Below, piece after piece: positions 1 through 64,000 of a DNA stretch of 64,000 nucleotides. The notes under the pieces are model-generated. The model was not told the origin of the DNA, made no database searches, and worked only from the letters and a program-made list of their open reading frames with translations. Positions within the stretch are counted from its first letter, which is position 1; every line of letters begins with the position of its first letter. The position numbers and the translations under genes are program-made. The DNA comes from Euonymus europaeus (taxonomy: Eukaryota; Streptophyta; Magnoliopsida; Celastrales; Celastraceae). The stretch spans positions 17,797,001-17,861,000 of the forward strand of contig OY756966.1 in NCBI GenBank assembly GCA_963580455.1, in the 5' to 3' direction.

Positions 1-2533
1 TTGAGCAACTTCGGACAATCAAAATTGCTCGGGATAGACTTTTTATTGTTTTTCTATGTCAAATTTTACGAGTATAAGCTTCCTACATTATTTCTATTCC
101 AAAACACCAACTTTCTATGACAAATGGACAAAACCGTTAAAAGCTCCTCCATAGAGAGAGTTGAGCAACTTCGGACTATCAAAGTTGCTCGGGATAGACT
201 TTTTATTGTTCTTCTATGTCAAATCTTACGAATATAAGCTTCAGAGATTATTTCGATGCCAAAACACCAACTTTCTATGACAAATAGACAAAACCGTTAA
301 AAGCTCCTCCATAGAGAGAGTTGAGCAACTTCGAACTATCAAAGTTCCTCGGGATAGACTTTTTATTGTTCTTCTATGTCAAATTTTACGAGTTTAAGCT
401 TCCTACATTATTTCGATGACAAAACACCAACTTTCTATGACAAATGGACAAAACCGTTAAAAGCTCCTCCATAGAGAGAGTTGAGCAACTTCGGACTGTG
501 AAAGTTGCACGGGATAGACTTTTTATTGTTCTTCTATGTCAAATTTTACGAGTATAAGCTTCCTACATTATTTCGATGCCAAAACACCAACTTTCTATGA
601 CAAATGGACAAAACCGTTAAAAGCTCCTCCATAGAGAGTTTTGAGCAACTTCGGACTGTGAAAGTTGCTCGGGATAGACTTTTATTGTTCTTCTATGTCA
701 AATTTTACGAGTATAAGCTTCAGAGATTATTTCGATGCCAAAACACCAACTTTCTATGACAAATAGACAAAACCGTTAAGAGCTCATCATAGAGAGAGTT
801 GAGCAATTTCGGACCATCAAAGTTGCTCGGGATAGACTTTTATTGTTTTTCTATGTCAACTTTTACGAGTATAAGCTTCCTACATTATTTCGATGCCAAA
901 ACACCAACTTTCTATGACAAATGGACAAAATCGTTAAAAGCTCCTCCATAGAGAGAGTTGAGCAACTTCGGACTATCAAAGTTGCTCGGGATAGACTTTT
1001 AATTGTTCTTCTATGTCAAATTTTATGAGTATAAGCTTCCTAGATTATTTCGATGCCAAAACACCAACTTTCTTTGACAAATGGACAAAACCGTTAAAAG
1101 CTCCTCCATAGAGAGTTTTGAGCAACTTCGGACTGTGAAAGTTGCTCGGGATAGACTTTTAATTGTTCTTCTATGTCAAATTTAACGAGTATAAGCTTCA
1201 TACATTATTTCAATGCAAAAACACCAACTTTCTATGACAAATGCACAAAACCGTTAAAAGCTCCTCCATAGAGAGAGTTGAGCAATTTCGGACTATCAAA
1301 GTTAATCGGGATAGACTTTTAATTGTTCTTCTATGTCAAATTTTACGAGTATAAACTTCATAGATTATTTCGAGTCCAAAACACCAACTTTCTATGACAA
1401 ATAGATAAAACCGTTAAAAGGTCCTCCATAGAGAGAGTTGAGCAACTTCGGACCAACAAAGTTGCTCGGGATAGACTTTTTATTGTACTTCTATGTCAAA
1501 TTTTACGAGTATAAGCTTCCTACATTATTTCTATTCCAAAACACCAACTTTCTATGACAAACGGACAAAACCGTTAAAAGCTCCTCCATAGAGAGAGTTG
1601 AGCAACTTCGGACTATCAAAGTTGCTCGGGATAGACTTTTTATTGTTCTTCTATGTCAAATCTTACGAATATAAGCTTCAGAGATTATTTCGATGCCAAA
1701 ACACCAACTTTCTATGACAAATAGACAAAACCGTTAAAAGCTCCTCCATATGAGAGTTGAGCAACTTCGAACTATCAAAGTTCCTCGGGATAGACTTTTT
1801 ATTGTTCTTCTATGTCAAATTTTACGAGTTTAAGCTTCCTACATTATTTCGATGACAAATGGACAAAACCGTTAAAAGCTCCTCCATAGAGAGAGTTGAG
1901 CAACTTCGGACTGTGAAAGTTGCACGGGATAGACTTTTTATTGTTCTTCTATGTCAAATTTTACGAGTATAAGCTTCCTACATTATTTCGATGCCAAAAC
2001 ACCAACTTTCTATGACAAATGGACAAAACCGTTAAAAGCTCCTCCATAGAGAGAGTTGAGCAATTTCGGACTATCAAAGTTGCTCCGGATAGACTTTTTA
2101 TTGTTCTTCTAAGTCAAATTTTACGAGTATAAGCTTCAGAGATTATTTCGATGCCAAAACACCAACTTTCTATGACAAATAGACAAAACCGTTAAGAGCT
2201 CATCATGGAGAGAGTTGAGCAATTTCGGACCATCAAAGTTGCTCGGGATAGACTTTTATTGTTTTTCTATGTCAACTTTTACGAGTATAAGCTTCCTACA
2301 TTATTTCGATGCCAAAACACCAACTTTCTATGATAAATTGACAAAACCGTTAAAAGCTCCTCCATAGAGAGAGTTGAGCAACTTCGGACTATCAAAGTTG
2401 CTCGGGATAGACTTTTAATTGTTCTTCTATGTCACATTTTACGAGTATAAGCTTCCTACATTATTTCGATCCCAAAACACCAACTTTCTATGACCAATGG
2501 ACAAAACCGTCAAAAGCACCTCCATAGAGAGAG
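1..2533 (+). repeat. 16-monomer higher-order repeat, copy 1 (2533 bp)
   Basis: Using letters for monomer variants, the order is A B C D F G H I J K B C D L G E. A has GGACAATCAAAATTGCTC. B has CTTACGAATATAAGCTTCAG. C has AAGTTCCTCGGG. D has CTGTGAAAGTTGCAC. K has GGACCAACAAAG. The same order reappears at 3334-5888. This copy is 22 bp shorter, fully explained by a 1-bp loss near 1751 and a 21-bp deletion near 1852. Apart from those I saw only about eight to ten substitutions between copies. The B-C-D trio occurs twice within the unit, so the 16-mer itself grew by an earlier internal duplication. Confidence 0.9.
163..190. other. Perfect 9-bp dyad in a satellite monomer (representative)
   Basis: GAGCAACTT at 163-171 and its exact reverse complement AAGTTGCTC at 182-190 are separated by 10 bases. 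The arrangement recurs at the same place in most common-type monomers, so the array contains a short hairpin-capable element about every 160 bp. Several variants break one arm (C type AAGTTCCTC, D type AAGTTGCAC, T type GAGCAACCT). Confidence 0.85.
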
Positions 2534-3333
2534 TTGAGCAACTTCGGACAATCAAAATTGCTCGGGATAGACTTTTTATTGTTTTTCTATGTCAAATTTT
2601 ACGAGTATAAGCTTCCTACATTATTTCTATTCCAAAACACCAACTTTCTATGACAAATGGACAAAACCGTTAAAAGCTCCTCCATAGAGAGAGTTGAGCA
2701 ACTTCGGACTATCAAAGTTGCTCGGGATAGACTTTTTATTGTTCTTCTATGTCAAATCTTACGAATATAAGCTTCAGAGATTATTTCGATGCCAAAACAC
2801 CAACTTTCTATGACAAATAGACAAAACCGTTAAAAGCTCCTCCATAGAGAGAGTTGAGCAACTTCGAACTATCAAAGTTCCTCGGGATAGACTTTTTATT
2901 GTTCTTCTATGTCAAATTTTACGAGTTTAAGCTTCCTACATTATTTCGATGACAAAACACCAACTTTCTATGACAAATGGACAAAACCGTTAAAAGCTCC
3001 TCCATAGAGAGAGTTGAGCAACTTCGGACTGTGAAAGTTGCACGGGATAGACTTTTTATTGTTCTTCTATGTCAAATTTTACGAGTATAAGCTTCCTACA
3101 TTATTTCGATGCCAAAACACCAACTTTCTATGACAAATGGACAAAACCGTTAAAAGCTCCTCCATAGAGAGAGTTGAGCAACTTCGGACTATCAAAGTTG
3201 CTCGGGATAGACTTTTAATTGTTCTTCTATGTCACATTTTACGAGTATAAGCTTCCTACATTATTTCGATCCCAAAACACCAACTTTCTATGACCAATGG
3301 ACAAAACCGTCAAAAGCACCTCCATAGAGAGAG
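2534..3333 (+). repeat. 5-monomer block A-B-C-D-E (800 bp) between HOR copies
   Basis: Five exact 160-bp monomers. The last one, E (3174-3333), carries the same private variants as the monomer at 2374-2533: GTCACATTTT, GACCAATGG and GTCAAAAGCACC. The block therefore looks like an extra A-B-C-D joined to a copied E, placed between two 16-monomer units. The next A monomer follows at 3334. Confidence 0.88.
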
Positions 3334-5888
3334 TTGAGCAACTTCGGACAATCAAAATTGCTCGGGATAGACTTTTTATTGTTTTTCTATGTCAAATTTT
3401 ACGAGTATAAGCTTCCTACATTATTTCTATTCCAAAACACCAACTTTCTATGACAAATGGACAAAACCGTTAAAAGCTCCTCCATAGAGAGAGTTGAGCA
3501 ACTTCGGACTATCAAAGTTGCTCGGGATAGACTTTTTATTGTTCTTCTATGTCAAATCTTACGAATATAAGCTTCAGAGATTATTTCGATGCCAAAACAC
3601 CAACTTTCTATGACAAATAGACAAAACCGTTAAAAGCTCCTCCATAGAGAGAGTTGAGCAACTTCGAACTATCAAAGTTCCTCGGGATAGACTTTTTATT
3701 GTTCTTCTATGTCAAATTTTACGAGTTTAAGCTTCCTACATTATTTCGATGACAAAACACCAACTTTCTATGACAAATGGACAAAACCGTTAAAAGCTCC
3801 TCCATAGAGAGAGTTGAGCAACTTCGGACTGTGAAAGTTGCACGGGATAGACTTTTTATTGTTCTTCTATGTCAAATTTTACGAGTATAAGCTTCCTACA
3901 TTATTTCGATGCCAAAACACCAACTTTCTATGACAAATGGACAAAACCGTTAAAAGCTCCTCCATAGAGAGTTTTGAGCAACTTCGGACTGTGAAAGTTG
4001 CTCGGGATAGACTTTTATTGTTCTTCTATGTCAAATTTTACGAGTATAAGCTTCAGAGATTATTTCGATGCCAAAACACCAACTTTCTATGACAAATAGA
4101 CAAAACCGTTAAGAGCTCATCATAGAGAGAGTTGAGCAATTTCGGACCATCAAAGTTGCTCGGGATAGACTTTTATTGTTTTTCTATGTCAACTTTTACG
4201 AGTATAAGCTTCCTACATTATTTCGATGCCAAAACACCAACTTTCTATGACAAATGGACAAAATCGTTAAAAGCTCCTCCATAGAGAGAGTTGAGCAACT
4301 TCGGACTATCAAAGTTGCTCGGGATAGACTTTTAATTGTTCTTCTATGTCAAATTTTATGAGTATAAGCTTCCTAGATTATTTCGATGCCAAAACACCAA
4401 CTTTCTTTGACAAATGGACAAAACCGTTAAAAGCTCCTCCATAGAGAGTTTTGAGCAACTTCGGACTGTGAAAGTTGCTCGGGATAGACTTTTAATTGTT
4501 CTTCTATGTCAAATTTAACGAGTATAAGCTTCATACATTATTTCAATGCAAAAACACCAACTTTCTATGACAAATGCACAAAACCGTTAAAAGCTCCTCC
4601 ATAGAGAGAGTTGAGCAATTTCGGACTATCAAAGTTAATCGGGATAGACTTTTAATTGTTCTTCTATGTCAAATTTTACGAGTATAAACTTCATAGATTA
4701 TTTCGAGTCCAAAACACCAACTTTCTATGACAAATAGATAAAACCGTTAAAAGGTCCTCCATAGAGAGAGTTGAGCAACTTCGGACCAACAAAGTTGCTC
4801 GGGATAGACTTTTTATTGTACTTCTATGTCAAATTTTACGAGTATAAGCTTCCTACATTATTTCTATTCCAAAACACCAACTTTCTATGACAAATGGACA
4901 AAACCGTTAAAAGCTCCTCCATAGAGAGAGTTGAGCAACTTCGGACTATCAAAGTTGCTCGGGATAGACTTTTTATTGTTCTTCTATGTCAAATCTTACG
5001 AATATAAGCTTCAGAGATTATTTCGATGCCAAAACACCAACTTTCTATGACAAATAGACAAAACCGTTAAAAGCTCCTCCATAGAGAGAGTTGAGCAACT
5101 TCGAACTATCAAAGTTCCTCGGGATAGACTTTTTATTGTTCTTCTATGTCAAATTTTACGAGTTTAAGCTTCCTACATTATTTCGATGACAAAACACCAA
5201 CTTTCTATGACAAATGGACAAAACCGTTAAAAGCTCCTCCATAGAGAGAGTTGAGCAACTTCGGACTGTGAAAGTTGCACGGGATAGACTTTTTATTGTT
5301 CTTCTATGTCAAATTTTACGAGTATAAGCTTCCTACATTATTTCGATGCCAAAACACCAACTTTCTATGACAAATGGACAAAACCGTTAAAAGCTCCTCC
5401 ATAGAGAGAGTTGAGCAACTTCGGACTATCAAAGTTGCTCCGGATAGACTTTTTATTGTTCTTCTAAGTCAAATTTTACGAGTATAAGCTTCAGAGATTA
5501 TTTCGATGCCAAAACACCAACTTTCTATGACAAATAGACAAAACCGTTAAGAGCTCATCATGGAGAGAGTTGAGCAATTTCGGACCATCAAAGTTGCTCG
5601 GGATAGACTTTTATTGTTTTTCTATGTCAACTTTTACGAGTATAAGCTTCCTACATTATTTCGATGCCAAAACACCAACTTTCTATGATAAATGGACAAA
5701 ACCGTTAAAAGCTCCTCCATAGAGAGAGTTGAACAACTTCGGACTATCAAAGTTGCTCGGGATAGACTTTTAATTGTTCTTCTATGTCAAATTTTACGAG
5801 TATAAGCTTCCTACATTATTTCGATCCCAAAACACCAACTTTCTATGACAAATGGACAAAACCGTCAAAAGCACCTCCATAGAGAGAG
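3334..5888 (+). repeat. 16-monomer higher-order repeat, copy 2 (2555 bp)
   Basis: Same monomer order as 1-2533, starting with variant A at 3334 and ending before the A-type monomer at 5889 (TTGAGAAACTTCGGACAATC). It keeps the full-length C monomer that is deleted in copy 1. Shared private changes, such as AAAATCGTT in monomer H and GTTAATCGGG in monomer J, confirm that the two are copies of one unit rather than chance similarity. Confidence 0.9.
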
Positions 5889-7485
5889 TTGAGAAACTTC
5901 GGACAATCAAAATTGCTCGGGATAGACTTTTTATTGTTTTTCTATGTCAAATTTTACGAGTATAAGCTTCCTACATTATTTCTATTCCAAAACACCAACT
6001 TTCTATGACAAATGGACAAAACCGTTAAAAGCTCCTCCATAGAGAGAGTTGAGCAACTTCGGACTATCAAAGTTGCTCGGGATAGACTTTTTATTGTTCT
6101 TCTATGTCAAATCTTACGAATATAAGCTTCAGAGATTATTTCGATGCCAAAACACCAACTTTCTATGACAAATAGACAAAACCGTTAAAAGCTCCTCCAT
6201 AGAGAGAGTTGAGCAACTTCGAACTATCAAAGTTCCTCGGGATAGACTTTTTATTGTTCTTCTATGTCAAATTTTACGAGTTTAAGCTTCCTACATTATT
6301 TCGATGACAAAACACCAACTTTCTATGACAAATGGACAAAACCGTTAAAAGCTCCTCCATAGAGAGAGTTGAGCAACTTCGGACTGTGAAAGTTGCACGG
6401 GATAGACTTTTTATTGTTCTTCTATGTCAAATTTTACGAGTATAAGCTTCCTACATTATTTCGATGCCAAAACACCAACTTTCTATGACAAATGGACAAA
6501 ACCGTTAAAAGCTCCTCCATAGAGAGAGTTGAGCAACTTCGGACTATCAAAGTTGCTCGGGATAGACTTTTACTGTTCTTCTATGTCAAATTTTACGAGT
6601 ATAAGCTTCAGAGATTATTTCGATGCCAAAACACCAACTTTCTATGACAAATAGACAAAACCGTTAAGAGCTCATCATAGAGAGAGTTGAGCAATTTCGG
6701 ACCATCAAAGTTGCTCGGGATAGACTTTTATTGTTTTTCTATGTCAACTTTTACGAGTATAAGCTTCCTACATTATTTCGATGCCAAAACACCAACTTTC
6801 TATGACAAATGGACAAAACCGTTAAAAGCTCCTCCATAGAGAGAGTTGAGCAACTTCGGACTATCAAAGTTGCTCGGGATAGACTTTTAATTGTTCTTCT
6901 ATGTCAAATTTTATGAGTATAAGCTTCCTAGATTATTTCGATGCCAAAACACCAACTTTCTTTGACAAATGGACAAAACCGTTAAAAGCTCCTCCATAGA
7001 GAGTTTTGAGCAACTTCGGACTGTGAAAGTTGCTCGGGATAGACTTTTAATTGTTCTTCTATGTCAAATTTAACGAGTATAAGCTTCATACATTATTTCA
7101 ATGCAAAAACACCAACTTTCTATGACAAATGCACAAAACCGTTAAAAGCTCCTCCATAGAGAGAGTTGAGCAATTTCGGACTATCAAAGTTGCTCGGGAT
7201 AGACTTTTAATTGTTCTTCTATGTCAAATTTTACGAGTATAAACTTCATAGATTATTTCGAGTCCAAAACACCAACTTTCTATGACAAATACACAAAAAT
7301 GTTAAAAGCTCCTCCATAGAGAGAGTTGAGCAACTTCGGACTATCAAAGTTGCTCGGGATAGACTTTTTATTGTTCTTCTATGTCAAATTTTACGAAAAT
7401 AAGCTTCCTAGATTATGTCGATGCCAAAACACCAACTTTCTATGACAAATGGACAAAACCGTTAAAAGCTCCTCCATAGAGAGAG
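5889..7485 (+). repeat. Partial, shuffled copy of the 16-monomer HOR
   Basis: Begins A-B-C-D as in the other copies, then an L/F-like monomer with ACTTTTACTG, then G, H, I and J. J here reads GTTGCTCGGG instead of GTTAATCGGG. After J the order leaves the 16-mer. The monomer at 7326 carries TTACGAAAATAAGC and ATTATGTCG and leads into the 19-monomer unit that follows. This is a transition between two HOR families. Confidence 0.8.
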
Positions 7486-10400
7486 TTGAGCAACTTCGGA
7501 CCATCAAAGTTGCTCGGAGTACACTTTTTATTGTTCTTCTATGTCAAATTTTACGAAAATAGGCATCCTAGATTATGTCGATGCCAAAACACCAACTTTC
7601 TATGACAAATGGACAAAACCGTTAAAAGGTCCTCCATAGAGAGAGTTGAGCAACTTTGGACCAACAAAGTTGCTCGGGATAGACTTTTTATTGTACTTCT
7701 ATGTCAAATTTTACGAGTATAAGCTTCCTACATTATTTCTATTCCAAAACACCAACTTTCTATGACAAATGGACAAAACCGTTAAAAGCTCCTCCATAGA
7801 GAGAGTTGAGCAACTACAGACTATCAAAGTTGCTCGGGATAGACTTTTAATTGTTCTTCTATGTCAAATTTTACGAGTATAAGCTTCCTACATTATTTCG
7901 ATGCCAAAACACCAACTTTCTATGACAAATGGACAAAACCGTGAAAAGCTCCTCCATAGAGAGAGTTGAGCAACTACAGACTATCAAAATTGCTCGGGAT
8001 AGACTTTTAATTGTTCTTCTATGTCAAATTTAACGAGTATAAGCTTCCTAGATTATTTCGATGCCAAAACACCAACTTTCTATGACAAATAGACAAAACC
8101 GTTAAAAGGTCCTCCATAGAGAGAGTTGAGCAACTTCGGACCATCAAAGTTTCTCGGGATAGACTTTACATTGTTCTTCTATGTCAAATTTTATGAGTAT
8201 AAGCTTCCTAGATTATTTCGATGCCAAAACCCCTACTTTCTTTGACAAATGGACAAAACCGTTAAAAGCTCCTCCATAGAGAGTTTTGAGCAACTTCGGA
8301 CTGTGAAAGTTGCTCGGGATAGACTTTTAATTGTTCTTCTATGTCAAATTTAACGAGTATAAGCTTCATACATTATTTCAATGCAAAAACACCAACTTTC
8401 TATGACAAATGCACAAAACCGTTAAAAGCTCCTCCATAGAGAGAGTTGAGCAATTTCGGACTATCAAAGTTGCTCGGGATAGACTTTTAATTGTTATTCT
8501 ATGTCAAATTTTACGAGTATAAACTTCATAGATTATTTCGAGTCCAAAACACCAACTTTCTATGACAAATACACAAAAATGTTAAAAGCTCCTCCATAGA
8601 GAGAGTTGAGCAACTTCGGACTATCAAAGTTGCTCGGGATAGACTTTTTATTGTTCTTCTATGTCAAATTTTACGAGTATAAGCTTTCAACATTATTTCG
8701 ATGCCAAAACACCAACTTTCAATGACAAATAGATAAAACCGTTAAAAGCTCCTGCATAGAGAGAGTTGAGCAACTTCGGACTATCAAAGTTGCTCGGGAT
8801 AGACTTTTTATTGTTCTTTTATGTCAAATTTTACGAGTATAAGCTTCCTACATTATTTCGATGCCAAAACACCAACTTTCTATGACAAATGGACAAAACC
8901 GTTAAAAGGTCCTCCATAGAGAGAGTTGAGCAACTTCGGACCAACAAAGTTGCTCGGGATAGACTTTTTATTGTACTTCTATGTCAAATTTTACGAGTAT
9001 AAGCTTCCTACATTATTTCTATTCCAAAACACCAACTTTCTATGACAAATGGACAAAACCGTTAAAAGCTCCTCCATAGAGAGAGTTGAGCAACTTCGGA
9101 ATATCAAAGTTGCTTGGGATAGACTTTTTATTGTTCTTCTATGTCAAATCTTACGAATATAAGCTTCAGAGATTATTTCGATGCCAAAACACCAACTTTC
9201 TATGACAAATAGACAAAACCGTTAAAAGCTCCTCCATAGAGAGAGTTGAGCAACTTCGAACTATCAAAGTTCCTCGGGATAGACTTTTTATTGTTCTTCT
9301 ATGTCAAATTTTACGAGTTTAAGCTTCCTACATTATTTCGATGACAAAACACCAACTTTCTATGACAAATGGACAAAACCGTTAAAAGCTCCTCCATAGA
9401 GAGAGTTGAGCAACTTCGGACTGTGAAAGTTGCACGGGATAGACTTTTTATTGTTCTTCTATGTCAAATTTTACGAGTATAAGCTTCCTACATTATTTCT
9501 ATGCCAAAACACCAACTTTCTATGACAAATAGACAAAACCGTTAAAAGGTCCTCCATAGAGAGAGTTGAGCAACTTCGGACCATCAAAGTTTCTCGGGAT
9601 AGACTTTATATTGTTCTTCTATGTCAAATTTTATGAGTATAAGCTTCCTAGATTATTTCGATGCCAAAACACCAACTTTCTTTGACAAATGGACAAAACC
9701 GTTAAAAGCTCCTCCATAGAGAGTTTTGAGCAACTTCGGACTGTGAAAGTTGCTCGGGATAGACTTTTAATTGTTCTTCTATGTCAAATTTAACGAGAAT
9801 AAGCTTCATACATTATTTCAATGCAAAAACACCAACTTTCTATGACAAATGCACAAAACCGTTAAAAGCTCCTCCATAGAGAGAGTTGAGCAATTTCGGA
9901 CTATCAAAGTTGCTCGGGATAGACTTTTAATTGTTCTTCTATGTCAAATTTTACGAGTATAAACTTCATAGATTATTTCGAATCCAAAACACCAACTTTC
10001 TATGACAAATACACAAAAATGTTAAAAGCTCCTCCATAGAGAGAGTTGAGCAACTTCGGACTATCAAAGTTGCTCGGGATAGACTTTTTATTGTTCTTCT
10101 ATGTCAAATTTTACGAGTATAAGCTTTCAACATTATTTCGATGCCAAAACACCAACTTTCAATGACAAATAGATAAAACCGTTAAAAGCTCCTGCATAGA
10201 GAGAGTTGAGCAACTTCGGACTATCAAAGTTGCTCGGGATAGACTTTTTATTGTTCTTTTATGTCAAATTTTACGAGTATAAGCTTCCTACATTATTTCG
10301 ATGCCAAAACACCAACTTTCTATGACAAATGGACAAAACCGTTAAAAGGTCCTCCATAGAGAGAGTTGAGCAACTTCGGACCAACAAAGTTGCTCGGGAT

Positions 10401-10525
10401 AGACTTTTTATTGTACTTCTATGTCAAATTTTACGAGTATAAGCTTCCTACATTATTTCTATTCCAAAATACCAACTTTCTATGACAAATGGACAAAACC
10501 GTTAAAAGCTCCTCCATAGAGAGAG
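7486..10525 (+). repeat. 19-monomer higher-order repeat, copy 1 (3040 bp)
   Basis: Exactly 19 x 160 bp. It starts with a monomer carrying GCTCGGAGTACAC, followed by a K-type monomer (CAACTTTGGACCAACAAAG) and two monomers with CAACTACAGAC. Next come monomers with GTTTCTCGGG, I, J, one with GCTTTCAACATT, one with TTGTTCTTTTATG, and K. The run from GTTTCTCGGG to K then recurs after B, C and D. The same 19-monomer order repeats directly at 10526. I noticed roughly ten differences in 3040 bp, for example AATAGGCATCC here against AATAAGCATCC in copy 2. Confidence 0.93.
8126..9565 (+). repeat. Nested 9-monomer repeat (1440 bp)
   Basis: Order: GTTTCTCGGG monomer, I, J, GCTTTCAACATT monomer, TTCTTTTATG monomer, K, B, C, D. 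The full 9-mer also occurs at 11166-12605 and 12606-14045. Its first six monomers occur at 9566-10525. It is therefore a shorter repeat embedded in the 19-mer and older than the 3040-bp duplication. Confidence 0.85.
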
Positions 10526-13500
10526 TTGAGCAACTTCGGACCATCAAAGTTGCTCGGAGTACACTTTTTATTGTTCTTCTATGTCAAATTTTACGAAAAT
10601 AAGCATCCTAGATTATGTCGATGCCAAAACACCAACTTTCTATGACAAATGGACAAAACCGTTAAAAGGTCCTCCATAGAGAGAGTTGAGCAACTTTGGA
10701 CCAACAAAGTTGCTCGGGATAGACTTTTTATTGTACTTCTATGTCAAATTTTACGAGTATAAGCTTCCTACATTATTTCTATTCCAAAACACCAACTTTC
10801 TATGACAAATGGACAAAACCGTTAAAAGCTCCTCCATAGAGAGAGTTGTGCAACTACAGACTATCAAAGTTGCTCGGGATAGACTTTTAATTGTTCTTCT
10901 ATGTCAAATTTTACGAGTATAAGCTTCCTACATTATTTCGATGCCAAAACACCAACTTTCTATGACAAATGGACAAAACCGTTAAAAGCTCCTCCATAGA
11001 GAGAGTTGAGCAACTACAGACTATCAAAATTGCTCGGGATAGACTTTTAATTGTTCTTCTATGTCAAATTTAACGAGTATAAGCTTCCTAGATTATTTCG
11101 ATGCCAAAACACCAACTTTCTATGACAAATAGACAAAACCGTTAAAAGGTCCTCCATAGAGAGAGTTGAGCAACTTCGGACCATCAAAGTTTCTCGGGAT
11201 AGACTTTACATTGTTCTTCTATGTCAAATTTTATGAGTATAAGCTTCCTAGATTATTTCGATGCCAAAACCCCTACTTTCTTTGACAAATGGACAAAACC
11301 GTTAAAAGCTCCTCCATAGAGAGTTTTGAGCAACTTCGGACTGTGAAAGTTGCTCGGGATAGACTTTTAATTGTTCTTCTATGTCAAATTTAACGAGTAT
11401 AAGCTTCATACATTATTTCAATGCAAAAACACCAACTTTCTATGACAAATGCACAAAACCGTTAAAAGCTCCTCCATAGAGAGAGTTGAGCAATTTCGGA
11501 CTATCAAAGTTGCTCGGGATAGACTTTTAATTGTTATTCTATGTCAAATTTTACGAGTATAAACTTCATAGATTATTTCGAGTCCAAAACACCAACTTTC
11601 TATGACAAATACACAAAAATGTTAAAAGCTCCTCCATAGAGAGAGTTGAGCAACTTCGGACTATCAAAGTTGCTCGGGATAGACTTTTTATTGTTCTTCT
11701 ATGTCAAATTTTACGAGTATAAGCTTTCAACATTATTTCGATGCCAAAACACCAACTTTCAATGACAAATAGATAAAACCGTTAAAAGCTCCTGCATAGA
11801 GAGAGTTGAGCAACTTCGGACTATCAAAGTTGCTCGGGATAGACTTTTTATTGTTCTTTTATGTCAAATTTTACGAGTATAAGCTTCCTACATTATTTCG
11901 ATGCCAAAACACCAACTTTCTATGACAAATGGACAAAACCGTTAAAAGGTCCTCCATAGAGAGAGTTGAGCAACTTCGGACCAACAAAGTTGCTCGGGAT
12001 AGACTTTTCATTGTACTTCTATGTCAAATTTTACGAGTATAAGCTTCCTACATTATTTCTATTCCAAAACACCAACTTTCTATGACAAATGGACAAAACC
12101 GTTAAAAGCTCCTCCATAGAGAGAGTTGAGCAACTTCGGAATATCAAAGTTGCTTGGGATAGACTTTTTATTGTTCTTCTATGTCAAATCTTACGAATAT
12201 AAGCTTCAGAGATTATTTCGATTCCAAAACACCAACTTTCTATGACAAATAGACAAAACCGTTAAAAGCTCCTCCATAGAGAGAGTTGAGCAACTTCGAA
12301 CTATCAAAGTTCCTCGGGATAGACTTTTTATTGTTCTTCTATGTCAAATTTTACGAGTTTAAGCTTCCTATATTATTTCGATGACAAAACACCAACTTTC
12401 TATGACAAATGGACAAAACCGTTAAAAGCTCCTCCATAGAGAGAGTTGAGCAACTTCGGACTGTGAAAGTTGCACGGGATAGACTTTTTATTGTTCTTCT
12501 ATGTCAAATTTTACGAGTATAAGCTTCCTACATTATTTCGATGCCAAAACACCAACTTTCTATGACAAATAGACAAAACCGTTAAAAGGTCCTCCATAGA
12601 GAGAGTTGAGCAACTTCGGACCATCAAAGTTTCTCGGGATAGACTTTATATTGTTCTTCTATGTCAAATTTTATGAGTATAAGCTTCCTAGATTATTTCG
12701 ATGCCAAAACACCAACTTTCTTTGACAAATGGACAAAACCGTTAAAAGCTCCTCCATAGAGAGTTTTGAGCAACTTCGGACTGTGAAAGTTGCTCGGGAT
12801 AGACTTTTAATTGTTCTTCTATGTCAAATTTAACGAGAATAAGCTTCATACATTATTTCAATGCAAAAACACCAACTTTCTATGACAAATGCACAAAACC
12901 GTTAAAAGCTCCTCCATAGAGAGAGTTGAGCAATTTCGGACTATCAAAGTTGCTCGGGATAGACTTTTAATTGTTCTTCTATGTCAAATTTTACGAGTAT
13001 AAACTTCATAGATTATTTCGAATCCAAAACACCAACTTTCTATGACAAATACACAAAAATGTTAAAAGCTCCTCCATAGAGAGAGTTGAGCAACTTCGGA
13101 CTATCAAAGTTGCTCGGGATAGACTTTTTATTGTTCTTCTATGTCAAATTTTACGAGTATAAGCTTTCAACATTATTTCGATGCCAAAACACCAACTTTC
13201 AATGACAAATAGATAAAACCGTTAAAAGCTCCTGCATAGAGAGAGTTGAGCAACTTCGGACTATCAAAGTTGCTCGGGATAGACTTTTTATTGTTCTTTT
13301 ATGTCAAATTTTACGAGTATAAGCTTCCTACATTATTTCGATGCCAAAACACCAACTTTCTATGACAAATGGACAAAACCGTTAAAAGGTCCTCCATAGA
13401 GAGAGTTGAGCAACTTCGGACCAACAAAGTTGCTCGGGATAGACTTTTTATTGTACTTCTATGTCAAATTTTACGAGTATAAGCTTCCTACATTATTTCT

Positions 13501-13565
13501 ATTCCAAAATACCAACTTTCTATGACAAATGGACTAAACCGTTAAAAGCTCCTCCATAGAGAGAG
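10526..13565 (+). repeat. 19-monomer higher-order repeat, copy 2 (3040 bp)
   Basis: Direct tandem copy of 7486-10525 at an offset of exactly 3040 bp with no indel. Private changes include TTGTGCAACTACAG at its third monomer, CGATTCCAAAAC in the B-type monomer and CTATATTATTTCG in the C-type monomer. The copy ends where the next monomer at 13566 is a B type (GGAATATC) rather than the GCTCGGAGTACAC starter. Confidence 0.93.
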
Positions 13566-14045
13566 TTGAGCAACTTCGGAATATCAAAGTTGCTCGGGAT
13601 AGACTTTTTATTGTTCTTCTATGTCAAATCTTACGAATATAAGCTTCAGAGATTATTTCGATGCCAAAACACCAACTTTCTATGACAAATAGACAAAACC
13701 GTTAAAAGCTCCTCCATAGAGAGAGTTGAGCAACTTCGAACTATCAAAGTTCCTCGCGATAGACTTTTTATTGTTCTTCTATGTCAAATTTTACGAGTTT
13801 AAGCTTCCTACATTATTTCGATGACAAAACACCAACTTTCTATGACAAATGGACAAAACCGTTAAAAGCTCCTCCATAGAGAGAGTTGAGCAACTTCGGA
13901 CTGTGAAAGTTGCACGGGATAGACTTTTTATTGTTCTTCTATGTCAAATTTTACGAGTATAAGCTTCCTACATTATTTCGATGCCAAAACACCAACTTTC
14001 TATGACAAATGGACAAAACCGTTAAAAGCTCCTCCATAGAGAGAG
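12606..14045 (+). repeat. 9-monomer repeat, third full copy, crossing the 19-mer boundary
   Basis: Same nine-monomer order as 8126-9565 and 11166-12605. It crosses the end of 19-mer copy 2 at 13565 and continues through B, C and D to 14045, so the two HOR periods are superimposed rather than nested cleanly. Confidence 0.8.
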
Positions 14046-15641
14046 TTGAGCAACTTCGGACTATCAAAGTTGCTCGGGATAGACTTTTTATTGTTCTTCT
14101 AAGTCAAATTTTACGAGTATAAGCTTCAGAGATTATTTCGATGCCAAAACACCAACTTTCTATGACAAATAGACAAAACCGTTAAGAGCTCATCATAGAG
14201 AGAGTTGAGCAATTTCGGACCATCAAAGTTGCTCGGGATAGACTTTTATTGTTTTTCTATGTCAACTTTTACGAGTATAAGCTTCCTACATTATTTCGAT
14301 GCCAAAACACCAACTTTCTATGACAAATGGACAAAACCGTTAAAAGCTCCTCCATAGAGAGAGTTGAGCAACTTCGGACTATCAAAGTTGCTCGGGATAG
14401 ACTTTTAATTGTTCTTCTATGTCAAATTTTACGAGTATAAGCTTCCTACATTATTTCGATGCCAAAACACCAACTTTCTATGACAAATGGACAAAATCGT
14501 CAAAAGCACCTCCATAGAGAGAGTTGAGCAACTTCGGACAATCAAAATTGCTCGGGATAGACTTTTTATTGTTTTTCTATGTCAAATTTTACGAGTATAA
14601 GCTTCCTACATTATTTCTATTCCAAAACACCAACTTTCTATGACAAATGGACAAAACCGTTAAAAGCTCCTCCATAGAGAGAGTTGAGCAACTTCGGACT
14701 ATCGAAGTTGCTCGGGATAGACTTTTTATTGTTCTTCTATGTCAAATCTTACGAATATAAGCTTCAGAGATTATTTCGATGCCAAAACACCAACTTTCTA
14801 TGACAAATAGACAAAACCGTTAAAAGCTCCTCCATAGAGAGAGTTGAGCAACTTCGAACTATCAAAGTTCCTCGGGATAGACTTTTTATTGTTCTTCCAT
14901 GTCAAATTTTACGTGTTTAAGCTTCCTACATTATTTCGATGACAAAACACCAACTTTCTATGACAAATGGACAAAACCGTTAAAAGCTCCTCCATAGAGA
15001 GAGTTGAGCAACTTCGGACTGTGAAAGTTGCACGGGATAGACTTTTTATTGTTCTTCTATGTCGAATTTTACGAGTATAAGCTTCCTACATTATTTCGAT
15101 GCCAAAACACCAACTTTTTATGACAAATGGACAAAACCGTTAAAAGCTCCTCCATAGAGAGAGTTGAGCAACTTCGGACTATCAAAGTTGCTCGGGATAG
15201 ACTTTTTATTGTTCTTCTAAGTCAAATTTTACGAGTATAAGCTTCAGAGATTATTTCGATGCCAAAACACCAACTTTCTATGACAAATAGACAAAACCGT
15301 TAAGAGCTCATCATAGAGAGAGTTGAGCAATTTCGGACCATCAAAGTTGCTCGGGATAGACTTTTATTGTTTTTCTATGTCAACTTTTACGAGTATAAGC
15401 TTCCTACATTATTTCGATGCCAAAACACCAACTTTCTATGACAAATGGACAAAACCGTTAAAAGATCCTCCATAGAGAGAGTTGAGCAACTTCGGACTAT
15501 CAAAGTTGCTCGGGATAGACTTTTAATTGTTCTTCTATGTCAAATTTTACGAGTATAAGCTTCCTACATTATTTCGATGCCAAAACACCAACTTTCTATG
15601 ACAAATGGACAAAACCGTCAAAAGCACCTCCATAGAGAGAG
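14046..15641 (+). repeat. 7-monomer repeat (L-G-E-A-B-C-D, 1118 bp) plus partial second copy
   Basis: The order L G E A B C D runs from 14046 to 15163. L, G and E then recur at 15164-15641, followed by an A-like monomer at 15642. The offset is 1118 bp because L and G monomers are 159 bp. G is recognised by CAATTTCGGACCATC, ACTTTTATTG and GTCAACTTTTACG. Confidence 0.82.
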
Positions 15642-16281
15642 TTGAGTAACTTCGGACAATCAAAATTGCTCGGGATAGACTTTTTATTATTTTTCTATGT
15701 CAAATTTTACGAGTATAAGCTTCCTACATTATTTCGATGCCAAAACACAAACTTTCTATGACAAATGGACAAAACCGTTAAAAGCTCCTCCATAGAGAGA
15801 GTTGAGCAACTTCAGACCATCGAAATTGCTCGGGATAGACTTTTTATTGTTCTTCTATGTCAAATTTTATGAGTATAAGCTTCCTAGATTATTTCGATGC
15901 CAAAACACCAACTTTCTTTGACAAATGGACAAAACCGTTAAAAGCTCCTCCATAGAGAGAGTGGAGCAACTTCGAACTATCAAAGTTGCTCGGGATAGAC
16001 TTTTTATTGTTCTTCTATGTCAAATTTTACGAGTATAAGCTTCCTACATTATTTCGATGCCAAAACACGAACTTTCTATGACAAATGGACAAAACCGTTA
16101 AAAGCTCCTCCATAGAGAGAGTTGAGCAACTTCGGACCATCAAAGTTGCTCGGTGTACAATTTCTATTGTTCTTCTATGTCAAATTTTACGAGTATAAGC
16201 TTCCTACATTATTTCGATGCCAAAACACAAACTTTCCATGACAAATGGACAAAACCGTTAAAAGCTCTTCCATAGAGAGAG
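15642..16281 (+). repeat. Mosaic monomers including an isolated S-like monomer
   Basis: Four monomers that do not follow the neighbouring HOR order. The one at 16122-16281 carries GCTCGGTGTACAATTTC, the signature of the S type that is otherwise confined to 24.7 kb onward, but its 3' half is of the ordinary type (TTTTACGAGTATAAGC). No gene was seen. Confidence 0.75.
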
Positions 16282-18040
16282 TGGAGCGTCTTCTAACTAT
16301 CAAAGTTGCTCGGAGTACACTTTTTATTGTTCTTCTATGTCAAATTTTACGAAAATAAGCTTCCTAGATTATGTCGATGCCAAAACACCAACTTTCTATG
16401 ACAAATGGACAAAACCGTTAAAAGGTCCTCCATAGAGAGAGTTGAGCAACTTCGGACCAACAAAGTTGCTCGGGATAGACTTTTTATTGTACTTCTATGT
16501 CAAATTTTACGAGTATAAGCTTCCTACATTATTTCTATTCCAAAACACCAACTTTCTATGACAAATGGACAAAACCGTTAAAAGCTCCTCCATAGAGAGA
16601 GTTGAGCAACTACAGACTATCAAAGTTGCTCGGGATAGACTTTTAATTGTTCTTCTATGTCAAATTTTCGAGTATAAGCTTCCTACATTATTTCGATACC
16701 AAAACACCAACTTTCTATGAAAAATGGACAAAACCGTTAAAAGCTCCTCCATAGAGAGAGTTGAGCAACTACAGACTATCAAAATTGCTCGGGATAGACT
16801 TTTAATTGTTCTTCTAAGTCAAATTTAACGAGTATAAGCTTCCTACATTATTTCGATGCCAAAACACCAACTTTCTATGACAAATAGACAAAACCGTTAA
16901 AAGCTCCTCCATAGAGAGAGTTGAGCAACTTCGGACCATCAAAGTTTCTCGGGATAGACTTTATATTGTTCTTCTATGTCAAATTTTATGAGTATAAGCT
17001 TCCTAGATTATTTTGATGCCAAAACACCAACTTTCTTTGACAAATGGACAAAACCGTTAAAAGCTCCTCCATAGAGAGTTTTGAGCAACTTCGGACTGTG
17101 AAAGTTGCTCGGGATAGACTTTTAATTGTTCTTCTATGTCAAATTTAACTAGTATAAGCTTCATACATTATTTCAATGCAAAAACACCAACTTTCTATGA
17201 CAAATGCACAAAACCGTTAAAAGCTCCTCCATAGAGAGAGTTGAGCAATTTCGGACTATCAAAGTTGCTCGGGATAGACTTTTAATTGTTCTTCTATGTC
17301 AAATTTTACGAGTATAAGCTTCATAGATTATTTCGAGTCCAAAACACCAACTTTCTATGACAAATACACAAAAATGTTAAAAGCTCCTCCATAGAGAGAG
17401 TTGAGCAACTTCGGACTATCAAAGTTGCTCGGGATAGACTTTTTATTGTTCTTCTATGTCAAATTTTACGAGTATAAGCTTTCAACATTATTTCGATGCC
17501 AAAACACCAACTTTCAATGACAAATAGATAAAACCGTTAAAAGCTCATGCATAGAGAGAGTTGAGCAACTTCGGACTATCAAAGTTGCTCGGGATAGACT
17601 TTTTATTGTTCTTTTATGTCAAATTTTACGAGTATAAGCTTCCTACATTATTTCGATGCCAAAACACCAACTTTCTATGACAAATGGACAAAACCGTTAA
17701 AAGGTCCTCCATAGAGAGAGTTGAGCAACTTCGGACCAACAAAGTTGCTCGGGATAGACTTTTTATTGTACTTCTATGTCAAATTTTACGAGTATAAGCT
17801 TCCTACATTATTTCTATTCCAAAACACCAACTTTCTTTGACAAATGGACAAAACTTTTAAAAGCTCCTCCATAGAGAGAGTTGAGCAACTTCGGACTATC
17901 AAAGTTGCTCGGGATAGACTTTTTATTGTTCTTCTATGTCAAATCTTACGAATATAAGCTTCAGAGATTATTTCGATGCCAAAACACCAACTTTCTATGA
18001 CAAATAGACAAAACCGTTAAGGGCTCCTCCATAGAGAGAG
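16282..18040 (+). repeat. Partial third copy of the 19-monomer HOR (11 monomers)
   Basis: The order matches the first 11 monomers of 7486-10525: GCTCGGAGTACAC monomer, K, two CTACAGAC monomers, GTTTCTCGGG, I, J, GCTTTCAACATT, TTCTTTTATG, K and B. It is more diverged than the tandem pair. Its first monomer begins GTGGAGCGTCTTCTAAC, and 16602-16760 has a 1-bp loss (AATTTTCGAG), so it split from the pair earlier or decayed faster. Confidence 0.8.
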
Positions 18041-18359
18041 TTGAGCAACTTCGGACCATCAAAGTTGCTCGGGATAGGCTTTTTATTGTTTTTCTATGTG
18101 AACTTTTACGAGTATATGCTTCCTACATTATTTCGATACCAAAACACCAACTTTCTATGACAAATGGACAAAACCGTTAAAAGCTCCTCCATAGAGAGAG
18201 TTGTGCAACTTCGGACTATCAAAGTTGCTCGGGATAGACTTTTATTGTTCTTCTATGTCAAATTTTACGATTATAAGCTTCCTACATTATTTCGATGCCA
18301 AAAGACCAACTTTCTATGACAAATGGACAAAACCGTTAAAAGCTCTACCATAGAGAGAC

Positions 18360-18450
18360 TTGAGCAACTTCGGACTATCAAAGTTGCTCGGGATAGACTT
18401 TTTACTGTTCTTCTATGTCAAATTTTACGAGTATAAGCTTCCTACATTAT
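18360..18450 (+). repeat. Left part of the satellite monomer split by the LTR insertion
   Basis: Monomer residues 1-91, ending CTACATTAT just before the LTR. The right part resumes after the LTR. 91 bp here plus 69 bp at 19518-19586 gives exactly 160 bp once one copy of the target duplication is removed, so the insertion caused no other rearrangement. An apparent open frame from 18360 into the LTR is a chance read-through, not a gene. Confidence 0.95.
18446..18450. repeat. Target-site duplication, left (ATTAT)
   Basis: The satellite bases ATTAT immediately before the TG of the LTR match the five bases immediately after its CA end. Five bp is the usual size for LTR-retrotransposon integrase. 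Confidence 0.93.
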
Positions 18451-18469
18451 TGATAAGTGCCAGAATGTA

Positions 18470-18510
18470 CCAAAAGATGGCACTAACTCCACCACTATGT
18501 GCTCATTTTC
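18470..18510 (+). repeat. Internal direct repeat in LTR U3, copy 1 (41 bp)
   Basis: Starts CCAAAAGATGGCACTAACTCC and ends GCTCATTTTC. It matches 18556-18596 with a single A/T difference, at an offset of 86 bp. Tandem or near-tandem repeats upstream of the TATA box are common in LTR promoters and may carry enhancer sites. That function is inferred. Confidence 0.88.
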
Positions 18511-18555
18511 AAAGAGTGGACAATCCACCACACCAATTTGATGGAAAATCCACCA

Positions 18556-18596
18556 CCAAAAGATGGCACTAACTCCTCCACTATGTGCTCATTTTC
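18556..18596 (+). repeat. Internal direct repeat in LTR U3, copy 2 (41 bp)
   Basis: Second copy of the 18470-18510 repeat. It ends three bases before the TATA box, so one copy abuts the core promoter and the other lies 86 bp upstream. Confidence 0.88.
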
Positions 18597-18598
18597 TC

Positions 18599-18606
18599 TA
18601 TAAATA
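18599..18606 (+). promoter_or_regulatory. LTR core promoter TATA box (TATAAATA)
   Basis: TATAAATA lies inside CTCTATAAATAGAGAGG, about 148 bp from the LTR start, a usual position for the U3 promoter. Transcription would be expected to begin about 25-35 bp downstream, near 18630, which sets the U3/R border. In a solo LTR it would read into the right-hand satellite. Confidence 0.75.
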
Positions 18607-18635
18607 GAGAGGAGTAGAAGCTAGGCGGGGGAGCT

Positions 18636-18703
18636 TGGAGACAAGAAGGAAAGAAGGAGAAGAATTGGAGGAAAAAAGAGGAGAAGGAAAAGAAGAAAAC
18701 AAG
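18636..18703 (+). other. Purine-rich leader segment of the LTR
   Basis: Just after the predicted start site the plus strand is almost all A and G (GGAGACAAGAAGGAAAGAAG and further GA runs) until GGCTTGTATTTG. It matches the R/U5 side of the LTR rather than a coding exon. It is not the polypurine tract, which would lie outside the 3' LTR. Its role is unknown. Confidence 0.6.
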
Positions 18704-19425
18704 GCTTGTATTTGTAATTGTGTTTTTATGTTTCATGTTTTATTTGGTTATGTATAACTAAAGTCTTGTTAGTTAGGGCTTGTCTTGAAGCCCAAACATG
18801 CTTTCAATTTTATAAGTTGTGTGAATTTCAATTTCTACAAGCATGATGATTTTGATTTTTCCATGTTATGTGAGTTCTAATATTGTGTTTCTTTGAGTTG
18901 CTAACTTTGAAGCATGTATTAGAATTAATTGTTGTAGAACATGGTCAATTGCCTTGTTGAATATGTTCTTTCTTGCAACATATAATTCAGTTGAAAATGA
19001 ATTATGAAAAATCAATTCTTGAACACCTAAGTACAAATACCATGTATTAGGATTCTTGTGACATTCATATTCTCTTTGCTCTTATTGGATTCTTGATTGT
19101 TGATTGATGCAGACGCCATGCTAGATTTCGATTAAGAATACACGTAATGAGGTATACACCATACACTTTACATGCAATTAAGAGAGGATCATACAACTTG
19201 AGTTTGGCATCATATGCTTGTTTAAATTGTTAATCTATTATTTCTTATAAATTGTTTGAATGTCTTGTGGTGGATAGTGAGTCTTAGCTATTATTTTCAT
19301 TAATATCAATTCTCATTCTTGTTCTTAACATCAATTTCTTCGTCTTAATTTTTATCTATTTCAAGACTTAACCCCCCTTGTATCAATTATATTCAGGTGT
19401 AAGATTGTATATCTATTAGCATCAC

Positions 19426-19445
19426 TCCTTGTGGGATCGACTCTT
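19426..19445 (+). other. Conserved LTR 3' block
   Basis: TCCTTGTGGGATCGACTCTT lies about 70 bp before the LTR end. From memory, close variants occur near the 3' end of LTRs in several plant Ty3/Gypsy families, so this is the main clue to lineage. It was not compared with a database. Confidence 0.5.
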
Positions 19446-19512
19446 ACTTGTTCACTATATACATTAATTGTACATTTGTAGGTTATTTTAAATTGTTACT
19501 AACGACACAACA

Positions 19513-19517
19513 ATTAT
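19513..19517. repeat. Target-site duplication, right (ATTAT)
   Basis: ATTAT follows the terminal ACAACA of the LTR and continues as TTCGATTCC, the expected next bases of the monomer. An intact duplication implies that both flanks belong to the same insertion event. Confidence 0.93.
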
Positions 19518-20225
19518 TTCGATTCCAAAACGCCAACTTTCTATGACAAATGGACAAAACCGTTAAAAGCTCCTCCATAGAGAGAGTTGAGCAACTTCGG
19601 ACTATCAAAGTTGCTCGGGATAGACTTTTTATTGTTCTTCTAAGTCAAATTTTATGAGTATAAGCTTCAGAGATTATTTCGATGCCAAAACACCAACTTT
19701 CTATGACAAATAGACAAAACCGTTAAGAGCACATCATAGAGAGAGTTGAGCAATTTCGGACCATCAAAGTTGCTCGGGATAGACTTTTTATTGTTTTTCT
19801 ATGTCAACTTTTACGAGTATAAGCTTCCTACATTATTTCGATACCAAAACACCAACTTTCTATGACAAATGGACAAAACCGTTAAAAGCTCCTCCATACA
19901 GAGAGTTGAGCAACTTCGGACTATCAAAGTTGCTCGGGATAGACTTTTAATTGTTCTTCTATGTCAAATTTTACGAGTATAAGCTTCCTACATTATTTCG
20001 ATGCCAAAACACTAACTTTCTATGACAAATGGACAAAACCGTCAAAAGCTCCTCCATAGAGAGAGTTGAGCAACTTCGGACAATCAAAATTGCTCGGGAT
20101 AGACTTTTTATTGTTTTTCTATGTCAAATTTTACGAGTATAAGCTTCCTACATTATTTCGATGCCAAAACACAAACTTTCTATGACAAATGGACAAAACC
20201 GTTAAAAGCTCCTCCATAGAGAGAG
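19513..20225 (+). repeat. Satellite resumes after the LTR (about 4.5 monomers)
   Basis: The interrupted monomer finishes at 19586. Full monomers start at 19587, 19746, 19906 and 20066. Their order is L-like, G-like, E-like and A-like, the same as at 14046-14683, so both sides of the LTR belong to the same family context. No gene was seen. Confidence 0.9.
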
Positions 20226-21505
20226 TTGAGCAACTTCGGACCATCAAAGTTGCTCGGGATAGACTTTCTATTGTTCTTCTATGTCAAATTTTATGAGTAT
20301 AAGCTTCCTAGATTATTTCGATGCCAAAACACCAACTTTCTTTGACAAATTGACAAAATCGTTAAATGCTCCTCCATAGAGAGAGTTGAGCAACTTCGGA
20401 CTGTGAAAGTTGCTCGGGATAGACTTTTTATTTTTCTTCTATGTCAAATTTTACGAGTATAAGCTTCCTACATTATTTCGATGCCAAAACACCAACTTTC
20501 TATGATAAATGGACAAAACCGTTAAAAGCTCCTCCGTATAGAGAGTTGAGCAACTTCGGACTATCGATGTTGCTCGGGATAGACTTTTAATTGTTCTTCT
20601 ATCTCAAATTTTACGAGTATAGGCTTCATAGATTATTTAGAGTCCAAAACACCATCTTTCTATGACGAGTAGACAAAAATGTTAAAAGCTCCTCCATAGA
20701 GAGAGTTGAGCAACTTCGGACTATCAAAGTTGCTCGAGATAGACTTTTTATTGTTCTTCTATGTCAAATTTTATGCGTATAAGCTTCCTACATTATTTCG
20801 ATGCCAAAACACCAACTTTCTATGACAAATGCACAAAACCGTTAAAAGCTCCTTCATTGAGAGACTTGAGCAACTTCGAACTATCAAAGTTGCTCGGGAT
20901 AGACTTTTTATTGTGCTTCTATGTCAAATTTTACGCGTATAAGCTTCCTACATTATTTCGATTCCAAAACACCAACTTTCTATGACAAATGGACAAAACC
21001 ATTAAAAGCTCCTCCATAGAGAGAGTTCAGCAACTTCGGACTATCAAAGTTGCTCGGGATAGACTTTTTATTGTTCTTCTATGTCAAATTTTACGAGTAT
21101 AAGCTTCCTACATTATTTCGATTCCAAAACGCCAACTTTCTATGAAAAATGGACAAAACCGTTAAAAGCTCCTCCATAGAGAGATTTGAGCAACTTCGGA
21201 CTATCAAAGTTGCTCGGGATAGACTTTTTATTGTTCTTCTATGTCAAATTTTACGAGTATAAGCTTCCTACATTATTTCTATTCCAAAACACCAACTTTC
21301 TATGACAAATGGACAAAACCGTTAAAAGCTCCTCCATAGAGAGAGTTGAGCAACTTCGGACCATCAAAGTTGCTCGGGATAGACTTTTTATTGTTTTTCT
21401 ATGTCAACTTTTACGAGTATAAGCTTCCTACATTATTTCGATGCCAAAACACCAACTTTCTATGAAAAATGGACAAAACCGTTAAAAGCTCCTCCATAGA
21501 GAGAG
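20226..21505 (+). repeat. 8-monomer higher-order repeat, copy 1 (1280 bp)
   Basis: Starts with a monomer with GGACCATC, ACTTTCTATTG and TTTTATGAG. It continues with CTGTGAAAG, then a monomer with GACGAGTAGAC and TAGGCTTCATAG, then GCTCGAGATAG with TTATGCGTAT, then GAGACTTGAG. Three more monomers complete it. The same order starts again at 21506 and at 22786, exactly 1280 bp apart each time. Confidence 0.87.
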
Positions 21506-22785
21506 TTGAGCAACTTCGGACCATCAAAGTTGCTCGGGATAGACTTTCTATTGTTCTTCTATGTCAAATTTTATGAGTATAAGCTTCCTAAATTATTTCG
21601 ATGCCAAAACACCAACTTTCTTTGACAAATGGACAAAACCGTTAAAAGCTCATCCATAGAGAGAGTTGAGCAACTTCGGGCTGTGAAAGTTGCTCGGGAT
21701 AGACTTTTTATTGGTCTTCTATGTCAAATTTTAGGAGTATAAGCTTCCTATATTATTTTGATGCCAAAACACCAACTTTCTATGACAAATGGACAAAACC
21801 GTTAAAAGCTCCTCCATATAGAGAGTTGAGCAATTTCGGACTATCAAAGTTGCTCGGGATAGACTTTTAATTGTTCTTCTATCTCAAATTTTATGAGTAT
21901 AGGCTTCATAGATTATTTCGAGTCCAAAACACCATCTTTCTATGACGAGTAGACAAAAATGTTAAAAGCTCCTCCATAGAGAGAGTTGAGCAACTTCGAA
22001 CTATCAAAGTTGCTCGAGATAGACTTTTTATTGTTCTTCTATGTCAAATTTTACGCGTATAAGCTTCCTACATTATTTCGATGCGAAAACACCAACTTTC
22101 TATGACAAATGGACAAAACCGTTAAAAGCTCCTTCATTGAGAGACTTGAGCAACTTCGAACTATCAAAGTTGCTCGGGATAGACTTTTTATTGTTCTTCT
22201 ATGTCAAATTTTACGCGTATAAGCTTCCTACATTATTTCGATTCCAAAACACCAACTTTCTATGACAAATGGACAAAACCGTTAAAAGCTCCTCCATAGA
22301 GAGAGTTGAGCAACTTCGGACTATCAAAGTTGCTCAGGATAGACTTTTTATTGTTCTTCTATGTCAAATTTTACGAGTATAAGCTTCCTACATTATTTTG
22401 ATTCCAAAACGCCAACTTTCTATGAAAAATGGACAAAACCGTTAAAAGCTCCTCCATAGAGAGATTTGAGCAACTTCGGACTATCAAAGTTGCTCGGGAT
22501 AGACTTTTTATTGTTCTTCTATGTCAAATTTTACGAGTATAAGCTTCAGAGATTATTTCGATGCCAAAACACCAACTTTCTGTGACAAATAGACAAAACC
22601 TTTAAGAGCTCCTCCATAGAGAGAGTTGAGCAACTTCGGACCATCAAAGTTGCTCGGGATAGACTTTTTATTGTTTTTCTATGTCAACTTTTACGAGTAT
22701 AAGCTTCCTACATTATTTCGATGCCAAAACACCAACTTTCTATGAAAAATGGACAAAACCGTTAAAAGCTCCTCCATAGAGAGAG
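21506..22785 (+). repeat. 8-monomer higher-order repeat, copy 2 (1280 bp)
   Basis: Full copy of 20226-21505. Private features include CGGGCTGTGAAAG and TTGGTCTTC, which are shared with copy 3 and not with copy 1. Copies 2 and 3 are therefore closer to each other. Confidence 0.87.
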
Positions 22786-24064
22786 TTGAGCAACTTCGGA
22801 CCATCAAAGTTGCTCGGGATAGACTTTCTATTGTTCTTCTATGTCAAATTTTATGAGTATAAGCTTCCCAAATTATTTCGATGCCAAAACACCAACTTTC
22901 TTTGACAAATGGACAAAACCGTTAAAAGCTCCTCCATAGAGAGAGTTGAGCAACTTCGGGCTGTGAAAGTTGCTCGGGATAGACTTTTTATTGGTCTTCT
23001 ATGTCAAATTTTACGAGTATAAGCTTCCTATATTATTTTGATGCCAAAACACCAACTTTCTACGACAAATGGACAAAACCGTTAAAAGCTCCTCCATATA
23101 GAGAGTTGAGCAATTTCGGACTATCAAAGTTGCTCGGGATAGAATTTTAATTGTTCTTCTATCTCAAATTTTACGAGTATAAGTTTCATGGATTATTTCG
23201 AGTCCAAAACACCAACTTTCTATGACGAATAGACAAAAATGTTAAAAGCTCCTCCATAGAGAGAGTTGAGCAATTTCGGACTATCAAAGTTGCTCGGGAT
23301 AGACTTTTTATTTTTCTTCTATGTCAAAGTTTACGAGTATAACTTCCTACATTATTTCGATGCCAAAACACCAACTTTCTATGACAAATGGTCAAAACCG
23401 TTAAAAGCTCCTTCATTGAGAGACTTGAGCAACTTCGAACTATCAATGTTGCTCGGGATAGACTTTTTATTGTTCTTCTATGTCAAATTTTACGAGTATA
23501 AGCTTCCTATATTATTTCGATTCCAAAACACCAACTTTCTTTGACAAATGGACAAAATCGTTAAAAGCTCCTCCATAGAGAGAGTTGAGCAACTTCGGAC
23601 TATCAAAGTTGCTCGGGATAGACTTTTTATTGTTCTTCTATGTCAAATTTTACGAGTATAAGTTTCAGAGATTATTTTGATGCCAAAACACCAACTTTCT
23701 ATGACAAATAGACAAAACCGTTAAAAGCTCCTTCATTGAGAGACTTGAGCAACTTCGAACTATCAATGTTGTTCGGGATAGACTTTTTATTGTTCTTCTA
23801 TGTCAAATTTTACGAGTATAAGCTTCCTACATTATTTCGATTCCAAAAAACCAACTTTCTATGACAAATGGACAAAACCGTTAAAAGCTCCTCCATAGAG
23901 AGAGTTGAGCAACTTCGGACTATCAAAGTTGCTCGGGATAGACTTTTTATTGTTCTTCTATGTCAAATTTTATGAGTATAAGCTTCCTACATTATTTCAA
24001 TGCCAAAACACCAACTTTCTATGACAAATGGAAAAAACCGTTAAAAGCTCTTCCATAGAGAGAA
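22786..24064 (+). repeat. 8-monomer HOR, broken third copy
   Basis: Follows copy 2 for five monomers, to about 23584 (with CGGGCTGTGAAAG and TTGGTCTTC). A monomer near 23266 has lost one base (GTATAACTTCC). After that the GAGACTTGAG monomer type alternates with others and the order no longer fits the 8-mer. Confidence 0.8.
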
Positions 24065-24703
24065 TTGAGCAACTTCGGACTATCAAAGTTTCTCGGGATA
24101 GACTTTTTATTGTTCTTCTATGTCGAATTTTACGAGTATAAGCTTTCTAGATTATTTCGATGCCAAAACATCAACTTTCTATAACAAATGGACAAAACCG
24201 TTAAAAGCTCCTCGATAGAGAGACTTGAGCAACCTCGTACTATCAAAGTTGCTCGGGATAGACTTTTTATTGTTCTTCTATGTCAAATCTTACGAGTATA
24301 AGCTTCCTATATTATTTCGATGCCAAAACACCAACTTTCTATGACAAATGGACAAAACCGTTAAAAGCTCCTCCATAGAGAGAGTTGACCAACTTCGGAA
24401 TATCAAAGTTGCCCGGGATAGACTTTTATTGTTCTTCTATGTCAAATCTTACGAGTATAAGCTTCCTATATTATTTCGATGCCAAAACACCAACTTTCTA
24501 TGACAAATGGACAAAACCGTTAAAAGCTCATCGATAGAGAGACTTGAGCAACCTCGGACTATCAAAGTTGCTCGGAATAGACTTTTTATTGTTCTTCTAT
24601 TTCAAATTTTACGAGTATGAGCTTCCTAAATTATTTCAATTCGAAAACAACAACTTTCTATGACAAATGGACAAAACCGTTAAAAGCTACTCCATAGAGA
24701 GAG

Positions 24704-24863
24704 TTGAGCAACTTCGGACCATCAAAGTTGCTCGGTGTACAATTTCCATTGTTCTTATATGTCAAATTTTATGACTATAAGCTTCCTAGATTATTTCGAT
24801 GCCAAAACACCAACTTTCTTTGACAAATGGACAAAGCCGTTAAAAGCTCCTCCATAGAGAGAG
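24704..24863 (+). repeat. Representative S-type monomer (160 bp)
   Basis: Differs from the common type across its middle: GCTCGGTGTACAATTTCC replaces GCTCGGGATAGACTTTTT, followed by TTCTTATATGTC and TTTTATGACTATAAGC. It contains the palindrome TGTACA. S monomers recur many times from here to about 62.3 kb and usually sit just before an R-type monomer. Confidence 0.85.
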
Positions 24864-25022
24864 TTGAGCAACTTCGGACCATCAAATTTTCCCGGGATAG
24901 ACTTTCTATTGTTCTTCTTTGTCAAATTTAGGAGTATAAGCTTCCTATATTATTTCGATGCCAAAACACCAACTTTCTTTGACAAATGGACAAAACCGTT
25001 GATAACTCCTCCATAGAGAGAG
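24864..25022 (+). repeat. Representative R-type monomer (159 bp)
   Basis: Diagnostic changes are ACTTTCTATTGTTC, CTTTGTCAAATTTAGGAG (one base shorter than CAAATTTTACGAG) and CTTTCTTTGACAAATGG. The one-base loss makes the type 159 bp. It is the commonest variant in the 26.7-28.2 and 31-32.5 kb runs. Confidence 0.85.
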
Positions 25023-28000
25023 TTGAGCAATTTCGGACCATCAAAGTTGCTCGGGATAGACTTTTTATTGTTTTTCTATGTCAACTTTTACGAGTATAAG
25101 TTTCCTAGATTATTTCGATGCCAAAACACCAACTTTCTTTGACAAATGGACAAAACCGTTAAAAGCTCCTCCACAGAGAGAGTTGAGCAACTTCGGACTA
25201 TCAAAGTTGCTCGGGATAGACTTTTTATTGTTCTTCTATGTCAAATTTTACGAGTATAAGCTTCCTACATTATTTCGATGCCAAAACACCAACTTTCTAT
25301 GACAAATGGACAAAACCGTCAAAAGCTCCTCCATAGAGAGAGTTGAGCGACTTCGGACAATCAAAATTGCTCGGGATAGACTTTTAATTGTTCTTCTATC
25401 TCAAATTTTACGAGTATATGCTTCCTACATTATTTCGATGCCAAAACACCACCTTTCTATGACAAATGGACAAAACCGTTAAAAGCTCCTTCATTGAGAG
25501 ACTTGAGCAACTTCGAACTATCAAAGTTCCTCGGGATAGACTTTTTATTGTTCTTCTATGTCAAATTTTACGAGTATAAGCTTCCTACATTATTTCGATT
25601 CCAAAACACCAACTTTCTATGACAAATGGACAAAACCGTTAAAAGCTCCTCCATAGAGAGAGTTGAGCAACTTCGGACCATCAAAGTTGCTCGGGATAGA
25701 CTTTCTATTGTTCTTCTTTGTCAAATTTAGGAGTATAAGCTTCCTAGATTATTTCGATGCCAAAACACCAACTTTCTATGAAAAATGGACAAAATCGTTA
25801 AAAGCTCCTCCATAGAGAGAGTTGAGCAACTTCGGACTATCAAAGTTGCTTGGGATAGACTTTTTATTGTTCTTCTATGTCAAATTTTACGAGTATAAGC
25901 TTCCTACATTATTTCGATGCCAAAACACCAACTTTCTATGACAAATGGAAAAAACCGTTAAAAGCTCCTCCATAGAGAGACTTGAGCAACTTCGGACTAT
26001 CAAAGTTGCTCGGGATAGACTTTTTATTGTTCTTCTATGTCAAATTTTACGAGTATAAGCTTTCCAGATTATTTCGATGCCAAAACACCAACTTTCTATA
26101 ACAAATGTACAAAACCGTTAAAAGCTCCTCGATAGAGAGACTTGAGCAACCTCGGACTATCAAAGTTGCTCGGGATAGACTTTTTATTGTACTTCTATGT
26201 CAAATTTTACGAGTACAAGCTTCCTAAATTATTTCGATTCCAAAACACCAACTTTCTATGACAAATGGACAAAACCGTTAAAAGCTCCCCCATAGAGAGA
26301 GTTGAGCAACTTCGGACTATCAAAGTTGCTCGGGATAGACTTTTTATTGTTCTTCTATGTCAAATCTTACGAGTATAAGCTTCCTATATTATTTGGATGC
26401 CAAAACACCAACTTTCTATGACAAATGGACAAGACCGTTAAAAGCTCCTCGATAGAGAGACTTGAGCAACCTCGGACTATCAAAGTTGCTCGGGATAGAC
26501 TTTTTATTGTTCTTCCATTTCAAATTTTACGAGTATGAGCTTCCTACATTATTTCAATTCGAAAACACCAACTTTCTATGACAAATGGACAAAACCGTTA
26601 AAAGCTACTCCGTAGAGAGAGTTGAGCAACTTCGGACCATCAAAGTTGCTCGGTGTACAATTTCCATTGTTCTTATATGTCAAATTTTATGACTATAAGC
26701 TCCTAGATTATTTCGATGCCAAAACACCAACTTTCTTTGACAAATGGACAAAGTCGTTAAAAGCTCCTCCATAGAGAGAGTTGAGCAACTTCGGACCATC
26801 AAAGTTGCTCGGGATAGACTTTCTATTGTTCTTCTTTGTCAAATTTAGGAGTATAAGCTTCCTAGATTATTTCGATGCCAAAACACCAACTTTCTTTGAC
26901 AAATTGACAAAATCGTTAAAAGCTCCTCCATAGAGAGAGTTGAGCAACTTCGGACTGTGAAAGTTGCTTGGGATAGACTTTTTATTGTTCTTCTTTGTCA
27001 AATTTAGGAGTATAAGCTTCCTAGGTTATTTCGATGCCAAAACACCAACTTTCTTTGATAAATGGACAAAGCCGTTAAAAGCTCCTTCATAGAGAGAGTT
27101 GAGCAACTTCGGACCATCAAAGTTGCTCGGGATAGACTTTCTATTGTTCTTCTTTGTCAAATTTAGGAGTATAAGCTTCCTAGATTATTTCGATGCCAAA
27201 ACACAAACTTTCTTTGACTAATGGACAAAGCCGTTAAAAGCTCCTCCATAGAGAGAGTTGAGCAACTTCGGACCATCAATGTTGCTCGGGATAGACTTTC
27301 TATTGTTCTTCTTTGTCAAATTTAGGAGTTTAAGCTTCCTAGATTATTTCGATGCCAAAACACCAACTTTCTTTGATAAATGGACAAAGCCGTTAAAAGC
27401 TCCTCCATAAAGAGAGTTGAGCAACTTCGGACCATCAAAGTTGCTCGGTGTACAATTTCCATTGTTCTTATATGTCAAATTTTATGACTATAAGCTTCCT
27501 AGATTATTTCGATGCCAAAACACCAACTTTCTTTGACAAATGGGCAAAGCCGTTAAAAGCTCCTCCATAAAGAGAGTTGAGAAACTTCGGACCATCAAAG
27601 TTGCTCGGGATAGACTTTCTATTGTTCTTCTTTGTCAAATTTAGGAGTATAAGCTTCCTAGATTATTTCGATGCCAAAACACCAACTTTCTTTGACAAAT
27701 GGGCAAAGCCGTTAAAAGCTCCACCATAGAGAGAGTTGAGCAACTTCGGACCATCAAATTTGCTCGGGATAGACTTTCTATTGTTCTTCTTTGTCAAATT
27801 TAGGAGTATAACCTTCCTAGATTATTTCGATGCCAAAACACCAACTTTCTTTGACAAATGGACAAAACCGTTAAAAGCTCCTCCATAGAGAGAGTTTAGC
27901 AACTTCGGACTGTGAAAGTTGCTTGGGATAGACTTTTTATTGTTCTTCTTTGTCAAATTTAGGAGTATAAGCTTTCTAGATTATTTCGATGGAAAACACC

Positions 28001-28371
28001 AACTTTCTTTGATAAATGGACAAAGCCGTTAAAAGCTCCTCCATAGAGAGAGTTGAGCAACTTCGGACCACCAAAGTTGCTCGGGATAGACTTTCTATTG
28101 TTCTTCTTTGTCAAATTTAGGAGTATAAGCTTCCTAGATTATTTCGATGCCAAAACACCAACTTTCTATGACAAATGGACAAAACCGTTAAAAGCTCCTC
28201 CATAGAGAGAGTTGAGCATCTTCGGACTATCAAAGTTGCTCGGGATAGACTTTTTATTGTTCTTCTATGTCAAATTTTACGAGTATAAGCTTCCTACATT
28301 ATTTCGATGCCAAAACACCAACTTTCTATGACAAATGGAGAAAACCGTTAAAAGCTCCTCCATAGAGAGAG

Positions 28372-31300
28372 TTGAGCAACTTCGGACTATCAAAGTTTCT
28401 CGGGATAGACTTTTTATTGTTCTTCTATGTCAAATTTTACGAGTATAAGCTTTCTAGATTATTTCGATGCCAAAACACCAACTTTCTATAACAAATGGAC
28501 AAAACCGTTAAAAGCTCCTCGATAGAGAGACTTGAGCAACCTCGTACTATCAAAGTTGCTCGGGATAGACTTTTTATTGTTCTTCTATGTCAAATCTTAC
28601 GATTATAAGCTTCCTATATTATTTCGATGCCAAAACACCAACTTTCTATGACAAATGGACAAAACCGTTAAAAGCTCCTCCATAGAGAGAGTTGACCAAC
28701 TTCGGAATATCAAAGTTGCCCGGGATAGACTTTTATTGTTCTTCTATGTCAAATCTTACGAGTATAAGCTTCCTATATTATTTCGATGCCAAAACACCAA
28801 CTTTCTATGACAAATGGACAAAACCGTTAAAAGCTCATCGATAGAGAGACTTGAGCAACCTCGGACTATCAAAGTTGCTCGGAATAGACTTTTTATTGTT
28901 CTTCTATTTCAAATTTTACGAGTATGAGCTTCCTAAATTATTTCAATTCGAAAACAACAACTTTCTATGACAAATGGACAAAACCGTTAAAAGCTACTCC
29001 ATAGAGAGAGTTGAGCAACTTCGGACCATCAAAGTTGCTCGGTGTACAATTTCCATTGTTCTTATATGTCAAATTTTATGACTATAAGCTTCCTAGATTA
29101 TTTCGATGCCAAAACACCAACTTTCTTTGACAAATGGACAAAGCCGTTAAAAGCTCCTCCATAGAGAGAGTTGAGCAACTTCGGACCATCAAATTTTCCC
29201 GGGATAGACTTTCTATTGTTCTTCTTTGTCAAATTTAGGAGTATAAGCTTCCTATATTATTTCGATGCCAAAACACCAACTTTCTTTGACAAATGGACAA
29301 AACCGTTGATAACTCCTCCATAGAGAGAGTTGAGCAATTTCGGACCATCAAAGTTGCTCGGGATAGACTTTTTATTGTTTTTCTATGTCAACTTTTACGA
29401 GTATAAGTTTCCTAGATTATTTCGATGCCAAAACACCAACTTTCTTTGACAAATGGACAAAACCGTTAAAAGCTCCTCCACAGAGAGAGTTGAGCAACTT
29501 CGGACTATCAAAGTTGCTCGGGATAGACTTTTTATTGTTCTTCTATGTCAAATTTTACGAGTATAAGCTTCCTACATTATTTCGATGCCAAAACACCAAC
29601 TTTCTATGACAAATGGACAAAACCGTCAAAAGCTCCTCCATAGAGAGAGTTGAGCGACTTCGGACAATCAAAATTGCTCGGGATAGACTTTTAATTGTTC
29701 TTCTATCTCAAATTTTACGAGTATAGGCTTCCTACATTATTTCGATGCCAAAACACCACCTTTCTATGACAAATGGACAAAACCGTTAAAAGCTCCTTCA
29801 TTGAGAGACTTGAGCAACTTCGAACTATCAAAGTTCCTCGGGATAGACTTTTTATTGTTCTTCTATGTCAAATTTTACGAGTATAAGCTTCCTACATTAT
29901 TTCGATTCCAAAACACCAACTTTCTATGACAAATGGACAAAACCGTTAAAAGCTCCTCCATAGAGAGAGTTGAGCAACTTCGGACCATCAAAGTTGCTCG
30001 GGATAGACTTTCTATTGTTCTTCTTTGTCAAATTTAGGAGTATAAGCTTCCTAGATTATTTCGATGCCAAAACACCAACTTTCTATGAAAAATGGACAAA
30101 ACCGTTAAAAGCTCCTCCATAGAGAGAGTTGAGCAACTTCGGACTATCAAAGTTGCTTGGGATAGACTTTTTATTGTTCTTCTATGTCAAATTTTACGAG
30201 TATAAGCTTCCTACATTATTTCGATGCCAAAACACCAACTTTCTATGACAAATGGAAAAAACCGTTAAAAGCTCCTCCATAGAGATACTTGAGCAACTTC
30301 GGACTATCAAAGTTGCTCGGGATAGACTTTTTATTGTTCTTCTATGTCAAATTTTACGAGTATAAGCTTTCTAGATTATTTCGATGCCAAAACACCAACT
30401 TTCTATAACAAATGTACAAAACCGTTAAAAGCTCCTCGATAGAGAGACTTGAGCAACCTCGGACTATCAAAGTTGCTCGGGATAGACTTTTTATTGTACT
30501 TCTATGTCAAATTTTACGAGTACAAGCTTCCTAAATTATTTCGATTCCAAAACACCAACTTTCTATGACAAATGGACAAAACCGTTAAAAGCTCCCCCAT
30601 AGAGAGAGTTGAGCAACTTCGGACTATCAAAGTTGCTCGGGATAGACTTTTTATTGTTCTTCTATGTCAAATCTTACGAGTATAAGCTTCCTATATTATT
30701 TGGATGCCAAAACACCAACTTTCTATGACAAATGGACAAGACCGTTAAAAGCTCCTCGATAGAGAGACTTGAGCAACCTCGGACTATCAAAGTTGCTCGG
30801 GATAGACTTTTTATTGTTCTTCCATTTCAAATTTTACGAGTATGAGCTTCCTACATTATTTCAATTCGAAAACACCAACTTTCTATGACAAATGGACAAA
30901 ACCGTTAAAAGCTACTCCGTAGAGAGAGTTGAGCAACTTCGGACCATCAAAGTTGCTCGGTGTACAATTTCCATTGTTCTTATATGTCAAATTTTATGAC
31001 TATAAGCTCCTAGATTATTTCGATGCCAAAACACCAACTTTCTTTGACAAATGGACAAAGTCGTTAAAAGCTCCTCCATAGAGAGAGTTGAGCAACTTCG
31101 GACCATCAAAGTTGCTCGGGATAGACTTTCTATTGTTCTTCTTTGTCAAATTTAGGAGTATAAGCTTCCTAGATTATTTCGATGCCAAAACACCAACTTT
31201 CTTTGACAAATTGACAAAATCGTTAAAAGCTCCTCCATAGAGAGAGTTGAGCAACTTCGGACTGTGAAAGTTGCTTGGGATAGACTTTTTATTGTTCTTC

Positions 31301-32675
31301 TTTGTCAAATTTAGGAGTATAAGCTTCCTAGGTTATTTCGATGCCAAAACACCAACTTTCTTTGATAAATGGACAAAGCCGTTAAAAGCTCCTTCATAGA
31401 GAGAGTTGACCAACTTCGGACCATCAAAGTTGCTCGGGATAGACTTTCTATTGTTCTTCTTTGTCAAATTTAGGAGTATAAGCTTCCTAGATTATTTCGA
31501 TGCCAAAACACAAACTTTCTTTGACTAATGGACAAAGCCGTTAAAAGCTCCTCCATAGAGAGAGTTGAGCAACTTCGGACCATCAAAGTTGCTCGGGATA
31601 GACTTTCTATTGTTCTTCTTTGTCAAATTTAGGAGTTTAAGCTTCCTAGATTATTTCGATGCCAAACCAACTTTCTTTGATAAATGGACAAAGCCGTTAA
31701 AAGCTCCTCCATAAAGAGAGTTGAGCAACTTCGGACCATCAAAGTTGCTCGGTGTACAATTTCCATTGTTCTTATATGTCAAATTTTATGACTATAAGCT
31801 TCCTAGATTATTTCGATGCCAAAACACCAACTTTCTTTGACAAATGGGCAAAGCCGTTAAAAGCTCCTCCATAGAGAGAGTTGAGAAACTTCGGACCATC
31901 AAAGTTGCTCGGGATAGACTTTCTATTGTTCTTCTTTGTCAAATTTAGGAGTATAAGATTCCTAGATTATTTCGATGCCAAAACACCAACTTTCTTTGAC
32001 AAATGGGCAAAGCCGTTAAAAGCTCCTCCATAGAGAGAGTTGAGCAACTTCGGACCATCAAATTTGCTCGGGATAGACTTTCTATTGTTCTTCTTTGTCA
32101 AATTTAGGAGTATAACCTTCCTAGATTATTTCGATGCCAAAACACCAACTTTCTTTGACAAATGGACAAAACCGTTAAAAGCTCCTCCATAGAGAGAGTT
32201 TAGCAACTTCGGACTGTGAAAGTTGCTTGGGATAGACTTTTTATTGTTCTTCTTTGTCAAATTTAGGAGTATAAGCTTTCTAGATTATTTCGATGGAAAA
32301 CACCAACTTTCTTTGATAAATGGACAAAGCCGTTAAAAGCTCCTCCATAGAGAGAGTTGAGCAACTTCGGACCACCAAAGTTGCTCGGGATAGACTTTCT
32401 ATTGTTCTTCTTTGTCAAATTTAGGAGTATAAGCTTCCTAGATTATTTCGATGCCAAAACACCAACTTTCTATGACAAATGGACAAAACCGTTAAAAGCT
32501 CCTCCATAGAGAGAGTTGAGCATCTTCGGACTATCAAAGTTGCTCGGGATAGACTTTTTATTGTTCTTCTTTGTCAAATTTTACGAGTATAAGCTTCCTA
32601 CATTATTTCGATGCCAAAACACCAACTTTCTATGACAAATGGAGAAAACCGTTAAAAGCTCCTCCATAGAGAGAG
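28372..32675 (+). repeat. 27-monomer higher-order repeat, copy 2 (4304 bp)
   Basis: Tandem copy of 24065-28371 with few differences. Examples are TTGACCAACTTCGG where copy 1 has TTGAGCAAC (near 31408), CAAGATTCC-type changes in an R monomer, and a 4-bp loss near 31665 (GCCAAACCAAC). The net length difference of 3 bp is small for 4.3 kb of repeat, which indicates a recent duplication. Confidence 0.92.
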
Positions 32676-35600
32676 TTGAGCAACTTCGGACTATCAAAGT
32701 TTCTCGGGATAGACTTTTTATTGTTCTTCTATGTCAAATTTTACGAGTATAAGCTTTCTAGATTATTTCGATGCCAAAACACCAACTTTCTATAACAAAT
32801 GGACAAAACCGTTAAAAGCTCCTCGATAGAGAGACTTGAGCAACCTCGTACTATCAAAGTTGCTCGGGATAGACTTTTTATTGTTCTTCTATGTCAAATC
32901 TTACGAGTATAAGCTTCCTATATTATTTCGATGCCAAAACACCAACTTTCTATGACAAATGGACAAAACCGTTAAAAGCTACTCGATAGAGGGACTTGAG
33001 CAACCTCGGACTATCAAAGTTGCTCGGGATAGACTTTTTATTGTTCTTCTATTTCAAATTTTACGAGTATGAGCTTCCTACATTATTTCAATTCGAAAAC
33101 ACCAACTTTCTATGACAAATGGACAAAACCGTTAAAAGCTACTCCATAGAGAGAGTTGAGCAACTTCGGACCATCAAAGTTGCTCGGTGTACAATTTCCA
33201 TTGTTCTTATATGTCAAATTTTATGACTATAAGCTTCCTAGATTATTTCGATGCCAAAACACCAACTTTCTTTGACAAATGGACAAAGCCGTTAAAAGCT
33301 CCTCCATAGAGAGAGTTGGGCAACTTCGGACCATCAAAGTTGCTCGGGATAGACTTTCTATTGTTCTTCTTTGTCAAATTTAGGAGAATAGGCTTCCCAG
33401 ATTATTTCAATGCCAAAACAACAAATTTCTTTGACAAATGGACAAAACCGTTAAAAGCTCCTCCATAGAGAGAGTTGAGCAACTTCGGACTGTGAAAGTT
33501 GCTCGGGATAGACTTTTTATTGTTCTTCTTTGTCAAATTTGGGAGTATAAGCTTCCTAGATTATTTCGATGCCAAAACACCAACTTTCTTTGATAAATGG
33601 ACAAAGCCGTTAAAAGCTCCTTCATAGAGAGAGTTTAGCAATTTCGGACCATCAAAGTTGCTCGGGATAAACTTTCTAATGTTCTTCTTTGTCAAATTTA
33701 GGAGTATAAGCTTCCTAGATTATTTCTATGCCAAAACACCAACTTTCTTTGACAAATGGACAAAGCCGTTAAATGTTCCTCCATAGAGAGAGTTGAGCAA
33801 CTTCGGACCATCAAAGTTGCTTGGGATAGACTTTCTATTGTTCTTCTTTGTCAAATTTAGGAGTATAAGCTTCCTAGATTATTTCGATGCCAAAACACCA
33901 ACTTTCTTGGATAAATGGACAAAGCCGTTAAAAGCTCCTCCATAGAGAGAGTTGAGCAACTTCGGACCATCAAAGTTGCTCGGTGTACAATTTCCATTGT
34001 TCTTATATGTCAAATTTTATGACTATAAGCTTCCTAGATTATTTCGATGCCACAACACCAACTTTCTTTGACAAATGGGCAAAGCCGTTAAAAGCTCCTC
34101 CATAAAGAGAGTTGAGCAACTTCGGACCATCAAAGTTGCTCGGTGTACAATTTCCATTGTTCTTATATGTCAAATTTTATGACTATAAGCTTCCTAGATT
34201 ATTTCGATGCCAAAACACCAACTTTCTATGACAAATGGACAAAGCCGTTAAAAGCTCCTCCATAGAGAGAGTTGAGCAACTTCGGACCATCAAAGTTGCT
34301 CGGGATAGAGTTTCTATTGTTCTTCTTTGTCAAATTTAGGAGTATAAGCTTCCCAGATTATTTCGATGCCAAAACACCAACTTTCTATGACAAATGGACA
34401 AAACCGTTAAAAGCTCCTCCATAGAGAGAGTTGAGCAACTTCGGACTATCAAAGTTGCTCGGGATAGACTTTTTATTGTTCTTCTATGTCAAATTTTACG
34501 AGTATAAGCTTCCTCCATTATTTCGATGCCAAAACACCAACTTTCTATGACAAATGGAAAAAACCGTTAAAAGCTCCTCCATAGAGAGACTTGAGCAACT
34601 TCGGACTATCAAAGTTGCTCGGGATAGAATTTTTATTGTTCTTCTATGTCAAATTTTATGAGTATAAGCTTTCTAGATTATTTCGATGCCAAAACACCAA
34701 CTTTCTATAACAAATGGACAAAACCGTTAAAAGATCCTCGATAGAGAGACTTGAGCAACCTCGGACTATCAAAGTTGCTCGGGATAGACTTTTTATTGTA
34801 CTTCTATGTCAAATTTTACGAGTATAAGCTTCCTACATTATTTCGATTCCAAAACACCAACTTTCTATGACAAATGGACAAAACCGTTAAAAGCTCCTCC
34901 ATAGAGAGAGTTGAGCAACTTCGGACTATCAAAGTTGCTCGGGATAGAGTTTTTATTGTTCTTCTTTGTCAAATCTTACGAGTATAAGCTTCCTATATTA
35001 TTTCGATGCCAAAACACCAACTTTCTTGGATAAATGGACAAAGCCGTTAAAAGCTCCTCCATAGAGAGAGTTGAGCAACTTCGGACCATCAAAGTTGCTC
35101 GGTGTACAATTTCCAGTGTTCTTATATGTCAAATTTTATGACTATAAGCTTCCCAGATTATTTCGATGCCAAAACAACAACTTTCTTTGACAAATCGACA
35201 AAGCCGTTAAAAGCTCCTCCATAGAGAGAGTTGAGCAACTTCGGACTATAAAAGTTTCTCGGGATAGACTTTCTATTGTTCTTCTTTGTCAAATTTAAGA
35301 GTATAAGCTTCCTAGATTATTTCGAAGCCAAAACACCAACTTTCTTTGATAAATGGACAAAGCCGTTAAAAGCTCCTCCATAGAGAGAGTTGCGCAACTT
35401 CGGACCATCAAAGTTGCTCGGGATAGACTTTCTATTGTTCTTCTTTGTCAAATTTAGTAGTATAAGCTTCCTAGATTATTTCGATGCAAAAACACCAACT
35501 TTCTATGACAAATGGACAAAACCGTTAAAAGCTCCTCCATAGAGAGAGTTGAGCAACTTCGGACTATCAAAGTTGCTCGGGATAGACTTTTTATTGTTCT

Positions 35601-37303
35601 TCTATGTCAAATTTTATGAGTATAAGCATCCTACATTATTTCGATGCCAAAACACCAACTTTCTATGACAAATGGAAAAAACCGTTAAAAGCTCCTCCAT
35701 AGAGAGAGTTGAGCAACTTCGGACTATCAAAGTTGCTCGAGATAGACTTTTTATTGTTCTTCTATGTCAAATCTTACGAGTATAAGCTTCCTATATTATT
35801 TCGATGCCAAAACACAAACTTTCTATGACAAATGAACAAAACCGTTAAAAGCTCCTCGATAGAGAGACTTGAGCAACCTCGGACTATCAAAGTTGCTCGG
35901 GATAGACTTTTTATTGTTCTTCTACTTCAAATTTTACGAGTATGAGCTTCCTACATTATTTCAATTCGAAAACACCAACTTTCTATGACAAATGGACAAA
36001 ACCGTTAGAAGCTACTCCATAGGGAGAGTTGAGCAACTTCGGACCATCAAAGTTGCTCGGTGTACAATTTCCATTGTTCTTATATGTCAAATTTTATGAC
36101 TATAAGCTTCCTAAATTATTTCGATGCCAAAACACCAACTTTCTTTGACAAATGGACAAAGCCGTTAAAAACTCCTCCATAGAGAGAGTTGAGCAACTTC
36201 GGACCATCAAAGTTGCTCGGAATAGACTTTCTATTGTTCTTCTTTGTCAAATTTAGGAGTATAAGCTTCCCAGATTATTTCGATGCCAAAACACCAACTT
36301 TCTTTGACAAATGGACAAAACCGTTAAAAGCTCCTCCATAAAGAGAGTTGAGCAACTTCGGACTGTGAAAGTTGCTCGGGATAGACTTTTTATTGTTCTT
36401 CTTTGTCAAATTTAGGAGTATAAGCTTCCTAGATTATTTCGATGCCAAAACACCAACTTTCTTTGATAAATGGACAAAGCCGTTAAAAGCTCCTTCATAG
36501 AGAAAGTTGAGCAACTTCGGACCATCAAAGTTGCTCGGGATAGACTTTCTATTGTTCTTCTTTGTCAAATTTAGGAGTATAAGCTTCCTAGATTATTTCG
36601 ATGCCAAAACACCAACTTTCTTTGACAAATGGACAAAGCCGTTAAAAGCTCCTCCATAGAGAGAGTTGAGCAACTTCGGACTATCAAAGTTGGTCGGGAT
36701 AGACTTTCTATTGTTCTTCTTTGTCAAATTTAGGAGTATAAGCTTCCTAGATTATTTCGATGCCAAAACACCAACTTTCTTTGATAAATGGACAAAGCCG
36801 TTAAAAGCTCCTCCATAAAGAGAGTTGAGCAACTTCGGACCATCAAAGTTGCTCGGTGTACAATTTCCTTTGTTCTTATATGTCAAATTTTATGACTATA
36901 AGCTTCCTAGATTATTTCGATGCCAAAACACCAGCTTTCTATGACAAATGGACAAAGCCGTTAAAAGCTCCTCCATAGAGAGAGTTGAGCAACTTCGGAC
37001 CATCAAAGTTGCTCGGGATAGACTTTCTATTGTTCTTCATTGTCAAATTTAGGAGTATAAGCTTCCCAGATTATTTCGATGCCAAAACACCAGCTTTCTA
37101 TGACAAATGGAAAAAACCGTTAAAAGCTCATCCATAGAGAGAGTTGAGCAACTTCGGACTATCAAAGTTGCTCGGGATAGACTTTTTATTGTTCTTCTAT
37201 GTATAATTTTACGAGTATAAGCTTCCTACATTATTTCGATGCCAAAACACCAACTTTCTATGACAAATGGAAAAAACCGTAAAAAGCTCCTCCATAGAGA
37301 GAC
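32676..37303 (+). repeat. Broken third 27-mer copy and mosaic of T, S and R monomers
   Basis: Opens like the 27-mer for about two monomers. It then skips the monomer carrying GTTGACCAAC and TTGCCCGGG, and goes to a T type at 32996. Beyond that, blocks of T, S, R and GACTGTGAAAG monomers recur in partial order without a clean period. Two S monomers stand side by side near 33960 and 34120. No gene was seen. Confidence 0.75.
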
Positions 37304-39375
37304 TTGAGCAACTTCGGACTATCAAAGTTGCTCGGGATAGACTTTTTATTGTTCTTCTATGTCAAATTTTACGAGTATAAGCTTTCTAGATTATTTCGAT
37401 GCCAAAACACCAACTTTCTATAACAAATGGACAAAACCGTTAAAAGCTCCTCGGTAGAGAGACTTGAGCAACCTCGGACTATCAAAGTTGCTCGGGATTG
37501 ACTTTTTATTGTACTTCTATGTCAAATTTTATGAGTATAAGCTTCCTACATTATTTCGATTCCAAAACACCAACTTTCTATGACAAATGGACAAAACCGT
37601 TAAAAGCCCCTCCATAGAGAGAGTTGAGCAACTTCGGACTATCAAAGTTGCTCGGGATAGACTTTTTATTGTTCTTCAATGTCAAATCTTACGAGTATAA
37701 GCTTCCTATATTATTTCGATGCCAAAACGCCAACTTTCTCTGACAAATGGACAAAACCGTTAAAAGCTCATCGATAGAGAGACTTGAGCAACCTCGGACT
37801 ATCAAAGTTGCTCAGGATAGACTTTTTATTGTTCTTCTATTTCAAATTTTACGAGTATGAGCTTCCTACATTATTTCAATTCGAAAACACCAACTTTCTA
37901 TGAAAAATGGACAAAACCGTTAAAAGCTAATCCATAGAGAGAGTTGAGCAACTTCGGACCATCAAAGTTGCTCGGTGTACAATTTCCATTGTTCTTATAT
38001 GTCAAATTTTATGACTATAAGCTTCCTAGATTATTTCGATGCCAAAACACCAACTTTCTTTGGCAAATGGACAAAGTCGTTAAAAGCTCCTCCATAGAGA
38101 GAGTTGGGCAACTTCGGACCATCAAAGTTGCTCGGGATAGACTTTCTATTGTTCTTCTTTGTCAAATTTAGGAGTATAAGCTTCCTAGATTATTTCGATG
38201 CCAAAACACCAACTTTCTTTGACAAATGGACAAAACCGTTAAAAGCTCCTCCATAGAGAGAGTTGAGCAACTTCGGACTGTGAAAGTTGCTCGGGATAGA
38301 CTTTTTATTGTTATTCTTTGTCAAATTTAGGAGTATAAGCTTCCTAGATTATTTCGATGTCAAAACACCAACTTTCTTTGATAAATGGACAAAGCCGTTA
38401 AAAGCTCCTTCATAGAGAGAGTTTAGCAATTTCGAACCATCAAAGTTGCTCGGGATAGACTTTCTATTGTTCTTCTTTGTCAAATTTGAGAGTATAAGCT
38501 TCCTAGATTATTTCGATGCCAAAACACCACCTTCTTTGACAAATGGACAAAGTCGTTAAAAGCTCCTCCATAGAGAGAGTTGAGCAACTTCGGACCATCA
38601 AAGTTGCTTGGGATAGACTTTCTATTGTTCTTCTTTGTCAAATTTAAGAGTATAAGCTTCCTAGATTATTTCGATGCCAAAACACCAACTTTCTTGGATA
38701 AATGGACAAAGCCGTTAAAAGCTCCTCCATAGAGAGAGTTGAGCAACTTCGGACCATCAAAGTTGCTCGGTGTACAATTTCCATTGTTATTATATGTCAA
38801 ATTTTATGACTATAAGCTTCCTAGATTATTTCGATGCCAAAACACCAACTTTCTTTGACAAATGGGAAAGCCGTTAAAAGCTCCTCCATAGAGAGAGTTG
38901 AGCAACTTCGGACTATCAAAGTTTCTCGGGATAGACTTTCTATTGTTCTTCTTTGTCAAATTTAGGAGTATAAGCTTCCTAGATTATTTCGATGCCAAAA
39001 CACCAACTTTCTTTGATAAATGGACAAAGCCGTTAAAAGCTCCTCCATAGAGAGAGTTGAGCAACTTCGGACCATAAAAGTTGCTCGGGATAGACTTTCT
39101 ATTGTTCTTCTTTGTCAAATTTAGTAGTATAAGCTTCCTAGATTATTTCGATGCTAAAACACCAACTTTCTATGACAAATGGACAAAACCGTTAAAAGCT
39201 CCTCCATAGAGAGAGTTGAGCAACTTCGGACTTTCAAAGTTGCTCGGGATAGACTTTTTATTGTTCTTCTATGTCAAATTTTATGAGTATAAGCTTCCTA
39301 CATTATTTCGATGCCAAAACACCAACTTTCTATGACAAATGGAAAAAACCGTTAAAAGCTCCTCCATAGAGAGAC
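37304..39375 (+). repeat. 13-monomer higher-order repeat, copy 1 (2072 bp)
   Basis: Starts with a GAGACTTGAG monomer carrying GCTTTCTAG and CTATAACAAATGG. It proceeds through CAACCTCGG, CTTACGAG, T, S, R (TTGGGCAAC), GACTGTGAAAG, TTTAGCAATTTCG, GTTGCTTGGG, S, GTTTCTCGGG, R and an ordinary monomer. The same order restarts at 39376. The anchor GGAAAAAACC repeats at 37269, 39341 and 41413, each 2072 bp apart. Confidence 0.9.
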
Positions 39376-41447
39376 TTGAGCAACTTCGGACTATCAAAGT
39401 TGCTCGGGATAGACTTTTTATTATTCTTCCATGTCAAATTTTACGAGTATAAGCTTTCTAGATTATTTCGATGCCCAAAACACCAACTTTCTATAACAAA
39501 TGGACAAAACCGTTAAAAGCTCCTCGATAGAGAGACTTGAGCAATCTCGGACTATCAAAGTTGCTTGGGATACACTTTTTATTGTACTTCTATGTCAAAT
39601 TTTACGAGTATAAGCTTCCTACATTATTTCGATTCCAAAGCACCAACTATCTATGACAAATGGACAAAACCGTTAAAAGCTCCTCCATAGAGAGAGTTGA
39701 GCAACTTCGGACTATCAAAGTTGCTCGGGATAGACTTTTTATTGTTCTTCTATGTCAAATCTTACGAGTATAAGCTTCCTATATTATTTCGATGCCGAAA
39801 CACCAACTTTCTATGACAAATGGACAAAACCGTTAAAAGCTCCTCGATAGAGAGACTTGAGCAACCTCGGACTATCAAAGTTGCTCGGATAGACTTTTTA
39901 TTGTTCTTCTATTTCAAATTTTACGAGTATGAGCTTCTTACATTATTTCAATTCGAAAACACCAACTTTCTATGAAAAATGGACAAAACTGTTAAAAGCT
40001 ACTCCATAGAGAGAGTTGAGCAACTTCGGACCATCAAAGTTGCTCGGTGTACAATTTCCATTGTTCTTATATGTCAAATTTTATGACAATAAGCTTCCTA
40101 GATTATTTCGATGCCAAAACACCAACTTTCTTTGACAAATGGACAAAGCCATTAAAAGCTCCTCCATAGAGAGAGTTGGGCAACTTCGGACCATCAAAGT
40201 TGCTCGGGATAGACTTTCTATTGTTCTTCTTTGTCAAATTTAGGAGTATAAGCTTCCTAGATTATTTCGATGCCAAAACACCAACTTTCTTTGACAAATG
40301 GACAAAACCGTTAAAAGCTCCTCCATAGAGAGAGTTGAGCAACTTCGGACTGTGAAAGTTGCTCGGGATAGACTTTTTATTGTTCTTCTTTGTCAAATTT
40401 AGGAGTATAAGCTTCCTAGATTATTTCGATGCCAAAACACCAACTTTCTTTGATAAATGGACAAAGCCGTTAAAAGCTCCTTCATAGAGAGAGTTTAGCA
40501 ATTTCGGACCATCAAAGTTGCTCGGGATAGACTTTCTATTGTTCTTCTTTGTCAAATTTAAGAGTATAAGCTTCCTAGATTATTTCGATGCCAAAACACC
40601 AACTTTCTTTGACAAATGGACAAAGCCGTTAAAAGCTCCTCCATAGAGAGAGTTGAGCAACTTCGGACCATCAAAGTTGCTTGGGATAGACTTTCTATTG
40701 TTCTTCTTTGTCAAATTTAAGAGTATAAGCTTCCTAGATTATTTCGATGCCAAAACACCAACTTTCTTGGATAAATGGACAAAGCCGTTAAAAGCTCCTC
40801 CATAGAGAGAGTTGAGCAACTTCGGACCATCAAAGTTGCTCGGTGTACAATTTCCATTGTTATTATATGTCAAATTTTTTGACTATAAGCTTCCTAGATT
40901 ATTTCGATGCCAAAACACCAACTTTCTTTGACAAATGGGAAAGCCGTTAAAAGCTCCTCCATAGAGAGAGTTGAGCAACTTCGGACTATCAAAGTTTCTC
41001 GGGATAGACTTTCTAAAGTTCTTCTTTGTCAAATTTAGGAGTATAAGCTTCCTAGATTATTTCGATGCCAAAACACCAACTTTCTTTGATAAATGGACAA
41101 AGCCGTTAAAAGCTCCTCCATAGAGAGAGTTGAGCAACTTTGGACCATCAAAGTTGCTCGGGATAGACTTTCTATTGTTCTTCTTTGTCAAATTTAGTAG
41201 TATAAGCTTCTTAGATTATTTCGATGCCAAAACACCAACTTTCTATGACAAATGGACAAAACCGTTAAAACTCCTCCATAGAGAGAGTTGAGCAACTTCG
41301 GACTATCAAAGTTGCTCGGGATAGACTTTTTATTGTTCTTCTATGTCAAATTTTATGAGTATAAGCTTCCTACATTATTTCGATGCCAAAACACCAACTT
41401 TCTATGACAAATGGAAAAAACCGTTCAAAGCTCCTCCATAGAGAGAC
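39376..41447 (+). repeat. 13-monomer higher-order repeat, copy 2 (2072 bp)
   Basis: Tandem copy of 37304-39375. The shared shortened monomer with AATGGGAAAGCC occurs at 38861 and 40933, also 2072 bp apart. Private indels (GATGCCCAAAAC near 39470, GCTCGGATAGAC near 39890) cancel out. Confidence 0.9.
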
Positions 41448-42244
41448 TTGGGCAACTTCGGACTATCAAAGTTGCTCGGGATAGACTTTTTATTGTTCTT
41501 CCATGTCAAATTTTACGAGTATAAGCTTTCTAGATTATTTCGATGCCAAAACACCAACTTTCTATAACAAATGGACAAAACCGTTAAAAGCTCCTCGATA
41601 GAGAGACTTGAGCAATCTCGGACTATCAAAGTTGCTTGGGATACACTTTTTATTGTTCTTCTTTGTCAAATCTTACGAGTATAAGCTTCCTATATTATTT
41701 CGATGCCAAAACACCAACTTTCTTGGATAAATGGACAAAGCCGTTAAAAGCTCCTCCATAGAGAGAGTTGAGCAACTTCGGACCATCAAAGTTGCTCGGG
41801 ATAGACTTTCTATTGTTCTTTTTTGTCAAATTTAGGAGTATAAGCTTCCCAGATTATTTCGATGCCAAAACACCAACTTTCTTTGACAAATGGACAAAAC
41901 CGTTAAAAGCTCCTCCATAGAGAGAGTTGAGCAACTTCGGACTGTGAAAGTTGCTCGGGATAGACTTTTTATTGTTCTTCTTTGTCAAATTTAGGAGTAT
42001 AAGCTTCCTAGATTATTTCGATGCCAAAACACCAACTTTCTTTGATAAATGGACAAAGCCGTTAAAAGCTCCTTCATAGAGAAAGTTGAGCAACTTCGGA
42101 CCATCAAAGTTGCTCGGGATAGACTTTCTATTGTTCTTCTTTGTCAAATTTAGGAGTATAAGCTTCGTAGATTATTTCGATGCCAAAACACCAACTTTCT
42201 TTGACAAATGGACAAAGCCGTTAAAAGCTCCTCCATAGAGAGAG
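41448..42244 (+). repeat. Transition from the 13-mer to the 18-mer HOR
   Basis: Starts as a third 13-mer copy (TTGGGCAACTTCGG, then CAATCTCGG with GTTGCTTGGGATACAC). It switches inside the second monomer to R-like sequence (CTTTGTCAAATCTTACG). About five monomers of S/R background follow. Confidence 0.7.
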
Positions 42245-45114
42245 TTGAGCAACTTCGGACAATCAAAGTTGCACGGGATAGACTTTCTATTGTTCTTCTT
42301 TGTCAAATTTACGAGTATAAGCTTCCTAGATTATTTCGATGCCAAAACACCAACTTTCTTTGATAAATGGACAACGCCGTTAAAAGCTCCTCCATAAAGA
42401 GAGTTGAGCAACTTCGGACCATCAAAGTTGCTCGGTGTACAATTTCCATTGTTCTTATATGTCAAATTTTATGACTATAGGCTTCCTAGATTATTTCGAT
42501 GCCAAAACACCAACTTTCTTTGACAAATGGGCAAAGCCGTTAAAAGCTCCTCCATAGAGAGAGTTGAGTAACTTCGGACCATCAAAGTTGCTCGGGATAG
42601 ACTTTCTATTGTTCTTCTTTGTCAAATTTAGGAGTATAAGCTTCCTAGATTATTTCGATGCCAAAATACCAACTTTCTATGACAAATGGACAAAACCGTT
42701 AAAAGCTCCTCGATAGAGAGACTTGAGCAACCTCGGACTATCAAAGTTGCTCGGGATAGACTTTTTATTGTTCTTCTATTTCAAATTTTACGAGTATGAG
42801 CTTCCTACATTATTTCAATTCGAAAACACCAACTTTCTATGACAAATGGACAAAACCGTTAAAAGCTACTCCATACAGAGAGTTGAGCAAATTCGGACCA
42901 TCAAAGTTGATCGGTGTACAATTTCCATTGTTCTTATATGTCAAATTTTATGACTATAAGCTTCCTAGATTATTTCGATGCCAAAACACCAACTTTCTTT
43001 GACAAATGGACAATGCCGTTAAAAGCTCCTCCATAGAGAGAGTTGGGCAACTTCGGACCATCAAAGTTGCTCGGGATAGACTTTCTATTGTTCTTCTTTG
43101 TCAAATTTAGGAGTATAAGCTTCCCAGATTATTTCGATGCCAAAACACCAACTTTCTTTGACAAATGGACAAAACCGTTAAAAGCTCCTCCATAAAGAGA
43201 GTTGAGCAACTTCGGACTGTGAAAGTTGCTCGGGATAGACTTTTTATTGTTCTTCTTTGTCAAATTTAGGAGTATAAGCTTCCTAGATTATTTCGATGCC
43301 AAAACACCAACTTTCTTTGATAAATGGACAAAGCCGTTAAAAGCTCCTTCATAGAGAGAGTTTAGCAATTTCGGACCATCAAAGTTGCTCGGGATAGACT
43401 TTCTATTGTTCTTCTTCGTCAAATTTTGGAGTATAAGCTTCCTAGATTATTTCGATGCCAAAACACCAACTTTCTTTGACAAATGGACAAAGCCGTTAAA
43501 AGCTCCTCCATAGAGAGAGTTGATCAACTTCGGACCATCAAAGTTGCTTGGGATAGACTTTCTATTGTTCTTCTTTGTCAAATTTAGGAGTATAAGCTTC
43601 CTAGATTATTTCGATGCCAAAACACCAACTTTCTTGGATAAATGGACAAAGCCGTTAAAAGCTCCTCCATAGAGAGACTTGAGCAACTTCGGACCATCAA
43701 AGTTGCTCGGTGTACAATTTCCATTGTTCTTATATGTCAAATTTTATGACTATAGGCTTCCTAGATTATTTCGATGCCAAACACCAACTTTCTTTGATAA
43801 ATGGGCAAAGCCGTTAAAAGCACCTCCATAGAGAGAGTTGAGCAACTTCGGACTATCAAAGTTGCTCGGGATAGACTTTCTATTGTTCTACTTTGTCAAA
43901 TTTAGGAGTATAAGCTTCCTAGATTATTTCGATGCCAAAACACCAACTTTCTTTGATAAATGGACAAAGCCGTTAAAAGCTCCTCCATAGAGAGAGTTGA
44001 GCAACTTCGTACCATCAAAGTTGCTCGGGATAGACTTTCTATTGTTCTTCTTTGTCAAATTTAATAGTATAAGCTTGCTAGATTATTTCGATGCCAAAAC
44101 ACCAACTTTCTATGACAAATAGACAAAACCGTTAAAAGCTCCTCCATAGAGAGAGTTGAGCAACTTCGGACTATCAAAGTTGCTCGGGATAGACTTTTTA
44201 TTTTTCTTCTATGTCAAATTTTATGAGTATAAGCTTCCTACATTATTTCGATGCCAAAACACCAACTTTCTATGACAAATAGAAAAAACCGTTAAAAGCT
44301 CCTCCATAGAGAGACTTGAGCAACTTCGGACTATCAAAGTTGCTCGGGATAGACTTTTTATTGTTCTTCCATGTCAAATTTTATGAGTATAAGCTTTCTA
44401 GATTATTTCGATGCCAAAACACCAACTTTCTATAACAAATGGACAAAACCGTTAAAAGCTCCTCGATAGAGAGACTTGAGCAATCTCGGACTATCAAAGT
44501 TGCTCGGGATAGACTTTTTATTGTACTTCTATGTCAAATTTTACGAGTATAAGCTTCCTACATTATTTCGATTCCAAAGCACCAACTTTCTATGACAAAT
44601 GGACAAAACCGTTAAAAGCTCCTCCATAGAGAGAGTTGAGCAACTTCGGACTATCAAAGTTGCTCGGGATAGACTTTTTATTGTTCTTCTATGTCAAATC
44701 TTACGAGTATAAGCTTCCTATATTATTTCGATGCCAAAACACCAACTTTCTATGACAAATGGACAAAACCGTTAAAAGCTCCTCGATAGAGAGACTTGAG
44801 CAACCTCGGACTATCAAAGTTGCTCGGGATAGACTTTTTATTGTTCTTCTATTTCAAATTTTACGAGTATGAGCTTCCTACATTATTTCAATTCGAAAAC
44901 ACCAACTTTCTATGACAAATGGACAAAACCATTAAAAGCTCCTCCATAGAGAGAGTTGAGCAACTTCGGACTATCAAAGTTGCTCGGGATAGACTTTCTA
45001 TTGTTCTTCTTTGTCAAATTTAGGAGTATAAGCTTCCTAGATTATTTCGATGCCAAAACACCAACTTTCTTTGACAAATGGACAAAGCCGTTAAAAGCTC
45101 CTCCATAGAGAGAG
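42245..45114 (+). repeat. 18-monomer higher-order repeat, copy 1 (2870 bp)
   Basis: Anchors with private variants recur at +2870: CAAAGTTGCACGGG (42265/45135), TTGAGTAACTTCGG (42564/45434) and the T type (42723/45593). This copy carries the complete monomer series, including the GACTGTGAAAG, TTTAGCAATTTCG and TTCTTCGTC monomers. Confidence 0.88.
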
Positions 45115-47186
45115 TTGAGCAACTTCGGATAATCAAAGTTGCACGGGATAGACTTTCTATTGTTCTTCTTTGTCAAATTTAGGAGTATAAGCTTCCTAGA
45201 TTATTTCGATGCCAAAACACCAACTTTCTTTGATAAATGGACAATGCCGTTAAAAGCACCTCCATAAAGAGAGTTGAGCAACTTCGGACCATCAAAGTTG
45301 CTCGGTGTACAATTTCCATTGTTCTTATATGTCAAATTTTATGACTATAGGCTTCCTAGATTATTTCGATGCCAAAACACCAACTTTCTTTGACAAATAG
45401 GCAAAGCCGTTAAAAGCTCCTCCATAGAGAGAGTTGAGTAACTTCGGACCATCAAAGTTGCTCGGGATAGACTTTCTATTGTTCTTATTTGTCAAATTTA
45501 GGAGTATAAGCTTCCTAGATTATTTCGATGACAAAACACCAACTTTTTATGACAAATGGACAAAACCGTTAAAAGCTCCTCGATTGAGAGACTTGGGCAA
45601 CCTCGGACTATCAAAGTTGCTCGGGATAGACTTTTTATTGTTCTTCTATTTCAAATTTTACGAGTATGAGCTTCCTACATTATTTCAATTCGAAAACACC
45701 AACTTTCTATGACAAATGGACAAAACCGTTAAAAGCTACTCCATACAGAGAGTTGAGCAACTTCGGACCATCAAAGTTGCTCGGTGTACAATTTCCATTG
45801 TTCTTATATGTCAAATTTTATGACTATAAGCTTCCTAGATTATTTCGATGCCAAAACACCAACTTTCATTGACAAATGGACAAAGCCGTTAAAAGCTCCT
45901 CCATAGAGAGAGTTGGGCAACTTCGGACCATCAAAGTTGCTCGGGATAGACTTTCTATTGTTCTTCTTTGTCAAATTTAGGAGTATAAGCTTCCCAGATT
46001 ATTTCGATGCCAAAACACCAACTTTTTTTGACAAATGGACAAAACCGTTAAAAGCTCCTCCATAGAGAGAGTTGAGCAACTTCGGACTGTGAAAGTTGCT
46101 CGAGATTGACTTTCTATTGTTCTTCTTCGTCAAATTTAGGAGTATAAGCTTCCTAGATTATTTCGATGCCAAAACACCAACTTTCTTTGACAAATGGACA
46201 AAGCCGTTAAAAGCTCCTCCATAGAGAGAGTTGAGCAACTTCGGACCATCAAAGTTGCTTGGGATAGACTTTCTATTGTTCTTCTTTGTCAAATTTAGGA
46301 GTATAAGCTTCCTAGATTATTTCGATGCCAAAACACCAACTTTCTTGGATAAATGGACAAAGCCGTTAAAAGCTCCTCCATAGAGAGAGTTGAGCAACTT
46401 CGGACCATCAAAGTTGCTCGGTGTACAATTTCCATTGTTCTTATATGTCAAATTTTATGACTATAGGCTTCCTAGATTATTTCGATGCGAAACACCAACT
46501 TTCTTTGACAAATGGGCAAAGCCGTTAAAAGCTCCTCCATAGAGAGAGTTGAGCAACTTCGGACTATCAAAGTTGCTCGGGATTGACTTTCTATTGTTCT
46601 TCTTTGTCAAATTTAGGAGTATAAGCTTCCTAGATTATTTCGATGCCAAAACACCAACTTTCTTTGATAAATGGACAAAGCCGTTAAAAGCTCCTCCATA
46701 GAGAGAGTTGAGCAACTTCGTACCATCAAAGTTGCTCGGGATAGACTTTCTATTGTTCTTCTTTGTCAAATTTAGTAGTATAAGCTTCCTAGATTATTTC
46801 GATGCCAAAACACCAACTTTCTATGACAAATGGACAAAACCGTTAAAAGCTCCTCCATAGAGAGAGTTGAGCAACTTCGGACTATCAAAGTTGCTCGGGA
46901 TAGACTTTTTATTGTTCTTCCATGTCAAATTTTACGAGTATAAGCTTTCTAGATTATTTCGATGCCAAAACACCAACTTTCTATAACAAATGGACAAAAC
47001 CGTTAAAAGGTCCTCGATAGAGAGACTTGAGCAATCTCGGACTATCAAAGTTGCTCGGGATAGACTTTTTATTGTACTTCTATGTCAAATTTTACGAGTA
47101 TAAGCTTCCTACATTATTTCGATTCCAAAGCACCAACTTTCTATGACAAATGGACAAAACCGTTAGAAGCTACCCCATAGAGAGAG
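45115..47186 (+). repeat. 18-monomer HOR, copy 2, with two single-monomer deletions
   Basis: The offset to copy 1 is 2870 bp up to about 46100, then 2711 bp (for example CTTCGTACCATC at 43997/46708), then 2551 bp (CAATCTCGGAC monomer at 44476/47027). Each step is one monomer lost, and each step falls inside a hybrid monomer. Copy 2 ends where an S type begins at 47187. Confidence 0.87.
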
Positions 47187-49257
47187 TTGAGCAACTTCGG
47201 ACCATCAAAGTTGCTCAGTGTACAATTTCCATTGTTCTTATATGTCAAAGTTTATGACAAAAAGCTTCCTAAATTATTTCGATGCCAAAACACCAACTTT
47301 CTTTGACAAATGGACAAAGCCGTTAAAAGCTCCTCCATAGAGAGAGTTCAGCAACTTCGGACCATCAAAGTTGCTCGGGATAGATTTTCTATTGTTCTTC
47401 TTTGTCAAATTTAGGAGTATAAGCTTCCCAGATTATTTCGATGCCAAAACACCAACTTTCTTTGATAAATGGACAAAGCCGTTAAAAGCTCCTCCATAGA
47501 GAGAGTTGAGCAACTTCGGACCATCAAAGTTGCTCGGTGTACAATTTCTCTTATATGTCAAATTTTATGACTATAAGCTTCCTAGATTATTTCGATGCCA
47601 AAACACCAACTTTCTTTGACAAATAGGAAAAGCCGTTAAAAGCTCCTCCATAGAGAGAGTTGAGCAACTTCGGACCATCAAAGTTGCTCGGGATAGACTT
47701 TCTATTGTTCTTCTTTGTCAAATTTAGGAGTATAAGCTTCCTGGATTATTTCGATGCCAAAACACTAACTTTCTTTGACAAATGGACAAAACCGTTAAAA
47801 GCTCCTCCATAGAGAGAGCTGAGCAACTTCAGACAGTGAAAGTTGCTCGGGATAGACTTTTAATTGTTCTTCTATGAAAAATTTTACGAGTATAAGCTTC
47901 CTACATTATTTCGATGCCAAAACACCAACTTTCTATGACAAATGGACAAAACCATTAAAAGCTCCTCCATAGAGAGAGTTGAGCAACTTCGGACTTTCAA
48001 AGTTGCTCGGGATAGACTTTTAATTTTTCTTCTATGTCAACTTTTACGAGTATAAGCTTCATAGATTATTTCGAGTCCAAAACACCAACTTTCTATGACA
48101 AATAGACAAAAATGTTAAAAGCTCCTCCATAGAGAAAGTTGAGCAACTTCGGACTATCAAAGTTGCTCGGGATAGACTTTTTATTGTTCTTTTATGTCAA
48201 ATCTTACGAGTATAAGCTTTCTACATTATTTCGAAGCCAAAACACCAACTTTCTATGACAAATGGACAAAACCGTTAAAAGCTCCTCCATAGAGAGACTT
48301 GAGCAACTTCGGACTATCAAAGTTGCTCAGGATAGACATTTTATTGTTCTTCTATTTCAAATTTTACGAGTATAAGCTTCCTACATTATTTCGATTCCAA
48401 AACACCAACTTTCTATGACAGATGGACAAAACCGTTAAAAGCTCCTCCATAGAGAGAGTTGAGCAACTTCGGAATATCAAAGTTGCTCGGGATAGACTTT
48501 TAATTGTTCTTCTATGTCAAATTTTACGAGTATAAGCTTCCTACATTATTTCGATGCCAAAATACCAACTTTCTATGACAAATGGATAAAACCGTTAAAA
48601 GCTCCTCCATAGAGAGAGTTGAGCAACTTAGGACTATCAAAATTGCTCGAGATAGACTTTTTATTGTTCTTCTATGTCAAATTTTACAAGTATAAGCTTC
48701 CTACATTATTTCGACGCCAAAACACCAACTTTCGATGACAAATGGACAAAACCGTTAAAAGCTCCTCCATAGAGAGAGTTGAGCAACTTCGGACTATCAA
48801 AATTGCCCTATGTACACTTTTTATTGTTCTTCTATGTTACATTTTACGAGTATAACTTCCTATATTATATTGATGCCAAAACAATAACTTTCTATGACAA
48901 ATGGACAAAACCGTTAAAATCTCCTCCATAGAGAGAGTTGAGCAACTTCGGACTATCAAAGTTGCTCGGGATAGACTTTTTATTGTTCTTCTATGTCAAA
49001 TTTTACGAGTATAAGCTTCAGAGATTATTTCGATGCCAAAACATCAACTTTCTATGACAAATGGACAAAACCGTTAAAAGCTCCTCGATAGAGAGACTTG
49101 AGCAACCTCGGACTATCAAAGTTGCTCGGGATAGACTTTTTATTGTTCTTCTATTTCAAATTTTACGAGTATAAGCTTCCTACATTATTTCAATTCGAAA
49201 ACACCAACTTTCTATGACAAATGGACAAAACCGTTAGAAGCTACTCCATGGAGAGAG
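47187..49257 (+). repeat. 13-monomer repeat of the right zone, copy 1 (2071 bp)
   Basis: Starts at an S type preceded by the rare CCGTTAGAAGCTAC. It contains GACAAAAAGCTTCCTAAATT, then R types, a monomer with TTCTATGAAAAATTTTACG, and a monomer with GGACTTTCAAAG and TTTCGAGTCC. The rare starters recur at 49258. A 6-bp loss near 47547 (ACAATTTCTCTTATATG) is private to this copy. Confidence 0.8.
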
Positions 49258-51013
49258 TTGAGCAACTTCGGACCATCAAAGTTGCTCGGTGTACAATTTC
49301 CATTGTTCTTATATGTCAAATTTTATGACAAAAAGCTTCCTAAATTATTTCGATGCCAAAACACCAACTTTCTTTGACAAATGGACAAAGCCGTTAAAAG
49401 CTCCTCCATAGAGAGAGTTCAGCAACTTCGGACCATCAAAGTTGCTCGGGATACATTTTCTATTGTTCTTCTTTGTCAAATTTAGGAGTATAAGCTTCCC
49501 AGATTATTTCGATGCCAAAACACCAACTTTCTTTGATAAATGGACAAAGCCGTTAAAAGCTCCACCATAGAGAGAGTTGAGCAACTTCGGACTATCAAAG
49601 TTGCTCGGGATAGACTTTCTATTGTTCTTCTTTGTCAAATTTAGGAGTATAAGCTTCCTAGATTATTTCGATGCCAAAACACCAACTTTCTTTGATAAAT
49701 GGACAAAGCCGTTAAAAGCTCCTCCATAGAGAGAGTTGAGCAACTTTGGACCATCAAAGTTGCTCGGTGTACAATTTCCATTGTTCTTATATGTCAAATT
49801 TTATGACTATAAGCTTCCTAGATTATTTCGATGCCAAAACACCAACTTTCTTTGACAAATGGGCAAAGCCGTTAAAAGCTCCTCCATAGAGAGAGTTGAG
49901 CAACTTCGGACCATCAAAGTTGCTCGGGATAGACTTTCTATTGTTCTTCTTTGTCAAATTTAGGAGTATAAGCTTCCTGGATTATTTCGATGCCAAAACA
50001 CCTACTTTCTTTGACAAATGGACAAAACCGTTAAAAGCTCCTCCATAGAGAGAGTTGAGCAACTTCGGACTTTCAAAGTTGCTCGGGATAGACTTTTAAT
50101 TTTTCTTCTATGTCAACTTTTACGAGTATAAGCTTCATAGATTATTTCGAGTCCAAAACACCAACTTTCTATGACAGATAGACAAAAATGTTAAAAGCTC
50201 CTCCATAGAGAAAGTTGAGCAACTTCGGACTATCAAAGTTGCTCGGGATAGACTTTTTATTGTTCTTTTATGTCAAATCTTACGAGTATAAGCTTTCTAC
50301 ATTATTTCGAAGCCAAAACACCAACTTTCTATGACAAATGGACAAAACCGTTAAAAGCTCCTCCATAGAGAGACTTGAGCAACTTCGGACTATCAAAGTT
50401 GCTCAGGATAGACTTTTTATTGTTCTTCTATTTCAAATTTTACGAGTATAAGCTTCCTACATTATTTCGATTCCAAAACACCAACTTTCTATGACAGATG
50501 GACAAAACCGTTAAAAGCTCCTCCATAGAGAGAGTTGAGCAACTTCGGAATATCAAAGTTGCTCGGGATAGACTTTTAATTGTTCTTCTATGTCAAATTT
50601 TACGAGTATAAGCTTCCTACATTATTTCGATGCCAAAATACCAACTTTCTATGACAAATGGATAAAACCGTTAAAAGCTCCTCCATAGAGAGAGTTGAGC
50701 AACTTCGGACTATCAAAATTGCCCTATGTACACTTTTTATTGTTCTTCTATGTGTAATTTTACGAGTATAACTTCCTATATTATATTGATGCCAAAACAA
50801 TAACTTTCTATGACAAATGGATAAAACCGTTAAAAGCTCCTCCATAGAGAGAGTTGAGCAACTTAGGACTATCAAAATTGCTCGAGATAGACTTTTTATT
50901 GTTCTTCTATGTCAAATTTTACAAGTATAAGCTTCCTACATTATTTCGATTCCAAAACACCAACTTTCTATGACAGATGGACAAAACCGTTAAAAGCTCC
51001 TCCATAGAGAGAG
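49258..51013 (+). repeat. 13-monomer repeat of the right zone, copy 2 and shuffled tail
   Basis: Repeats the S (AAAAAGCTTCC) start, the GGACTTTCAAAG monomer (50067, against 47991 in copy 1) and the GTTGCTCAGGATAG monomer. It then brings in monomers with TTGCCCTATGTACAC and GATGCCAAAACAATAAC in a new order. No gene: minus-strand open frames here are satellite read-through. Confidence 0.78.
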
Positions 51014-52610
51014 TTGAGCAACTTAGGACTATCAAAATTGCTCGAGATAGACTTTTTATTGTTCTTCTATGTCAAATTTTACAAGTATAAGCTTCCTACA
51101 TTATTTCGACGCCAAAACACCAACTTTCGATGACAAATGGACAAAACCGTTAAAAGCTCCTCCATAGAGAGAGTTGAGCAACTTCGGACTATCAAAATTG
51201 CCCTATGTACACTTTTTATTGTTCTTCTATGTGTAATTTTACGAGTATAACTTCCTATATTATATTGATGCCAAAACAATAACTTTCTATGACAAATGGA
51301 TAAAACCGTTAAAAGCTCATCCATAGAGAGAGTTGAGAAACTTCGGACTATCAAAGTTGCTCGGGATAGACTTTTTATTGTTCTTCTATGTCAAATTTTA
51401 TGAGTATAAGCTTCAGAGATTATTTTGATGCCAAAACACCAACTTTCTTTGACAAATTGACAAAACCGTTAAGAGCTCCTCCGTAGAGAGAGTTGAGCAA
51501 CTTCGGACCATCAAAGTTGCTCGGGATAGACTTTCTATTGTTCTTCTATGTCAAATTTTATGAGTATAAGCTTCCTAGATTATTTCGATGCCAAAACACC
51601 AACTTTCTTTGACAAATGGACAAAACCGTTAAAAGCTCCTCCATAGAGAGAGTTGAGCAACTTCGGATGTGAAAGTTGCTCGGGATAGACTTTTTATTGT
51701 TCTTCTATGTCAAATTTTACGAGTATAAGCTTCCTACATTATTTCGATGCCAAAACACCAACTTTCTATGACAAATACACAAAACCGTTAAAAGCTCCTC
51801 CATAGAGAGAGTTGAACAACATCGGACTATCAAAGTTGCTCGGGATAGACTTTTTATTGTTCTTCTATGTCAAATTTTACGAGTATAAGCTTCCTACATT
51901 ATTTCGATGCCAAAACACCAACTTTCTATGACAAATGGACAAAACCGTGAAAAGCTCCTCCATAGAGAGAGTTGAGCAACTTCGGACTTTCAAAGTTGCT
52001 CGGGATAGACTTTTTATTGTTCTTCTATGTCGAATCTTATGAGTATAAGCTTCCTAAAATTATTTCGATTCCAAAACACGAACTTTCTATGACAAATGGA
52101 CAAAACCGTTAAAAGCTCCTCGATAGAGAGAGTTGAGCAACCTCGGACCATCAAAGTTGCTCGGTGTACAATTTCCATTGTTCTTATATGTCAAATTTTA
52201 TGACTATAGGCTTCCTAGATTATTTCGATGCGAAACACCAACTTTCTTTGACAAATGGGCAAAGCCGTTAAAAGCTCCTCCATAGAGAGAGTTGAGCAAC
52301 TTCGGACCATCAAAGTTGCTCGGGATAGACTTTCTATTGTTCTTCTTTGTCAAATTTAGGAGTATAAGCTTCCTGGATTATTTCGATGCCAAAACACCAA
52401 CTTTCTTTGACAAATGGACAAAATCGTTAAAAGCTCCTCCATAGAGAGAGCTGAGCAACTTCGGACTGTGAAAGTTGCTCGGGATAGACTTTTAATTGTT
52501 CTTCTATGAAACATTTTACGAGTATAAGCTTCCTACATTATTTCGATTCCAAAACACCAACTTTCTATGACAGATGGACAAAACCGTTAAAAGCTCCTCC
52601 ATAGAGAGAG
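51014..52610 (+). repeat. 10-monomer higher-order repeat, copy 1 (1597 bp)
   Basis: Order includes CAACTTAGGAC, TTGCCCTATGTACAC, a TTGAGAAACTTCGG monomer ending in CAGAG, GGATGTGAAAG, TTGAACAACATCGG, a monomer with CTAAAATTATTTCG, S, R, and CTGAGCAACTTCGG. The unit repeats at +1597 (51014/52611). Its last monomer is a hybrid, described under findings. Confidence 0.9.
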
Positions 52611-54140
52611 TTGAGCAACTTAGGACTATCAAAATTGCTCGAGATAGACTTTTTATTGTTCTTCTATGTCAAATTTTACAAGTATAAGCTTCCTACATTA
52701 TTTCGACGCCAAAACACCAACTTTCGATGACAAATGGACAAAACCGTTAAAAGCTCCTCCATAGAGAGAGTTGAGCAACTTCGGACTATCAAAATTGCCC
52801 TATGTACACTTTTTATTGTTCTTCTATGTGTAATTTTACGAGTATAACTTCCTATATTATATTGATGCCAAAACAATAACTTTCTATGACAAATGGATAA
52901 AACCGTTAAAAGCTCATCCATAGAGAGAGTTGAGAAACTTCGGACTATCAAAGTTGCTCGGGATAGACTTTTTATTGTTCTTCTATGTCAAATTTTATGA
53001 GTATAAGCTTCAGAGATTATTTTGATGCCAAAACACCAACTTTCTTTGACAAATTGACAAAACCGTTAAGAGCTCCTCCGTAGAGAGAGTTGAGCAACTT
53101 CGGACCATCAAAGTTGCTCGGGATAGACTTTCTATTGTTCTTCTATGTCAAATTTTATGAGTATAAGCTTCCTAGATTATTTCGATGCCAAAACACCAAC
53201 TTTCTTTGACAAATGGACAAAACCGTTAAAAGCTCCTCCATAGAGAGAGTTGAGCAACTTCGGATGTGAAAGTTGCTCGGGATAGACTTTTTATTGTTCT
53301 TCTATGTCAAATTTTACGAGTATAAGCTTCCTACATTATTTCGATGCCAAAACACCAACTTTCTATGACAAATACACAAAACCGTTAAAAGCTCCTCCAT
53401 AGAGAGAGTTGAACAACATCGGACTATCAAAGTTGCTCGGGATAGACTTTTTATTGTTCTTCTATGTCAAATTTTACGAGTATAAGCTTCCTACATTATT
53501 TCGATGCCAAAACACCAACTTTCTATGACAAATGGACAAAACCGTGAAAAGCTCCTCCATAGAGAGAGTTGAGCAACTTCGGACTTTCAAAGTTGCTCGG
53601 GATAGACTTTTTATTGTTCTTCTATGTCGAATCTTATGAGTATAAGCTTCCTAAAATTATTTCGATTCCAAAACACGAACTTTCTATGACAAATGGACAA
53701 AACCGTTAAAAGCTCCTCGATAGAGAGAGTTGAGCAACCTCGGACCATCAAAGTTGCTCGGTGTACAATTTCCATTGTTCTTATATGTCAAATTTTATGA
53801 CTATAGGCTTCCTAGATTATTTCGATGCGAAACACCAACTTTCTTTGACAAATGGGCAAAGCCGTTAAAAGCTCCTCCATAGAGAGAGTTGAGCAACTTC
53901 GTACCATCAAAGTTGCTCGGATAGACTTTCTATTGTTCTTCTTTGTCAAATTTAGGAGTATAAGCTTCCTAGATTATTTCGATGCCAAAACACCAACTTT
54001 CTTTGACAAATGGACAAAATCGTTAAAAGCTCCTCCATAGAGAGAGCTGAGCAACTTCGGACTGTGAAAGTTGCTCGGGATAGACTTTTAATTGTTCTTC
54101 TATGAAACATTTTACGAGTATAAGCTTCCTACATTATTTC
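52611..54140 (+). repeat. 10-monomer higher-order repeat, copy 2
   Basis: Near-identical tandem copy of 51014-52610. It ends inside the monomer that carries TTCTATGAAACATTTTACG, where copy 1 reads CGATTCC and this copy reads CGATGCC. A one-base loss (GCTCGGATAGAC near 53920) is private to this copy. Confidence 0.88.
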
Positions 54141-57100
54141 GATGCCAAAACACCAACTTTCTATGACAAATGGATAAAACCATTAAAAGCTCCTCCATAG
54201 AGAGAGTTGAGCAACTTCGGACTTTCAAAGTTGCTCGGGATAGACTTTTAATTTTTCTTCTATGTCAACTTTTACGAGTATAAGCTTCATAGATTATTTC
54301 GAGTCCAAAACACCAACTTTCTATGACAGATAGACAAAAATGTTAAAAGCTCCTCCATAGAGAAAGTTGAGCAACTTCGGACTATCAAAGTTGCTCGGGA
54401 TAGACTTTTTATTGTTCTTTTATGTCAAATCTTACGAGTATAAGCTTTCTACATTATTTCGAAGCCAAAACACCAACTTTCTATGACAAATGGACAAAAC
54501 CGTTAAAAGCACCTCCATAGAGAGACTTGAGCAACTTCGGACTATCAAAGTTGCTCAGGATAGACTTTTTATTGTTCTTCTATTTCAAATTTTACGAGTA
54601 TAAGCTTCCTACATTATTTCGATTCCAAAACACCAACTTTCTATGACAGATGGACAAAACCGTTAAAAGCTCCTCCATAGAGAGAGTTGAGCAACTTCGG
54701 AATATCAAAGTTGCTCGGGATAGACTTTTAATTGTTCTTCTATGTCAAATTTTACGAGTATAAGCTTCCTACATTATTTCGATGCCAAAATACCAACTTT
54801 CTATGACAAATGGATAAAACCGTTAAAAGCTCCTCCATAGAGAGAGTTGAGCAACTTAGGACTATCAAAATTGCTCGAGATAGACTTTTTATTGTTCTTC
54901 TATGTCAAATTTTACAAGTATAAGCTTCAGAGATTATTTTGATGCCAAAACACCAACTTTCTATGACAAATGGACAAAACCGTTAAAAGCTCCTCCATAG
55001 AGAGAGTTGAGCAACTTCGGACTATCAAAATTGCCCTATGTACACTATTTATTGTTCTTCTATGTTACATTTTACGAGTATAACTTCCTATATTATATTG
55101 ATGCCAAAACAATAACTTTCTATGACAAATGGACAAAACCGTTAAAAGCTCCTCCATAGAGAGAGTTGAGCAACTTCGGACTATCAAAGTTGCTCGGGAT
55201 AGACTTTTTATTGTTCTTCTATGTCAAATTTTACGAGTATAAGCTTCAGAGATTATTTTGATGCCAAAACACCAACTTTCTATGACAAATTGACATAACC
55301 GTTAAGAGCTCCTCCGTAGAGAGAGTTGAGCAACTTCATAATATCAAAGTTGCTCGGGATAGACTTTTAATTGTTCTTCTATGTCAAATTTTACGAGTAT
55401 AAGCTTCCTACATTATTTCGACGCCAAAACACCAACTTTCGATGACAAATGGACAAAACCGTTAAAAGCTCCTCCATAGAGAGAGTTGAGCAACTTCGGA
55501 CTATCAAAATTGCCCTATGTACACTTTTTATTGTTCTTCTATGTTACATTTTACGAGTATAACTTCCTATATTATATTGATGCCAAAACAATAACTTTCT
55601 ATGACAAATGGACAAAACCGTTAAAAGCTCCTCCATAGAGAGAGTTGAGCAACTTCGGACTATCAAAGTTGCTCGGGATAGACTTTTTATTGTTCTTCTA
55701 TGTCAAATTTTACGAGTATAAGCTTCAGAGATTATTTTGATGCCAAAACACCAACTTTCTATGACAAATTGACAAAACCGTTAAGAGCTCCTCCGTAGAG
55801 AGAGTTGAGCAACTTCGGACCATCAAAGTTGCTCGGGATAGACTTTCTATTGTTCTTCTATGTCAAATTTTATGAGTATAAGCTTCCTAGATTATTTCGA
55901 TGCCAAAACACCAACTTTCTTTGACAAATGGACAAAACCGTTAAAAGCTCCTACATAGAGAGTTGAGCAACTTCGGATGTGAAAGTTGCTCGGGATAGAC
56001 TTTTTATTGTTCTTCTATGTCAAATTTTACGAGTATAAGCTTCCTACATTATTTCGATGCCAAAACACCAACTTTCTATGACAAATACACAAAACCGTTA
56101 AAAGCTCCTCCATAGAGAGAGTTGAGCAACATCGGACTATCAAAGTTGCTCGGGATAGACTTTTTATTGTTCTTCTATGTCAAATTTTACGAGTATAAGC
56201 TTCCTACATTATTTCGATGCCAAAACACCAACTTTCTATGACAAATGGACAAAACCGTAAAAAGCTCCTCCATAGAGAGAGTTGAGCAACTTCGGACTAT
56301 CAAAGTTGCTCGGGATAGACTTTTATTGTTCTTTTATGTCAAATTTTACGAGTATAAGCTTCCTACATTATTTCGATTCGAAAACACCAACTTTCTATGA
56401 CAAATGGACAAAACCGTTAAAAGCTCCTCGATAGAGAGAGTTGAGCAACCTCGGACCATCAAAGTTGCTCGGTGTACAATTTCCATTGTTCTTATATGTC
56501 AAATTTTATGACTATAAGCTTCCTAGATTATTTCGATGCCAAAACACCAACTTTCTTTGACAAATGGCCAAAGCCGTTAAAAGCTCCTCCATAGAGAGAG
56601 TTGAGCAACTTCGGACCATCAAAGTTGCTCGGGATAGACTTTCTATTGTTCTTCTTTGTCAAATTTAGGAGTATAAGCTTCCTAGATTATTTCGATGCCA
56701 AAACACCAACTTTCTTTGACAAATGGACAAAATCGTTAAAAGCTCCTCCATAGAGAGAGCTGAGCAACTTCGGACTGTGAAAGTTGCTCGGGATAGACTT
56801 TTAATTGTTCTTCTATGAAACATTTTACGAGTGTAAGCTTCCTACATTATTTCGATGCCAAAACACCAACTTTCTATGACAAATGGACAAAACCATTAAA
56901 AGCTCCTCCATAGAGAGAGTTGAGCAACTTCGGACTTTCAAAGTTGCTCGGGATAGACTTTTAATTTTTCTTCTATGTCAACTTTTACGAGTATAAGCTT
57001 CATAGATTATTTCGAGTCCAAAACACCAACTTTCTATGACAAATAGACAAAAATGTTAAAAGCTCCTCCATAGAGAAAGTTGAGCAACTTCGGACTATCA

Positions 57101-57879
57101 AAGTTGCTCGGGATAGACTTTTTATTGTTCTTTTATGTCAACTCTTACGAGTATAAGCTTTCTACATTATTTCGAAGCCAAAACACCAACTTTCTATGAC
57201 AAATGGACAAAACCGTTAAAAGCTCCTCCATAGAGAGACTTGAGCAACTTCGGACTATCAAAGTTGCTCAGGATAGACTTTTTATTGTTCTTCTATTTCA
57301 AATTTTACGAGTATAAGCTTCCTACATTATTTCGATTCCAAAACACCAACTTTCTATGACAAATGGACAAAACCGTTAAAAGCTCCTCCATAGAGAGAGT
57401 TGAGCAACTTCGGACTATCAAAGTTGCTCGGGATAGAATTTTAATTGTTCTTCTATGTCAAATTTTACGAGTATAAGCTTCCTACATTATTTCGATGCCA
57501 AAATACCAACTTTCTATGACAAATGGATAAAACCGTTAAAAGCTCCTCCATAGAGAGAGTTGAGCAACTTAGGACTATCAAAATTGCTCGGGATAGACTT
57601 TTTAGTGTTCTTCTATGTCAAATTTTACAAGTATAAGCTTCCTACATTATTTCGACGCCAAAACACCAACTTTCGATGACAAATGGACAAAACCGTTAAA
57701 AGCTCCTCCATAGAGAGAGTTGAGCAACTTCGGACTATCAAAATTGCCCTATGTACACTTTTTATTGTTCTTCTATGTTACATTTTATGAGTATAAGCTT
57801 CCTAGATTATTTCGATGCCAAAACACCAACTTTCTTTGACAAATGGACAAAACCGTTAAAAGCTCCTCCATAGAGAGAT
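54141..57879 (+). repeat. Irregular 17-monomer periodicity
   Basis: The GGACTTTCAAAG marker monomer appears at 54207, 56920 and 59637, spacings of 2713 and 2717 bp (about 17 monomers). The first monomers after each marker agree (AGAGAAAGTTGAG, then GAGACTTGAG with GCTCAGGATAG). The later order differs between copies, so this is an older or reshuffled HOR. No gene was seen. Confidence 0.7.
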
Positions 57880-60800
57880 TTGAGCAACTTCGGATGTGAA
57901 AGTTGCTCGGGATAGACTTTTTATTGTTCTTCTATGTCAAATTTTACGAGTATAAGCTTCAGAGATTATTTTGATGCCAAAACACCAACTTTCTATGACA
58001 AATTGACAAAACCGTTAGGAGCTCCTCCGTAGAGAGAGTTGAGCAACTTCGGACCATCAAAGTTGCTCGGGATAGACTTTCTATTGTTCTTCTATGACAA
58101 ATTTTATGAGTATAAGCTTCCTAGATTATTTCGATGCCAAAACACCAACTTTCTTTGACAAATGGACAAAACCGTTAAAAGCTCCTCCATAGAGAGAGTT
58201 GAGCAACTTCGGATGTGAAAGTTGCTCGGGATAGACTTTTTATTGTTCTTCTATGTCAAATTTTACGAGTATAAGCTTCCTACATTATTTCGATGCCAAA
58301 ACACCAACTTTCTATGACAAATGGACAAAACCGTTAAAAGCTCCTCCATAGAGAGAGTTGAGCAACTTCGGATTATCAAAGTTGCTCGGGATAGACTTTT
58401 TATTGTTCTTTTATGTCAAATTTTACGAGTATAAGCTTTCTACATTATTTCGATTCCAAAACACCAACTTTCTATGACAAATGGACAAAACCGTTAAAAG
58501 CTCCTCCATAGAGAGAGTTGAGCAACTTCGGACTATCAAAGTTGCTCGGGATAGACTTTTAATTGTTCTTCTATGTCAAATTTTACGAGTATAAGCTTCC
58601 TACATTATTTCGATGCCAAAATACCAACTTTCTATGACAAATGGATAAAACCGTTAAAAGCTCCTCCATAGAGAGAGTTGAGCAACTTAGGACTATCAAA
58701 ATTGCTCGGGATAGACTTTTTAGTGTTCTTCTATGTCAAATTTTACAAGTATAAGCTTCCTACATTATTTCGACGCCAAAACACCAACTTTCGATGACAA
58801 ATGGACAAAACCGTTAAAAGCTCCTCCATAGAGAGAGTTGAGCAACATCGGACTATCAAAGTTGCTCGGGATAGACTTTTTATTGTTCTTCTATGTCAAA
58901 TTTTACGAGTATAAGCTTCCTACATTATTTCGATGCCAAAACAACAACTTTCTATGACAAATGGACAAAACCGTTAAAAGCTCCTCCATAGAGAGAGTTG
59001 AGCAACTTCGGACTATCAAAGTTGCTCGGGATAGACTTTTTATTGTTCTTTTATGTCAAATTTTACGAGTATAAGCTTCCTACATTATTTCGATTCCAAA
59101 ACACCAACTTTCTATGACAAATGGACAAAACCGTTAAAAGCTCCTCGATAGAGAGAGTTGAGCAACCTCGGACCATCAAAGTTGCTCGGTGTACAATTTC
59201 CATTGTTCTTATATGTCAAATTTTATGACTATAAGCTTCCTAGATTATTTCGATGCCAAAACACCAACTTTCTTTGACAAATGGGCAAAGCCGTTAAAAG
59301 CTCCTCCATAGAGAGAGTTGAGCAACTTCGGACCATCAAAGTTGCTCGGGATAGACTTTCTATTGTTCTTCTTTGTCAAATTTAGGAGTATAAGCTTCCT
59401 AGATTATTTCGATGCCAAAACACCAACTTTCTTTGACAAATGGACAAAACCGTTAAAAGCTCCTCCATAGAGAGAGCTGAGCAACTTCGGACTGTGAAAG
59501 TTGCTCGGGATAGACTTTTAATTGTTCTTCTATGAAAAATTTTACGAGTATAAGCTTATTACATTATTTCGATGCCAAAACACCAACTTTCTATGACAAA
59601 TGGACAAAACCATTAAAAGCTCCACCATAGGGAGAGTTGAGCAACTTCGGACTTTTAAAGTTGCTCGGGATAGACTTTTAATTTTTCTTCTATGTCAACT
59701 TTTACGAGTATAAGCTTCATAGATTATTTCGAGTCCAAAACACCAACTTTCTATGACAAATAGACAAAAATCTTAAAAGCTCCTCCATAGAGAAAGTTGA
59801 GCAACTTTTGACTATCAAAGTTGCTCGGGATAGACTTTTTATTGTTCTTTTATGTCAAATCTTACGAGTATAAGCTTTCTACATTATTTCGAAGCCAAAA
59901 CACCAACTTTCTATGACAAATGGACAAAACCGTTAAAAGCTCCTCCATAGAGAGACTTGAGCAACTTCGGACTATTAAAGTTGCTCAGGATAGACTTTTT
60001 ATTGTTCTTCTATTTCAAATTTTACGAGTATAAGCTTCCTACATTATTTCGATTCCAAAACACCAACTTTCTATGACAGATGGACAAAACCGCTAAAAGC
60101 TCCTCCATAGAGAGAGTTGAGCAACTTCGGACTATCAAAGTTGCTCGGGATAGACTTTTAATTGTTCTTCTATGTCAAATTTTACGAGTATAAGCTTCCT
60201 ACATTATTTCGATGCCAAAATACCAACTTTCTATGACAAATGGACAAAACCGTTAAAAGCTCCTCCATAGAGAGAGTTGAGCAACTTAGGACTATCAAAA
60301 TTGCTCGGGATAGACTTTTTATTGTTCTTCTATGTCAAATTTTACAAGTATAAGCTTCCTACATTATTTCGACACCAAAACACCAACTTTCGATGACAAA
60401 TGGACAAAACCGTTAAAAGCTCCTCCATAGAGAGAGTTGAGCAACTTCGGACTATCAAAATTGCCATATGTACACTTTTTATTGTTCTTCTATGTTACAT
60501 TTTACGAGTATAAGCTTCCTACATTATTTTGATGCCAAAACAATAACTTTCTATGAAAAATGGACAAAACCGTTAAAAGCTCCTCCATAGAGAGAGTTGA
60601 GCAACTTCGGACTATCAAAGTTGCTCGGGATAGACTTTTTATTGTTCTTCTATGTCAAATTTTACGAGTATAAGCTTCAGAGATTATTTTGATGCCAAAA
60701 CACCAACTTTCTATGACAAATTGACAAAACCGTTAAGAGCTCCTCCGTAGAGAGAGTTGAGCAACTTCGAACCATCAAAGTTGCTCGGGATAGACTTTCT

Positions 60801-60916
60801 ATTGTTCTTCTATGTCAAATTTTATGAGTATAAGCTTCCTAGATTATTTCGATGCCAAAACACCAACTTTCTTTGACAAATGGACAAAACCGTTAAAAGC
60901 TCCTCCATAGAGAGAT
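57880..60916 (+). repeat. 19-monomer higher-order repeat of the right zone, copy 1 (3037 bp)
   Basis: Starts at GATTTGAGCAACTTCGGATGTG. It includes a CCGTTAGGAGC monomer, CTTAGGAC with TTTTTAGTGTTC, CAACATCGG, S, R, CTGAGCAAC, and GGACTTTTAAAG with AAAATCTTAAAAGC. Anchors repeat at exactly +3037: 57880/60917, 59477/62514 and 59649/62686. Confidence 0.92.
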
Positions 60917-63900
60917 TTGAGCAACTTCGGATGTGAAAGTTGCTCGGGATAGACTTTTTATTGTTCTTCTATGTCAAATTTTACGAGTATAAGCTTCAGA
61001 GATTATTTTGATGCCAAAACACCAACTTTCTATGACAAATTGACAAAACCGTTAGGAGCTCCTCCGTAGAGAGAGTTGAGCAACTTCGGACCATCAAAGT
61101 TGCTCGGGATAGACTTTCTATTGTTCTTCTATGTCAAATTTTATGAGTATAAGCTTCCTAGATTATTTCGATGCCAAAACACCAACTTTCTTTGACAAAT
61201 GGACAAAACCCTTAAAAGCTCCTCCATAGAGAGAGTTGAGCAACTTCGGATGTGAAAGTTGCTCGGGATAGACTTTTTATTGTTCTTCTATGTCAAATTT
61301 TACGAGTATAAGCTTCCTACATTATTTCGATGCCAAAACACCAACTTTCTATGACAAATGGACAAAACCGTTAAAAGCTCCTCCATAGAGAGAGTTGAGC
61401 AACTTCGGACTATCAAAGTTGATCGGGATAGACTTTTTATTGTTCTTTTATGTCAAATTTTACGAGTATAAGCTTTCTACATTATTTCGATTCCAAAACA
61501 CCAACTTTCTATGACAAATGGACAAAACCGTTAAAAGCTCCTCCATAGAGAGAGTTGAGCAACTTCGGACTATCTAAGTTGCTCGGGATAGACTTTTAAT
61601 TGTTCTTCTATGTCAAATTTTACGAGTATAAGCTTCCTACATTATTTCGATGCCAAAATACCAACTTTCTATGACAAATGGATAAAACCGTTAAAAGCTC
61701 CTCCATAGAGAGAGTTGAGCAACTTAGGACTATCAAAATAGCTCGGGATAGACTTTTTAGTGTTCTTCTATGTCAAATTTTACAAGTATAAGCTTCCTAC
61801 ATAATTTCGACGCCAAAACACCAACTTTCGATGACAAATGGACAAAACCGTTAAAAGCTCCTCCATAGAGAGAGTTGAGCAACATCGGACTATCAAAGTT
61901 GCTCGGGATAGACTTTTTATTGTTCTTCTATGTCAAATTTTACGAGTATAAGCTTCCTACATTATTTCGATGCCAAAACAACAACTTTCTATGACAAATG
62001 GACAAAACCGTTAAAAGCTCCTCCATAGAGAGAGTTGAGCAACTTCGGACTATCAAAGTTGCTCGGGATAGACTTTTTATTGTTCTTTTATGTCAAATTT
62101 TACGAGTATAAGCTTCCTACATTATTTCGATTCCAAAACACCAACTTTCTAAGACAAATGGACAAAACCGTTAAAAGCTCCTCGATAGAGAGAGTTGAGC
62201 AACCTCGGACCATCAAAGTTGCTCGGTGTAAAATTTCCATTGTTCTTATATGTCAAATTTTATGACTATAAGCTTCCTAGATTATTTCGATGCCAAAACA
62301 CCAACTTTCTTTGACAAATGGGCAAAGCCGTTAAAAGCTCCTCCATAGAGAGAGTTGAGCAACTTCGGACCATCAAAGTTGCTCGGGATAGACTTTCTAT
62401 TTTTCTTCTTTGTCAAATTTAGGAGTATAAGCTTCCTAGATTATTTCGATGCCAAAACAGCAACTTTCTTTGACAAATGGACAAAACCGTTAAAAGCTCC
62501 TCCATAGAGAGAGCTGAGCAACTTCGGACTGTGAAAGTTGCTCGGGATAGACTTTTAATTGTTCTTCTATGAAAAATTTTACGAGTATAAGCTTCCTACA
62601 TTATTTCGATGCCAAAACACCAACTTTCTATGACAAATGGACAAAACCATTAAAAGCTCCTCCATAGGGAGAGTTGAGCAACTTCGGACTTTTAAAGTTG
62701 CTCGGGATAGACTTTTAATTTTTCTTCTATGTCAACTTTTACGAGTATAAGCTTCATAGATTATTTCGAGTCCAAAACACCAACTTTCTATGACAAATAG
62801 ACAAAAATCTTAAAAGCTCCTCCATAGAGAAAGTTGAGCAACTTCTGACTATCAAAGTTGCTCGGGATAGACTTTTTATTGTTCTTTTATGTCAAATCTT
62901 ACGAGTATAAGCTTTCTACATTATTTCGAAGCCAAAACACCAACTTTCTATGACAAATGGACAAAACCGTTAAAAGCTCCTCCATAGAGAGACTTGAGCA
63001 ACTTCGGACTATTAAAGTTGCTCAGGATAGACTTTTTATTGTTCTTCTATTTCAAATTTTACGAGTATAAGCTTCCTACATTATTTCGATTCCAAAACAC
63101 CAACTTTCTATGACAGATGGACAAAACCGCTAAAAGCTCCTCCATAGAGAGAGTTGAGCAACTTCGGACTATCAAAGTTGCTCGGGATAGACTTTTAATT
63201 GTTCTTCTATGTCAAATTTTACGAGTATAAGCTTCCTACATTATTTCGATGCCAAAATACCAACTTTCTATGACAAATGGACAAAACCGTTAAAAGCTCC
63301 TCCATAGAGAGAGTTGAGCAACTTAGGACTATCAAAATTGCTCGGGATAGACTTTTTATTGTTCTTCTATGTCAAATTTTACAAGTATAAGCTTCCTACA
63401 TTATTTCGATGCCAAAACACCAACTTTCGATGACAAATGGACAAAACCGTTAAAAGCTCCTCCATAGAGAGAGTTGAGCAACTTCGGACTATCAAAATTG
63501 CCATATGTACATTTTTTATTGTTCTTCTATGTTACATTTTACGAGTATAAGCTTCCTACATTATTTTGATGCCAAAACAATAACTTTCTATGAAAAATGG
63601 ACAAAACCGTTAAAAGCTCCTCCATAGAGAGAGTTGAGCAACTTCGGACTATCAAAGTTGCTCGGGATAGACTTTTTATTGTTCTTCTATGTCAAATTTT
63701 ACGAGTATAAGCTTCAGAGATTATTTTGATGCCAAAACACCAACTTTCTATGACAAATTGACAAAACCGTTAAGAGCTCCTCCGTAGAGAGAGTTGAGCA
63801 ACTTCGAACCATCAAAGTTGCTCGGGATAGACTTTCTATTGTTCTTCTATATCAAATTTTATGAGTATAAGCTTCCTAGATTATTTCGATGCCAAAACGA

Positions 63901-63953
63901 CAACTTTCTTTGACAAATGGACAAAACCGTTAAAAGCTCCTCCATAGAGAGAT
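60917..63953 (+). repeat. 19-monomer higher-order repeat of the right zone, copy 2 (3037 bp)
   Basis: Tandem copy of 57880-60916 with few substitutions, for example GTTGATCGGG near 61426, AAAATAGCTCGGG near 61737 and GTAAAATTTCC in its S type. A third copy begins at 63954. Confidence 0.92.
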
Positions 63954-64000
63954 TTGAGCAACTTCGGATGTGAAAGTTGCTCGGGATAGACTTTTTATTG
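63954..64000 (+). repeat. Start of a third 19-monomer copy, cut by the window end
   Basis: TTGAGCAACTTCGGATGTG again follows GAGAGAT, as at 57880 and 60917. The satellite clearly continues beyond the window. Confidence 0.85.

Follow-up and report, generated by a model that had tools for sequence, protein, structure and literature searches.

The many repeat periods found along a 160-bp plant satellite array are best explained, in our view, as blocks of whole monomers that stand next to their own copies, about two of each, and that were likely laid down successively, most likely by out-of-register break-induced replication (BIR) on the sister chromatid, within an array that is likely centromeric; we assign this reading as a whole a probability of about 0.6. 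The offsets amount to whole monomers, the copies are adjacent and number about two, block size is variable, breakpoints are evenly spread, the nested order matches divergence, and the range of the process is local. The array is thus likely a readable record of growth by repeated doubling and can be regarded as an unusually legible case of an already reported process, in-frame block indels being reported for Arabidopsis centromeres.

Satellite array and genomic setting

The window, i.e., the whole 64,000-bp stretch of DNA that was analysed, was compared with its surroundings in an extended set consisting of the window and 200 kb of flank (264 kb, 1,644 monomers). The features discussed are as follows.

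1..64000, + strand: 160-bp satellite array, 394 complete monomers, all head to tail, part of a ~5.2-Mb array (by samples)
1..6528, + strand: 21-monomer tandem duplication, 2.00 copies, 99.5%; second copy 3174-6528
2374..3973, + strand: 5-monomer tandem pair (800 bp), 99.75%
3174..7165, + strand: 16-monomer offset (2555 bp); 3174-4610 matches 5729-7165, 99.3%
7486..13565, + strand: 19-monomer tandem duplication (3040 bp), 2.00 copies, 99.74%
11166..14045, + strand: 9-monomer tandem duplication (1440 bp), 2.00 copies, 98.96%
13566..15801, + strand: 7-monomer tandem duplication (1118 bp), 2.00 copies, 98.75%
18451..19512, + strand: solo LTR, 1,062 bp, TG...CA, with the 5-bp target site duplication ATTAT at 18446-18450 and 19513-19517
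19906..23105, + strand: 8-monomer run (1280 bp), 2.5 copies, 97.4%, the most diverged of ten tandem runs
24065..32995, + strand: 27-monomer tandem duplication (4307 bp), 2.07 copies, 99.59%
37144..41607, + strand: 13-monomer run (2072 bp), 2.15 copies, 97.9%
39857..46071, + strand: 18-monomer offset (2866/2870 bp), partial, old; 39857-41607 matches 42723-44475, and 42086-43201 matches 44956-46071
51014..54206, + strand: 10-monomer tandem duplication (1597 bp), 2.00 copies, 99.56%
52771..60916, + strand: older 17-monomer period (2715 bp), degenerate units with lengths differing by whole monomers
57720..57879, + strand: chimeric monomer, the first 62-68 bases of one monomer type, the rest of another
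57880..63953, + strand: 19-monomer tandem duplication (3037 bp), 2.00 copies, 99.31%, ending inside the window

The single 160-bp monomer family named in the first-pass annotation of this DNA occupies the window throughout, on one strand; the mean pairwise identity among the complete monomers is 91.2%, and the sole break is the 1,062-bp insert. For this identity, as well as for off-diagonal scores, monomer labels and collapsing, distances count each gap column; in later monomer distances, from the tandem runs onward, a gap run was counted once, and the mosaic, breakpoint and young-copy-difference analyses compare consensus columns. The satellite was present in 23 of 23 short samples from 12.8-17.97 Mb of the window's contig and in 0 of 17 samples outside this interval, so that the array is estimated from samples to span ~5.2 Mb of a plant chromosome. 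All 3 of the other contigs that were sampled also carry the satellite, which appeared in 6 of their 20 short samples. A search of the genome returned 32 matches to the chlorophyll a/b-binding family, which mark it as that of a plant, and an ORF scan of three short flank samples yielded one 133-residue fragment.

The monomer contains a dyad symmetry with 9-bp arms and a 10-bp loop (monomer positions 3-30), in which variation is lowest in the arms (3.2%, compared to 5.2% in the rest of the monomer) and highest in the loop (8.6%); both arms are unaltered in 217 of the 394 monomers. The 160-bp monomer, falling in the 100-200-bp class, the megabase array and the plant genome are the attributes of plant centromeric satellites, to which the short dyad symmetry, a feature not needed in every such satellite, can be added, and the array likely has a centromeric role. 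A CENP-B-like appearance around the dyad, judged by eye, was dropped because the halves of the motif are too far apart. Monomer pieces of 14-22 bases had no match in the literature searched, and no matching plant satellite appeared among the listed papers on 160-bp satellites, save for the name CEN160/AthCEN159 (Arabidopsis), a likeness by name only.

The insert at 18451-19512 has TG...CA ends and a target site duplication and is without an internal part, which identifies it as a solo LTR; an Rfam search over it produced no match. Some of its relatives elsewhere in the genome are paired or followed by a stretch that we take to be primer-binding-site-like. Such a stretch follows two of the three relatives read, and the third, which is without it, could represent either a 3' LTR or a further solo LTR. 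This only retroelement remnant in 264 kb lies in a part little renewed by duplication.

Anatomy of the block duplications

All 11 off-diagonals named in the first-pass annotation were recovered as shared diagonals, at measured offsets of 800, 1118, 1280, 1440, 1597, 2072, 2555, 2866/2870, 3037, 3040 and 4307/4304 bp, and consistent offsets longer than the 160-bp period are therefore present in the window. Segment scores of these offsets (22-155) all lie above those of 100 monomer-order shuffles, in which the best score was 18; shuffling only within 27-monomer blocks gave a best score of 20. The weakest two are 1280 bp (8-mer, 97.4%) and 2866/2870 bp (18-mer, 97.7-98.3%, partial). The string of monomer labels also bears out the nesting that had been described, with the 9-mer both within the 19-mer unit and across the second boundary of the 19-mer, and the word B-C-D twice in the 16-mer. 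Strong order with a local period that shifts every few kilobases was likewise observed, and the list of periods, correct in its 11 entries, omits a 21-mer (3333/3355 bp), a 17-mer (2715 bp) and repeats of two or three monomers. The first copy of the 21-mer begins a full monomer (160 bp) before the left edge of the window, which cuts it, so that 20 monomers are seen at offset 21 in the window and 21 of 21 when the flank is added. The 5-mer may equally be a consequence (junction effect) of the 16-mer and 21-mer duplications.

The 10 tandem runs in the window have 1.95-2.5 copies, with no exact run at three, and their copies are 97.4-99.75% alike; in 7 of the 10, length equals offset. Across the 264 kb, 38 tandem runs were detected, at 1.9-2.83 copies, and 0 of 38 reach three; the unit has a median of 10 monomers and lies between 4 and 33 in all but one run, where it comprises 103. 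The periods had been presented as higher-order repeat (HOR) units; in the human sense this is unsupported, as they are two-copy duplications and not amplified arrays. Under a TRASH-style definition, in which an HOR is a same-strand pair of blocks of at least three monomers in the same order with at most five variants per pair (as worded in the passages cited from PMC10199239), 831 segments qualify in the 264 kb, at a comparable, not identical, threshold. The 103-monomer duplication (16.5 kb), outside the window, has copies that are 99.96% identical.

With all offsets between 20 and 29,999 scanned in the window, each of the 24 tandem-like runs, defined by a length no shorter than 0.75 of the offset, fell at the base level within ~0.04 of a whole number of monomers, with no out-of-phase duplications among them; the many non-integer offsets of other segments probably reflect a single short monomer together with 159/160-bp length variants that have accumulated. 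Among 195 segments with an offset of at most 40 monomers, the ratio of length to offset spikes at 1.00 (16 segments in 0.95-1.00 vs 3 in 0.8-0.9 and 4 in 0.9-0.95), and 158 are partial and apparently belong to older, interrupted events. Breakpoints are distributed flatly within the monomer, at 1.9-3.4 per 20 bp vs 2.75 expected, in a set of 22 duplications in which several intervals are wide and two members are copies of one; given this flat distribution, a breakpoint hot spot in the monomer (e.g., the dyad) is unsupported.

In 14 of 14 nested rows, which overlap and whose inner repeats include partial runs, the inner repeat is more diverged than the outer one, and the 9-mer at 11166-14045 is more diverged than the 19-mer at 7486-13565, whose second copy ends inside it. 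Youngest-first collapsing removed nine duplications and left 277 of the 394 monomers, with most partial repeats still partial, so the full duplication history is not recovered. Shared blocks per 100,000 monomer pairs number ~360 at 0.8-3.2 kb, 18.5 at 48-64 kb and 0.9 at 64-96 kb, with 0 beyond 96 kb, and in the 264 kb compared none with a score of at least 14 was found beyond 552 monomers. Four zones were drawn by the analyst, and the share of monomers whose closest relative falls in the same zone is 96%, 63%, 96% and 90%; zones 3 and 4 contain an older degenerate unit, the copies of which differ in length by whole monomers. The suggestion that zones expanded independently thus stands as to local enlargement, and one fixed unit per zone is unsupported.

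One-monomer steps are rare: adjacent pairs within two differences number 3 of 1,643 in the 264 kb, and the window has 0 adjacent near-twins, with pairs of two and three monomers existing there. An interior sample (40 kb, 249 monomers, 2.5 Mb away) has a similar make-up, with one run at 2.9 copies and with 3 adjacent near-twins, a rate above that of the 264 kb. Single-monomer slippage was rejected as the driver, given that geometric steps with a mean of 2 or 5 produce a mean of 8-122 near-twins vs 0 in the window.

Proposed mechanism and alternatives

A broken replication fork would restart in a monomer several units behind and, because monomers are ~91% alike, would join in register, so that the intervening block would be copied again beside itself; a restart ahead would delete a block. 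BIR is most likely the enzyme pathway, and the sister chromatid most likely the template. The whole-monomer offsets (24 of 24) and the position of the new block beside its source are those of in-frame block-indel turnover. For Arabidopsis mutation-accumulation lines, the passages cited from PMC12321929 describe precise in-frame indels of 1-31 monomers, with inserts from adjacent sequence and consistent with BIR, and 36 of 38 tandem units here do not exceed 31 monomers. Copy numbers count against even this best model: 13 of 38 runs are at 2.1-2.9 copies, the simulated values being 1.9-2.5 with no preference and 3.5-6.2 with strong re-use of a period, and no setting fits. In a first, smaller set of simulations with no preference, runs of at least 2.9 copies were absent in 6 of 15 trials with 250 events and in 1 of 15 with 450 events. 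Degenerate units are repeated more than twice in zones 3 and 4, and therefore some re-use of periods did happen.

It is conceivable, and we consider it unlikely, that the duplication machinery works with a minimum step of a few monomers and chooses a new offset at each event regardless of the existing period, with no unit ever amplified; the pairs of two and three monomers in the window and the 3 near-twins in the interior sample weigh against such a minimum. If the minimum step and the disregard of period were true, the making of higher-order blocks would be separate from their amplification, and human-type HOR arrays would need an extra step (selection or drive), absent here.

Losses are represented by the monomer at 57720-57879, which has 9 differences from its nearest single parent and 0 from two parents; its join is in register, of the kind left by a two-monomer loss, and is the only clear deletion-type case vs many gains. 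It bears on the most tenable alternative, possible although not probable, namely unequal (out-of-register) crossing-over between sister chromatids, which would generate the same adjacent in-register duplications along with reciprocal deletions on the other sister. Under such crossing-over, offsets of whole monomers, adjacent copies and gains as well as losses are all expected; the observed anatomy fits equally, and in a single haplotype BIR and unequal sister exchange are inseparable. PMC12321929, however, in the passages cited, favours BIR and suggests that single-strand annealing repair biases exchange to loss, and those from PMC11579429 hold meiotic unequal crossover to be unlikely as a general mechanism, though leaving inter-sister crossover possible.

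Human-type HOR arrays, in which each zone would have one fixed unit amplified by repeated exchange at the same period, would account for diverged monomers inside units whose copies in the window are 97.4-99.75% alike, and for the degenerate 10-19-mer units present several times over in zones 3 and 4. This explanation is already strained, however, by the lack of any three-copy run among the 38 in 264 kb, and simulated trials devoid of runs of at least 2.9 copies numbered 0-8 of 100 when a period was re-used in at least half of events, 14-20 of 100 at a quarter and 37-50 of 100 with no re-use; we consider it very improbable.

Blocks could also have been gene-converted from other parts of the array (copy and paste) instead of being duplicated in place, as many partial shared segments at offsets exceeding their own length and an excess of two-parent mosaics over column-shuffled controls (94 of 391 monomers vs 32 on average at a gain of 4; 5 of 391 vs 0 at a gain of at least 6) might suggest. 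The length/offset spike at 1.00, however, argues against the pasting of distant blocks, and young copies seem to differ largely as random point changes would make them, the rarer allele being present at >0.2% in the array for 121 of 187 (65% vs 59% expected), which makes this route highly implausible and leaves short conversion tracts unsupported as the main source of these differences. Further mosaics with a gain of at least 6 are the monomers at 16122, 48619, 51014 and 52611, the last three of one type. Separately, 6 of 365 monomer pairs carry 7-21 differences, and the pair with 21 is probably the 139-bp monomer.

False duplication by the assembler, which the 99.96% identity of the 103-monomer copies outside the window would fit, is hardly credible, as copies in the window differ by 0.25-2.6%, all 14 nested rows show divergence consistent with their order, and long reads are usually far longer than the 0.8-4.3-kb units.

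Comparison with known systems

The record is clear in that monomers are separable (91%) and duplications too few for complete overwriting of one by another, and both nesting and divergence give relative ages. A single assembly thereby permits estimates of how large the growth steps are, how they are spaced and where they break, for comparison with the steps in mutation-accumulation lines, at a time when a 2024 review of plant centromeres still terms the origin of satellite arrays unclear (PMC11579429, passages cited). Less expected are the scarcity of one-monomer steps and the lack of period build-up.

The closest parallel is the block-indel turnover of Arabidopsis (Dong et al. 2025, via the passages cited from PMC12321929), in which whole-monomer blocks of one to tens of monomers likewise arise beside their source. 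There, the steps were observed, whereas here they are read as fossils, a block of 103 monomers occurs, steps of a single monomer are rare (3 of 1,643 pairs), and differences between young copies look mostly like point changes, not conversion tracts. Arabidopsis CEN178/CEN180 shares a satellite of about nucleosome length, a megabase array and HORs, but its HORs are mostly of 2 or 3 monomers (PMC12321929, same passages), compared to a median tandem unit of 10 here, by different calling methods.

Human alpha-satellite of the Willard type is similar in combining diverged monomers into units with near-identical copies, but it has many copies of one period, in contrast to about two copies of many periods here; a human example cited from PMC11050224 has 429 copies of a 15-mer classed as cascading by its authors. 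Cascading HORs of human chromosome 15, as presented in the same passages, resemble the 16-mer here in that a monomer type recurs within the unit, but are amplified in long arrays, unlike the units in this window. Kiwifruit Ach-CEN153 (PMC9909506) and Populus Palv156 (PMC12046899), HOR satellites with 153- and 156-bp monomers, respectively, of which the latter declines in similarity with distance, and Brachypodium CentBd/CentBs, HOR satellites with highly variable block sizes (PMC10910784), are likened to this array by description only, from the passages cited.

Satellite array and its interruption

A satellite array fills the window, with 394 complete 160-bp monomers arranged head to tail on the + strand (mean pairwise identity of 91.2%) and a sole interruption at 18451–19512. 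The window occupies positions 17,797,001–17,861,000 of contig OY756966.1 (hereafter C10), which accounts for 26.79 Mb of a 443-Mb genome. With 32 chlorophyll a/b-binding family matches, this genome is that of a plant. The satellite was present in all 23 short samples taken between 12.8 and 17.97 Mb of C10 and in none of the 17 samples outside this interval, and the right edge of the array lies ~109–119 kb past the window end. Six sampled places (12.8, 13.5, 15.9, 16.0, 16.1 and 16.25 Mb) have the satellite in the opposite orientation, so that the big array holds inverted blocks. All three of the other contigs sampled carry the satellite (6 of 20 samples). This satellite is likely centromeric.

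In the consensus, positions 3–30 of each monomer form a dyad of 9-bp inverted arms separated by a 10-bp loop; the arms are less variable than the loop or the remaining monomer. Monomers of type Bx (at 50695, 52771 and 55486) show dense changes at about positions 24–37 that alter the right arm of the dyad. One monomer of 139 bp (1757–1895) carries a 21-bp deletion found in only one copy of the duplicated 21-monomer unit (21-mer), and thus likely postdates that duplication.

The interruption is a single element:

18451–19512, + strand: solo LTR, 1,062 bp, with TG...CA ends and ATTAT at both sides

The LTR is considered solo because it is an isolated copy amid satellite monomers. A search of the genome with this sequence, with 40 of 859 candidates scored, listed 44 matches, the window copy included; among the matches listed, there are at least three cases of same-strand pairs ~10 kb apart. 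Two of three relatives with flanks continue into a primer-binding-site-like stretch, and the third lacks one and may represent either a 3' LTR or a further solo LTR. The first 57 bases (18451–18507) are uncovered by all 43 other listed matches, and the left end was set at 18451 by the target site duplication despite this.

Tandem runs and copy number

The first-pass annotation proposed that higher-order repeats (HORs) of many sizes are superimposed in one array. All 11 off-diagonals that it predicted are present, with segment scores of 22–155, obtained by scoring, at each offset (the distance between matching copies), the stretches in which monomers resemble one another; with shuffled monomer order, the best score was 18 in 100 global and 20 in 100 local shuffles. 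The nesting it described is likewise visible in the monomer labels from clustering.

Run length equals offset in 7 of the 10 tandem runs of the window (21, 5, 19, 9, 7, 10 and 19 monomers), which is the mark of one block doubled in place. The 21-mer run was measured with flank added: cut by the left window edge to 20 monomers at offset 21, it becomes 21/21. The remaining three runs are longer than their offsets of 27, 13 and 8 monomers, measuring 29, 15 and 12 monomers, respectively. Across the 264 kb formed by the window and its flanks (C10:17697001–17961000), 38 tandem runs span 1.9–2.83 copies (1.9–2.1 in 25) and none of the 38 reaches three; the median unit is 10 monomers, and 37 of the runs have units of between 4 and 33 monomers, the exception being a single 103-mer. 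Runs nested in the 103-mer are counted twice, as they occur in both its copies. Among 195 segments with offset ≤40, length/offset is 0.95–1.00 in 16, with 3 and 4 segments in the next two lower classes, and 158 are partial (<0.9). An interior sample (40 kb of the same array, 2.5 Mb from the window) yielded 9 further tandem runs, with units of 6–44 monomers and one run reaching 2.9 copies. The 103-mer duplication (C10:17893743–17927183, from window coordinate 96743 on, outside the window) has a ~16.5 kb unit and 99.96% identity.

Arrays of 1,644 monomers were simulated in 100 trials and scored for the absence of runs of at least 2.9 copies. Such runs were absent in 37–50 trials when events ignored the existing period, in 14–20 when the period was re-used a quarter of the time, and in 0–8 with re-use half the time or more; in a smaller first set without preference, absence was recorded in 6/15 (250 events) and 1/15 (450 events). 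Runs with 2.1–2.9 copies, 13 of the 38 observed vs 2–6 simulated, fit no setting tried.

Event order, breakpoints and step size

In all 14 nested rows, the inner repeat is more diverged than the enclosing tandem duplication, some rows representing one nest seen in both copies and some inner runs being partial. With a divergence of 1.0% against 0.26%, for instance, the 9-mer of the window appears to predate the 19-mer, the second copy of which ends within the 9-mer. The 5-mer (2374–3973) and 16-mer (3174–7165) can be read as a 16-mer duplication followed by the 21-mer, or as a 16-mer run with the 5-mer doubled inside; their divergences are too close to choose an order. Older units of ~10–19 monomers are found several times over, lengthened or shortened by whole monomers, in two zones with borders drawn by us:

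23905–47186: zone 3
47187–63953: zone 4

In these zones a unit is genuinely repeated, although the period is not constant. Duplication start points (n = 22, likelihood placement; several intervals are wide) are evenly spread over the monomer, and thus do not point to cutting at a fixed site. The monomer at 57720–57879 matches one monomer type exactly up to a switch point between positions 62 and 68 and another type exactly from there on; loss of two monomers would leave such an in-register junction. Similar blocks lie close together within the array: per 100,000 pairs, the number of shared segments drops from ~360 at 0.8–3.2 kb to 18.5 at 48–64 kb and 0.9 at 64–96 kb, with none beyond 96 kb within the 264 kb.

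Adjacent near-twins (neighbouring monomers with ≤2 differences) number 0/393 in the window and 3/1,643 in the 264 kb, and neighbours are not less alike than other pairs (mean differences of 14.1 vs 14.5). In simulated arrays, small steps generated many adjacent twins. With 60 events and uniform steps of at least 5, 7 or 10 monomers, both small-offset counts were matched in 38, 32 and 39 of 100 simulations, compared with 10 and 11 for minimum steps of 1 or 2 and with 3 for geometric steps of mean 12; with 120 events, every step setting gave 0–6. These match rates suggest, but do not prove, a lower step limit in duplication. A strict limit is disfavoured by near-identical 2- and 3-monomer pairs in the window (98.95% and 99.5%), by the 14, 29 and 30 near-identical pairs at offsets of 2, 3 and 4 monomers in the 264 kb, and by 3 adjacent near-twins per 249 monomers in the interior sample.

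Mechanism and comparison with known systems

Break-induced replication (BIR) or unequal sister exchange would yield adjacent, in-register duplications of variable size and occasional losses. We favour BIR, with unequal sister exchange a close rival, a choice that sequence alone cannot decide. Both are described in passages of one review (PMC8997354) and BIR is favoured in those of another (PMC12321929); meiotic unequal crossover is judged unlikely as a general mechanism in passages of PMC11579429. As excerpted from PMC12321929, centromere mutations in Arabidopsis mutation-accumulation lines are precise in-frame indels of 1–31 monomers, and insertions derive from adjacent sequence. The duplication process, like HORs in plants, is already known. 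A literature search for this satellite found no paper, and among titles, abstract openings and passages none was found that jointly tests how many copies each block has, how nested blocks are ordered and where breakpoints fall.

Young copies show 187 differences over 365 monomer pairs; alleles known from elsewhere in the array are only slightly above random expectation, and the differences show stronger clustering than expected under a Poisson model. Gene conversion between young copies seems to be a minor force here. In the passages of PMC12321929, most point changes in Arabidopsis are attributed to short conversion tracts; conversion is less evident here, reflecting either a real difference or a weak allele test.

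The solo LTR is the only transposon remnant in the 264 kb, and the surrounding satellite ranks near the bottom for recent duplication: monomers there show a mean of 2.58 differences from their nearest relatives (98.7th percentile of the 264 kb), against an overall mean of 0.88. This association, a single case spotted after the fact, agrees with a passage of PMC12046899 that mentions how satellite homogenization purges insertions.
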